NCBI GenBank assembly: GCA_963971405.1
Contig: OZ020487.1
Coordinates: forward strand, 17,767,344 to 17,831,343
DNA from: Psococerastis gibbosa
Lineage: Eukaryota; Arthropoda; Insecta; Psocodea; Psocidae
Reading direction: 5' to 3'
Length of the DNA stretch: 64,000 nucleotides
Below the pieces are notes generated by a model, which saw nothing but the letters and a program-made list of their open reading frames with translations, was not told the DNA's origin and did not search any database. The translations under genes and the position numbers were made by a program. Shown here piece after piece: positions 1-64,000 of the stretch. The stretch's first letter is position 1, and each line of letters begins with the position of its first letter.

Positions 1-252
1 AATTTAATGTGTTATATTATACTCCATATAATACTGCAATATATGTGTAAAGCATTGCCTTTGTGGCATTAAATAAGCTCACAGACTTGTTCGGTTAGAT
101 CGTTGTGTAGCTGTGCTAATACTGCAATATAATGTGATATGTACCAACGTGTGTCAACTAACAAATTAAGATAGTTTTTGGAATGGATCGTATTCTATAA
201 CTTGTAGGCGTGAAGCGAATTTATTTCTTCTTTTCACCACTAATCCTTTTCT

Positions 253-2013
253 TCAGTGCACACAAGAAGATTTCTTTATTAAGATAAATTCATGCGCGAC
301 TTCTAAAATGAAAAATAACAACGCGACAACAAGCAGGAGCGAAATAAGTTGGAATGCACCAATGAGAGACTCAACTGACAAAGGCCGATTTTCTCTGGAG
401 GAAATCCCAGGAGAGTTTTCTTTATATTTCAGCAACCAATAGCTCGGAAATCCTCCTTCAACTAACCTCTGAGTTAATTTTTCAAATAAAGACAGAAGAG
501 GATGTCCCGGCGCCATCAGAAAAGATGTCGGAATAGCCATGAAGTTTTCATTAAGGCGGAAAAACAAAGTGTTTCCCTCAGTGTCGTAAATTTTAGACTG
601 ACGTAAGTAAAAAGGAGTTGGTGCGACAGGCCCCATAAAAACACCTGTACCTTTGAAAGCAAACTCTCGGTACGGCACTACAAAAGCAAAATTGTAAAGC
701 TTTCTTTTCTCTAGTTCCTGCCATAATTTTGTTTCACTTTCATTAACGAATACTCTGTGGATTTGATAGAAATAAAATCCCAAATTGCGATCTAATGCCT
801 CCTGTACGGAAGCTACAGGCTTTTCTGTCACTTTATTTGAAAGAATTCGAATCAATGCTGACTGATACATAGTAGTAATGTGACAACTAAAAATATACAG
901 ACAGAGAAAAAGAACTCGAATTTGTGTATTTTTAGACTCTGAAATTGGTAAAAATAAATAGACCGAGAACGTATCAAAAATGCAGTCGGTTGCAGTTGAA
1001 TACGTGTATTTGGAAACACAATTCAGGAAAACGGCTGCAAAAGTTATAAACAGCCAATAAGAAACTATAAATATCCAGGCTCTTAAAGGAATGGCACGTT
1101 GTAATTTTTGTATATTCGGAATAAGGCCGGGAACTGGGGCAAACCACCCTAAATAGTCTTCCGTATGAAATCGCACAATGTCTGCGTATCTCTCGTAATC
1201 ATATGTTGGTTGCAACCCTCCGGCCGCGAAATCTCCCCTGTTATCGTTAATAATGTCTAAAAAACCCCCCAACTTACCATTTCTGTCCAAAGTATTCCAA
1301 AAATTATACGCACTCAAGGTTACTATGCATGGCTGAAGATTTAAATGGTCTAAAATAGCACCCCACACTAAGTACTCCACTCCTGCATTAGGTGGTAAAA
1401 TGAAAGGAAATATTCGAGCAGTGATGCCTATGAACGGACAGTTGTTAAAATTGGTGGGTAGTTTGTCCGGAAAAAGTGTTTCTTTCGTTAATTCCATTAT
1501 GCTTTTAACTTCACTACACTCGGACTTTTTATAAGGAAACCAAGTCAGATATTTAGTTTTTCCCCCCACACTAGCCACAGTCACATTTATAGCCCTAGTT
1601 CTATTCCATAAAACTGTAAGCCAACCAATTACAGTAGTCTCATCATCTACAACAACTAAATTATTTCCTCGACTATTCCACACTGCATTGTTTCGTAGGT
1701 GCTCAACACACGGAGCTTTTGAAAACTCTTTGACACATAAAATGCCACTTCGGGGTTTCGGAAGGTAAGGGTGGGTATCTACCGTTACATCATCATTACA
1801 CTGGAATAACATAACAGGAACATTGCTTGATATTTCTGGAATGATGTTACTGAATGTTACAAAATGTTCGATTGAGTACCGATCAAAAATAATGGATACG
1901 TAGCCACGATTGAAATATTTTCCTTGAAAGTCTTTTAAATCAAATAAAAATGTATTATTATTATGATTGTATGCAATTGAAGTGCTAATGTAGATGAACA
2001 GCGCATTGTTCAT
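253..2013 (-). CDS. Divergent ionotropic receptor (IR), single exon
   Basis: This is an uninterrupted 586-residue reading frame from ATG (2013) to stop (253). It has the layout of an insect chemosensory ionotropic receptor: an N-terminal extracellular part, a ligand-binding S1 lobe near residues 192-300 (GITARIFPFILPPNAGVEYL), a membrane helix at about 311-333, a pore region at about 345-357, a second helix at about 366-386 ending in the IR-like YQSALIRIL, an S2 lobe, and a last helix at about 551-575 with a short cytoplasmic tail. IRs are ligand-gated cation channels in sensory dendrites. The canonical glutamate-binding R/T/D residues are not evident, as in divergent IRs. No clear signal peptide is visible, so a short upstream exon cannot be excluded. 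A polyadenylation hexamer (AATAAA on the minus strand, 220-225) lies 28 bases past the stop. The subfamily and ligand cannot be told. Confidence 0.88.
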   Translation of the reverse strand: MNNALFIYISTSIAYNHNNNTFLFDLKDFQGKYFNRGYVSIIFDRYSIEHFVTFSNIIPEISSNVPVMLFQCNDDVTVDTHPYLPKPRSGILCVKEFSKAPCVEHLRNNAVWNSRGNNLVVVDDETTVIGWLTVLWNRTRAINVTVASVGGKTKYLTWFPYKKSECSEVKSIMELTKETLFPDKLPTNFNNCPFIGITARIFPFILPPNAGVEYLVWGAILDHLNLQPCIVTLSAYNFWNTLDRNGKLGGFLDIINDNRGDFAAGGLQPTYDYERYADIVRFHTEDYLGWFAPVPGLIPNIQKLQRAIPLRAWIFIVSYWLFITFAAVFLNCVSKYTYSTATDCIFDTFSVYLFLPISESKNTQIRVLFLCLYIFSCHITTMYQSALIRILSNKVTEKPVASVQEALDRNLGFYFYQIHRVFVNESETKLWQELEKRKLYNFAFVVPYREFAFKGTGVFMGPVAPTPFYLRQSKIYDTEGNTLFFRLNENFMAIPTSFLMAPGHPLLSLFEKLTQRLVEGGFPSYWLLKYKENSPGISSRENRPLSVESLIGAFQLISLLLVVALLFFILEVAHEFILIKKSSCVH

Positions 2014-2280
2014 TTTACTTTCTTTGCAGTACTGTCCATTTATTTTACTACATAGAACAACAGCATCAGTTGGCTGATACTACGACCACACTATGAAGCT
2101 ATACTCTGATACTGTAAATACTGCATTCTGTACAAACATAAGAATAATGAATTGAGTATTTAGAAGGGTGGGGTCTACTTGAATTCCATAAGATAATACA
2201 ATAATTAGAAAATTGTTGTGGGTCCACGAAAAGGTGCAGTATGTCAGGGCTAGCTTTAATTATTATTTACATTATAAATA

Positions 2281-2500
2281 AATAAATCTTTTTGTTCCAT
2301 TACTAAGCCAACCTAGCGGAGTTAGGGCTATAAAGCCCTCTCTTACACTCAACTTCGATGACCCGGGACCACCTGCTTTACATGCCCTCCAAAGCATGGC
2401 CAGAAAATGTAGCCAGTGTGGGACTCGAACCAACAACCTTTCGGGTGAAAGTTGAGTGTGTACCACTACTCTACAGGTACTATTACACTCTAAAACGTTA
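2281..2500 (-). repeat. SINE-A, tRNA-derived, copy 1
   Basis: Read on the minus strand, it has a tRNA-like head with an A-box-like TAGAGTAGTGG and a B box GGTTCGAGTCCC. A conserved body follows (GGCATGTAAAGCAGGTGGTC, then AGAGGGCTTTATAGCCC), ending in an ATTTATTTA-rich tail. Further copies lie at 29509-29690 (+), 31355-31545 (-) and 50130-50310 (+). A short body fragment is at 2605-2650. A pol III SINE is the straightforward reading; the source tRNA was not determined. Confidence 0.75.
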
Positions 2501-2769
2501 TACATTACCATCGGTATGTATACAAAACCTTCTGCTTGTAAATAAACAACTACTTATATTCTGTTAATAAATCTGGCGGAGTAAGATCTACAACTGTCTG
2601 TCTTATACATGCCCTCCGGAGCTTGGCCAGAATATGCAGCAAGACAGCGCCGCCAACCCTTTTGGGAAGTGTATGGCGACGATTAAGTAAAAAATATGGC
2701 AATTATGCTGTGCTTGTATATCTCGTGAAGTTCAAACAGAACCAGCCTACTAATACGTTAATTCACTTA

Positions 2770-3149
2770 GGCGCCCATTCCACCGACCGGCTAGGGCTAA
2801 ATACAAAAACGGTGACGTGGTAGCAGACATTCAGGACTTAGCGGGGTTTCCACCGACCTCGCATTGCAGAATGCAAATGACATTGACGGAAATTAGAATT
2901 TTTCTTTTTATAGAAATCTATTAAAATGTTTGTACTGAACATATCCCATGACGCAATTTTTTAATTTTAGTTTGTTTTCTGATTTTACTGCATGATCATT
3001 GATCAATTTTAACTATGGCATAGAGGAAAATAAACAATTCCGTCAATTCTGCAATGCGAGGTCGGTGGAAACCCCGCCTAAGTCTTGAATGTCTGATACG
3101 AAGCCACTGTTATTGTAAATAGCCCTAGCCGGTCGGTGGAATGGGCGCC
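2770..3149. mobile_element. Nested palindromic MITE, copy C1 (380 bp)
   Basis: It begins GGCGCCCATTCCACCGACC and ends with the reverse complement, flanked by TTA on both sides (2767-2769 and 3150-3152). Each outer arm carries the variable segment GGCTAGGGCTATTT and a version of the 18-mer TGACGTGGTAGCAGACAT; the right copy is damaged (TGTCTGATACGAAGCC). A second inverted repeat (GTTTCCACCGACCTCGCATT and partner) sits inside the first, so the element is a palindrome within a palindrome. The 3-bp TTA/TAA duplications suggest PIF/Harbinger-type mobilisation. Confidence 0.8.
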
Positions 3150-3229
3150 TTAATCCATTAAATGGATACATTTTTTCACATAAAGAATTTAATGAAAGTG
3201 TCCACTTCAGTCGCATTAATGAGTAAATT

Positions 3230-3330
3230 AATACTTGTGCTGTGTTACTACACGTCTCCGATCGCATGGCGCGTAGATTCACACAAGTACAAGCAGACTA
3301 CCACCTTGCCACCAAAACCAATTTGCACGA
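3230..3330 (-). repeat. SINE-B-like repeat, copy 1
   Basis: It carries, in reverse orientation, the segment seen at 54893-55030: ACGTCTCCGATCGCATGGCG followed by ACAAGTACAAG and ACCACCTTGCC. On the minus strand the partner copy reads TGGCCAGGTGG near its 5' end, which resembles a pol III A box; no good B box was seen. A weaker relative lies at 49382-49440. Confidence 0.45.
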
Positions 3331-4136
3331 AAAGTTCCGTTGGCTTCGAATTTTTTTCGTTTACTCACACAGCACACAATATACCAACGCACCATAAACA
3401 ACTCGGTGGGCATATAAGGGAGCCCAAGCATGTAAATAAATAGTAATAAAAAATATACAAAGAATTAAATAAAAATTTACCAAAATTCATTACCAATTTC
3501 TGGCACTACGTTAATTGCGATAAACATTTGTGGGCACAGCTGATCAGGGCCGTTTTTCAGCTCCCAGGTGTGTTTCAAACAGTAAAGTTGGTCATTGAAA
3601 TTTTAGCAATTTGTAGAACATTGCATGGTCTTCAACTTTGAAGAGACCTGTTGTTTTGAAAAAAAAGGGAGAGGCATGATAAAATTGAATAGGGTCTTGG
3701 TTAAGCACCCTCAAAAACTTAAAAAAGTAATAATAATAATAACATTCGAGGCCAACGAAAGTATCCTGTCAAAGGTTGGTTTTTCTTACAAATTTACTGG
3801 ATTACACATCGAACAGTGCGATTACAACCACACAAACTTAGTTAGCTGACCACTCATCACAGAATTAGCAGTGACTTGGTTAATTAATTTCCAAACTAAA
3901 TACGGAAAAACTAGACACTTATTACGGTGTCAAGATTATTGGTTAGAATGATACGTAACTAACAGACAATCTGATTAGCAACTAAATGGAACAGAACATT
4001 ATAGTCACATTTAAATTTAGTCAGTCATGCGAATAAATCATTGGAGGGGCGGCTCTGTTGATGTGTTAACGGCGATTAAATGAAATAATCTGTTTACCTT
4101 GTGAATTGCTGAATAGGTAATAATCTCTTTTCCCAA
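3331..4136. other. Intergenic stretch without recognised features
   Basis: AT-rich sequence between the SINE-B fragment and the 218-bp hairpin. No coding region or repeat family could be recognised. Confidence 0.4.
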
Positions 4137-4354
4137 GGCGGCTTTTCCATCGACCTCGTATTTCATAATGCAAGTGCATGACGTGGCAGCAGACATCATT
4201 AATAAATTTCAACCATATTATAACTTAATTTATAATAGATAAGTTAAGTATCTACAATATAGTCTCCTTAAAATATGGCAGAGACTTATTAATGATGTCT
4301 GCTACCACGTCATGCACTTGTATTATGAAAAACGAGGTCGGTGGAATAGCCGCC
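4137..4354. mobile_element. Palindromic hairpin element E2 (218 bp)
   Basis: Arms of about 66 bp start GGCGGCT(T/A)TTCCA(T/C)CGACC and are near-perfect reverse complements. They include the segment TCGTATTTCATAATGCAAG and the 18-mer TGACGTGG(C/T)AGCAGACAT. The loop is AT-rich. CAA flanks both ends (4134-4136, 4355-4357), consistent with a 3-bp target duplication. Confidence 0.8.
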
Positions 4355-4506
4355 CAACCACTAACTGTTGTTGCTTTAGACTTGTCACGAGTTAAATTAG
4401 TACCTTAGCTACGTGGCACACACTCATATTTACAAAAAGGCTTTTATTTACAAAACATCATTAGGAAAAATGCATGTGTCCAGGGCAGAACTGTCACAGG
4501 CGCTAC

Positions 4507-4615
4507 AAGGGTGGATCCAGCGGAAAATTTAGGGGGGGGGGGGGGTCTCAAGTTGTATGAATTTACTAATTTAGGGGAGGGTCATGACCCCCCCCCCCTG
4601 TGGATCTGCCATTGC
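4507..4615. repeat. Small MITE-like unit with G and C runs
   Basis: Loose inverted ends (GGGTGGATCCAGCGG and CCCTGTGGATCTGCC) enclose a run of about 15 G on the left and 13 C on the right. It resembles the hAT-like MITEs at 39481 and 44521, but the ends are degraded and no target duplication is clear. Confidence 0.35.
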
Positions 4616-5510
4616 AGGTGCAGCTCATATAGGCCTAAGATCGGAAGAGATCATATCGGCAATCTACACAATAGAATATAATAATAAAAGAACCGGTACT
4701 AATGAAATCACTTCAATAAAGCAAGCCACAGATTTCCTAATATTTTGTGATCAAATGAGCCCAAGGTATTTTTGAATAAATAAATTACTTCCTCGTGCCG
4801 CAGCCGCAAATAGACGTGTGCGATAACTACTCTTATATAGAAAACAAAATACTATGTTTTTCAGAAAGGTTTTTGTATTTTTTTTAATCATTTTCTCACA
4901 AAACCATAATTATTTATATCATGGCGGCTGTGTAACGAGTAATTAATCAAAAACACCGGGCAAGTTTTTTTTTAAATGAAAACTTGGAAATCTCTGCCGT
5001 AATATTAAATATGAAAAAACAATTCCACGTAAACACTGTGTTTCAAAATTCCACATTTTTAACACAGCCTACTGTAGGCTCGGTGCACAAAGGCTTAGCT
5101 TAATCTGCCGCGACAGTACTCCATCAAGTTCCACTTCTATGAAACGAATTGCCCATGTTCTAACGGTTTCAAGCAATATGAATGTATATGGATACATATA
5201 ACCAGGGGTCTATCATATAGTTTTTCGTGCATGTACGCCCCGATGCAAAGGGCAGATTCTACTCAATCAATCAATAATAATTTATTAGCCCATCTTTGTT
5301 ACATTTTTTCTTAGTAATAATTAAACATTGAGCGCAGTCATCTTGCCTGCTGTCATACTGCGACAGTACTTCATCATAGACAGTATTACATTTTGTTGTT
5401 TAAAGTATTTAGTATAAATACAATGTGCTAACTTAGAGCTACATAAGTAATCAATATAATACTTCGGTATTCATCATTTGCTATTCTTCTAGTAATTGCA
5501 CACCGTCACG
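4616..5510. other. Intergenic stretch, no feature recognised
   Basis: AT-rich DNA with short open frames only. Nothing beyond simple sequence could be supported. Confidence 0.4.
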
Positions 5511-6236
5511 GTAAGGGGTTGTTTCTTTTGCGAAGGCTGAAACACCTTGTATCTGAGCCATACTTAAAAATTGCGTATCACTCGCTTTTCCATAGCCAGA
5601 TATGCTATGGTCAAATTATATGGGGCCACTCTGCTGGTGTGACAAACATCTTGCTGTTGCAGAAAAAGGCAGTTAGGATTGTGGCGTCTGGTAGTTGGAG
5701 AGACCACTGTAGACCACTGTTTATCAAAATGGGGATCCTGACGGTATACAGCCAGTACATTCGGTCCTGCCTGTTATACATGAAGGCGAATAATGGGTTT
5801 TTCCAAAGGAGAAATGTTGTGCACTCCCATGGAACAAGGAACGCTGACCGTCTGGATCTGCCAGTATGCAGACTGAGCAAATCACGAGACTCCTTCCCAA
5901 ACACAGCCATCAGATATTACAATGCACTGCCTAGGGGTCTTGTGGCAATGAAATTTCCGTTGTTTAAAGCAGCTATTGACAGGAAACTGAAGGAAAGCCC
6001 TCTATACGGTTTAAATGAGTACTGGGATTTAGATTGGGGTGATTACAAAACCCCCTTCTCTTGACATACTACAGCAGTCAATACCTTCGCTTATAACGAT
6101 TGCCATTGGCAATATTGTTTTATTTCAATTGATTCAATCATTAAATGTGTAGGTAGTACTAGTTGTACTTTATATTGAACGCCGTCTATCCCACCTCGGT
6201 GGGTCACAGATGTAAGAAATAAACTAAACTAAACTA
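5511..6236 (+). pseudogene. 5'-truncated non-LTR retrotransposon, RT C-terminal end
   Basis: An open frame to 6064 encodes the thumb and C-terminal region typical of Jockey/CR1-like reverse transcriptases: KIAYHSLFHSQICYGQIIWG, then LLLQKKAVRIVASGSWRDHC, PLFIKMGILTVYSQYI and SFPNTAIRYYNALP. The catalytic fingers and palm are absent, so this is a dead 5'-truncated insertion. The frame has no clear ATG start. The 3' end is marked by an (AAACT)n-like tail at about 6218-6236. Clade assignment is uncertain. Confidence 0.8.
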
Positions 6237-6970
6237 AGTAAGGTACCTGAAGGCGTAAACTGGACTATGTCTATTTTATTTACATTGTCATCAACGGATT
6301 ACCGACACTATAATTATAATCTGCATTGTGCACGCTAACCGGGCCATACATGTATATAAATATATGGGGTAGACTCAAGACCACGGGTTAAAACATTTTT
6401 TTTCTTGCTACCTGCAGAACATGTCATTTATTCCGAGACACGGAAGACCATTGGTTATACTACGGCTACTTACCGCTTGAACATTTGCGATGGTAGCCAG
6501 GCCCATAGCCAAAAATATATGATATTACTTAAAGCAATTTGACTCTTCATATAAATAAATAAAATTCTAATTAAATCAAAACTCAGACTGCACTTGTGGT
6601 TCCATTGTCAGTCTTCTCTTAGTTCTTACTGGCTTACTTCAACTTCACGGTATACCTTTTGTGTAATATAATAATTATTTCATTTATTTGACATTTATGA
6701 TTTGTTGAAATGTTGACGATGGACGATCAATCAATCATGCGTGAAATTTAATCGTGATCGTGAATCGTGAGACAAGACAATTTTTTATTTTTTAGGGCTC
6801 TTCCCGCTTATCAGATGCGTTATGTTGGCTGCCTCGCACTGCCATCATGCCATGCCATTCATGCGAAAAGTCCAAAACAAACATAAAATTATTTGGGTAT
6901 CATTATATTTATTTAGTTTAATAATATTTCCCTAATAGCATATCCTACGCTGATTATCACTACTTTAACC
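6237..6970. other. 5' flank of CCDC28
   Basis: AT-rich flank. No TATA box or repeat was convincing; transcription of CCDC28 probably starts in the last few hundred bases. Confidence 0.3.
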
Positions 6971-11452
<4,482 letters not shown>

Positions 11453-12248
11453 TATTTATGTGTACCAGCAAATATGTTTTATACAGTTTTCAAAATAATC
11501 TTTGTACTTGTATGTTAGCGTAGAAGCTTGTGCTGGAAGTTAAGTTCTATTCTTCTCTCAGCGACTCGATTCCCATAAGACTTGGCTACAATGTTTCATT
11601 GATAATCAAGTCTCAGCTGGCCCCTTGATACCTGCAAAAGGTTTAGGCTGGAATCGAGGGCAGGTGCCAGTTTTCAAACAGCCAATAAAAGCCGAAATCA
11701 TTTCCACAGTCTTTGTCTGGGCAAGATTCAATGCGCCTCTTAAATATTAATGATATTGCAATGACATCTAATTCGGGTTTTTGTTCTGGCAATGAGTTCT
11801 GATTAATTGAGCACAGAGTTTTACAAAATATTGAAAACATCGACTAAGCTTCTTTTATAAATGGTAATTTTTAGCCAATTGTACCCATGACATTTTTTAT
11901 GAGATTTTATTGCTCCTAGAGCTTACTTGTTTTATAGTGACCTACTTGTTTTGTCAAGTGACTTCCTTCCGAAAATTTGTTCTTTAGTGCAATACAAATG
12001 TATTTTTCTGCTGCATAACTGGGCGAAGCTTGTCTTAAATTAAGGCAAGAATTCAACTCATTTCGAGAGGAGTTGCGTAGGCAGGAGTGCTGAGGAAATT
12101 GAAAAAAAAATTGATAGGTACTATATTACTTTACACCTTAGCGGTTATGTGATGTGTATTTTAATAAATGACGTTTTTCATTTCATCTTTACGAAAATCA
12201 AGTGCAGATTAAAGCGGAGATTTCCAAATATTTTGCTAACAAACCAGG
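11453..12248. other. CCDC28 3' flank
   Basis: Probable 3' UTR to about 11700, then AT-rich intergenic DNA without recognised elements. Confidence 0.4.
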
Positions 12249-12380
12249 TATAATACGGCCGGAGTTACGTGACAATAGGTCGTGGCCGTTCTGAAAGCGA
12301 ACTTCCAGACGTTTCGTCTAAATCTGCGGTCGACGTCTTCAGTAGAACTGCTCAGATTGTAGGCTCAGTAGCATGTGCTC
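12249..12380 (-). mobile_element. Small insertion with hammerhead-like core, copy 1
   Basis: 132 bp are flanked by exact 11-bp direct repeats AACAAACCAGG (12238-12248 and 12381-12391). On the minus strand it contains CTGAAGA, 22 bases and then GAAA within a 33-nt core (12310-12342), followed by GTC and TGGAA. TTCTA just upstream of the core can pair with TGGAA downstream. The layout resembles hammerhead stems I-II, but one extra base follows CUGAAGA. Confidence 0.5.
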
Positions 12381-12391
12381 AACAAACCAGG

Positions 12392-14246
12392 CCTGGGGCC
12401 TCGATTCACAGCCGCATAGGAGAATGATTTTATGAATAATTCATTCGTAGTAGATTTACATTTTCACATCTGAATTATTATTACTCTAGAGTCTAGAGAA
12501 ACACGATTAAGTGCATTTAACCGATTTTAAATAGAACAGTTGTAAATCAGGAGAGTAGTCTGCTTTTTAGAAAGCTTAAGTATTTTATCCACATTTTTCA
12601 TAAAGCCATTTTCTTAACTTTGCATTAATTTAGTCAAATGCCCAAGGCTTGTTTGTTTACTAAATTGGAAATCTGAGAAATTTCAAATTCAATTTATGAC
12701 CTAAATAACTTATTTTCCCTGCACCAGCCGAGAATTATGCTCGGTCTCCTATTTCTAGACCTATTATTGGACACATCCCTGCCAACTGCCAGACAGGTTC
12801 TGGGTGGGCATATTTACAATAGACCTTAAGGCCTAAGTCATAAGCGCATTGACGTCCCATTTCTAAATCTATTGTGCATGGTAAGTCTACGTGGGTAGCC
12901 TGATCGAATTGTCACTCAATAAATAACACTAGACTAGGAGTTACAATTTATAATACAATAGAATATTTAAGTACATTGAAAAATTAAGGCAAGTGACATT
13001 TCACTTCGTCCTCCCAGTCTTTTGTCAGGCAAAATATCATCATTACCATCTCAAAAGTATTGGGAGAACCTCTCTGCACTAACAAATTCTATAGATGACT
13101 GTACTGAAATGAAGTTCATAAATTGACATGATTACAAAATATTTTACAAAACATACAGGGAATTTTGAAAAACATGTACATGAAATCTCAATTTAATATA
13201 GATTGATTTATGAAATGAATTTAATACATGATTTCTAAAAATATTGAAGGGAGAATGTATTACAGTATACTGTACGTACTAAGCATGTTAGAATCCTATA
13301 AGAGAGGATACAAGGAATAGGCCTAAACATCAACGCAAACGCAGAAAAAATCCTTGTGCAAAACAAGCAAAAGCACCGTGCAAATAATGTCAACATAAAA
13401 GAAAATTTAAAAATTAGGCTAGTGTATTTTTATTGAATTAAAAATAGTAGTAGTTAATTTATGTAGGAGCTTATTGTGGCATTATAATACGCTTATTCAC
13501 TGTAGATAATATAATTTAATATTGCGACGATGAAGCGAAATAAAACGATCCAATAAACATCAACTGCGCATTAACAGCGAATTATGGGCATACTGTAGGT
13601 CTCATAAACATCGAACCTGACGTGTTGAAACAAACACGTGGTTTATACGAGAAGCCCGTTCGCGGAGATAATATTATCTCAAATAAGCCATCTGAAACGA
13701 ATGTCAAAGGTTCAGGAACTTGAGAGGTTACTCATAACGCAAGTGAAGAAATGAATTAAGTCATACACTTAAAAGAAACTGACTGTTTAGGCTAAGCCTT
13801 ATTCATGCCAACAGGTAAAGAAGCTTACTGCATCATCAACGTTAAGATAGACAAATCAAAGGCTGAGGACACAATCCTGTTCATGCGAGACTAATAAGCT
13901 TAACCAAGTAGCATACAATTGTATTAAAAGAAGTTGTCAGCTGATCTAGGCTACTAATGGATGTTTCCTCTCGCAGTTTCAGCTAAGCCGTTCTATTTCT
14001 AAAAAGTTACTTGAGTGTCATCAGCCCTCGAAATCTAATTGTATTCCAAAATACAATTTATGAATTAAAAGTTGATACTGACTATACCATAACACACTGC
14101 TGAAGACGCGCAGTCTACTCAGCCAATTTAGATTAGTGGAATTCTTAAATACACAAGGGTTTAATAAAATTTCTCACAGTATGGACTTGCCCAAATTGTG
14201 ACATAGTAAGGAGAATGGCATTAATTTTTACCTACTGACCAATCGT
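12392..14246. other. Intergenic region between CCDC28 and thioredoxin 2
   Basis: About 1.9 kb of AT-rich DNA. No coding segment, RNA gene or recognised repeat could be supported. Confidence 0.4.
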
Positions 14247-14354
14247 TCAACTGTTGGCTTTGCCTCCAGTCAACTTGTCCATAAGAATCTGTATCATTGA
14301 CTCATCCACTAGGCCGATAAACTTGTGTACAACTGTACCATTTCTCATAGCAAC
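14247..14354 (-). CDS. TXN2: Thioredoxin 2 exon 3
   Basis: Acceptor TTTTGCAG (minus strand) precedes VAMRNGTVVHKFIGLVDESM and ends at TGA. This matches the human AMKNG...KFVG segment. Confidence 0.9.
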   Translation of the reverse strand, partial: VAMRNGTVVHKFIGLVDESMIQILMDKLTGGKANS

Positions 14355-15767
14355 CTGCAAAACCAAAACATAAGATTTAAGCAAAGTGGGGCATTTAGAA
14401 GGGTGAATATATTATGTTTGTCGATTGGGCTGAATTTACATTTAATTCTCGTGTACTTCTTCTTCTTCAGCCAACGCCCGTCCTTGGCTGGTAGGCCATT
14501 TGACGCCGTGCCGTGTAGTAGAGCTAGGCCTATCCCTCCTGTGTCTCAGTTCGGTTTTCTATCTCTATATGCCAGTGCAGCTGAATAAGTGATCGGCATT
14601 CCCCTCCCCTTTGAAGCAGAGAGGGCATTCGGATGACTCTGCGATACCTATTCTGTGGATGTGTCTGGAGGTAGTCATGTCCTGTGGCCATTCGGAACGC
14701 TGCCACAGCGATGTCCCTGAGTATAGTTTTTGCTAGGAGCGGTTCCCATCGTTTGCCAGCTGCTCTCATTTTCCATGCATCTTTGGTCGCGTTCTTGGCA
14801 TTTGCTTGTATTAGTCTGCGGTGGAGAGGCTGAGGGGATGTAGAGGTTGCAGTAGTAGGCACCCCCTTCTAGTGTTTTCTCGTGTGCTGTGTCCTTGTGC
14901 TTTCAAGAATGTATTTTAGCATACCGATGGTCCATACAACATGCGAGAATGATCAACGCGTCCTCATAGTGGCGACTAGAGTTCTATAAAAGAGAGATGG
15001 GACATTCGTTCCCGCGAAAATGTCAATGGCTGGTCACAGGAGACGTGGCAGGTTGCCCCTGAAATAAATTTTTGACGGGAAGCGAATGTCCTATCTTTCC
15101 TCTAGTTCCTCTAGCTCTAGTGGCGAAGATCACATGATTAGGTGCCACAATGGTGATGCAACAATGGTACTATTGAAACGGATGAAGTCTTATGAGGCCG
15201 ATGGAAAAACCAATGAGGCCTTTTTCCAGAATAAAATCCAGTTCAGTACTGTACGGTAATTCGTTGACAACGGAGAGACAAAGTGCATTCTCCAATATTG
15301 GAAGCAGCAGACTTTAATCCAGCATAACAATTCTACTTACCACAGCTGGTACAGCTTTAACTTCAAAACTTTCTACGAGTTCTGGGTGTTTCTCCACGTC
15401 TATAACGGCTAGCTCAACACCTTTCAATGGTTCGATGAGGGATTGCAGTTTGGGAAGCAACAACTTGCACGGTTCACACCATTCTGCATGAAATGTAACT
15501 ACTACGGGCTCTGGCGAATTTACGACGTGCTGAATAAAGTCATCATTGGAAGTAATGTGTCTCGCCTCCTTAGGCAGAGCTTGACAGCGGGAAAATGAAT
15601 TCGAGGAATTTATTCTGCAACAATAAAATCGTCATGATGCTTTTAGTTTCCATCAAGACGCAACAAGCTGAGACTTGCTTACCACAGACAGAATTTAACA
15701 GGCGTATGCGTGACATAACCAAGTGCTGGAATAAGTCGAGCTTGGGAGCAGATAAAGATAACAACAT
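14247..15767 (-). CDS. TXN2: Mitochondrial thioredoxin 2, three coding exons
   Basis: On the minus strand, exons 15767-15683, 15579-15341 and 14354-14247 join in phase (introns phase 1 and 0) into 143 residues. Residues 1-28 (MLLSLSAPKLDLFQHLVMSR and on) are basic/hydrophobic and suit a mitochondrial targeting peptide; a second in-frame ATG lies at 15716. The thioredoxin fold follows: PVVVTFHAEWCEPCKLLLP with the CxxC active site, the VDVEKHPEL-type strand seen here as VIDVEKHPEL, the cis-proline AVPAVVAMRNG, and KFIGLVDE. This enzyme reduces protein disulfides in mitochondria with NADPH-dependent thioredoxin reductase. The active site is WCEPC, not the usual WCGPC. The exon 2 start is inferred from phase; a nearby alternative acceptor at 15613 would add residues but creates a stop with the same donor. 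Confidence 0.87.
14465..14862 (-). pseudogene. Non-LTR retrotransposon 3' fragment in TXN2 intron 2
   Basis: The minus-strand frame (14862-14530) contains AAFRMATGHDYLQTH and NRYRR, the motif found downstream of RNase H in many insect LINEs (A.FR..TGHD.L..H..R). Its 3' flank reads GGCCTACCAGCCAAGGACGG, related to the 3' ends at 26755 and 32640. The fragment lacks all catalytic domains. Confidence 0.6.
15341..15579 (-). CDS. TXN2: Thioredoxin 2 exon 2, active site
   Basis: It encodes LPKEARHITSNDDFIQHVVN, then EWCEPCK and the central strands, ending at the donor GTG|GTAAGT. The CxxC catalytic cysteines lie in this exon. Confidence 0.9.
15683..15767 (-). CDS. TXN2: Thioredoxin 2 exon 1, targeting peptide
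   Basis: An ATG at 15767 opens 28 codons plus one base to the donor CTGTG|GTAAGC. Phase fits exon 2. Support is from the splice signal and presequence-like composition, since presequences are not conserved. Confidence 0.65.
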
Positions 15768-17235
15768 TCTGTACAATTGCTATGACAGCACTTCCTATCA
15801 AATGGTACGAACTATTAAGATTAGACAGCCAAAGCATAACTGGTAAATAAAAACATTACGAACAGAACGACGATACCAATTTGCGAGTTTCGTTAAATTG
15901 TTAATATTGGTGTATTTCAATCGTGGAGAATTCGTACGAAAGGGCGTAGTCGCGTAAAATCGCGCTTCAAAATTTATTGTGACACTAATTCCAAAAAAAA
16001 GGTTTTACGTAATCTTGAACGCCCATTACATATTTTTCTAGCCCCTGCAAGGCATATGCAGTACAATTATTCGCTTACCTAGGCACAGCAACAGCCCGCC
16101 TCAAAGTCCTGAAAAGTGTTGACGTCATCATTTAATGTGTTGAGCTAAGCAAGGTTCCATACAGTGAGAGACGTAACTCAATAACCCGGCAGCAGATGAA
16201 ACGCCCAGTAGACACAGAAGGCTAGTCCGCCAAATAAATAGCTCGTCGTACACCTGCGAATACCAAGTGATAAGATAACGACCATCACAACTTTCTGATT
16301 AGGATTTTAATTTGTGACTAAAACTTTGCAACAGGCCCACGGGCGTCGTCCGCAGCATTCTTTCTATGGGGGGGGGGGGGGGGGCTCCATGAATTGTAAC
16401 AGAATAAAGTTTAGATTTTACAAACTGTGACTTATTAAAATTACTCCAATACAGGGTCGTATGCCGTTTAGTATTAACATAAGATTAAGTTAATATTAAA
16501 ATATTTCAAGAAAGCTCTAGTTAACGTTTTGCAACAACGATGATTGTACAATACAAATAAACTTACAGGCTACTTATACCTTTATATATAAAAATTACGT
16601 GTCACGTTGTTTGCTTGCAATTGACTCCTAAACTACTGAACTTATCTTAAATTTGATTTGCACACCGTGTGCGATTCAACCCAACTTGAAAGATAGGATA
16701 GTTTACATTTCAATTTATAGTCGCAATATTATTTTAATTTTATTGTCTGCATTACATGGTTGCATAATCGCAAATTCACAGGAAAACGTAAAACGACATC
16801 GCCATTTTCAAAAACCCTGCTGCGGAGCAGTACACGGGACGGGATGGGTGAAAATCATGCCCAATGAAAAATGTAATGCAGACAACGGAGAATGTGGAAA
16901 ATTGACGGAATCCCTGACACGACATTCATTGACTGTTAGGAGGTACGAAGTTTGCCGGGTCCGCTATTTATTTATATATCAGGACGCAAGATGACTGCAC
17001 TCAATGTTTAATGATTATTATGATAGAGATACGACAAAGATGGGAAAATACATTATGATTCATTGATCGATTGCTTGGCACAGTAGGCTAGAAAGGGGTC
17101 TGGGAGCTCTCCCGGGAGAAAAATGAAAAATGTAATGAAAATAAATATTGGTACACAATTGACCATGCGCGAGGCCTGAAGCGGTCGCCTCATGGACGGT
17201 GAGGTGCGGCCCTTCATACAAAATATCTACTCTAA
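15768..17235. other. Intergenic, TXN2 5' flank
   Basis: It contains a G homopolymer of about 15 (16369-16383) and AT-rich DNA. An open frame at 16653-16994 has no recognisable homology. The TXN2 promoter probably lies near 15770-15950, but no core motif was convincing. Confidence 0.35.
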
Positions 17236-17374
17236 GGCTCAAAGTACACCGACCTCGATAGTGATAGTGATACTGATATTGACGTGGTAGCAGACATTTT
17301 TAGACTGTCTTTAATGTCTGCTACCTGTCAATATCAGTATCACTATCACTATCGAGGTCGGTGGACTTTGCGCC
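17236..17374. mobile_element. Palindromic hairpin element E3 (139 bp)
   Basis: Two arms of about 61 bp are almost exact reverse complements around a 16-nt spacer TTTTAGACTGTCTTTA. Arm order is end GGC(T/G)CAAAGT(A/C)CACCGACC, variable segment TCGATAGTGATAGTGATACT, then the 18-mer TGACGTGGTAGCAGACAT. The right-hand 18-mer is slightly changed. TAA (left) and TTA (right) flank it. Confidence 0.85.
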
Positions 17375-18584
17375 TTAGTACGCAATGTTTGCAAGAGAAT
17401 TGGTTACAGTAGTCGAGAGAGAGAGAGAAAATCCGTGTATTTACAAAGAAAAATCGGTACAATGCGAAATACAACGCTGCACCACCGCAAGTCGAAGCGT
17501 ATGAGAGTGACACACCAACCTACCAGTCGTAGTAATTATTAAAAATTTATACATGAACTTAAAACGTAAAAACAAAGCTGAGCATTGTCCTAGGTATAAA
17601 ATACAGCAGTTGCAATTGGGGTAGGTTCTTCAATCGTCAAAAATAGAAATACAAATTTATAGTCATGCAAGTACTGTGCATAGTTAAGTAAATCAAAAGT
17701 CTCTGTTAAAGCGTAAGTGCGGTTTGGTAAATTATATATTTGATTTCCTATCCAATAAGTAATTTTGTGTTTGCGGACCGGAAATTAATATACAGGCCTG
17801 CCTGTGCTATCTAAATTTTGATATTGGGTATTACCATTATGCATATGTTGTTAATATAACTGTATATTGTTGTTGCATGATAAAGAAATGAACGTCGCGA
17901 GTTAGTCATAGTTAGTCACTTAGGGAGTGGTATTGTCAGTTAAGCTGTGGATCTAGTGATAATTGGTTGTAAGGGAGGCGGGTGTAGTCTGCCTGTTTCT
18001 ATGGTAAAGAAGTCTATGTATTTTGTACAGTACTTATTAGGGCAGTATTTTATGGATTCCATAGACTTGTTGGACTAGAGTTTTGGTTATTAGCTAAAAA
18101 TAAAATAGGAGTACCCCCACTATGCGCTTTTTGTATTCTGTCGATTTTCACAAGGAAATATCAAAAAATAGCCGCTAATATGACAGAAATTTTCAACTAC
18201 ATTTTGAACAAGGGGGGAACAAAAATGTATATAAACTATGGATAACCCATCATTTTGAAAAAAAACTGAAAAATGCAACTGATGGCCGTAAACTTTGACC
18301 CATTTAATTTAATCAATTTTGAATCATATCCATTTTTTTCGAATCGTTGCAAATATTGCTCTCTCCCAATTTTTATAGCAACCCTTGTGAGAGTTTCCTT
18401 GGTGACTTCGTGGAACTTGGAGAACATCATGAGTAGAAGAAGAACGCAATGATCCACAGTGAAATCACCCCCCCCCCCCCCTCCACCACTGTTTTAGATA
18501 CATGACAATATGTCGTCTTCACTACACCAATTGGCCACAATCTGGAACTCCTTCCTCGCGACTACCACAACAATCTTTTTTTGC
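17375..18584. other. Intergenic or TMEM218 intronic stretch
   Basis: Contains (GA)n at about 17414-17429 and a C run at about 18469-18482. The remaining TMEM218 exons were looked for on the minus strand here and not recognised. Confidence 0.35.
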
Positions 18585-18740
18585 TTTCCTATTTATACGC
18601 CGTTGTAAGGGAAGCTTTGTGATGGTCGTAATTAGCGATTTCGAGATTTTCACCGATTTACACATTTAGGGTTTGTCCTTCTGTAACTCGGTACTCTATA
18701 GAATTTGATATTTGGTGTTTAAAAATACATATGTATATAT
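18585..18740 (+). repeat. Repeat R, 5' partial copy
   Basis: TTTGCTTTCCTATTTATACG followed by AAGCTTTGTGATGGTCG and GATTTCGAGATTTTCACCG matches the head of the long copies at 45225 and 59364, with decay. Confidence 0.65.
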
Positions 18741-18989
18741 TATATTCATATAATATAAATCCCCGGGCGATACTCTTAACGGTAACATTTTGAGTGGTTG
18801 TAGAGGTACTGTAGTAGTAATAGTAGTATATTTCCAGAAACTAATATGACAATGTTTGTGGAAATATCATATATACCGCAACGTCATCGGTATGCATAAT
18901 GCATACCTACAAACTGATCAACGGTATGTGGAAGTTTCTGCTTCTACTGAAACATGACTTTATGCAGTCATTTATGGTTAGGTACTTAC

Positions 18990-19190
18990 CCTGTGTACTT
19001 CAGGAGTTGGCGTCTTTGTGTCTAGTGGAATTATTAAAAGAATTATAGTGATAATGCTTCCAAACGAAAGAGCATAAGACACCAAATTCCGACGAGTTCT
19101 ATACGATACGACAGCAATAAACAGTGCGCTGAGCCAGATAAAAAATAAAATCACCAATCCAATCCCTACGCCAAATACTAAAGAAGACAT
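18990..19190 (-). CDS. TMEM218: TMEM218, first coding exon
   Basis: 201 bases encode 67 residues from ATG (19190) to the donor CACAGG|GTAAGT in phase 0. The start MSSLVFGVGIGLVILFFIWL matches the TMEM218 family (human MAGTVLGVGAGVF...), with a second hydrophobic span SFGSIITIILLIIP and the conserved PTPEV just before the splice. TMEM218 is a small multi-pass membrane protein of the ciliary transition zone that works with the MKS module. The family is about 115 residues, so roughly 45 residues with the last membrane span should lie in exons at lower coordinates. They were not found between 15.8 and 18.9 kb. Confidence 0.8.
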
Positions 19191-20313
19191 TATCTATTTC
19201 TTCATCTTATCAATCATTCTGCTAGCTCCTTTAATTATTTTACCTTTTAAATAACTAAATAAGTAAAATAACACCACCAAAAGCAGACGAAATGTTGACA
19301 AAGTTCAAACAATCAAAGTTCCATTTTTGTTATGTTCATGTTGTTGTGATTGTCATTGATAAAAAAATTAAAATTTCAATATATAATACACTATTTGGTT
19401 TAATTTAATATAAAATTTGACAAAATGTATTTTAAACGTATGAATTTGTAAATTCAAATTAGAATGATATTATAAAAATGAGTTAAATTTTTTGTTTATC
19501 CTGCTGATGTTGGTATATCTAACCTAAAAATCTAAAATGGACACCCGACTGCTTGTGAAAAGAAAAATATAACATCAAAGTTTAACAAAATTTTGTTTTT
19601 CTTGAAAAATTAAATTGCCATTTGAATGAAGAACTAAATTATGAGCATTTGTAGGTATTTTTTATTTTTAATTTAAACTAATCTTAAACGCATACACTAT
19701 CTCTGATCTTTACATTAAGGAATAACTGCATTAACCGCATTGCAAAATTATTCGCAATGCAACAACTCTTTGTTGAGATAGTGTAATAAGCTAGTCATAT
19801 GTATTTTGGCGAGTGGGAATTATTGTGCAACGTTCGCAATGACTATTTGAGACTATTGCATCCAATGACATAGTGTCAACTCTGAAAAATAACTATGTTG
19901 CGGAACTCAAATTGAGTGTGTCACTAGATGACACGCCTTGACCAAACATAAGCTTTGCACTTGAGCAGAGAATTTGGGAGTAGGAGTTTAAATATTTTTT
20001 AATGGACATAACCTAATTTGAGTAGTCTTGTAATTTCTGCCGCATATTTTGTTGCATATTGACTGCATTCAGGGTATTCAGCAAAGGCTGGTGCTTGGTA
20101 GATTTCATGATACAAAACGTAAAGAAATGCGAAAATACATATACCTATGAAGTTTAGATTAGCACTGGCAAAAAATTTTAGAGAAATTTAAAGAATGCAG
20201 CACCAAAGGCAATAGACAATCAGTGATCTGGAGTTGGAGATTCTAAATAAGCGCGCGGCGCTTCTGAGTTTCAACAGCAACAACAAGCCTATGAGAGCAT
20301 AATCTTATTCGAA
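19191..20313. other. TMEM218 5' flank
   Basis: AT-rich sequence. No repeat family or core promoter was recognised. Confidence 0.35.
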
Positions 20314-20405
20314 TATTAGATTAGATTAGATTAGTAATGGGGCGATGCTGCTACTTGAGCTTGGCTCACTTTGACCTTAAAGATCTATTGTGAATCCCCG
20401 TACTT

Positions 20406-23400
20406 TTAGTCCTGGTCAGTCAGCAGGTCCCGTAAAAACCTGCACAACTGCCCAGGGGCCAACTGGCAAGCCTCCCTTGGTGATAGAAACCAAGAGGACG
20501 TTGCTAGCAGTCGTCTGTTCTTTACTGCCGGACACGAGCAGATGATATGCTCAGCAGTCTCAGCCTTTTCTGTGCAGAATCGGCAGGTGTCATTCAAGAC
20601 TTTACCCATGTTCTTTAAATGGTAGTTCACGTGGCAGTGTCCTGTGAGTGCACCTGTAAGTACCTTAAGTTCAGGCTTGCTGAGGTTCAGTGCTTTGGCG
20701 GTATAGCTCTTAGAGTGAGTGAGGAATATTTTGGATTGTCTGTGGCCTGTGACAGACTTCCAGTATGCTTCCTTTCTCTTTTCTTCCCATAGGCCAATCT
20801 CTAGGGTTTGGCGGTTTATCGGGAAGGCGCAGAAGGGTTCAGGCCCAATGAAGGGTAGCGCGCTCCCTTCTCTCGCCAAGGCGTCGGCATTTTCATTGCC
20901 TTCGATCCCGGCGTGTCCTGGAACCCACATGAGGGTGACTTTATTCGTCACCCCCAATGCGTTGAGTGCAAGCATACATTCCCACACCTGCTTGGACTCG
21001 TAGCTATTCGAGTCCAGCGCAAGTAGGGAAGCCATGCTGTCGGAGATAATGAATATCTTGCTGTGCGGTAAGCACGTTTAATGCAGTGCGCCGCACATGC
21101 GCGTATGGCATGTATTTCGGCTTGGAAGACTGTGGGTTGGGATCCCATGGGGATGACTAAGTTGAGTCGTGGCCCATAAACCCCCGCCCCTGTACCTCCG
21201 TTTTCTATTTTTGACCCATCAGTATAATATCTTAATGAGCCGTATGGAAAGACTACCTCTCCGTCAGTCCATTTTTTCCGGCTTTCCAATATAACCGATA
21301 AATTCTTTGAGAATTGAAAAGTTGTCTCCATGGAGTCTGAGAACATAACCTCCGGAACCTTGCACTCATTAAGAATGCGTAAGTGTCCAGTAAGGTCGCC
21401 AGGCTTTAGTCCATGGCTTTTCTTAATGCGATAGGCCCACTTAGCCGCCTCACTCTCGATGAAAATCGGGAGTGGTGGTAGGTTCAATAGGACCTCCATG
21501 GCAGCCGTGGGGCACGAGCGGGATGCTCCCGTGATCGCGGGGCAAGCCAGCCTCTGTAGTTTTGTGAGAGATTTTGCTCCCTTTTTGCTCTTATGCAGTC
21601 TAGGCCACCAAATTAGCGCCGCATAGCTAATTATAGGTCGCACAATGGACTTGTAACTTGTATAGCCAGTCCGTTACTTTCGGCTTAAGCCCCCACGTTC
21701 TACCCACCATTCTGCTTGTAAGAAATAAGGCGTTTCTCGCCCTGCTTACAGCCTGGTCCAGATGCAGGCTCCATGTGAGCTTCCGGTCAAGGATAACACC
21801 AAGATATTTGGTGCTATCTGTGAGGGCTAAACGCACCCCGCTGAGGGTGGGAGCTTTAATATTAAGCTTCAACTTCCTCGTGAACGGGACCAGGGTGGTT
21901 TTTTTAGGATTTATGTTCAGTCCTTCAGAAAGGCACCAATTATGGGCTATGGTTAAGGCCCTTTGCATTCGCTCAGAGACAAGAGCGTCATGCTGGCCTC
22001 GCACCAAGATCACCAAATCATCCGCATAGCCGCAGACGTCGTACCCATCTTGCCCTAGTGCAGTTAGCAGCCCGTCGACTACCAGAGACCGGAGGAGGGG
22101 GGAGAGGCATCCGCCTTGTGGGCAGCCCTCACCTGGCGTGGCTGTGATCGAGTCTGTGCCGAGTACCATTGAGATAATTCGGCTTTCTAGCGATGTCATG
22201 ATCCAGTCTGCTACGACTGGCTCAACGCCTCTCTTTTCTAATGCATTCATGGTTGATTTACGAGGCGTGTTGGAAAATGCCCCTTCTACGTCAATAAATG
22301 CGCATAGGGCTATCTCTTTGAACTCCAGAGCCTTTTCCAGTTTCCTGGTTAGACTGTAGAGCCGAGATGGTTGATTTACCTTTTTGGTAAGCAAATTGAC
22401 ACTTATGCTGGGGGTTCCGCATCAGCAGATCGCCTCTGATATAGTTATCAATAATCTTCTCCATCGTTTTCAAAAGGAAGGATGAGAGACTGATAGGACG
22501 AAAGGATTTAGCTTCGGTACTAGGGCGATTTCCAGCCTTTGGTATGAAGCTCACTTTCACCTCCCTCCAGGGTGTGGGAATGTGCGACCACGCAAAGCTC
22601 GCACGAAATAGGGCTAGCAGATCCGCCATGAGAATCTGAAGCCCCTTCTGCAAGAGGGCCGGATACACGCCATCGCCCCCTGGAGATTTGAAGGGCTTGA
22701 AGGACTTAATAGCCCAAGTAACCCTATCTTTTGTAAAGAGTTCTCGACCCAGTTTCCATGCTCCCCGCTTAGGGCGTTTACGCGCTGCGTGGGTGGGCGT
22801 CGTACCGCTGACTATGTTGGAGCCTGGAAAGTGGGTGTCAAGGAGCACCTCCAACGTCTCAGTACCTGACTGAGTGTAGGTGCCATCCCCTTTTTTAAGC
22901 TCACCCATGCCGTTGTTATGGGTCTTAGCCATAACTTTATGCAGGCGAGCTGCAGTCGGTGTCTCGTTGATCCCTTGACAGAATGAACGAAACGACTGCC
23001 GTTTTGCTTTCCGCAACTCTCGAGAGTACTCTGCTAGAGCGGTTTTGTAGACAGCATGGTGATTCGAATCCCTGCTGCTTGACCACTTGTTGTAAAGCCG
23101 TCTCGTTTTCTTGCGCAGTTTTGATAGCTCCTTATTCCACCATGGTGCATCACCATCAGATTTCGGAGCTACCTGTGCACAGCTAGACTCAAAAGCATTT
23201 TTAATTTTGTTATGCAGGTTAAAGGAGGCATTTTCAATCCCATCTATATTATTTAGATCGTGTGTCCTCGGACCCTCCCTATCTAACAGACTTAGATATT
23301 TATTCCAGTCTGTGCGTCTCGGGTTTCTTCTCATAGCCTGCCGTGGTTTGTTAGCCACGATTCCAAACATAATATGCTTGTGATCAGAGAGTGAGGCATA

Positions 23401-24005
23401 ATCCGAAACATGCCACCCAGCAATCTTCTGCTCAATTGCAGGACTGCAGAGTGTGAGATCGAGTACCTCATTTCTGATAGCATTTTCAAAAGTTGGCTTA
23501 TTACCCACATTACTCACCGACACCCCGTTCGCAACGAGGTAGTCAAGGAGATCTTCTCCCCTCTCATTGATGTCGGAGCTCGCCCATGCAGTGTGATGAG
23601 CGTTGCTGTCACATGCAACGATAAACTGGAGATTGTTCTTCTTGCAGTGTGAAATAAAGCTCTTCGTAGCTTCGGGGGGCGCTGGGTCCCCGTGCGGGAA
23701 GTAGGCTGCGGCTACAGAAACTTTGATTCCCTGCACTTCTATCATCACTGCTGCGAAATCGCGTTGTATGAATCTAGACATAGGAAAGCAATTTAGTTTT
23801 TTGTCTACCAGTAAGGCAGCTCTTGGAGCTGTACTGTCAGACGAAAGATAAATGAGCTTACCTTTTTGTGAGTTCAGGCCCCTGATGGCGTTTCCCACCA
23901 CGTACGGCTCCTGTAACATCATGATGTCCACATCTTCTTTTAAAACCTCCGCAAGGCAGTATCCGAGGCTGCCTTGGCGTGATGGAGGTTTGCTTGGAGG
24001 CACTT
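20406..24005 (-). pseudogene. LINE ORF2: endonuclease, RT, RNase H, Cys/His cluster
   Basis: The endonuclease starts right after the ORF1 stop with NIKCLQANLHHAKAA. It shifts frame near 23945 and continues with DVDIMMLQEPYV, ACDSNAHHTAW and SLSDHKHIMF (catalytic D/H residues present). RT follows: VSFIPKAGN, FRPISLSSFLLKTMEKIID, a frameshift near 22340, FIDVEGAFSNT, GCPQGGCLSPLL and GYADDLVIL (near 22020). Another frameshift lies near 21635. RNase H has YTDGSKIENGG and FQAEIHAI, a frameshift near 21040, then SDSMASLLAL and VPGHAGIEGNENADALA. CRFCTEKAETAEHIICSC is a C-terminal zinc-like cluster. The enzyme would nick DNA and copy RNA by target-primed reverse transcription. Confidence 0.88.
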
Positions 24006-24009
24006 GATG

Positions 24010-25509
24010 TTAGCGCCGACCCCTCTTACCATCTACGTGCTTCCAGGGTTTCCCCCGGTTTCTGGATTGAGGGCCACGAAGGTCCCTGGCTGGGTCCAGA
24101 TCTAGATCGCGCTTATTCCGAGCAACAGCTTTGCTGCCGTCTCTACTGCCTTTGGGTACCTGGCGTCGATCCTTATTAGCGACGCTGCCGCCAGGTTCCT
24201 TGGCATTTTCGATTTTTGGAGTCGGGTCAGTGGAGCTGCCTTCACCCGCCTCAACTGAGACGGAGGCTGCGTTTTCCTCTGCCTGACTTTCGTCTTTCCC
24301 TTTTCTAGGGTGCAGTTTCACTTTACCCAGTCGAAAACAGATCTGAAAGCCAGCTGCTGTCAGTACCTTGAAACTGCTTTGATCGACTGCAAAAGCTACT
24401 TCTACGCAGTTTTTCTCCGTGTTCCTTCTACGCAGTACCCTCCAAGCTTTACACTGCAGCAATGGATTCTGGCCTGCGATATAGTCCACGATTTTGGCTG
24501 TTTCGTAGCCAAGGCTATTGGGAAAGTACCCAGTTACCACCTGCGAGCTGGGGAGATCTTTTCCATCGAGGACAATAATGTCAAGATCTGACTGACTTAG
24601 CTCTTCTGCCTTGCTCTTGGCCCAGGCCGCGGTGCTTTCATTCTCGCAGACGACTACGAGGTAGCCACAGCGGAAGGTGGTGCCCCCAAATCTGAGAGGA
24701 GGGCCTTCGCTCGTGACGTCCTTATGCACCAGCTCAGCTAGTCTTTCCTCAGTGGACACCAGCTGCTCTTGGGTCATTGTCACCTCGGGGTAGTTACGGG
24801 GCAGTATCCCTACCCTATAGCATTCCCCTAGGCGTACAGCATCTCGGTAGCTGCTTTGGTGAGCTTGGATTACCTGTTGCTGCGTTGACCCTGTAGCATT
24901 GGTGCGTGAGCGTTTTGCAGCAGTCGGCTGCGGTGGAGTCGGAGTCATTGCCTCCGATCTGCCTCTCTTTACAGCTGGAGGTGTGGGTGCAGAGGTGCCC
25001 CCCCTTTCGGCTATCTTGAGAAGGCAGAGCTTCCGGGCTTCTTCATACGAGTGCCCTATCTTTAACAGATATTTCAGCCTCTTCCTCGCGGTCGAGCTGA
25101 GCCCTTTTCGAGGAGCTTTTGCCGGTTCGTTAATGACCAGCTTCTCCACTGATAAGGCGGTGATCGTACTGGCACCGTCTGACGAATCGTCATCGCCGCT
25201 GAGCAGCATTGCTTCCGCCTGTGGCGACGGAGTAGGACACTCTTCCATCTGCAGAGGGCCTGAGGGCCCAGCTCCAGAAGCCAGAGTGTCTAGAGAACGG
25301 TTGCCAGTAGAAACAGTAGCTGTTTCTGCCTGGGTTCGCTCTGAGATATTTCCAGTGGAAGCATCAAGTGTTTCCGCCTGGGTGATGGTAACTTCAGTTG
25401 GAGCTACCTGAGCTCCAGCCTGAACCATAATACGTTCCACCAATGTGGAAGTTTCGGTGGACTCTTGAGGCGTGTCCGAGCCTGGGTTTTTTTCCTTTAG
25501 AGAAATCAT
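24010..25509 (-). CDS. LINE ORF1, Gag-like RNA-binding protein
   Basis: An intact frame of 499 residues starts at ATG 25509; upstream codons in frame exist, but this is the first ATG. The first 140 residues are acidic and Ser/Thr-rich. A basic helical stretch follows (ARKRLKYLLKIGHSYEEARK). The central domain, from about SSYRDAVRLGECYRVGILPR to CFRLGKVKLHPRKGK, resembles the DUF4780-type domain of insect LINE ORF1 proteins; that assignment is from memory of the family. No CCHC knuckle is visible. The C-terminus is strongly basic. It would coat element RNA. Confidence 0.75.
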   Translation of the reverse strand: MISLKEKNPGSDTPQESTETSTLVERIMVQAGAQVAPTEVTITQAETLDASTGNISERTQAETATVSTGNRSLDTLASGAGPSGPLQMEECPTPSPQAEAMLLSGDDDSSDGASTITALSVEKLVINEPAKAPRKGLSSTARKRLKYLLKIGHSYEEARKLCLLKIAERGGTSAPTPPAVKRGRSEAMTPTPPQPTAAKRSRTNATGSTQQQVIQAHQSSYRDAVRLGECYRVGILPRNYPEVTMTQEQLVSTEERLAELVHKDVTSEGPPLRFGGTTFRCGYLVVVCENESTAAWAKSKAEELSQSDLDIIVLDGKDLPSSQVVTGYFPNSLGYETAKIVDYIAGQNPLLQCKAWRVLRRRNTEKNCVEVAFAVDQSSFKVLTAAGFQICFRLGKVKLHPRKGKDESQAEENAASVSVEAGEGSSTDPTPKIENAKEPGGSVANKDRRQVPKGSRDGSKAVARNKRDLDLDPARDLRGPQSRNRGKPWKHVDGKRGRR

Positions 25510-25800
25510 ATGAGCTCCCACGAGAAGCTAGGGAAAAGGTAGTCCAGTCTAGCAGAGCCCCGCATACTAGACTAAGGGGTCTCATACTTGGGGGTTCCCC
25601 CCTGTACCCCCAAGGGCTCCGTTACAGCTCCATTTGCCCTTGGAGCCTTCCACCCCGAGCACGGGTCGCATAACACTCGGGGATTTAGGGGAGGGTGCAT
25701 TCCATCTTAGTCGCTGGCACTAAGTTACATCCCAGCAGGATGCAGCCCAGTGACAGCTTAAGCCCCATTACCTCGTCAAGGTCCGGTTAACTCCTAAGGC

Positions 25801-26330
25801 ACAAACAACAGGCAAGCTGTCAAACCACTACTTAAAGCTGAAAGCAAAGAGCAAAGCATGCAGGCAAGCAAGCAGGATGGGCCCAAAAAGCAACCAGGAA
25901 TGCGTAAATGGGGATATTCGAATATAAGAGACGAAAAAAAAAATTCTACATTTTTGACCAAACATAATGGGGCTAATTTTTTCGCAGTTGACATGCTCTA
26001 ACCCAATTTCCGGGTTAATTTTATAACACTGAAACTTACAAAATTAGGTGGAATTTACCATTTTCTTCAATTTATCTCCAGTGTGCAATTGAATTTGCAT
26101 CGGGCCTAAAAGTGGGGTAGAGTCATAGGTTTCATAAGGGGCTGACATCGTTCATAAATAAAATTTGATATTCTTGTCGGAACGGAGTACCTATTATCTA
26201 TTTTAAGTATTCGAACAAAACCGGTAACCAAAACCTACGTAGTTTGTGATAATATTCTCAAAATGTATTCTAAAAGAGATATTTCGGCGTTGAAATTATC
26301 TTAAACCCTTATTAGCGAATAATGTTTAAA
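25801..26330. other. Intergenic stretch
   Basis: AT-rich flank between the LINE and the next MITE. No feature was recognised. Confidence 0.35.
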
Positions 26331-26684
26331 AGGAAGCTTACCATTGGACGGTGGACATGGCCAAAATAGGTTGGGTTATTTTTTTAAATTTAAGTTACAT
26401 TCGGTCCTTTCAGTTGGTAGAGTACTTCATGCACCAAGTTCTTTTTAATTTTTGTTATAATTTTTCCATGAATTTGATAATTCGGTCAATTTTGATCGCC
26501 CATCAGTTTCATGGAAAAACCCCTTGCACCAAAACTAGAAAGTTCCACGTAGTACTATTTATGAAATAGTCTGCTAATTGAACAGATCAAATCGTTATAA
26601 ATTAAGTGTAATATAAATAAAAAATATAAACCAATCTATTATTGGGTAATCCAGTGGTGGCCAATGTCAGCGGTTAGCTTCCTC
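26331..26684. mobile_element. MITE family T, copy 1
   Basis: Ends AGGAAGCTTACCATTGGACG and (reverse) GTCAGCGGTTAGCTTCCT, with inner paired blocks GGCC...AATAGGTTGG and CCAATCTATT...GGCC. The same ends and inner blocks define the copy at 62587-63362. The insertion site may be TTAA, but here the flanks have drifted. Confidence 0.55.
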
Positions 26685-26754
26685 TTGAAATAAACCTATT
26701 TTATTCTCAAAACAGCAAAGACACCTTTGACGTTTCAAACTAATAAACTTACTT

Positions 26755-27040
26755 TACTTTATCCAACGCCCACTCTTGGTGTTAACGCCATCTGATGCCG
26801 CGCCTGCCAGTATAGTGATGTTATGTCTCTGTTAGGGCTCTGAATCTATTGACACGTTAGCAGGTGGGCAGCATCCATGCGTCTGCAGAGGTAGAGTGGG
26901 AATTGGTCTGAAGCAGCCAAGCCTAGACGAAACAGATGAGATTGCAGGTAGACGTGGCCAGTTATGCAGTGAAAACGGGCCATAAAACAGCTCAAACTAA
27001 TATTGTTCACATTTTTCTTCTTTTTTGTCATTTTAGGCAA
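26755..27040 (-). pseudogene. Non-LTR retrotransposon 3' fragment
   Basis: The minus-strand frame contains ARFHCITGHVYLQSHLFRLG and CRRMDAAHLLTC, the post-RNase-H motif of insect LINEs (ARF...TGH..L..HL.R.G, then C..C..DA.HLL.C). The 3' end reads GGCGTTGGATAAAGTAAAGT, an AAAGT-rich tail shared with 32640-32780. Confidence 0.65.
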
Positions 27041-27439
27041 CGGGCCATTTTGTATGAATATTTATTATTCATGATTGCTGAACTGATGGTAGTCTACTGC
27101 TATGGAGAAATCTAATAGTACTCAAGAGCCTGTGATAAGAGGGTAAGTCATAATTTTCTTACGCACTGGTGTCGCATGGACATCTGTCTACCATTGGCCA
27201 TAGCTTGTGGAAACAGTGCTTATCGGTATTCTTGACTACCGTCAACTTGCGGTCCGACCAATCTGAAAACACTTGGCAACCAATATACGGCTAGGTTCAA
27301 TGGGCTAATGACCGTGAATGACATGATAGATGTCGCCAGTAACCAATCAGACTTGTCTCACTTGTTGGTGGTATTAAAGAAAAGTACAGTAAAATAAACT
27401 AAGAAACAATATGGGGAATATGCTCCGTCAGTTTATGTG

Positions 27440-28290
27440 TCAGTGTATAAGTGGTCCTCAAATTTTCGAGCCGGTCAGAAGACGCCGAACGTTCTGATTG
27501 GCCTAGTGACGGTCCTACGCGAGAAATAATTGCGAAAATTGAAGTGTTGTGTTAGGAGACCGTTGGTTAGCACTGCATGAGATAGCTAAAGCTGTGGACA
27601 TATCTAGCGACAGAATACATAATATCTTGCATGAACACCTTCACATGGGAAAGCTGTCTGCAAAGTTGGTGGCAAAGCGTTCACCGAATTCAAAGCTGTT
27701 TCAAGAAAGCCCTTATCAATTTATTCGGCGTTTCGTGACTGTAGATGAAACGTGGGTGCATTAATACACCCCAGAAACCAAGCAGCAATCAAAACTGGGT
27801 ACCCAGCGGTGAGCGACAAAGAAGGCAAAAACTGTCCGGACACCAGGCAAGGTGTCATGGCGACCATTTCCTGGAATGCAAGTGACGTAATACTTTATAG
27901 ATTGCCTAGAAATAGGTAAAACCGTCACCGCGGAGCCTACTACGCATCGCTGCTTGATCGCCTCAAAGCCAAAATACCTGCTTCACGCCCCCATTTGGCA
28001 AAGAAAATAATTCCTTTCATCCTCATTGGTGGCCCCAAAAATTCAGGAAGGTACGAGCTTCTACGCCACCCACCATATTTACCAGACCTGGCACCATATG
28101 GTTTAAATATGTTGTTCACAAATTTGAATAAATGGCTCGGGGGCAAGAGATTTGGCTCAAATGAAGACGTCATACGAGAGACAAACACCTATTTTGCTAG
28201 GCTCAGCCATGATTACTTTCTCGGTGGGATATAAAAACTTGAAGGAAAGATGGACCACCTGTATTAGTCGACATGGGGACGATGTTGAAA
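27440..28290 (+). pseudogene. Decayed mariner transposase
   Basis: The first readable block is LHEIAKAVDISSDRIHNILH, a helix-turn-helix, then the first catalytic block VTVDETWVH. After several stops and shifts come TYAT-like HPPYLPDLAPYGLN (normally HPPYSPDLAP.D) and a C-terminal tail. This is the order of a mariner DD34D transposase, which cuts and pastes at TA. At least four stops or frameshifts make it inactive. Terminal repeats were not identified. Confidence 0.8.
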
Positions 28291-29508
28291 TATACTGATG
28301 TTTTTTTTTAAACCAATTGTAACTTAAAGTTTTCCACTGACTTATCGACCAATTCTCTTACATACTCCAATTTATGTACAGTAATTAAATAAAGTTAATA
28401 TCTAAATTAATTACTGCAGAAAAAAATCAATAAATCCCCTTACTTTGTTATGTTATGTGAAGATAGTATTTCATATGCAAGATGTATGAATGATGTTCGA
28501 GCCGCCACGGACCAGCTATCACTCCCGGGTGGCTGCAGCTTATTAATGATAATGGCGTTGATGGTGATGATAAAGATGATGAATGTGATGATTAATAAAG
28601 ACGCCGTAGCAACCAATTAAGGGTTCAGGACTGACGAGTGTAATAATAATTAATATCATTTTGTATTTTTGAGATAAACTAAGCCTAGCTATAGTCATTT
28701 TCATAATAGCCTATGAAATTTGCCTGTTTTGTATATGACAGAAACTTGCCAATGTCGCTTCCCCATTACATTGATTAGTTGTTATCGCGCTTCCATCAGT
28801 AATCCTCTGTGCTTTAGTCGTGGTATTAATGGTTTCATCAGTGAGTTAAAGAGCTCGGAATGTTCAGTGATAATTATAAGCATACAAGTGATAAATTAAG
28901 GTACATTCAGGTATTTATATATGGTTTGCAGCAACGTGTCATTCTGATTCTGTTGCAACTTGTTGTTGTCAGTGGTACCAACGATCCCGATGACTGTGGA
29001 TTGCTCAGGTGGATTGAGATTGCTAAAACCCTATCAAAACTCTCAAACACCAGCTGATTTGGTGACAGTTAGCAAAAACGAGTAGGGCTGTTTTTCGGTA
29101 TATATACCATATTATACAGAACTACTCTTTTGTTACGCGCAAATCGGAGTACCTCCTGTACGCGTTCTTGATACAAAGTCGATTTTCACAGGAAATATCA
29201 ATTGTAGCGCCGTCACAAATATCCATAAATTTAGCAAAAATGCTCCTCTACATTTCGATACATGACATGTGGCCTTCACTAACACCAATTGGCCACAGCT
29301 CTTAAACTCCTTCCTCGGGACTGACACCTGAATCGTTTTTTGTACAAATCAAATTCAATAACTGAGTTCTATCTGTGTTTGAAAGGATTACATATCATGT
29401 ATCAAAATACTCAGAAAAAATTCTTCTATTTGTCCACATATTTTGACAGCTCTACGATTGATATTTCATTAGACATTTGATTTATAGACATATAGTAAAA
29501 GTTATATA
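28291..29508. other. Intergenic stretch with repeat fragments
   Basis: It holds an imperfect (GATGAT)n-like patch near 28552-28600. A fragment at 29130-29345 shares TTGTACGCGTTCTTG/GATTTTCACAGGAAATATCA and CACCAATTGGCCACA with 18120-18540, so both belong to one repeat. No host exon could be supported. Confidence 0.4.
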
Positions 29509-29690
29509 ATGGTTGTTGGTTCGAGTCCCACACTACCTAAATTTTCTGGTCCTGCTTCGGAGGGCATGTAAAGCAGGTGGTCCCGGGTCTTCCTAGTTGA
29601 GTGTAAGAGAGGGCTTTATGGCCCTAGCTCCGCTAGGTTGGCTTAGTAATAGAGCAAAAAAGTCCTTATTTATTTAATTTATTTATAATC
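29509..29690 (+). repeat. SINE-A, copy 2 (head truncated)
   Basis: B box GGTTCGAGTCCC at 29518-29529, then the body GGCATGTAAAGCAGGTGGTC and GAGAGGGCTTTATGGCC, with an ATTTATTT-rich tail. The A-box part is missing. Confidence 0.75.
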
Positions 29691-31217
29691 ATGTTTTGTC
29701 CTCTACGATTGTCTCTTATTGCGCCAAATGAAGAATTGAACTTATTGTAAGGATATTAGTTCGTAGGTTTCCTGCCTACCAGTTTTATGATTTAGGGCTA
29801 TTTTTAAGTTGGTATCTCAAATTATTGTAATCAAAGTATTATGCTTGATGGACTGCACTATCAAATATAAAGCATCATACCATGTAATGGCAGCTATTAC
29901 ACGTTGAGATCATATGCAAACAAATTATACAATATAAGACGAGGAACCTAAGCTAGATGGATTTTATGTAAAATTTGCATATGGTTATTGGTTATTTGAC
30001 CGTGTGATTTGGGCCACTAGAAGTGTACGTATAGCCGCTGCCATGGTGACCCGCAAGTCCCCTTGACCCTTCGGTGTAGCATTATCATAAACCAATGTCA
30101 ATAACCCACTGCCTATTCATGCAGGATAGCCTAAATTTCATTTTTGCTTTCATATTATTCAATATTCATATTATAAAAAAATAAATTTCTCAAAAAACCA
30201 CTCCATCTATTTTTTTAAATTTTTAAATATTAATGTAGTCGTTATCAATGTTAACTAAACCTACTAGGTCGCTACCTCCTTGATATTTTGGTTCTGGGGT
30301 GAAAATCTAAAGGACTCAGTTTTTATATGTTATTATATTATATTAAGGTATGTTTTAGGTGCTTAACAGAGTAACTTGCATTCCCTGTTAGCTGTAGGCT
30401 ATTTTTGTATGACCTTTCTGTGTTGTGCTTCATTTTTAAAACACTACATAAACCGTTACATGACGTTTTAAGTCTACAACTGGCTATCTATTCAAGGTTT
30501 TTAGGTCTGTGATAATTGACTCACATCCTCATTAGGCATTCGTGCTTTATCCTCTCTCTCTAGACATTTGCATGGTCAACCAGTTACTAGGGTAAACTTT
30601 TGTGCAGAATGTTGCCAAAGCGGGATTGCAGTCATGGGTATTTTTTTCTAATTGTAACATCTATAAAGTAATTAATAGCATTGAAAATAATTCTATATTT
30701 GTAAACTAGTTAAACTTCCATGCTTCAACTGTTGTAACTGGATTTAGACTATTCTACCAACCACCTAGCCTCGTTGATATTACTCTTTACTTCACTGTAA
30801 CTAGAATGACGACGCTGCTTAACAAACACTTACACTTGTACCCATTTCATGATAAACTAGCCGTGTATAGAGGAAAGTGTTTAAATGCACTTAATTGAAA
30901 ATGCCTCATTATGATGTTTTTAATTACCATTAGTTAAGTATACAGAATTTTATTGTTTGTTTTAATTTAATTTCTACTCTCAGAAGAAATCTTCTGTTTG
31001 TATCATTGTACAATGTATTGGTGTAAGCTGTTTTCAATCAATTCAATATTTTAATTTTATATTTCTTTTTGTATTTCAATTTTACAGCCGCAAAGATATA
31101 ACAAAATACAAGCTTTTGTAGTAAATTTGCATTTTCGCTCTTCTATTTCATATATTTTTGATGTAGCAGCTGCCTCTCTTCCTTCATAGCCTCTAGCTCT
31201 CTTTCATTCGCTGCTTA
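29691..31217. other. Upstream of LPGAT1 exons; repeat R fragment
   Basis: A decayed copy of the middle of repeat R lies at about 30170-30420 (TTTCTCAAAAAACCACTCC, TAGTCGTTATCAATGTTAAC). A phase-compatible but very short start exon for LPGAT1 is possible at 30572-30591 (ATGGTCAACCAGTTACTAGG then GTAAAC). It would encode six residues and has no homology support. Confidence 0.3.
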
Positions 31218-31320
31218 GGCGGCTATTCCACCGATTTGGATCATTAATAAGGCTCAGTGATGTCTGCTACCACGTCATGACACATTCACATTCAAAATCC
31301 ACGTCGGTGGAATAGCCGCC
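31218..31320. mobile_element. Palindromic hairpin element E4, left-arm deletion
   Basis: GGCGGCTATTCCACCGA (31218-31234) and its exact reverse complement bound 103 bp flanked by TTA on both sides. The right arm keeps the 18-mer and a variable segment; the left arm lacks both. It is a deletion derivative of the hairpin superfamily. Confidence 0.8.
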
Positions 31321-31354
31321 TTAAATATTGACTTTAAATCGTGACTCTGTGTTC

Positions 31355-31545
31355 TATTATTAAGTCAACCTAGCGGAGTTAGGGCTATAAAGCCCTCTCT
31401 TACACTCAACTAGGAAGGTCCGGGCCGCCTGCTTTACATGCCCTCCGAAGCATGGCCGGAAAATGCAGCAAGTGTGGGACTCGAACCAACAACCTGAAAT
31501 TCGGAGTCTGTACCATTATTCTGCATGTCCTGACATTTGGTCTCT
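31355..31545 (-). repeat. SINE-A, copy 3
   Basis: Full-length in reverse. The B box appears as GGGACTCGAACC at 31474-31485. The body TACATGCCCTCCGAAGCATG and the AGGGCTATAAAGCCCTCTC block match copy 1. It ends about 55 bases before LPGAT1 exon A. Confidence 0.75.
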
Positions 31546-31600
31546 ATAACAATGTAGGTATAGTGATATTAGTCTTTCTAACCTATTCATATGTTTACAG

Positions 31601-31809
31601 GCAAATACAGCAATGGATTTTCAAGTTACTAAGAATTATTTTTGTAATTGTCAACAATATCTACTGCATTCCTACGTACGTAGTCTGGATGACACTGCTC
31701 CATCCGCTAAAGACACTAAGCGTCAACTTATACTTTCGGATGGAGGGTCTGTTCTTTCATTGGCTCCTAGCAATGGTCGCGATGTGGAGTTGGTCAGCGG
31801 GATATTCCA
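31601..31809 (+). CDS. LPGAT1: LPGAT1 exon A
   Basis: Acceptor TTTACAG to donor TTCCA|GTGAGT. It encodes [20 protein letters not shown] and [19 protein letters not shown], matching the first membrane segment and the WLLGMVASWGWYAGY block of vertebrate LPGAT1. The frame is open upstream, but that DNA is intron and SINE. Confidence 0.9.
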
Positions 31810-32563
31810 GTGAGTAATTTAATATAAATAGATTGATAGAAAATCCGTGTATATAATAAATAATAGTTACAAGGTGAAATATAAAGCTGTGTCTCCTTAA
31901 GAGTGTACAGCCCGTAGGAAAGTGGCAGCCCGAAATTTAATACTTTTTCTTACATATTTTTTGGTTACTTAGGTAATACTTATTTTTACTCTGTTTGGTC
32001 AAGGCGTGTCATCGTGTGACATACATGGATCCACCACTGCGAGCTGTAATGTTTCACTGAGCCTCATACAAGCGTCGCATTATAAATTTTTAATAATTAC
32101 TGTGACTGTTAGACTGATTTGTTACTCCACACATTTAAAAGTGTACTGCCCGTAGGAAATCGGCAGCCCGAAATTTAATACTTTTTATTTTTTATTTAAT
32201 TAACTAAGCATGTTATTAAAGATTTGCCTCATCAAAGTTGTAGAAGACTACTTCATGCACAATTTAATAAGGTACTTTTAGTTTTCGAAATTGTAGTTTT
32301 TAAATGAAATCGATTATACGTGAAAAGTTATTGTTTATAAAATATTTGCATGTTTCTGAAAAAACTACAATTTCGAAAATCTTTAGCAAGCCACCAATAC
32401 TCAACTCAGTGCACCTTTCTCCACAATTTCTTTCTGAAATCAATTGTCAGACCCTTTTAATCTATTTTCGATCCTAGGAACATCCAACCCAATGGTTTAT
32501 TTCTCTTTGCATTCTTTAAAAAAAAACATTAATAAAAATTAATATAAGCCTGAACTATGTATG

Positions 32564-32599
<36 letters not shown>

Positions 32600-35500
32600 A
32601 AAGTGAAGTAAACCGGAGTAAAGTCGCACATTTGTGGCTAATGCATGGACGAGGATCTCCTCCTGAGGGTGTGTACTGCGTTAACCCACACTACTAATCG
32701 CTACTGGGAAGCTCGGCGTCTAATGGCTGTATAGCCACTGACGGACGTTGGATAAAGTAAAAGTAAAGTAAAGTAAGTACATTTGCGGCTGAAGAGCTCC
32801 TCGCCGGTGCAAAAAATATTTCATATCCTCCTTCAGGGAGATTAACATTGATAATGTTTACGTTACAGTTGTGGAATTGGGTGACGATATTGAACCCTGT
32901 CTGGAGGACAGGACGTTGGTGCTGGCCAACCACCAGTCCACGGCAGATGTTCCTCTACTTATGGCAATATTCAATGCAAAACGTGGTGTTCTGCCCAATG
33001 TCATGTGGATAATGGACCGCATTTTTAAGTACACTAACTTTGGAATTGTGTCCGTCCTTCACGAAGACTTCTTTATTGTTTCCGTAAGTTTTCAGTTTTC
33101 TTCACAAACTAAGGTGCTTATTCCACCTACGTCAATAGTCAATAGTAAATGTGGTATTGACGTTTTAGCTGACATTAAAGACAGTCTAAAAATGTCTGCT
33201 ACCACGTCAATACCATATTTACTATTGATTATTGACGTAGGTGGAATATGCGCCATAACAGTTATTAAATGGATTAATTATATTCCTGAAAATCATTCAA
33301 ATATTATCTATATCCCTACCTCACTATTGTCGGAAGGAGTGCGCCAAACAGTATATGTATTTCAGGCGACATGGAACGTATCCACACTACAGAGGCTATC
33401 CCGTTAGCACAGCTCAGTTGCAAATGGAGTTTGAGATGAACTTTCTTGAGTGTAGGAGGGTGGTTGCAGACTGTATTTTCTTTTATAAGCTGATTAACAG
33501 TCATCTGGACTGCCCTTCTATACTCGAAAGAGTTCACCTCAGAGTCAATATCAAGAACACATGATCGAAAAACCTCTAACTCTACATGTAAGTCACCGCT
33601 TGGTAGGATCATTGAGGTTATACACAGACTCAATGAGCCTACCATCCTTCAGGGCAGCTATCTTGGGCATTATAAGTAGGCCAGTGCTGTAGGGTGAATT
33701 GTTGTTTTATAGGTATGTAGTTTTAGTTATTATTTATTTATTTATTTTGTTTTTAAAAGCCTTTGGATGTATTTTTTGGTGGCGTGTACTGTACCATGTA
33801 ACTGTCATCGTTGTGGACCTGATCTGTTGATGGCTCAAATAAAAACTAATGTATTTATTATTATTATTATTAAATATGAATAGAATTTTTATTTCCAAAT
33901 TATCATCAACTAGTTGAGGTTCATTTCGCTTATCTATTGACTGTATATTATCTTATTGGTTCGTAATATCTGCAGGTTGTCCCTATATTGATTTAGATGA
34001 ATGTTACACTGTGTTTGATGAATAATTAATATTTCCGTCTTTATTTATAGGGGAAGGACAAGCGAGAGCAGTCTTTGAAAGATTTAGCTAAGCATTTACA
34101 AAATTCATTCATTCCTAGGAAAAGAAAGTGGATCATCCTCTTCCCTGAGGGTGGATTTCTCAGGAAAAGACGTGAGACTAGTCAAAGGTAGCTATTTAAA
34201 AAACGACACATATCTTTATTTATAATCGGCTTTGTAGTGCAAATTACCCGCCCTTCACTCGATTGATTACTTTGAAGAGCACTGCATTCATTTCCTAATC
34301 ATGCTGAAAATAGTTTCCTCACATTTATAAACTAAATCTTTGCTTAATTTGTTATTAATACTAGAAATTAAACTTATTTCATCCACTGTTTATTGTCTAC
34401 TGATAGAAATAGTCGTAGGCCTATAAATTAGTCGGGGCAAATTCTCAAACAGTGTATTACTCATTATTTGAACGACGCCTTGTGTTTTTGATGACACTTA
34501 AAAAAAATTGTTAAATTGCTTATTCTCAGTCAGTACTTGCTTTTAGGCCTGTAAACCACATAACATCATCAAGTACAGTGTGTGACTTTTTTTTCAGATT
34601 CGCACAGAAATTAAGTTTGCCTGTTTTGCAGCACGTTTCACTCCCTCGGTTGGGTGCCATGCAAGTTATTATGAATAAAGTCGGCTGCGATGCTGTCGAA
34701 GTTTTAAATAATTCACAAAATGATAAGTTCTCTAAAATTGTTTCATCGTCTAATCATATTGGAGGTAACTATAAATTAGATTTTATTAATTATTAATTTT
34801 TTTTTGCTTTCTGTGCCTTGGGCTCCTAAAATACATACAGTGTTGCTCATAATAATAGGGACACAGTGAATTTTCCTAAAATCTCCAAAATGGCAAGAGT
34901 TTTGGCCTTGATTGTTAGCAGTAAATAACATGGCAAGAAGTTTGATTTGTTGTGTAAATTTCATCCCAATTGCCCAAGAACGTGAGAATCTAATGAAGAT
35001 TTTCAAAAATACGTCGGTCATAATAATAGGGACATTACCTTTACTTCTTTAATAAAATGCAGATAAATTAACAAATTACAATTTAATCATCAATACTTGG
35101 TAGATTGTCCCTTGTTATGAAGAACAGCATTGCATCTTGAGTACATTTAAGTGACCAAATTCTGGCAAACAGACCCAGGGATGTTGTACCACGCTTTTTG
35201 AACTTCTTGACAAAGGTGGTCTTTATTCTTGATTGTATCTTTAGCAATACTCTTCTTAAGTTCATTCCATAAGTTTTCTATCGGATTCAAGTCCGGTGAT
35301 TGTGCTGGCCACTCCATAACAGATATTTTTTCCCCCGCGAACCATAGTTCTTCACCAACTTCGATGAATGTTTTGGGTCATTATCTTGTTGGAATTGCCA
35401 CAGCAGTGGCATGTTTTCTTCTGCATAAGGAAGAATTTCATTTTCTAATATGTCCCGATAGATTTCCTTAGTCATAATGTCCCTGATGAGGTGAATAGGA

Positions 35501-38216
35501 CCAACTCCGTTGAACGAGAAACAACCCCATACCATTATGTTTCCTCCACCGAAGTAAACAGTCTTCCTAGTGTACTTAGGATTGAATGCGGCGTTAGTTG
35601 GCTGTCTCACGAACTGCTGGCCATCAGACCGAAAGAGATTTATCTTGGTTTCATCGCTCCATAGGACGTTCCTGGATTCGCGGACAAGGAAACGGTCAAA
35701 ATTTTCGGATGTCTTCTTAGGCCGACTTCTTTTTTCGACTGCATTTTGTTCCTTTAACGCGTTGGCCACCATTGTTTTTGATCGATCGACTAAATCAGCA
35801 ATTTTTCTGATGCTAAACCCTTTCTTCCGCAAGCCGCAGATAATTCTTCTTTCATCATCAGAGCAATGTTTCATGCGGCCCATTTTCTCAAAATATCTTG
35901 AGATTTTAAGTGACAAGAGGCCTTGGGCAGATTTTTAAATTTTCTTTGTTTTTGGCTTAAATAAAAACAAAAACTAGACTCGCGTCCTTATTATTATGAC
36001 CAGCGAAAATTTAAAAAAAAATCTTGAACGCTTTAAGTTCTTGATACTTTTTAACCAAACTCACACAAAATATTCAGATAACCAAGCCGTCAACTACTGC
36101 TGACTATAATTGTGGTATCTCAATGGGTTTAAAAAAAAATTGAAAAATTCGAAGTGTCCCTATTATTATGAGCAACACTGTATATACATGTATATACAGT
36201 AGAATCCGTTTATTATGACATCGAAGGGAATTGACAGACACGTCATAATAAGCGGATGTCATACAAAGTGTATACAAAGCGGTATTGAAAACCAACACCA
36301 ACATGTGCAATTACGTCATAATAGGTGGAGGCATAATAAACGGATTCTACTGTATACATGTATCCATATATATATATATACAGTATATACTTTTGCTGTG
36401 ATATACAGTACGAAGGAGAATTGAAATAATGATTCATAATTCAAAATGATCGTAATAAAAAATCTTTGTTGCAGCTGAGGATTGCAGCAGTGATAAATTA
36501 CGTTGGGTTATTGACATTACAATCGCTTACCCGAAAGGGGAGCCACTAGATTTACCTACGATCGTGACTGGCAGTAGACCTCCGTGCCAGACATACCTGT
36601 TTTACCGTCGATATGCCTTGTCCGAGGTAAGTGTCGCCCTGAATGAAGAACCAGTAGAATCCGGGCTGATGGGCCGTGGTCTAATTGAATGTGAACTTCC
36701 AAACGTTTCGTCAACATCTACGGTCGACATCTTCAGTGGCGCTGCGTAGACTTCGAAGGTTGTACCTCGGTGGCTAGCCCGGATTCTACTGGTTCTTCAT
36801 TTGACTCAGGCCGTGAAAGACTTTGCAGTTACATTGTCGCCCTGAAACCTGGCAAACAATTAATTTTTGGACATGTCGTTAACTTAAAAAAGTAAATTGA
36901 AAATAATATCACTAGAGCAAACGTTTGTTTGTTTTCCTACGCCTGCAATCCTGACAGCCTGGCGGGGGGAGTGAGTCTGTTTGTTAACTTGAGGCACCCT
37001 AGGGGCAGACTCCTTCACCTCAGGGAGAAGGGGAGTTGACTGACAGGGTGGACCTCCTGATTATAGTGGATTCCGACCCACTTGGGGAACATAGTAAAGT
37101 CACACGATTAATTCGGAGTTGACCAGCAGCCTGATCATGGCGATTATAATACCGGTATTTATTTAATCCCCTGGTATTAAAAATATAAACAAGATAATTT
37201 TATAGTGGAAAGTGCTATTCAAAATTTTTTTGTTTACGTTTTTAATACCAGGGGATTAAATAAATACCGGTATTAAAATCGCCATGATCAGGCTGCTGGA
37301 CTTGACACGCACTTAGGCTAACTGGTAGCCTCAGCTCGTTATCATGTTCCCTTGTGTACACTACCAAGTTTGCTTCAGTTTTGAATAGCCTCTGCTCTTG
37401 GTGTGGCCGTTGGCTCACTAGAACCAATGCTGAGCACCAAATCTAAAGCTGAGAGAAGACTGTACGAAACAAAACAAAATGTAAAAAAGCGAAACCCTTG
37501 TATTACATTGTAACAGGGAAACATCTTAATTACTTATGCTTTTTTTTCACATTCTGAACTGTCACTTCACCCACACGTTTTCTCTCACGCCACGGTCTTG
37601 TTCTTTCTCCGCCTAACTTTGGCATATTCACAACAACATTGTAAATTTAAGTGAAGAAAAAATATCGAAATCAACTCTATGAACTCATTAGCCACTGATA
37701 TCCGAGGCCAAGCCAAGAAGTCTCTCGACAACTAGAGACACCTAGCGACAGACAAAGCGCTAAGTTGACTCCCAACAATCCCGATACGCTGCGTTTCGAT
37801 ACAAAAAGTTGCGTATTGCAATTTCAAAGTCCTGCCAAAAAAAAGTTTCACTTCAAAAAGTTTGCCGTCGCCGTGATGTTTTTTCTATATAACATATTGG
37901 TTTTTTTTCTCAGATACCGCAAGACGAAGAAGGAATGAAGAAGTGGTTGTACGATCGTTTTATTGAAAAAGAGGAAGTGCTTGGGAAATTTTATGAGACG
38001 GGTGAATTGCCGGCGAAGGAATGGTTCAGGCAGTGGGTTCCTCCTCACGAGGTCGTCCAAGACCCCCTACGGTTCTTAATTCTTCACATCTTCTTCATCA
38101 CGTCGTCATGTGTCCATTATCTCTTCTTATCTTCCGTTTTTTCGTATATTTGGTATGGCTTTGTTCAAGACAAATTTCTGCTTTCTATTGAACTAATAGG
38201 GCGGTTGTGGCTGTGA
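31601..38216 (+). CDS. LPGAT1: LPGAT1 acyltransferase, six exons (start exon not found)
   Basis: Exons 31601-31809, 32869-33083, 34051-34187, 34598-34764, 36475-36626 and 37914-38216 join in phase into 393 residues. The order matches vertebrate LPGAT1: N-terminal hydrophobic [13 protein letters not shown], the acyltransferase HX4D motif [27 protein letters not shown], the [15 protein letters not shown] block, [14 protein letters not shown], then [22 protein letters not shown] and a hydrophobic C-terminus. LPGAT1 is an ER-membrane acyltransferase that acylates lysophospholipids (described first for lysophosphatidylglycerol). Exon A needs one upstream exon ending in phase 2 with the ATG, not identified with confidence. 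A candidate AATAAA is at 38377-38382. The introns hold at least six mobile elements. Confidence 0.92.
31901..32187. repeat. Pair of direct repeats, 48 bp, in LPGAT1 intron A
   Basis: 31901-31948 and 32139-32187 share GTGTAC(A/T)GCCCGTAGGAAA and GGCAGCCCGAAATTTAATAC, at about 90% identity. They bracket 190 bp of unrelated AT-rich DNA and could be short terminal repeats or a duplicated unit. Confidence 0.6.
32565..32595. repeat. (TA)n microsatellite
   Basis: About 15 TA units in LPGAT1 intron A. Confidence 0.9.
32640..32780 (+). repeat. Non-LTR retrotransposon 3' end
   Basis: GGCTGTATAGCCACTGACGG followed by ACGTTGGATAAAGTAAAAGT forms a 3' end with an AAAGT-rich tail. The same end appears in reverse at 26755 and, without the tail, at 14465. 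It stops about 90 bases before LPGAT1 exon B. Confidence 0.55.
32869..33083 (+). CDS. LPGAT1: LPGAT1 exon B, HX4D motif
   Basis: Acceptor GTTACAG to donor TTTCC|GTAAGT. It encodes [13 protein letters not shown], with catalytic His and Asp of the acyltransferase motif I, and the strongly conserved [20 protein letters not shown]. Confidence 0.94.
33113..33254. mobile_element. Palindromic hairpin element E5 (142 bp)
   Basis: Arms of 63 bp surround the spacer TAAAGACAGTCTAAAA, the reverse complement of the spacer in E3 and E6. The variable segment is GTCAATAGTCAATAGTAAAT; ends and 18-mer match the superfamily. It lies 29 bases after the LPGAT1 exon B donor. TAA (left) and ATA (right) flank it. 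Confidence 0.85.
34051..34187 (+). CDS. LPGAT1: LPGAT1 exon C, FPEG motif
   Basis: Acceptor TTTATAG to donor CAAAG|GTAGCT. It encodes [19 protein letters not shown] and [23 protein letters not shown] is the glycerol-phosphate-binding motif of the acyltransferase family. Confidence 0.94.
34598..34764 (+). CDS. LPGAT1: LPGAT1 exon D
   Basis: Acceptor TTTTTTCAG to donor TGGAG|GTAACT. It encodes [20 protein letters not shown], matching FAKKNNLPFLTNVTLPRSGA in human. Confidence 0.93.
34838..36180 (-). mobile_element. Tc1-like transposon with IR/DR ends, internally deleted
   Basis: The 27-bp inverted ends CAGTGTTGCTCATAATAATA(GGGACAC) are exact (34838-34864 and 36154-36180) and flanked by TA (34836-34837, 36181-36182). 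A related inner site, GTCATAATAATAGGGACATT at about 35017 and its reverse near 35983-36000, sits about 175 bp inside each end. This makes four transposase-site-like repeats, the IR/DR arrangement. The element is 1343 bp and lies in LPGAT1 intron D, opposite to the gene. Confidence 0.92.
35083..35883 (-). pseudogene. Tc1-like transposase, broken
   Basis: From ATG 35883 it reads [20 protein letters not shown] and a helix-turn-helix ([20 protein letters not shown]). It then jumps from the DNA-binding region to [20 protein letters not shown], so part of the linker and second HTH is missing. Catalytic blocks SDETKIN (D1) and QQDNDPKH (D2) are in one frame. The third block, [20 protein letters not shown], appears after a frameshift near 35330. 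A C-terminal piece continues to about 35083. It cannot make active transposase. Confidence 0.9.
36197..36352. mobile_element. Pogo/Tc1-like MITE
   Basis: CAGTAGAATCCGTTTATTAT(G) and its reverse complement bound 156 bp, flanked by TA on both sides. The CAGTRGAA end and TA target fit pogo-type elements. It lies 16 bases from the end of the Tc1-like element. Confidence 0.75.
36475..36626 (+). CDS. LPGAT1: LPGAT1 exon E
   Basis: Acceptor GTTGCAG to donor CCGAG|GTAAGT. It encodes [20 protein letters not shown] and FYRRYALSE, matching LQWIIDTTIAYPKAEPIDI in human. Confidence 0.94.
36644..36834 (-). mobile_element. Small insertion with hammerhead-like core, copy 2
   Basis: 191 bp are flanked by exact 12-bp direct repeats TGTCGCCCTGAA (36632-36643, 36835-36846), six bases after the LPGAT1 exon E donor begins. 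Inverted segments AACCAGTAGAATCCGGGCT and partner pair at its two sides. The minus strand has CTGAAGA...GAAA in a 33-nt core (36704-36736) with a stem GTCGAC/GTTGAC between them. The same core, with different flanks, is at 12310-12342 and 53473-53505. Confidence 0.55.
37044..37130. repeat. Dispersed repeat S, copy 1
   Basis: GTGGACCTCCTGATTATAGT then GGATTCCGACCCACTTGG and AAGTCACACGATTA recur at 46290-46375 at about 90% identity. The family is not recognised. Confidence 0.6.
37133..37299. mobile_element. Foldback element D, copy 1
   Basis: CCAGCAGCCTGATCATGGCG begins a left arm of about 62 bp whose reverse complement ends the element. Both arms contain ATACCGGTATTTATTTAATC. The loop carries AGTGGAAAGTGCTATTCAAA. 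A more complex copy lies at 57968-58265. Confidence 0.75.
37914..38216 (+). CDS. LPGAT1: LPGAT1 exon F, C-terminus
   Basis: Acceptor TTTTCTCAG to stop TGA (38214-38216). It encodes [20 protein letters not shown] and ETGELP, then a hydrophobic stretch ([20 protein letters not shown]) likely to be a membrane helix, as in vertebrate LPGAT1. Confidence 0.93.
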   Translation: MPQDEEGMKKWLYDRFIEKEEVLGKFYETGELPAKEWFRQWVPPHEVVQDPLRFLILHIFFITSSCVHYLFLSSVFSYIWYGFVQDKFLLSIELIGRLWL

Positions 38217-39480
38217 TGGTAAAATTCAAATTTAATTTTCATTATATTAAAACAGGTGTAAATTACATTGAATACATTTAAATTATTCATAACTTATTTG
38301 TGCAAAAAAATGGAACTTTTTTTTGCCCCAGTAATGTTTTTATCTTATGTTTATTATACATTTATTTATTATTTTCAATAAATAATACTTGTGTTTTCCT
38401 ACTTTTTACCATCCAGATACGTCGACGCCCTTTTCCAGTGTCGTTGAACCTAGCTTTCTACATGCGTACAGTTTGGTACATAATTCAAGATACACCGATA
38501 GGCGTGATGCCTGAGCTGCCATTTTGAATTCAATTTTCTTGTTTTCAGGGAGCATTTAGCATGGTTCAGCCTATGATCTTTCCGTGGTTTCTTACTCTGC
38601 ATGAGGCCACTCGCTGCTCTGAGACTATCCGCTGTCTTAAGACTCGCACTCTTTTTCGTTTCTACACAGGCTCATTCGTATAAGTTGTTGGGAGTTATTG
38701 GTTACTGTCTGCCTTGCCCTCCATCGCGGACTAAGCATTCCAATGGTAGCATTTAAGACAATATTGCATATTTTTCCCGCTTAGGGGCATTTTTTTAATT
38801 TATTTATGTTGTTATTTAGTGTCGTTAGCCTTTAATGTACAACTTAAGAGTTAACATCGTAAATCCATAGCAGAATTTTCCGTTAACTTATGAATTTTTA
38901 TATACATGTGAAATCCATTTGTGTAATTGAAATTGTTTGTGGCTTCGTAATGTGCAGCAATGTAATTAGAAAAGCCAATCAATGCAGCGTTTGTCCAGTA
39001 ATATACATCTGTGTGGTTAATTCAAGAAACGGCATTTTTATGTATTTGTGTGTTTATCCTTAGGCAGTCCAGTCATAAATATGTCTGACGCTACTCTTAA
39101 TCTATCATAATCAAGTTGTTTTTCATATTTTCACACAGTCCACTTCGCGATCGAGTGTTCTTAGAACTCTTTGCGCTGAAAGCAATGGAAAATAAAGATT
39201 ATTTTATTTATTCATTTATTTCGATTTACTGATCAAATTTATTATTATGTTTAATAGATAATGAAAGAGAAGAAGAGAAGAGGCTCCTTGTGTTATTGTC
39301 TATGGCATCCGATAGATAATTAGTACATTGCCTAATTATATTGAACTGAATCTATGGATACCTAATATAAATCCTATATTACTTCGAAATTCCGGTGAAC
39401 TGAATCAGAAAGGGTGAAGTGTCCATAATGTTTGTAATATGGTTAAGTTCGGAAACCATTATTATTCTATTGTGTAATTA
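38217..39480. other. LPGAT1 3' flank
   Basis: Probably 3' UTR to about 38400, then AT-rich DNA. Acceptor-like sites at about 38417 and 38549 open short frames without homology, so alternative 3' exons are possible but not supported. Confidence 0.35.
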
Positions 39481-39687
39481 CAGTGGCGGCGCTACGGGGG
39501 TGCCCGAGGGGGCCTCCGTGGCCCCCTCACTTTTCAGATATTTTACATGTTGTTAAATTGGGGAATTATTGAACCGTATACCTACTCCCAATGAAAAATG
39601 TTTCGTTTTTTCATTGGCCCCCCCGGATAGAAGTCATGCCCCCCCCCCCCCATGGCCCCCGCCTTAAAATTTCTAGCGCCGCCACTG
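39481..39687. mobile_element. hAT-like MITE with G and C runs
   Basis: Ends CAGTGGCGGCGCTA and reverse complement (14 bp) bound 207 bp. Flanking octamers TGTAATTA and TGTATAAA share five of eight bases, consistent with a decayed 8-bp duplication. The interior has GGGGG and a run of about 14 C. Confidence 0.7.
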
Positions 39688-40963
39688 TGTATAAACCTTA
39701 CTTATGGAGAGGGAAATTGTTCCTAGTGTCTGAAATGTATCCTACAATACGAGTATTCATTGAAACTGAACCCCTATGGGCTAAAGAATTGCTTACTTAC
39801 TTTTAGTTTAATTGATAGAAATCGTCATTCCATTTTTGCCCAGTAACGTGATATAATATTTCTGGGTTAAATTTCTTGTTGATTAACATACACCACATGT
39901 GCATTAAGAAGACACAGCCAACCATGTAAAAAAATGTGATTTATTGTGAAATTTTATGAGTCATAATGATTTGGATGAAAAGACTGGCTAACAGATTACT
40001 GAATTTTAAGTAAACTAAACTTTCATATATAATTATGCTGAAAGGTGTATTTTGATTGCTTTAAATCCCATTTACCTCTGAAAAGTTACTCGTAAATATT
40101 CTTAAGTCTACTCGATCGATTGGTGAGCCTACAGAATGCGAGTTAAGCACGTTTTTGGAACTTGCTTTACTAGTCTGATGCATGTCTTTACTAAATATTT
40201 ATGGTAACCTATAATATATGTGCTGTTTAATAGTATCCAACAGGCATACAGAAAGACCAGGAATTGAATAAGTTATAACCAAATATTGAGTTTCTCCGAT
40301 TCCATAAATATGTGTTTAAATTCAAGTAAGGGTACATTCAAGATGTTTTGATATTTTTCCATTATTAACCCCAAAATGTATTGTTATTTTATTATTATTG
40401 CACTACGGTATTCTATAATATTGTAATTATGAATCTGCTGTTGCCTTCCAGCTCTAACAAAAATTACAGCTGGGTCTAAGCCAGCTTGAATGTGAAGACC
40501 TGCATTACTTTAACATGGAGTCGAAGGTGACACTTAATCATGTTGGACCCGCCATTGAAACGAACGAAACACCCGAGTTTGTTTGGTTTTATCATCCCGT
40601 GGTTGGAGGCCGTTATCAATATGGCTGCTAGTGTAGCCTGATCAAGAGAAGTATGCAATTTGGTGGGGAAACCAGTGATAGCCAGTGTAGCCTGCACAAG
40701 CTAAGTACAGAGTTTTTGACCGGGTCCAGGTATCCGTTCTGCTATGCTGCAATGTGTAAGTTTTCGATATTTTTTTGCGTTGGTACTTATCTCTGATAGT
40801 TGGCTTATGGTTAACGGGTGCCTCGTAAGGCATATTATGGCTCCCGCCGCTCCAGTTAATGCATCTTTATGGGTTTTATTCATGCATGTTTATGGAAATT
40901 TTGGAATACATAAAGTGTTTCGTTCGTTTTAATTGCTGGTCCAAAAGGAGATAATATTTCAAT
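39688..40963. other. Intergenic stretch
   Basis: AT-rich, with no supported gene or repeat. Confidence 0.4.
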
Positions 40964-41076
40964 GGCGGCTATTCCTCTTGTCAATATTCAGTCATTTGTG
41001 CATTAATAATTGATGAGATGACATAGAGTAAAGAACATCAATTATTGAAGAAAAATTGACAAGTGAAATAGCCGCC
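40964..41076. mobile_element. Hairpin element E7, distant relative
   Basis: GGCGGCTATTCC at the left and GAAATAGCCGCC at the right share the superfamily ends, with paired inner blocks CTTGTCAAT and AATAATTGATG. The conserved 18-mer is absent. Left AAT and right TAT flank it. Confidence 0.6.
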
Positions 41077-44000
41077 TATGCGACTGGATTATTAGTCTGC
41101 TTCATCCGACCGAAACCAACTACACGAAGCAATGCCATCGTTCCTAGATTTTTCGTTATTCATTTGCAATCAACTCTCAGTTATTTTTCATGTATCGCAC
41201 TTTAATGTGTCTTTTTGTTTCGAGTCATTGCTAATTTATTAACAACCTACCTCTGCTGGAAGCTTCAACTTCACATTGATTCTCCCTGTTAAAAATAACT
41301 TGTTGCAATCAAACATGTTTCTGCCGCTGTTTTAGGAACAGAACAGACAACAGAATCACATTAATGAACCTACTTTACTTACTTTATAAAGTTAACGAAC
41401 CTAAAATCTATACATATATATTTGTAGACCTAGCATTGTATACGGTAAACGAGCCAAAATAGTGTGAGTGTTATTACCCGCGCACCTAATTTACGTGTTA
41501 GGTCTAATATTGTGGCCGTTGGATCAAATCCAAAAATGTAATTTTTAGAATGATGCAGCTTTTTCATTAAATGACTAGACTCTTGTTTAATATTCTTGAT
41601 ATTGTCATTCCAGCCTTTTTCAGGATTGTTCTGGCAAGACCAGCCCTACTTGTTACTAAACCTGTCTACTATTGAAAGTATGAACTGTATGTACCGAAGA
41701 AAAAAAATATACTGTATATATGAATTATATGTTAGACTGTTCTATAGAAATATGGCGAAATTAAGAAATTGGTGACGCTCACCAACTTCCTAAAGTATAG
41801 CCTAAATCTGGCTGATAAATTTTCTAGGCATATCCCTCTGACGTTGATTCTAAAAAAGGTGAATGCTCGGTCGAACAGCCTTTCGGGCTCTGATTGGACG
41901 TTTTGACATTGATTTTTACACCTGTCAATAATCCCGTTTCGTGTCCGAGCGTCATTTTGCGAGCCCTCTTTTAAAATACTAGTGTAACAATCCGAATGTT
42001 CTTTTGCTAATATTTTTATTTATTTACCTCTGCTGTGACATGGTCAGAAACATTCAACTGCGTTTTCGCCTTCCTGTGGAGACATATAATAGGTACTCAT
42101 TGCAGTTGCGTTGACTCAGGCCGCTAGGGATCTCATGGTAAAAATTAAAATTCTGAGTGCAGTCGTTCCCAACGGTGGTTCACAGAACCTTGGTAGCCTG
42201 GAAGCCATGCCAGAGGACAAAATATCAGAATATAACATATAGGCTATATATATATTTCGAATTTGGTAGCGAATGCTAAAATTTATTACTTCTTTTCACA
42301 TGTTTTGAACAATAGTAATTTGATAAGGTAGGTGCCAACCATGTACGTTATAATATATAATATATTACAATAGCTTAGATAGCCTTTGCTCATTAGCATA
42401 AACGAGGGAGGGGTAAGGAACAGTATTTTTAGGTTTTAGAAGGGTTTCGAAAATATATTTAAATTTTGACGCGCCTACCAATTTTTGTAAAAGTATAACA
42501 TAAAATTAGGTTGTAATTAAAAATGAAATGAAACCTATAACTTCATAGAGTCAGTTTCTTTGGTTCGGTTTGGTAGCGCACCATTATAATTCAAGGGGGC
42601 TTTGGCATTCTTGCCGTGTCACAAGATTTATCCAACACGGAAGCTCTTTCGTAGAGTTTCAAAGCTTTATCAACGATGTATTGTTCTATTGAGTGGACTT
42701 CTAAGTGACGATCTATGCTAGAATTTCGGACGAAGTTTGGAGTGTGAATAGCCTCAATATTTTGTTTTTCCAGGTCTGGGTTTGCAGACTTTTTAGTGTT
42801 TAGTTGCGGCTGGCACCGTTTTCCAATTTAAACTAAAACCTTGCGCGCCTTTTCCGTGGCTATAGAACTATCTATTGACACTTCTTTTCATATCAAAACA
42901 AAGCTCCTAAAACGGTGAGTCGCGACACTCCAGTGATAATACTAGAACTTGATTGGTGTAAATATAGGAATTGTGTCTTACGAACCAATCAGATGTCTCA
43001 TTTTTGACTGCTGCTTAGTGACGGATCTCAAATTTGAGTACCTGTAAGTCAAACTAATGAAATTACCACAGCTTTCAATAATAACGTGAGTGTGTTTGTG
43101 ATGGGAACTGTCAATTTTAAGAAGAAAAATTATTTAAGTGCTTCAAGTACTGTAAATAACCAACTGATAGCTTATGAACAAGATAGTGGTTAAAGTCCCC
43201 CTTTAAATTGGGAAGGTTTTTTCGGGTAATCAGTGCGAAATGTTGTCTTTGTTTGTGCATCGATCGCATCCCTTCCAAATTTGCCGTGCAAAAAGGATCC
43301 TCAAGGGGTAGAAGTGAAGAAAATATCGCTGTAAGTTTAATTTATTGAAATTTTACTGTTAATTGTACGTTATTCTCGTCGTTCTTCTTGATTTGCGTCA
43401 ATTTTCATTCATGTTCAGCAGTTAACAAAGCACATGTGGTGTCTGGCTTTATCTTGTTTATTGAAGGGTTAGGGCTCAGAACAGGCTGTAGGAGCTAAAC
43501 CTAGGTGGCCTAATTTGTGGTAGAGTCGAATTACGTGTAATTTTTTCATAATCTGAAATGCCCAATTTATTGTATATACATAGCAGGCTATGTATCTAGG
43601 TGGGCCTGCCGCAGCCTACCCCCTGTGCTCTGTTACGTTGGCTGTAAAAAAAGTAACTATCATGTTTAATAAATCATTATCCTGGGGCATGATACATTTT
43701 CTGCAACCAACATTATCTTAAGGAGGCTATTGGAATGCTCGATGGGAATGTTGGGAATTGGGATGAGTACCTATTTGAAATATAGCAGGTCGGAGTGACC
43801 GTTAATGTTGTCTTCCTGTCACCATAGTTGGCGTTTTTATTTGTGTGCGCTTGTTTTGCGTTGTAAGTCACGTATATAGACAAGCGGGCCGTATCAGCTC
43901 CTAATCAATGCAATTCATTGGCTATGTGTAAGTCAGTTTCCTTATACAGTAAGGACGAGAGTCGGGACTCCCAACTGTTCGCTGCTCGCATATCATCCTA

Positions 44001-44520
44001 GGATACCTATTTAGTATCAGTCTAGCCAACGCTGCAGCGCAGCTTAGGATGTGCATATTGAGTAGAAGGCTTTAAATGTTCCCAGAGAATTAAATTTTTT
44101 TTTAACTGTTGAAGAAAAGAAAATCGAAGAAAAAGTAGACTCGGCGATACGATGCGAAACCTGATTTTAATATGCGGAGGTATGGCCATAGGCTACACCT
44201 GAACTTTATTGTGCTTAATCTTTTTCTTAGCTAAATACCATCCTCTTCACCGCACTAATGGGCTATTTGCTATGCTTTGACTAGAAACGCTTAAAAACTT
44301 GCGCCAGTGGACCTTTATTTTCTAAATTTTCCGCCGGGGTAAACTCCCGGCCCGTCCACCTCAGTTTGGCAGGTAGTATTCTGTTTTCTTTAAATATTTC
44401 TTTCTGAAACCCACAAGCCAGAAAAGTAATTTAATTTACATGTACGGTATTTTTCCAATTTTGTTCTATATCTATTATTAATATTTGCACTGTCTTTCCC
44501 CCTTCTATTAATCTATTATC
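41077..44520. other. Long intergenic region
   Basis: About 3.4 kb of AT-rich DNA. No exon with recognisable homology and no clear repeat family was found in it. Confidence 0.4.
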
Positions 44521-44680
44521 CATGGCCGTGCCCAGGGGTGTGGTCCATAGGGTCCGGACCCCCCCCCCCCCGAAATACATTTTTGTAGATAAACCTGTAT
44601 GGTTTGAATAATTTATCCATTAATGAATTACGTAACAATTTTTTTGCCCCCCCCCCCATCATAACCTGGGCACGGCCATG
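44521..44680. mobile_element. hAT-like MITE with C runs
   Basis: CATGGCCGTGCCCAGG and its exact reverse complement bound 160 bp with two C runs. Flanking octamers CTATTATC and CTATTAAA share six of eight bases, fitting a hAT 8-bp duplication. Confidence 0.75.
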
Positions 44681-45224
44681 CTATTAAATATTGCTGAAGT
44701 TTACAGTAAAGAAAAAAAAAACAAAAAAAAAAACAGGGCAGACTTGTAGGGGTATAATGTATAAAAGACGCAACTTTGTTATCAATCATTGTACCACATC
44801 TTGAAGCCAAGGGTCAATGGAAATTTAATGATAAGGTCTAAATGCATGTTGAGAGAGAAAGCTTTTTGATCTATTTAAATTCCCGTTGTGTTCATTATCA
44901 TGATTCTAGATTAAATAAGGAACAATAAGGAAATATTTTTTGAAGTATTTTCCGCTTTATTACTAAAATTGTGTGTCTGAAAATAATCCGCGATGATGTT
45001 TTGCAGAAGATTGTTCACCGGGGAGCTAATTATGGGCTGGTTTCATATTGAGCTCCTCTGGTTACAGCTTTCCTGAACACAGGTAGCTGTCCCAGCCCCT
45101 TAACTATAGTTATTATTATTATTATTATTATTGTTTTAATGACTTTATGATGAACCCAGGCTTACCCATAGGTCCCGCACCCAATGCCAATGACACCATG
45201 GATTTCGGGCATTATTGCTTTCCA

Positions 45225-45338
45225 ATTTATACGTAGTATAAGGAAAGCTTTGTGACGGTCGAAATTTTCGATTACGAGATTTCAACGGATTTACACGTTT
45301 TGAGGTCCCAGGAACCCAAAAAAGTGGTTTTTACGAAG

Positions 45339-45369
<31 letters not shown>

Positions 45370-45920
45370 GCGTGCGTCGATTTCCGGGCAAACTACTCGG
45401 TCGATCTTGATGAAATTCGGCATGTAGGTTCACAAAAATCATACCTCGGAACCATTTTTTTTTTGGGCTAACTTAATTTGGGGGGTTTTATTCTCAAAAA
45501 ACTCCCAAAAAACGTCTAAAAAAATTATTTCTCAAAAACGGCTCCAACGATTTCTTTTAAATTCACATATATTGTAGTCGTTATTAATATTAACGAAATG
45601 CGTGGGGTCGCTTGCCCCTTGATAGGTTGCTTCTGGAGGTAAAAAAATAAAAATAACTAAATTTTAATGAAAAATGACTAAAGAAAAATTTTTCTGCGAA
45701 ACCTTTCCATCGATGATTTCTACCTTCAAGCATGTTTTCGGTGTTAAATTGAGTAACGAAACCGGACAGGTTGCTTTCCCAGAAAAGTATTTTGTTTTGT
45801 AGAAAAAAAATGTTTTTTTTTTTGAAAAAATGATAGAAAATTCACGCTCAAATGCATTGCGTGCCCTGCCAGTATTGCTGTGTGGTAATGTGTTGGTCTG
45901 ACCTATCTAGAATTTACTTC
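45225..45920 (+). repeat. Repeat R, long copy 1
   Basis: It starts TTTCCAATTTATACGTAGTA and AAGGAAAGCTTTGTGACGG, continues with GTCCCAGGAACCC, a (TGTC)n array at 45342-45368, AAACTACTCGGTCGATCTTG and AAACGGCTCCAACGATTTC, and ends TGTTGGTCTGACCTATCTA. About 700 bp align colinearly with 59364-60060. No coding frame, terminal repeats or A tail were identified. Confidence 0.8.
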
Positions 45921-47350
45921 ACCTCCAGTGACGTCAGGTGGACAACCCCCCCCCCCCCCCCCGAGATATCGGAAATTTAGCCATAGGAAAATTATTTACC
46001 ATGAAATTACTCATTTTCTCTATCTACTAATTTTGATAAATTGGAAAGCATGTTCGAGTAAACTTGGACCGGTTCTTTGTATTGTTTCCGTATTAATTTT
46101 TGGCAATTGGCAAACTGGTATATGCCGGTTACAAGGGATAATGGACAAGCTGAGACAAGCTTACCATTCACTCAATGAAACCACCGAAAGCATGACTTAG
46201 TAGTAGTAGTGTTCGTCGGGTTAATAACGACTTAAGTCTTATATTTGGGCCCATAGAGAGACCCCGACTTGACTGTCTTATGCCAGCCCATAGGACAGTG
46301 GACCTCCTGATTATAGTGGATTCCGAACCACTTGGCAAACACAGTGAAGTCACACGATTAGTTCGGAGGCGACCAGGACAAGTCCTATTCTCCTATACCA
46401 TGTTTCCCTACCGGCATTGTGCACACGTTATCTGCAGCTTTGAACCTGCATGACTTAACCAAGTACAGCTATACGAGTCAGCCCCTTAACTGTGTCCCGT
46501 TCTTGCTTTTCTATAGTCTGTTGATATTGATAAATTAATCCTCAGCTATATTTTTCGGGAGTTTTCAATTTTTTCTCCCCTACACATTAATTCAAAGTCT
46601 TATTATATCTCAAAATTCTACCTGTATATTTTAATGTTTATAAGTATTTCCTTCAATTAAAAAATAATGCAGTCATTCTTTTGTATTCCAATAATTTGAA
46701 TTTCCCCGCGCGCATATTTTAACACCGTCGCGTGACACCTTATACTAATACAGCATTAAAAAATAAACCCCGGTGTTATATAATCCCAAATCGCCATATT
46801 AGGGCTCCTGAAGTTCTGATTTTAGGGTACGTTTTTTTTCCTCGTTATAAAGATGAGGGTTTTACTGGGCTGGCGATAGAAGTCGACTGAGGAAATGAAT
46901 ATTTGCGTCTGGGAGCACTACGCTGTATAATTACAAAGGAAATGATGAGTTTTACGGAGAAAGGGGGGGGGGGTGGTTGTCATCGGGGTGAGGTCATAAT
47001 GTAAGCTCAAAACAGCTGCACCCATTCCCCCCACCGTAGACATCAATAAATCTCTCCCCCGCTTTGACTATGGTCGGGGTTTAACAACTGAAATTACCCT
47101 TCTGACTTTAGACAAGTTCATGCATTTTTTCTAAACGATAGTTTTATTTCTTGCTATTTTATTAAATTTTTATATTTTAATTTTTTTAAATTGTATTAAT
47201 TAATAATTATAAATAATAACTTCATCTTAATGTGACTTCAGTTTTCTCTCTCTTAAAAACTATTTTTGATAACTGAACATTTTTATAACTCGGGTAAAAA
47301 GTGGAAGAAAAAATAAAGCTCATTGGTGCGTACGGCCGGCTTCTTCTTAA
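45921..47350. other. Intergenic with repeat S copy 2 and C/G runs
   Basis: A C run at about 45947-45962 sits in a unit resembling 58905-58945 (TCACCTC...GTGAC...AGGTGGAC). Repeat S copy 2 is at 46290-46375. A G run lies near 46964-46973. A fragment of the MITE-T end (TACGGCCGGCTTCTTCTTAA) abuts element C2 at 47331-47350. Confidence 0.45.
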
Positions 47351-47730
47351 GGCGCCCATTCCATTGACCGGCTAGGGCTATTTCCAAAAACAGTGACGTG
47401 GTAGCAGACATTCAAGACTTAGGTTGCGTTTCCACCGATCTCTCATTGCAGAATGCAAATGACATTGACGGAAATTAGAATTTTTCTTTTTATAGAAATC
47501 TATTAAAATGTTTGTACTTAACATATCCCATGACGCCATTTTTTAATTTTAGTTTGTTTGTGATTTTACTGTATGATCATTGATCAATTTTAACTATGGC
47601 ATAGAGGAAAATAAACATTTCCGTCAATTCTGCAATGCGAGGTCGGTGGAAACGCCACCTAAGTCTTGAATGTCTGCTACCACGTCACCGTTTTTGGAAA
47701 TAGCCCTAGCCGGTCAATGGAATGGGCACC
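47351..47730. mobile_element. Nested palindromic MITE, copy C2 (380 bp)
   Basis: Same length and design as C1, flanked by TAA on both sides (47348-47350, 47731-47733). The inner loop is in the same orientation as C1. Confidence 0.85.
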
Positions 47731-49381
47731 TAATGGACAGATTTTAAAAAAATTAAACGAAGTTAATTAATTTCTCGTTCCAGAGACGCTGTGGAAATAG
47801 GTCAGATAAAAAATTCATAAAAAATGTTTTCTCTAAAAGCTATCTATCGTATTTCCTCTACAGAATATTTTGCAATCTGTCCCTTAACTAATTGTTTAAA
47901 AAGTTTAATGCTTTGTTAAAGTGAGTAGTGAGGGAAAATAAAAATAAAAATTAAAATTAAATACTTTTTCAAATCTATTTTATGCTTGGTTATCCAATTT
48001 CTATTTCTATGTTTTCTCCAGTTTACCATTGGTAAATGAATACCCCCAAATGATGAACGAAACAATCATATATTTTCCAAAATTTCTCGTACAAATGGAC
48101 AAAATTTAAATTGCATATGTAGCTATTGCAGTAGGTAGCCCCTACTTACATTGCGTTCAAGGCAATTTTAACTTTCCAGTACTGAGCTCCCCTTTTTCAG
48201 TCTGATGTATTCATTCATAGTTGATGTTTAATTCTTGGGACAGTACAAACAAACAGTTTGAGGTCAGACAGTTGTATCTTGCAGACGCGTGGCGAACATA
48301 AATTATTTTATTTACTATTTACTTAGTTGTATCTCCGGGACTTGCTTGAGTTGTTTATAACCGTGCGTTATGCGGGGAACCTTGGCTGCGTCTCTAGGCT
48401 TAGCGTTATTTTTCCTTGATAGTATTGTCTGCATTAAATGCAGTGAAACCAATAATTGAACTTTTTTTAAATTCAATTCTTACTTTCATAGACTACTGTT
48501 TGTGATCAATATACGTGCGTACCTACAAGTTTTCTTTATAACCTCCTAACATTCCATACTGCCTTACACTACTGATAATGAACGTCCTCGGTCCTACATG
48601 GCATTTCAGCTGTTATCACTGAGGCAGATAATGATGCATAATTCTGGATACTTTTGTTAGCAATATTTTGGATGTGCTTTGCATCTCAGTAGGCCTACTT
48701 TTAACAGCAATAGCCTACTTGACAGTTCAAACAATAACAATAATATATGCTAGATAAGGTAGCTTAAAATAGGTTAACAATATGTTTTTGCATGAAACAA
48801 AAAGTAAAATTTAAAAAAATAAATGAAGGCTGGTGTTTTTAACTGTTGATTACTATAGCCAAAACGCCCGTACACATGGGTGACCAGAAAATGAATTCGC
48901 TTTGTCGTCATTGCCAAAAAGTAGTTTTTTTCCTAAACTAAATAACGTTTTAATTTTTTTGGAGGATTATAAAATAAATCTACCAATGCGTTATAATAGG
49001 TTTTCAAAATTTTTCAAATAGCCTATTATCTTATTTGAATAATTAAGTTGTGGCATGTAACATTTCATTTTTAGTTAATAGCTGCTGAATTCCAAAAGCA
49101 ATTGAAATGTGGGGGGAGGGTTGCGAGGGGAATATAGGTAAGCCACGTGCTGTTAGTTTGTAAATGCTGTCAGCGTTAGTAAGCCGTGCCCGTTCTTACT
49201 CCCCGCAAGCATTTTTACCAAATCGGAATGAACGAGGTGAGCCAAAGTTATCGTGTACGACTGGCTAAAATTTGTTTTCCGTACCCTTTATTGCATGGAC
49301 CGCATATAATTCTTTATTTTTTGTCTCTTATATACTAAAGCTTTTGGCAAATTAATTGATTTTCTCTTTAATTGTAAATCG
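47731..49381. other. Intergenic stretch
   Basis: AT-rich; no feature recognised apart from a possible SINE-B fragment starting at 49382. Confidence 0.4.
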
Positions 49382-50129
49382 GCTTTGATGACTAGGTGGT
49401 TGCGTGCTTGTGCTTGTGCATAATATATCTCTTACATAGTTCAGAATCAACAGGCAAAATGTATTGATATTATTACAAACAAGGGGGTCGGGGGTCTCCC
49501 GATATGGAGGATGGTAAATCCTGATAAAGAGCGACTCCGTTTGAAATTTAACGTTTGACAAAGGATACTCAATAGTTGCCATTGTCGCCTACTCGTATGT
49601 TGGAATATTTTAAGGCAGCATACAAATTTTTCTCTGAAATTATTTAAATTTCTCAGGTGGTTGGCTGTAGGTGTGGTGTGTTCCTCTGGTAAATTTTCTA
49701 ATATATCAAAAAGTGATTTGTAGGCTTACGTCTGCTACAATATATCCTTTCTGGTAGGTATTGTTCCTTGAACACCTGGGCGTGGTCATTTCCTGAGTTG
49801 AGTTTTCTCTCGGGTCATCGGAAACAATACCCTGTTAACAGGGAGGGTCGGAACTAACCCTAGTGTTTGAGGGCCATTAATTTTGTGATAGGGATGGCTC
49901 CAGACGGTTTTCGATCAATATAACATGTCTGATGGTATTCACTTTTTTTTTAAAAGTTTTAGTTTTGTTATAGCATGGCTGAATAAATTCTTCAGTCGCC
50001 TCTGTATGTACCTTACACAGGTCTACTAGCATTGTTAGCAACAGGTATACAGTACTGGTATGCAACAGTTACTGTTTCATCGCAGATTTAAATTAAAATA
50101 AAATTACGGTATGTTATTTACTAGTAGTT

Positions 50130-50310
50130 ATAGACTCCGACTTTCACCCAGAAGGTTGTTCGAGTCCCACACTGGCTACATTTTCTGGCCATGCTTTGGA
50201 GGACATGTAAAGCAGGCGGTCCCGGGTCATCCTAGTTGAGTGTATGAGAGGGCTTTATAAACCTAACTCCGTTAGGTTGGCTTAGTAATAGAACAACAAA
50301 AAATCAAGAT
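50130..50310 (+). repeat. SINE-A, copy 4
   Basis: Begins with the tRNA-like CTCCGACTTTCACCCAGAAG, B box GTTCGAGTCCCACAC, and the usual body and tail. It ends about 35 bases before hairpin E6. Confidence 0.75.
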
Positions 50311-50346
50311 TTATTTATTTTATTTAGAAGAAGCTGATGAAACTTA

Positions 50347-50476
50347 GGCGGGGTATCGTATTTGAACGTGAGCGAGATATTGACTTTGTAGCAGACATTT
50401 TTAGACTGTCTTTAATGTCTGCTACCACGTCAATATCTGGCGCACGTTCAAATACGAGGTCAATGGAAACCCCGCC
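50347..50476. mobile_element. Palindromic hairpin element E6 (130 bp)
   Basis: It has the same spacer TTTTAGACTGTCTTTA as E3. The variable segment is CGTATTTGAACGTG. The left arm lost about ten bases near its end. TTA (left) and TAA (right) flank it. Confidence 0.85.
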
Positions 50477-50586
50477 TAACCAGGAATTTGCTGTCAATAA
50501 CTGAACCGGTACGAGTGAACCCGTACATGCTTTCCTATTTATCATTTAGTATAGTTACCGTAATGCTGTAATAGTTCCATTGTTAA

Positions 50587-51011
50587 GGTGCCCATTCCAT
50601 TGACCGGCTAGGGCTATTTCCAAAAACGGTGACGTGGTAGCAGACATTCAAGACTTAGGTGGCGTTTCCACCGACCTCGCATTGCAGAATTGACGGAAAT
50701 GTTTATTTTCCTCTATGCCATAGTTAAAATTGATCAATGATCATGCAGTAAAATCACAAACAAACAAACAAAAATTAAAAAATGGCGTCATGGGATTAGA
50801 CATGGACGGTTTCAACCGAAAATTGGAGTCATGGGATATGTTAAGTACAAACATTTTAATAGATTTCTATAAAAAGAAAAATTCTAATTTCCGTCAATGT
50901 CATTTGCATTCTGCAATGCGAGATCGGTGGAAACGCAACCTAAGTCTTGAATGTCTGCTACCACGTCACTGTTTTTGGAAATAGCCCTAGCCGGTCAATG
51001 GATTGGGCGCC
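50587..51011. mobile_element. Nested palindromic MITE, copy C3 (425 bp)
   Basis: Same design as C1 with TAA on both sides (50584-50586, 51012-51014). The interior is reversed relative to C1 and carries a local duplication (GTCATGGGAT occurs twice), which explains the extra 45 bp. Confidence 0.85.
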
Positions 51012-51074
51012 TAAATAATGTGACACTACCCAATAATAATGACATGTTATGCAATGCATTGGGTCTCGGACTAT

Positions 51075-51425
51075 CCATAGTATCTTCAAGAAATATTTTT
51101 TCTTCAAAACCGAAACCTTGCTTTCGGAAGAACCCGTTTCTGTTTTGTTACTCTATGTACCTGAAGTTGAAATGCATCGATGGAATGACTCCTCATGGTA
51201 TGAAATCCCCAGAATGAAGTTATTAAAAAAAAAAACTGGAAAATATTTTTATACGTTCAGTACATTCAGTTTTGAGTTACCAACAAACAGAACAGACAGA
51301 CCAAGACAAAACCACATTTTTGGATTCCTGGGACATCAAAACGTGTAAATAAATCCGTTCAATTATCGAAATCAATAGTTTCGACCATCACAAAGCATTC
51401 CTTATACTAACCTATAAATAGGAGA
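51075..51425 (-). repeat. Repeat R, copy in reverse
   Basis: Read on the minus strand it runs from TATTTATAGG...AAGGAATGCTTTGTGATGG through ACACGTTTTGATGTCCCAGG to GTAACAAAACAGAAACGGG. It shares the order of the long copies with an internal deletion. Confidence 0.65.
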
Positions 51426-51686
51426 GCTAAAATTACTTCTTACTTTTACTTTTCCAATTTAGAAAATTATATGTGCTAATTGTGGGGAAGATGGGCCTGC
51501 ATACATGATAGCTTGCAGCGAGGTGTTGTGGAAGACAGTGTGACGGATCGTTGCACGCGTACTAAGCGAGGGGCAGGAATTTGAAGGGCTTTTGAGTTTG
51601 GGAGAGGCAAGGGGTTGTAAGAGTTCGCGGTCTCCCTTTAAAAAGACTCTGGCACGTATAGTCCAAGAATGTCTGTTATAGAATTT

Positions 51687-51689
<3 letters not shown>

Positions 51690-51725
<36 letters not shown>
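51690..51725. repeat. Poly(T) run
   Basis: About 36 T residues. On the minus strand this could be the poly(A) tail of an insertion, but no body was matched. Confidence 0.85.
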
Positions 51726-51730
<5 letters not shown>

Positions 51731-51776
51731 TGGGGTACAGGTGTTACCTGTCTGCACTTAAGCCTATTGGCCTATT

Positions 51777-52381
51777 GTGCCCCCTACAACAAAGTATCTA
51801 CATCACTTCTACATCACTTTCTCGAGGCCTGTCTCCCTCAGGAGGCCCAGATTCTTGAGGGGATTCAGAAGTGGTAGGTCTTTTACATGTAACTGCAAGC
51901 TTCCCGAGCATACTGCTCTTCTTCGTGCGATTGCATCGCATCGCATCGCAGATCCTCCGCACATTCATTGCAGAATCTGCAAGACTATAGTTGTCTCCCC
52001 AAGAGACTCCAGATATTTAACCCCAGGACCAAAGACGCCAAGGCCTGTTCTTGGTTTTGTACTTCCTAGCCTAGAGCCATCAGTAAACCACTTGGTTGTG
52101 TGACTATTGAGAATTCCTGCTGATTCGCAGCATTCTTTCATTGTCCCTAATATAGTTTCGAATTCCCTCCTAAAACAGTATTTTGGATGGATTCTATCGC
52201 TTGGCATATCCAGGCAGTGGTCAGACGTAGTCAGAGAGGCTGAGTCTCTCTTAATTGCCCTTCCACTCCTAATAATGCCATTTCTGCTGAAGTTTCCACT
52301 GCAACATGGAGGGGTGGGAAGTCCAGTACTATCTCCATTGCTGCAGTGGGACAGGATTTCATAGCCCCTGTAAAGCATCAT
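51777..52381 (-). pseudogene. LINE RNase H fragment
   Basis: The minus-strand frame has KWFTDGSRLGSTKPRTGLGV, the first RNase H catalytic block, preceded by the linker found between RT and RNase H (ECCESAGILNS). Later blocks are lost to stops. It is not a copy of the 20-25 kb LINE at protein level, but belongs to the same broad RNase-H-bearing group. Confidence 0.7.
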
Positions 52382-52635
52382 GTTAGAGAATGCGTGGCCT
52401 TCTGAATGTAGCCATAATTTGGATTATTCAGAGAAAAATTATCATATGGTTTGATTTTGCTGTGTCCATGAAGCCATGACCAATGGTATGGTTACAGCAG
52501 GAAAAGACAGGCGGAAATTTTGATCTTGGTTTTAGCTGTGAAGTTAGAGAATCGTCTTCTAAGCCACCCCGTTTGAAAAAAAAAAATTACACCACTTTGT
52601 TGTTACTGTTGTCGAATACCTGTTTTGATTGCTAA

Positions 52636-53015
52636 GCCGCCCATTCCACCGACCGGCTAGGGCTATTTACAAAAATGGTGACGTGGTAGCAGACATTCAA
52701 GACTTAGGTGGCGTTTCCACCGACCTCGCATTGCAGAATTGACGGAAATGTTTATTTTCCTCTATGCCATAGTTAAAATTGATCAATGATCATACAGTAA
52801 AATCACAAACAAACTAAAATTAAAAAATGGCGTCATGGGATATGTTAAGTACAAACATTTTAATAGATTTATATAAAAAGAAAAATTCTAATTTCCTTCA
52901 ATGTCATTTGCATTCTGCAATGCGAGGTCGGTGGAAATGTCACCTAAGTCTTGAATGTCTGCTACCACGTCACCGTTTTTGTAAATAGCCCTAGCCGGTC
53001 GGTGGAATGGGCGCC
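52636..53015. mobile_element. Nested palindromic MITE, copy C4 (380 bp)
   Basis: TAA flanks both sides (52633-52635, 53016-53018). Arms, 18-mer and inner inverted repeat are all intact; the interior is oriented as in C3. Confidence 0.87.
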
Positions 53016-53439
53016 TAAGAGTTATTATAGCAGCTGTGATGACTGGATGTGAAGGCATCACTTACCCTATGTTTTGGGTTAAAACAGACAAAACAGATAC
53101 TTCAATATTAGCTATAAGTTGAAGTTGTTCGTGAACTTCACTCAGCTGGTCTCAAAATTATTGACCTTCATTATAATTACAATACTACCTGACTTCCAAG
53201 TAGATACCTACCTAGTGCCTACTTAATTAAAAATTAAATTCTAAAACGTTATGGTACCATGATTTCCTGCAGTTTTGTGTTTATACTTCCGTGCAATGAC
53301 ACCTGTGGGCAATACCTAGTAGTCTCGTATTATTATTATCACCATTGTGAATTGTGTTTTGCTTCTGAAGTACTCATTCGCTGGGCAATAAGGTTCTTAT
53401 TTTTTATTTAACTCCTCTGAACCCCGGAAACCGAAGCCC

Positions 53440-53560
53440 TAATGGACCCGAATCGAAAGCGTACTTTCCAAACCTTTCGTCAACAGCTGTCTGCAGCATC
53501 TTCAGTGGCAAATTTCGAAGACTGTATCTCGAAGTCTGAGTAGTAATCTTGCTATCTTGC
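53440..53560 (-). repeat. Hammerhead-like core, copy 3
   Basis: The minus strand has CTGAAGA and GAAA at the same 33-nt spacing (53473-53505) and the downstream TTTGGAA of copy 2. Stem II pairing is poorer than in copies 1 and 2. No flanking duplication was found. Confidence 0.4.
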
Positions 53561-53762
53561 CATTGAGCCTCCGAGATAAAAATAGTCGAAGTCTACTTAG
53601 TGCCACTAAATATCTTGACCGCAACTGTTTACGAAACGTTTCGAAGTTACAAAAATGATTATGAAGCATAGGAGTTACTTACTTACTTTTGCTGGCTCTA
53701 CAGGCCATTACCAGTGCCCCTGCAGCCACGTCATTCTGCCACTCGTCTGTTGATGCAGCCTT

Positions 53763-54464
53763 TCACCCCCAGTTGCGGACGTTAAGCTTCCGGAGGTCGT
53801 CACGTACGTCGTCCATCCACCTCTTCCTCGGTCTTCCCATTGATCTGCCTTCTGGATCATTGTTCACCTTCTTAGGCACTCTAGTTCCTTCCATTCTTGT
53901 GACATGACCCAGCCATCTAAGTCTCCCGGCGTTTATGTCGTTAATAATGTATGGCTTCTGGTATAGTGCTTCCAGTTCGGAGTTAGCGCAGGACGCCCTT
54001 TCTGATGTGTCTTCCTGCCCTTTAAATGCCTCTTCTATCGGAGATTGGCAATCATCATCTAAAATTTGGACCTTGGAGACTGCTGCTCTGATAAGGGTAG
54101 TCGTGCTTTTGCTAAACCACTGCCTTGGGTTTTTAAGTATCAGGATGTTCTTCTGCCGGGAGCCTCCTGTGTGTCCTTCTATATTCCCTTGTATTATTTC
54201 ATGCAGAAAGCGATATTTTTTGTTCCTCACCACATGACCGAAGTATGTTAACTTCCGTTTCTTAACCGTCAGCAGCAACGCGGCTTCTGTATCTATTCGC
54301 CTCATGACCTCAAAATATAGAGTATAGACGCTGCAATGGAAATATTTCTTGGTGGTTGGATCTGTGGTTTGACAAAATTCTATCGGAAGCACATTGGGCA
54401 ACGAGGTAACCCAAGTACAGCCTAAACCACATATGTTTCTAAGAATTTTTTTCAGATGGACCAT
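53763..54464 (-). pseudogene. Two LINE RT C-terminal fragments in one frame
   Basis: One open frame includes two copies of the RT C-terminal motif. KRKLTYFGHVVRNKKYRFLH lies near 54170-54260. GRLRWLGHVTRMEGTRVPKK with GRPRKRWMDDVRDDLRKL lies near 53770-53925. Both are of the RLxWxGHVxR type seen at the end of RTE/CR1-like polymerases. They look like remnants of two different elements placed end to end. Confidence 0.65.
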
Positions 54465-54892
54465 GGCCCATTAGTGACCACGGCTCATTTGTCCTATTCT
54501 CATTGTCTATCAGTTGCCTCCAGCTGTGAAGGCTTTCTAATATTATAAAGCTTCTGGTTTGGTTGTAATTATGCTCAAAACGGCCGGCCTTGCAATGACT
54601 ACTAGTGTACAGTGTAACACATACACGTTCGTTGACTTGGGTTGTAGTCGTGTACGTTTTCAGGGTGTGTAAGTATTGTGTTTCTTGTTTGACATGCACG
54701 ACGATGCGCTGCTGGTATGTATTCCGCGGCATCCTGTCCGAGTGGCCTACTACCGGCCAGTCTATCACCAAGTTGAGGACATCCTTCCGTGCTGTTTCCC
54801 AACGCACCTGGTCACTGATTGGATTGATATGCCAGCCATACTGCTGCACTGTACACACCGCCCATTAGTGAAATTAAAATGTTTGGTTTACA

Positions 54893-55030
54893 TCGACTTC
54901 GATGGCCAGGTGGTAACGTGCTTGTACTTGTGCGAGTCTTTACCCGCCATGCGATCGGAGACGTGTCGTAACTCAACACGGGTATTAACCTGGCGACTGA
55001 AGAGGTCAATCGGATACATTCATTGAATTG
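54893..55030 (+). repeat. SINE-B-like repeat, copy 2
   Basis: GATGGCCAGGTGGTAACGTG then CTTGTACTTGTGCGAG and CGCCATGCGATCGGAGACGT match 3230-3330 in reverse. TGGCCAGGTGG fits a pol III A box. Confidence 0.5.
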
Positions 55031-55204
55031 TTTGTATGCGATAAATCTTAAAAAAAACAACAACATAAGTTTACCATACACGACAGCGATTCAATTATGA
55101 GCCGGAATTTGTTCCCAACAGGTAGAATCGGCCAGGGCATTACCTAATCACACTATGGAGCCTACAGCGTGATGAGTGAGTCCAACTCCTTGATCAGGCA
55201 TTTA

Positions 55205-55690
55205 AACGAAAGCTTTGTGAAGGCCGAAATTTTAATGGTCGAGATTTCAACAGATTCTTACGCTTTGCCTCCAAAAAATTAAAAAAAAAAAGGCACATAT
55301 ATTGTAGTCCTCATTAAAAATCCAGAATCATATACATTAATTTATAAAATTACCACTAGGCTGCATCCCCCTTTAATAGCTTGCTTCTGGAGTCAACAAT
55401 TTAAAAATGTTCATGAATAATTGCTAAAAAAAAAAAAAAAAAAATAAAAAAAAAAAAAAAATCTGGGAAGTTTTATTGGTGATTCCTAACATCAGGAATA
55501 TGTTTTAGGTGCTGAGTAGAGGAACAAAACCGAACAGGTTGCTTTCCCAATCATAGTTTCGGTTTTGTAAGAAAACACAGTTTTTGAACAAATTATTGAT
55601 AATCCATGTGCTAATGTGCATTGCATAGCATACCATGTAGTATTATGTTGAACTGTCCCTTCTATATAGCCAATGCAATTGGCTTATCGA
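55205..55690 (+). repeat. Repeat R, decayed copy
   Basis: AAAGCTTTGTGAAGGCCGAA, GAGATTTCAACAGATT, a run of A at about 55425-55460, and GAACAGGTTGCTTTCCCAAT follow the order of the long copies. Confidence 0.65.
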
Positions 55691-57967
55691 TCAATCCAGT
55701 CGAGACAGCCAAAATTTAACCCTGGGACAATTATTTACCGTAGGACTAATTTATTGTCCACAGTATTTCGGTACCTATACTAATAGATAAGTTGGAAAAC
55801 ATGTACGGGTTCACTCAAACCCGTTCTTCAGTTTTAGCGAGTTTTTCCTGCAACTTCCTCTAACTATTTCTTATGTTTCTCAAGTCTTCGGTCGTCAGTT
55901 TCAACCGTATTTTACAAGGTACACTTGAGAACGTGAGCCTGGTGTGGTATGCACATTGTGTAAAGTGTATTCATGTTCTAATGCCAGTATTAGCTCGTGA
56001 AGGGCGCTCGTTGTGCGTTCAAGGCTTCGCTCTCTGGATATCCCATAAAGAGCACTACTTAAATGTCGTGAGCGTCAGCGGGCATCTCATCTGACGCAAC
56101 TCTTTTATTTACTCTCCATTTTATGGTGCAGAATAGTTGGTACTACGGGTCCCTTCGAAGAAAGTCCGATAAACTGATTATCAGTTTGTCTGGTAGAATC
56201 GAGTCTACTAAGATAGTTCCGGGCTGAACGAGGACAGAGCACTCCATGTCTTCTGCCTGTTTGCTTGAATTGAATTTTGTGGAACGCAGTAAGCAACCAT
56301 TTCTGGCTGTTGCATTGGGACATTGTAAGTTCACTTAGGGCGGAAGTTCATGGGGGTTCAAACCCCCCCCCCCAAAAAAAAAAAAAAAAATGAAATGGCT
56401 TGACACTAGATAGAGTCGGATTTTGTGAGGGAAAAATTAAAACGACTGTGTAATAACCAATAAAATTTCTGAACCCCTCCCCCCCAAAAAAAAAATCTGG
56501 CTAAGGCCTTGAGCTCACTTAGGGCGGATTCGGCATCGAAGATTTCGACCATCACATAGCTATCCTTATACTAATATATAAATAGCAACAAAGCAGTAGG
56601 TAGAAACGAAGATTCTTTTCTAGTCCTCAGTCATCGAGAGCTTCATTAATTTTATTGATCTATAGGGTCCACAAACACGTCGTGATGTGACCACTTTATT
56701 CTGCATAATCCCTTGCTGAGTTACAAAATAGTTTGGGGAGACGTTTCTGTCATTAGTAGTCTGTATGCCATTGACCTATTGCTACTACTTAGCTTACCTA
56801 TGTCAGACACATTACCTATTCATAAAATTGCTAATTGTAAGCTCTCCCCCTTGAGTTTGCGGCAATAGATAGTTTCATGACAAAAGTTCTTGAAATGTGC
56901 TGACCACGGCATGGGGCAAAAGTGAGTGATAAGAGAAAGGAGTTGGAATGGGGTAAGCCGCTAGGAGCGCTGTGCCACCTGCTCGGTACCTGAGGTATGA
57001 GAATACCTGATGTGGCGAGCTGACTAGTTGGTGCCTGGTGCTGGTACTGGTGGTTGGGTAGTTTGTTGTTGTCGCTACCCATTTCGAGCTCTTCTGCGCA
57101 ATGTTCTCGGAATTCGCGGGTTGGTTTTAGCGTTATTATAGTTGTTTTCTTTATATAGCAGTTGTTTTCTTTTATTGTCATCTACAATGGGAAAAATAAA
57201 CATGGTGAGTAGAATAATAGTAATCTAGAGGCATTAGTCCTATGTAGTGTACGAAACCGCATGAAAAGTCCAAAACTGCATAATTGTAGTGTAAACAATT
57301 TTAAGCCGGTTTTCTTCCTTTATTTTGTTCTTAAAGCTCGCACGTGTGTGCTTAGGTCAGTAGAGTAGAAAGGGAACCAAACATAAGTAAACGTGTATTG
57401 AAGCATAAAATCTATTACAATTGCACCCTTCCACTGCCCAGTTCAAGGCTTTCAGAAAGGGAGTCGTGTTTGGAAGTCAAGGTTTGACGATGTACAGTAA
57501 GTTAATTTGACTGAGTGCAGTTCTATTGGCAGTTTCTGGAAGAACCCACAGGTTTAAGTGAAAGGTGTCTGAAAATCTGCAAGAGCTATGGGATAATTTA
57601 AGGATCAACCTATTGTTTCTGTGCACAGGAAAATTTACCTAATTTTACGCAGAAACGGAACTGTTAAATTTGACATTTTAATTTATTTTTCTCAGCTTTA
57701 GAGTAGTACTATAATATTAATGATTCTAATTTGTAATCGGATACTTGTTACTTTTTTGCAATTGTTGAAAATACCAAACCTCACCAGTAAACTGGTGCAT
57801 CTACCGTCGTTCAAAATGTGCGTGATAGGTAAGATAGGTTCGCCCTAGACCACATCAAATTTGAGAAAGCTTGGAGAGCTCTTATTTATTATGAATTTTT
57901 CATCAGACCACTTTGATATCTTTGCCACTGCAGTGGGCCGATTATGGGGATTGGTATTAACTTACTC
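55691..57967. other. Intergenic stretch
   Basis: Contains C/A runs at 56365-56391 and 56477-56495 (MITE-like, degraded) and a reverse head fragment of repeat R at 56535-56590. An open frame at 56831-57181 (-) is unrecognised. Confidence 0.35.
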
Positions 57968-58265
57968 CTGCAGCCTGATCAAGGCGATTATAATACCGGT
58001 ATTTATTTAATCCCCTGGTAATAAAAATGTAAACAAGATAAGTTTATAATGGAAAGTGCTATTCAAAATTTGTTTGTTTACAGTTATAATCCTATGGTAT
58101 TTATTTAACCCCGGTATTATAATCGCCTCGATCAGGCTGCTGGGGTTAAAACTGTAAACAATCACATTTTGAATAGCACTTTCCATTTAAAATTATCTTG
58201 TTTACATTTTTAATTTAATACCAGGGTATTATATTAACCCCGGTATTTAAATCGCCATGATCGGG
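57968..58265. mobile_element. Foldback element D, compound copy
   Basis: GCAGCCTGATCAAGGCGATT opens a first foldback ending near 58142 (CGATCAGGCTGCTG). A third arm to about 58265 repeats the loop block GAATAGCACTTTCCAT in reverse and ends ATCGCCATGATCGGGCC. It looks like one and a half units fused head to tail. Confidence 0.7.
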
Positions 58266-59363
58266 CCACAGAAGGAGAAATTGATTAATTTCGTCGTTAC
58301 TTTTATATCCGTATTTACATAAGCCTTGTGAAACGTATCTGGAAAAAGAGTCTACGTTCTATGTAAATAAATAAACTGCAAGCTTTTCTTATGTTTATTT
58401 TACGCCAGACCCGCTCTCGCAACCGCCTGCTACCTGTATAAACGAGCCCTAATATTAATGTATTTTAAACAATACCTTTTCTCTTTTGCCCGCACCCTAC
58501 CGACAAAATTTCGGTCAAAGAATATAATTACTTGTAGGCACTCATATTGTTGCCAGGTATGTAGAACTAGTTTAGTGTGACAGTTGTGGACCCGCCAGCT
58601 CACGTCCTCTGTTCTGTATGCATCCTAATTTGATTTGTAAAGGCATGTTTACATGCATACAAGAGTCAGTCATTAAGATGGTAAACATGGCTTATCATCA
58701 TGACGTTCGTCCGTGAAAAAGTACTTAAGATCAAGGCCGGGGTAGTGTTGGAATCGTTCCTAATTTTCCCAATTTTCCTATGAAATCCATTGATGCCATA
58801 CTGTACTCCCTGCACATACTGCCGACCAAGGCTGCCTGGGGGGGGGGGGGGTTCACTGGTCTAGATCCACTAAATAGAATGGAGTTATATATAAAAATCT
58901 TTTAGGTATCTCACCTCTGGTGACTTCAGATGGACCCCCCCCCCAAAAAAAAATTGTGGCTACGGCCCTGCTGCTGACTTTTCTTAAGCGGCTCTTTATT
59001 CGGTCGGCGACACGGATCTTCACTTTCCATGAGTTCTGGGTTTGTGCATCTTCTCTGATGACAGGTAAAGGGTCTTGAAGTCCTCCCTCGCTGCCATCTT
59101 CTCTCCTCTTCGTGTGGCCGCGCCATGCAAACCTCCGCTCTCTGACTTTTTTGGTGTAGGGGTCTGTTAGTTTATCCCCGAGGGATGACATCTCCGCCAA
59201 ATTCAGCAGTTGTTCTTCTTCATTTCGAAAGTGACCAGTACTCCGTAACGTATATATATGGTCTTACCTCTTGTTCGTTAATGCCCCTTCAGTTTTTCCA
59301 GCATACTGCGTTAGGAGAAATATACTTAACGAAAGTCTCTAGGGGGTTTGAGGGGAGGTTTTT
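58266..59363. other. Intergenic stretch
   Basis: G run at about 58839-58850 and C run at about 58936-58944 mark degraded MITEs. The minus-strand open frame at 58853-59200 has no recognised match. Confidence 0.35.
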
Positions 59364-60060
59364 TTGCTTTCCAATTTATACGTAGTATAAGGAAAGCTTT
59401 GTGATGGTCGAAATTTTCGATTCCGAGATTTCAACGGATTTACACGTTTTGAGGTCCCAGGAACCCAAAAAGTGGTTTTTACGAAATGTCTGTCTGTCTG
59501 TCTGTGCGTCGGTTTCCGGGCAAACTACGCGGTCGATTTCGATGAAATTCGGCATGTAGGCTTACAAAAATCATGCCTCGGAACGATTTGTTTTATTTTG
59601 GGCTAACTCCATTTGGGGGGTTTTTATTTTCAAAAAACTCCAAAAAAACGTCTAAAAAAATTATTTTCCAAAAACGGCTCCAAGGATTTCTTTTAAATTC
59701 ACATATATTCTAGTCGTTATTAATGTTGACAAAATGCGGGGGGTCGCTTGCCCCTTGATAGTTTGCATCTGGGGGTAAAAAAATAAGAATAACTCAATTT
59801 TAATGAAAAATGACTAAAATATAATTTTTCTGCGAAACCTTTCTATCGATGATTTCTACCTTCAGGCATGTTTTAGGTGTCAAATTGAGTAACGAAACTG
59901 GACAGGTTGCTTTCCCAAAAAACTATTTGGTTTTGCACGAAAAATTATTTTTTGGAAAAATGATAGACAATTCACGTTCAAATGCATTGCATGCCCTGTC
60001 ATAATTACTGTGTGGTAATGTGTTGGTCTGACCTATCTATAATTTATTAATAATAATTAT
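59364..60060 (+). repeat. Repeat R, long copy 2
   Basis: Colinear with 45225-45920, including (TGTC)n at 59488-59505, AAACTACGCGGTCGATTTCG and TGTTGGTCTGACCTATCTA. The shared right end at the same motif suggests a real element boundary near 60050. Confidence 0.8.
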
Positions 60061-62586
60061 ATTATAAATTCGCCCATGTATAAATTAAAGACACATTTCT
60101 TTCTTTCCTTATGAATTTCAGCAGTTTATAAGCTGGCCTTAGTTGTCTTATGTAGGAAAATAAATTTTGATGTGTGATGTAACGGGGAATTGATATGATA
60201 TCACTGTCGGTGCTCCCCTTCCTTGCTACTTTATTGGCTGTTCACCAGTTGGTGTTGCGTAATGGGGGAGTACGGTTGCTGTAGGGGGTGATTTCGTATG
60301 CCTATACAAGCTTACTCACTATAAGGGCAGCAACGACGACAGCCTCCCGTCCTGGTACCTAATATACAGGTCGCCGCAAGTGACATTTAGTAAGCTAACA
60401 TTAGGTGTTTGTTCCGTTTTGGGTGAGCTAGGTTTTTTGAAGTAATTTTTGATTCTGATGTACACGTACTACCCAACCACGGTGAGATGACATTTGAAAT
60501 ACTTATATAAAAACTCAATGTTGCGCTTATGCAAGTTTTCGAATTAACAAAGTGTTCCAAATGCCATCCTATCGTGGACAGGTAGTATATGACACTATTC
60601 ACATGTTCGCAGGTTTACACAGTGTGTTTTCGCTGTTTTGGTGATAGGTATACTCAGCCTAGTTGATGCTGAAATAAGGATCGCGCGTTGATTCTGCCCT
60701 AAGTGTGAAACCCTGGGGCCCTCATCTGACTTTACCCATTTGTTTATTTTTTAGGATGGCTGTAAGGATTTTAACGTACTATTTTATTTATAAAATGTTT
60801 ATGATTTACTCTTTCGAATATGGGTCGGTGTGATATATTTTGTAATTTTGATGGATACCATTTGCCAAGCGTGATAGTGATAAATACTGATGATTTAATT
60901 TAATGAAAACCTTGCACCAATTTCATGTGAGTCCCTACATCTTACGTGACTCAATACCTTTCTTCATCCCGTATTGTGGCTGTAATCATTTAAATCCTAA
61001 GGTTACAGGTAATGAATGGCCGCGTTAACCACTACAATGGTTTTGCGGCGAATATTATCAGATGTGTTCGCCTGGAATGTCCCAGAGCTAGGCATTCTAC
61101 GAATGACTATTACCATTAAATTTCTTGTTGTTTCTTTATGATTGATAAGAACTGCATCTATCATTTGATGGGTGAACAATTAAGGGTACGCACACACTTA
61201 TGGCAATTGTTATACTTATCAATAATTACTAGGAAATATGTATTTTTTTTTTCTAAAACAAAACCTTGTTTAGAAAAGCAACCGGTTCGGTTTTGTTACT
61301 CTATTTAGCACTTACATACTTACATACTTGAAATTAGAAAGCATCGATTGATAGGTTCACCAGGAAAATAGTTTTTAGTAATTTTTCGTGAAAATTGAAG
61401 TTTTTTATTTATTTTTCACCCTGAACCAAACTATCAAAAGGGAAGTGACCTATTATTATTATTTTTAGCCTGCCTATGAGAAACCGATGGATTTGATTTG
61501 TTTGGTCCGCATGAGAGCTTTCTCTCACGTAATTTTAATTGGATTGTACTAGTAGCTTAAACAAAAATATTCATTGCGTAAGTTAGTAGCGAGCGGCGGA
61601 AGATCGTCCGAGCTGGCGTGGTGTAGTGGCAGCGGCCAAAAGTCCCCCCGGGCTGGACGCGCCAACCTAATAAGTAAAGTCATTCGTAAATTAGTACTAC
61701 AAGTAGTATACTGAATATTGTACAATACAAGTTCGTACTCTACATGAACGGGTTTTGGCTTTTGTCCATGACTACTTGAGACTGCAAAGTCGCTTCCCTT
61801 CACTTGTTTGGCATGGTGAAGCCTGAAGGTTGTTGTATATACGTACGTACGTACAGTACCACCTACTGATTGTCATGATGACTGGACAAAATTGCCAATA
61901 TTAAGGAATGTCTATAAAAAGCTCTTGCGTATTAGTATTGTAGAAGTAAATTATAGGATAATTTTATAGTATAGTAATTGATATGTTTCCTTAATTATTG
62001 AAGAGTAATAATCTATATAAAGCCCTTGCCATTTTTCGTTTCGTAAAGCATTGTTCATGTTATTAATTTGGTATTATTTAAAAAGTTTTACTGTATATTC
62101 CTGTTGACAGCGTTTGTGTCAACGTTTTCTATGCATTATTTTAAAATATAGTAAAATATGAATAATATATAATGTTATTATTCTTATTACTATATTATAA
62201 TTATTATTACATTATTTATGGATGACATCCCGCTTAACTTCTTTGAATAATAGGCTATATTATAATTTTTGAAAACCTATTTTAATGCATTAGCGGATTT
62301 ATCTTATGCCACTTATTTTTTTTCCCTAAAAAACTTTATCAATTTAAGTGTGATGGTTGAAAAGTGGGGAAAATGTGACGTCATTTGGGACGCGGCGGAG
62401 TGCCGCCACTATTAATTCCCTAACGGCCTAACACTCAAGACGAAATGCGACGTTATTTCAAGGCCACCCGTATGTATGTGTGCCGGCGTAATTCACAGTT
62501 AAAAACACCATCATTTATTTATTTTTTAATTTATACAATTTTTCATGCAAAAAACATTGTATTTTTGTATTTTGTAATTTGTATTA
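60061..62586. other. Intergenic stretch with repeat R fragment
   Basis: A reverse decayed fragment of repeat R lies at about 61235-61460 (AAAGCAACCGGTTCGGTTTT, GTTACTCTATTTAGCAC). (TACG)n is at about 61839-61853. No gene could be supported. Confidence 0.4.
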
Positions 62587-63362
62587 AGAGGATGCTGGCC
62601 GTACACATTGGCCACCCCTGTAAGGTGCCCATTCATTGACCGGCTAGGGCTATTTCCAACAACGGTGACGTGGTAGCAGACATTCAAGACTTAGGTGGCG
62701 TTTCCACCGACCTCGCATTGCAGAATTGACGGAAATGTTTATTTTCCTCTATGCCTTAGTTAAAATTGATCAATGATCATACAGTAAAATCACAAACAAA
62801 CAAACTAAAATCAAAAAATGGCGTCATGGGATATGTTAAGTACAAACATTTTAATAGATTTCTATAAAAAGAAAAATTCTAATTTCCGTCAATGTCATTT
62901 GCATTCTGCAATGCGAGATCAGTGGAAACGCAACCTAAGTCCTGAGTGTCTGCTACCACGTCACTGTTTTTGGAAATAGCCCTAGCCGGTCAATGGAATG
63001 GGCGCGTATCACCCTGAATCAGGTTGGCTTATATGTTTTACTTAAGTTAATACTTAAATTGATAAAGAATTGGTCTACTCAATTGCTAGAGGACTATTTC
63101 ATACACCCTATTATAAGGTGTTTTTCATTTTTGTTTGTATAATTTTTTCATAAATTCGATAATTCAGTGAATCTCTCAGTTTAACGGAAAACCCTCGAGA
63201 CCAAAACTAAATAAATCGTTGTAGTATTATGCATGAAATAGTCCTCTATCAATTGAGTAGACCAAATCTATGTAACTTGAAGTATTAACATAAATAATAA
63301 ATATAAACCAACCTATCTTAGGGTGATTCAGGGGTGGCCAATGTGTACAGCCAGCTTCCTCT
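62587..63362. mobile_element. MITE family T, copy 2, interrupted by C5
   Basis: Ends GAGGATGCTGGCCGTACACA and (reverse) TGTGTACAGCCAGCTTCCTC, both next to TTAA-like sites (62585-62588 area and 63362-63365). Inner blocks ATTGGCCACCCCTG and CAGGGGTGGCCAAT pair. Element C5 is inserted just inside the left end, so the original MITE was about 390 bp. Confidence 0.7.
62624..63006. mobile_element. Nested palindromic MITE, copy C5 (383 bp)
   Basis: TAA on the left (62621-62623) and TAT on the right. The interior is oriented as in C3 and C4. The insertion splits MITE-T copy 2. Confidence 0.83.
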
Positions 63363-64000
63363 TAAGCTACCTTATCTAGGTTAATTTAAATAATTTAATC
63401 TTACATCCGGATAAGTTATTATTTTCGTCCCGTGCTCAGCCTACTGCTAATTTGTCACACCGCACACTGGCGGCCGGCCATTGGCGTGCATCAGCTGCTC
63501 AGTCTTTATTTACGTTCCCCTGCTTGTGAATTCGTTCCAGCAGTGTTGGCTTTGTTGTTTTTATCGTTTCTCACCGAGCTTTCGCCCTTTTACCTCGAGT
63601 TTGCTTGTGAAATGTGATATATTCGTCTTTGCGTACTATTGCTACGTTAAGTGTTTCCACAGCACGTAGTGTATAAGGCAGTAGCTTTGTTTGAGACCTC
63701 TTAGACTCAATTTTAATTTTGGACAAGGTGGTCGGCAATTTACTTAGGTTAGTTGCTATATGAGTCATATTTTATCGTGCGTGGATTGATTGGTGAAATG
63801 ATGTATTTTGAATAGGTACTTATTTCTTTATATTAATGCATTAAGGCCGTCCGTCCGTCCGTCTGTCCAAGAATACACCTGACTATCCTTATATAAAGAC
63901 GGTCAAACTCAACTAAGAGTAAGACTCCCGGTACCAATTTTCTTCCCAAGCAAGACATTTGCATCTTCACTTCGTTGATAAGGTCATTGAATATATAACA
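63363..64000. other. Right end of window
   Basis: Slightly GC-richer at 63420-63680, then a (CCGT)n patch at 63847-63866. No exon or repeat was recognised. Confidence 0.35.

Follow-up and report, generated by a model that had tools for sequence, protein, structure and literature searches.

Arms that appear to drift in lockstep in a very numerous family of short hairpin transposons of Psococerastis gibbosa

Comparison of copies of a hairpin transposon family in the genome of the insect Psococerastis gibbosa strongly supports the view that one arm is copied onto its partner from time to time, keeping the arms matched. The family consists of very numerous short non-autonomous hairpin transposons of the MITE type, whose mover is most likely a PIF/Harbinger-type transposase, and our best reading is that of a PIF/Harbinger-like MITE whose arms evolve in lockstep through template switching or gene conversion. 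Judged from sequence comparison, lockstep drift of the spacer through short arm-to-arm copying is quite probably the best explanation of the matched arms. The joint change of a transposon's two ends is a long-standing problem that seldom receives attention, and this family offers a dense record of it: one-arm intermediates, both-arm outcomes, tract edges, two-way copying and a contrast between moving and inserted elements. A complete copy set could give the length, direction and timing of copied tracts and a test of hairpin intermediates in MITE amplification.

Architecture and copy number

The window, that is, the whole stretch of 64,000 nucleotides analysed (contig OZ020487.1, positions 17,767,344 to 17,831,343), was said in a preliminary description to hold hairpins at 4137, 17236, 31218, 33113 and 50347 and as the shells of five nested elements, all of which were recovered in place. 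They are given below with one of the core blocks; strand is assigned to the latter only.

2770..3149: nested element, one-arm intermediate; shell left CTAAAT vs right CTATTT
4137..4354: simple hairpin copy; middle segments 4155-4178 (+) and 4313-4336 (-); flanks CAA/CAA
17236..17374: simple hairpin, ATAGTGATAGTGATACT subfamily; segments 17254-17279 (+) and 17331-17356 (-), matching at 26/26; flanks TAA/TTA
17280..17297, strand +: 18-mer core block TGACGTGGTAGCAGACAT, one of several
31218..31320: hairpin copy with the 18-mer on a single arm (31260-31277, -); segment 31278-31302; flanks TTA/TTA
33113..33254: simple hairpin, CAATAGTCAATAGT subfamily; segments 33131-33157 (+) and 33210-33236 (-), matching at 25/27
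47351..47730: nested element; shell segments of 25 bp at 47369-47393 and 47688-47712, the shell loop holding the inner element (47422-47659)
50347..50476: simple hairpin, left terminal block partly deleted; right segment 50433-50458; flanks TTA/TAA
50587..51011: nested element, inner loop 41 bp longer
52636..53015: nested element, both arms of the CCACCG/TTTAC type
62624..63005: nested element, both arms of the CCATTG/TTTCC type; sits inside another long-inverted-repeat element

Elements range from 103 to 425 bp within the window. Each arm of about 60 bp can be read as a terminal block of ~18 bp, then a spacer (the middle segment) of near-constant length (24-27 bp), then an 18-bp core; the terminal and core blocks are conserved between subfamilies, unlike the spacer. 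The end motif proposed earlier, GGCGSNNATTCCACC, fits loosely, the copy at 17236 having AAAGTMCACC and some shells CCATTG. The shared 18-mer, whose start lies 43-46 bp inside the element end in window copies, holds up well, with 17 window matches at ≤3 mismatches (shuffles expect 0.03) and 25,576 exact occurrences (12,722 + 12,854) in the 409-Mb genome, where the same 18-mer read backwards has 0 exact matches. Compact hairpins number 3,825 genome-wide, and the arm of the 17236 copy is found at 88 + 104 genome places at ≤3 mismatches. Single-strand folding of three copies gave hairpins (z = -20.4, -19.4 and -13.1). As had been claimed, the spacer forms a near-perfect inverted repeat within a copy: in the 8 of 10 window copies in which both arms were measurable, arm-to-arm identity is 21/25, 24/25, 24/25, 24/25, 23/25, 22/24, 26/26 and 25/27. 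The copies at 31218, with its one-arm 18-mer, and 50347, with its incomplete left terminal block, say little on arm matching.

Concerted change of the arms

Nine side-oriented consensuses of simple subfamilies were compared in all 36 pairs. They derive from 32 of the 41 oriented copies, which were sorted by eye with the 9 irregular ones set aside. Every pair has 3-23 like differences on both arms and 0 that are side-retained, the pairs being non-independent and three consensuses consisting of one copy each and one of two. Among nested shells, both arms have A at position -10 in 16 and C in 18, with 0 discordant; at position -29 both have C in 14 and T in 18, with 2 discordant (34 of 36 shells at each position; the class II label in this comparison wrongly includes L017 and L078). 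One-arm intermediates were seen as CCACCG/CCATTG (L009), CCATCG/CCATTG (L064) and AAA/TTT (nest2 and L013), and AACAAC occupies a single arm in 4 copies and both arms in 3. Parallel mutation could lie behind some sites, namely the loss of a 7-bp repeat (L042, L047, L050) and the C-to-T changes of CCACCG.

In the CCATTG class, tract edges are visible between the two consensus arms: CCATTG and TTTCC are common to both, and GGCG/GGTG and ACAG/ACGG differ. These edges bear on the idea that elements are re-founded from one half, one arm being duplicated inverted at once (for example through interrupted gap repair) so that the arms start identical. Such an origin would suit the 17236-type spacers, which are the same or nearly so on both arms in most copies readable on two arms, but we think it unlikely, as side markers survive beside both-arm changes in CCATTG-class shells, and L127, L133 and L134 keep unlike loop halves yet carry the derived spacer type on both arms; at least those changes are therefore short tracts. 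Arm-specific markers are also still present in the CAATGGT group (ATATGGTTTTGACGTGG vs ATGTGGTATTGACGTTTT), indicating that copying is at most episodic.

In the mechanism that we favour, lockstep drift, the terminal and core blocks would probably be kept by selection on moving elements and the spacer would be free to mutate. A change would arise in one arm and later be carried to its partner by copying of a short stretch, whichever arm is the source, so that the spacer drifts in lockstep on both arms. The copying step may consist of template switching or of gene conversion, acting between the paired arms during replication, movement or repair of the element. Among 26 copies, private differences number 48 on one arm and 0 on both (a gap-free column comparison, in which single indels counted repeatedly make up at least part of the 6 differences in L069 and of the 4 in L068), and copying thus seems confined to moving lineages.

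The donor arm could also lie in another copy, sequence passing between separate elements by ectopic gene conversion or recombination instead of within one element. Thousands of near-identical donor copies exist, two mixed-junction loci (L079 and L126) each combine arms of two spacer types, which would fit recombination between two elements, and comparison of copies does not separate within-element from between-copy copying. Ectopic copying should, however, hit resting copies too, against which the contrast of 0 both-arm with 48 one-arm private changes is weak evidence, since it is blind to conversion that brings in common alleles. On balance we consider a between-copy source conceivable, if rather doubtful. 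Loop inversion was dropped as a sign of recombination, as in a palindromic element it reflects insertion orientation alone.

Spacer types and loop halves

The spacers had been described as completely different between subfamilies, which proved too strong. Among simple window copies, 5 of 10 pairs are alike in one or more of their arm pairs (p ≤ 0.005, 400 shuffles, uncorrected), the remaining five show no such resemblance, and the nested shell has at most a weak likeness to 17236 (p 0.01-0.02, one shell arm). Sampled genome copies share one register, and point-mutated intermediates link most spacer types; for example, the nested shell can be reached from the L043 type (TTTTGCAGAATGCACATGACAT) in steps of 1-4 edits each. 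In the spacer tree, 17 of 120 steps are of ≥6 edits, many arms being damaged. The preliminary description had proposed that unrelated segments of 22-25 bp are taken from elsewhere and set inverted on both arms, and had named point-mutated intermediates beforehand as the result that would refute such cassette exchange. Extreme spacer types do look unrelated, and gaps persist in the copies read: the 17236-type and L045-type branches stand 8 edits apart, and there is a gap of 9 edits at 4137 and of 10 at 31218. However, the short steps from the L043 type onward, the retention of spacer length and register and the end-to-end alignment of simple types make cassette exchange very improbable. Of the two sources then suggested for concerted arm change, copying of one arm onto the other is borne out by both-arm changes, one-arm intermediates and two-way loop halves, and capture with inverted duplication finds no support for most types.

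The nested insertion gave two unlike loop halves, and other copies have the right half twice or the left half twice, once per side, indicating that copying went in both directions. Of 32 fetched loci with a CATTAATAA junction, 16 are mixed, with CATTAATAA at one side facing CAAGACTTA at the opposite side, 11 carry CATTAATAA at each side (6 of these 11 having been chosen for a two-sided match) and 5 could be assigned to neither group; an additional mixed-junction copy, L012 at 4277, came from an arbitrary stretch. Half-junctions at ≤3 mismatches number 10,608 + 10,593 for the CAAGACTTA kind and 744 + 692 for the CATTAATAAA kind. An un-nested symmetric shell that could be the source of the nested form was found at 0 exact places in the genome. 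Conservation of the terminal and core blocks across subfamilies, pointing to selection on moving elements, lends some credit to the notion that each arm mutates independently and that selection, for transposase binding or for the hairpin fold, keeps the two matched. This we regard as highly unlikely: the matched spacer is the non-conserved part, where a binding site is not to be expected, and point mutation does not yield the unlike-looking halves CATTAATAA and CAAGACTTA duplicated both ways.

Target duplications and related elements

Small size, terminal inverted repeats and high copy number are MITE traits shown by this family, and a 3-bp TWA target-site duplication is a trait of the PIF/Harbinger superfamily that it shares. 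Flanks were counted at the outer ends of 106 of 133 copies, the others being 26 whose ends could not be located and 1 that was set aside. Of the 106, 62 have identical 3-bp flanks (TTA or TAA in 54), 22 have a TAA/TTA flip of the duplication and 22 have otherwise different flanks. The genome contains 150 scored matches to DDE_Tnp_4 (PF13359) among 220 candidates, many of them in open frames; at 8 of at least 150 transposase loci, no autonomous partner with the family ends (GGCG...TTCCACCGAC) was found within ~1.6 kb on each side. The family thus resembles Tourist-like PIF/Harbinger MITEs in its short size, terminal inverted repeats, TWA duplications and the presence of DDE_Tnp_4 frames in the genome, but differs from them in its middle-base flips (22/106) and in arms that form near-complete hairpins.

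It is possible, though we would not expect it, that transposition regularly involves arm copying, the element being moved or replicated as a folded hairpin and arm mismatches corrected. Under such hairpin-coupled copying each mover lineage would evolve as a palindrome, and the frequent TWA middle-base flip would be left behind by this step as well. Flipped duplications were rejected as proof of in-place arm copying: palindromy stops at 3 bp (except at two mis-anchored loci), the number of terminal mismatches is not lower (1.1 vs 1.2 in 13 bp) and inserted copies have 0 private changes on both arms.

Viral contigs gave one pattern match, in GC-rich DNA and judged to be chance, and 0 matches to a two-part pattern; genome contigs had no match to an exact pattern. 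In the open-access literature we found no paper on this hairpin family or on lockstep MITE arms, although one may be in print. Template-switch mutation is described at quasi-palindromes and RNA-gene stems, in which arms are corrected toward each other with changes on both sides (PMC8794818). The systems described are RNA genes and yeast, whereas ours is a transposon family with no sign of the process in 26 inserted copies. The duplications of 3 bp and arms of ~60 bp set the family apart from Foldback (FB) elements, which have long, internally repetitive inverted repeats and 9-bp duplications. For the Angel elements of fish, hairpin-based amplification was reportedly proposed by Izsvak et al. 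in 1999. Foldback hairpin elements and Angel share with the present family a hairpin that spans the whole element, and the latter differs from both in its TWA duplications and short arms.

Abundance and affiliation of the hairpin family

We found all ten hairpin elements of the preliminary description in the window, five simple and five nested, the latter being shells with an inner family member in the loop. Each arm comprises a terminal block of ~18 bp, a spacer of 24 to 27 bp and an 18-mer core, TGACGTGGTAGCAGACAT, which has 17 window matches at up to 3 mismatches against 0.03 expected. In the 409 Mb assembly containing the window, the exact 18-mer occurs at 25,576 places, the control pattern read backwards at none, and compact hairpins total 3,825. 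The nested-form half-junction CAAGACTTA occurs at 21,201 genome places (up to 3 mismatches), corresponding to ~10,600 nested elements if each contains two. Comparisons were made on 48 of the 50 compact hairpins among the matches listed, 20 nested copies from 25 pairs chosen by eye among 100 listed 18-mer places, two sets of special-junction copies (12 and 20), 12 copies of the type found at 17236, nine arbitrary 10-kb stretches and eight 3-kb loci, sampled mostly within the initial part of contig C1. Loci L030 to L032, and likewise L033, L034 and L044, have common flanks within each group and, as copies of one larger repeat, are not independent.

Most flanking duplications read TTA or TAA. Setting aside 26 of 133 copies without locatable ends and one that was dropped, 106 were scored by their outer ends, comprising 62 with identical flanks, 22 with TAA/TTA flips, 14 with another single mismatch and 8 with two mismatches. 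Middle-base flips make up 22 of 36 single mismatches compared to an expected 1/9 (p ~8e-13), and no palindromy was seen further outward than the target duplication in a smaller set of copies. Two window copies have flipped flanks:

17236-17374, simple hairpin, TAA/TTA-flipped flanks
50347-50476, simple hairpin, TTA/TAA-flipped flanks

TWA target duplication is a trait of PIF/Harbinger transposases, with which the TTA/TAA duplications agree. Judged by its anatomy, the family is a predicted PIF/Harbinger-type MITE, a membership based on the TWA duplications and on the presence of such transposases in the genome (150 scored matches to the PIF/Harbinger-type family). An autonomous element with the family's ends was not found at eight transposase loci. 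A family-like hairpin with CATATACGTCAATCGTCAACGAAAAATTGAAA arms lies near a stop-free DDE_Tnp_4 frame at one locus (L099, ~2636-2797), and does not resemble one of the ends of the neighbouring transposon.

Relatedness of the spacer segments

The spacers had been described as wholly different between subfamilies, and exchange of captured cassettes was proposed. Most are instead related: aligned arms keep one register (41 of 43 hairpins, the other two having loops that could not be oriented), and in a minimum spanning tree of the 121 different segments found in 201 arms, steps of 1 to 3 edits account for 90 of 120 and steps of at least 6 for 17. Between L043 (TTTTGCAGAATGCACATGACAT) and the nested shell, every step is of 1 to 4 edits, via CTCTCAGTGCAGAATACACATACGG, CTCTAAGTGCAAAATACACATACGG, CTGCAAGTGCAAAATGCACATACGG, CTGCTAGTGCTAAATA, CGGCTAGGGCTAAATACAAATACGG, ...TATTTACAAAAACGG and ...TATTTCCAAAAACGG. 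Intermediates of this kind were named in the preliminary description as grounds for rejecting cassette exchange, which is not supported for most types, with gaps of 8 to 10 edits falling outside this conclusion; the window copies at 4137 and 31218 are 9 and 10 edits from their nearest neighbours, and a step of 8 edits joins the 17236-type and L045-type branches. The terminal block and 18-mer are near-identical across subfamilies with widely differing spacers, for which the simplest reading is that these two fixed blocks would be contacts of the transposase or a helper.

Concerted change of arms and loop halves

The two sides of an element can be distinguished because the loop is asymmetric. 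Nine subfamily consensuses were built from 32 of 41 oriented copies grouped by eye, omitting those with irregular arms (L024, L036, L040, L042, L046, L047, L049, L050 and L053); all 36 pairs differ alike on both arms at 3 to 23 sites, and in none is a side-specific base kept across two subfamilies. In nested shells (34 of 36 copies), several sites are nearly always identical between arms, and positions -41 and -2 are often discordant. Copies of the 17236 type are AAAGTCC-like (7) or AAATTCC-like (5), with arms alike in all 12 readable by eye; a thirteenth (L118) has a single arm. L009 pairs a CCACCG arm with a CCATTG arm, L064 likewise pairs CCATCG with CCATTG, and in a numerous shell class both arms read CCATTG, together with TTTCC, the consensus arms of this class still being discordant at GGCG/GGTG and ACAG/ACGG. 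These intermediates show an order, and the tract in the CCATTG class would be short if copying was the cause. Both-arm changes, one-arm intermediates and duplicated loop halves strongly support the earlier proposal that arm is copied onto arm. The original observation as a whole is partly confirmed.

The nested loop is the clearest case. Simple CATTGCAGAATGCACAT-type elements have the loop CATTAATAAGTCTT(T/G)A, and a further member of the family inserting at TAA, and duplicating this triplet, would leave CATTAATAA before and TAAGTCTTGAA after; the left side of many nested copies has an additional A. The first junction set (12 loci) comprised 7 mixed copies, 3 with CATTAATAA on both sides and 2 not classed, and 14 loci listed with a one-sided junction comprised 9 mixed, 2 two-sided and 3 not classed. 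All six loci chosen for matches on both sides had the junction on both, two-sided pairs numbered 10 among the 100 places listed, and L012 (at 4277), from an arbitrary stretch, is also mixed. In 35 of 36 nested copies, CATTAATAA is on neither side and CAAGACTTA or a near variant is on both; direct TAA duplication is absent from copies of this form. The set is biased, since 20 copies were selected for an exact 18-mer in each arm and 4 for one in at least one arm, and the CATTAATAA side reads AGATAT in place of AGACAT. L068 has a deletion at the junction site. Genome-wide, CATTAATAAA half-junctions number 1,436 versus the 21,201 of CAAGACTTA, and 12 further junction places lack the extra A or otherwise differ. 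Most likely, one branch thus had its left loop half overwritten by the right half, copied in inverted orientation, and the opposite replacement occurred chiefly within the CTGCAAGTGC branch. In L127, L133 and L134 both arms contain the derived spacer, but the loop halves differ. On the right side of L129, AGATAT adjoins CAAGACTTA, either as a hybrid or through a simple C-to-T substitution.

Timing of the proposed copying, irregular copies and neighbouring elements

Bases found in fewer than 6 of 52 arms (26 nested copies, omitting 10 of 36 that were divergent, gapped or hard to register) occur 48 times on one arm, 10 of them in two copies with indels, and never on both. Inserted copies are therefore not visibly homogenised, and changes shared by both arms appear to be a feature of lineages still moving. 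Copying could occur during transposition, replication of an extruded hairpin or repair after excision, or may take place between different elements. Correction of inverted repeats by template switching is described for RNA genes (PMC8794818). An open-access literature search returned no report of template switching as a mode of MITE arm evolution. The value of the family lies in its record of intermediates rather than in a new element class.

Some copies conform less well to this pattern. Arm-specific markers persist throughout copies of the CAATGGT group, and arms have decayed wholly or partially in L036, L048 and others. The nested loci L079 and L126 have shell arms belonging to two spacer types and are possibly recombinants between copies. 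One 7-bp CAATGGT repeat was lost among L042, L047 and L050, from one arm in two and both arms in the third, through either repeat slippage or arm copying. Side 1 of L053 has its own small palindrome, GTCAATAGTTCACTATTGAC, in the arm, and the partner arm is shortened.

The window, whose genes we judge to be insect-like, also contains non-LTR retrotransposon frames, a reading frame that we read as glutamate-receptor-like, for which no Pfam match was found, and the following elements:

37123-37299, hairpin of another family, AATACCGGTATTTATTTAATCCCCTGGTA
57964-58192, related copy of the AATACCGGTATTTATTTAATCCCCTGGTA hairpin
62584-63365, long-inverted-repeat element, arms from TTAAGAGGATGCTGGCC
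34832-36186, Tc1/mariner-like element by our reading, 43-bp arms that are 91% complementary and separated by 1269 nt

The second AATACCGGTATTTATTTAATCCCCTGGTA copy has a second, overlapping arm pair, and the nested copy at 62624-63005 sits within the left part of the long-inverted-repeat element. The Tc1-like frame has a helix-turn-helix match slightly below the cut-off.
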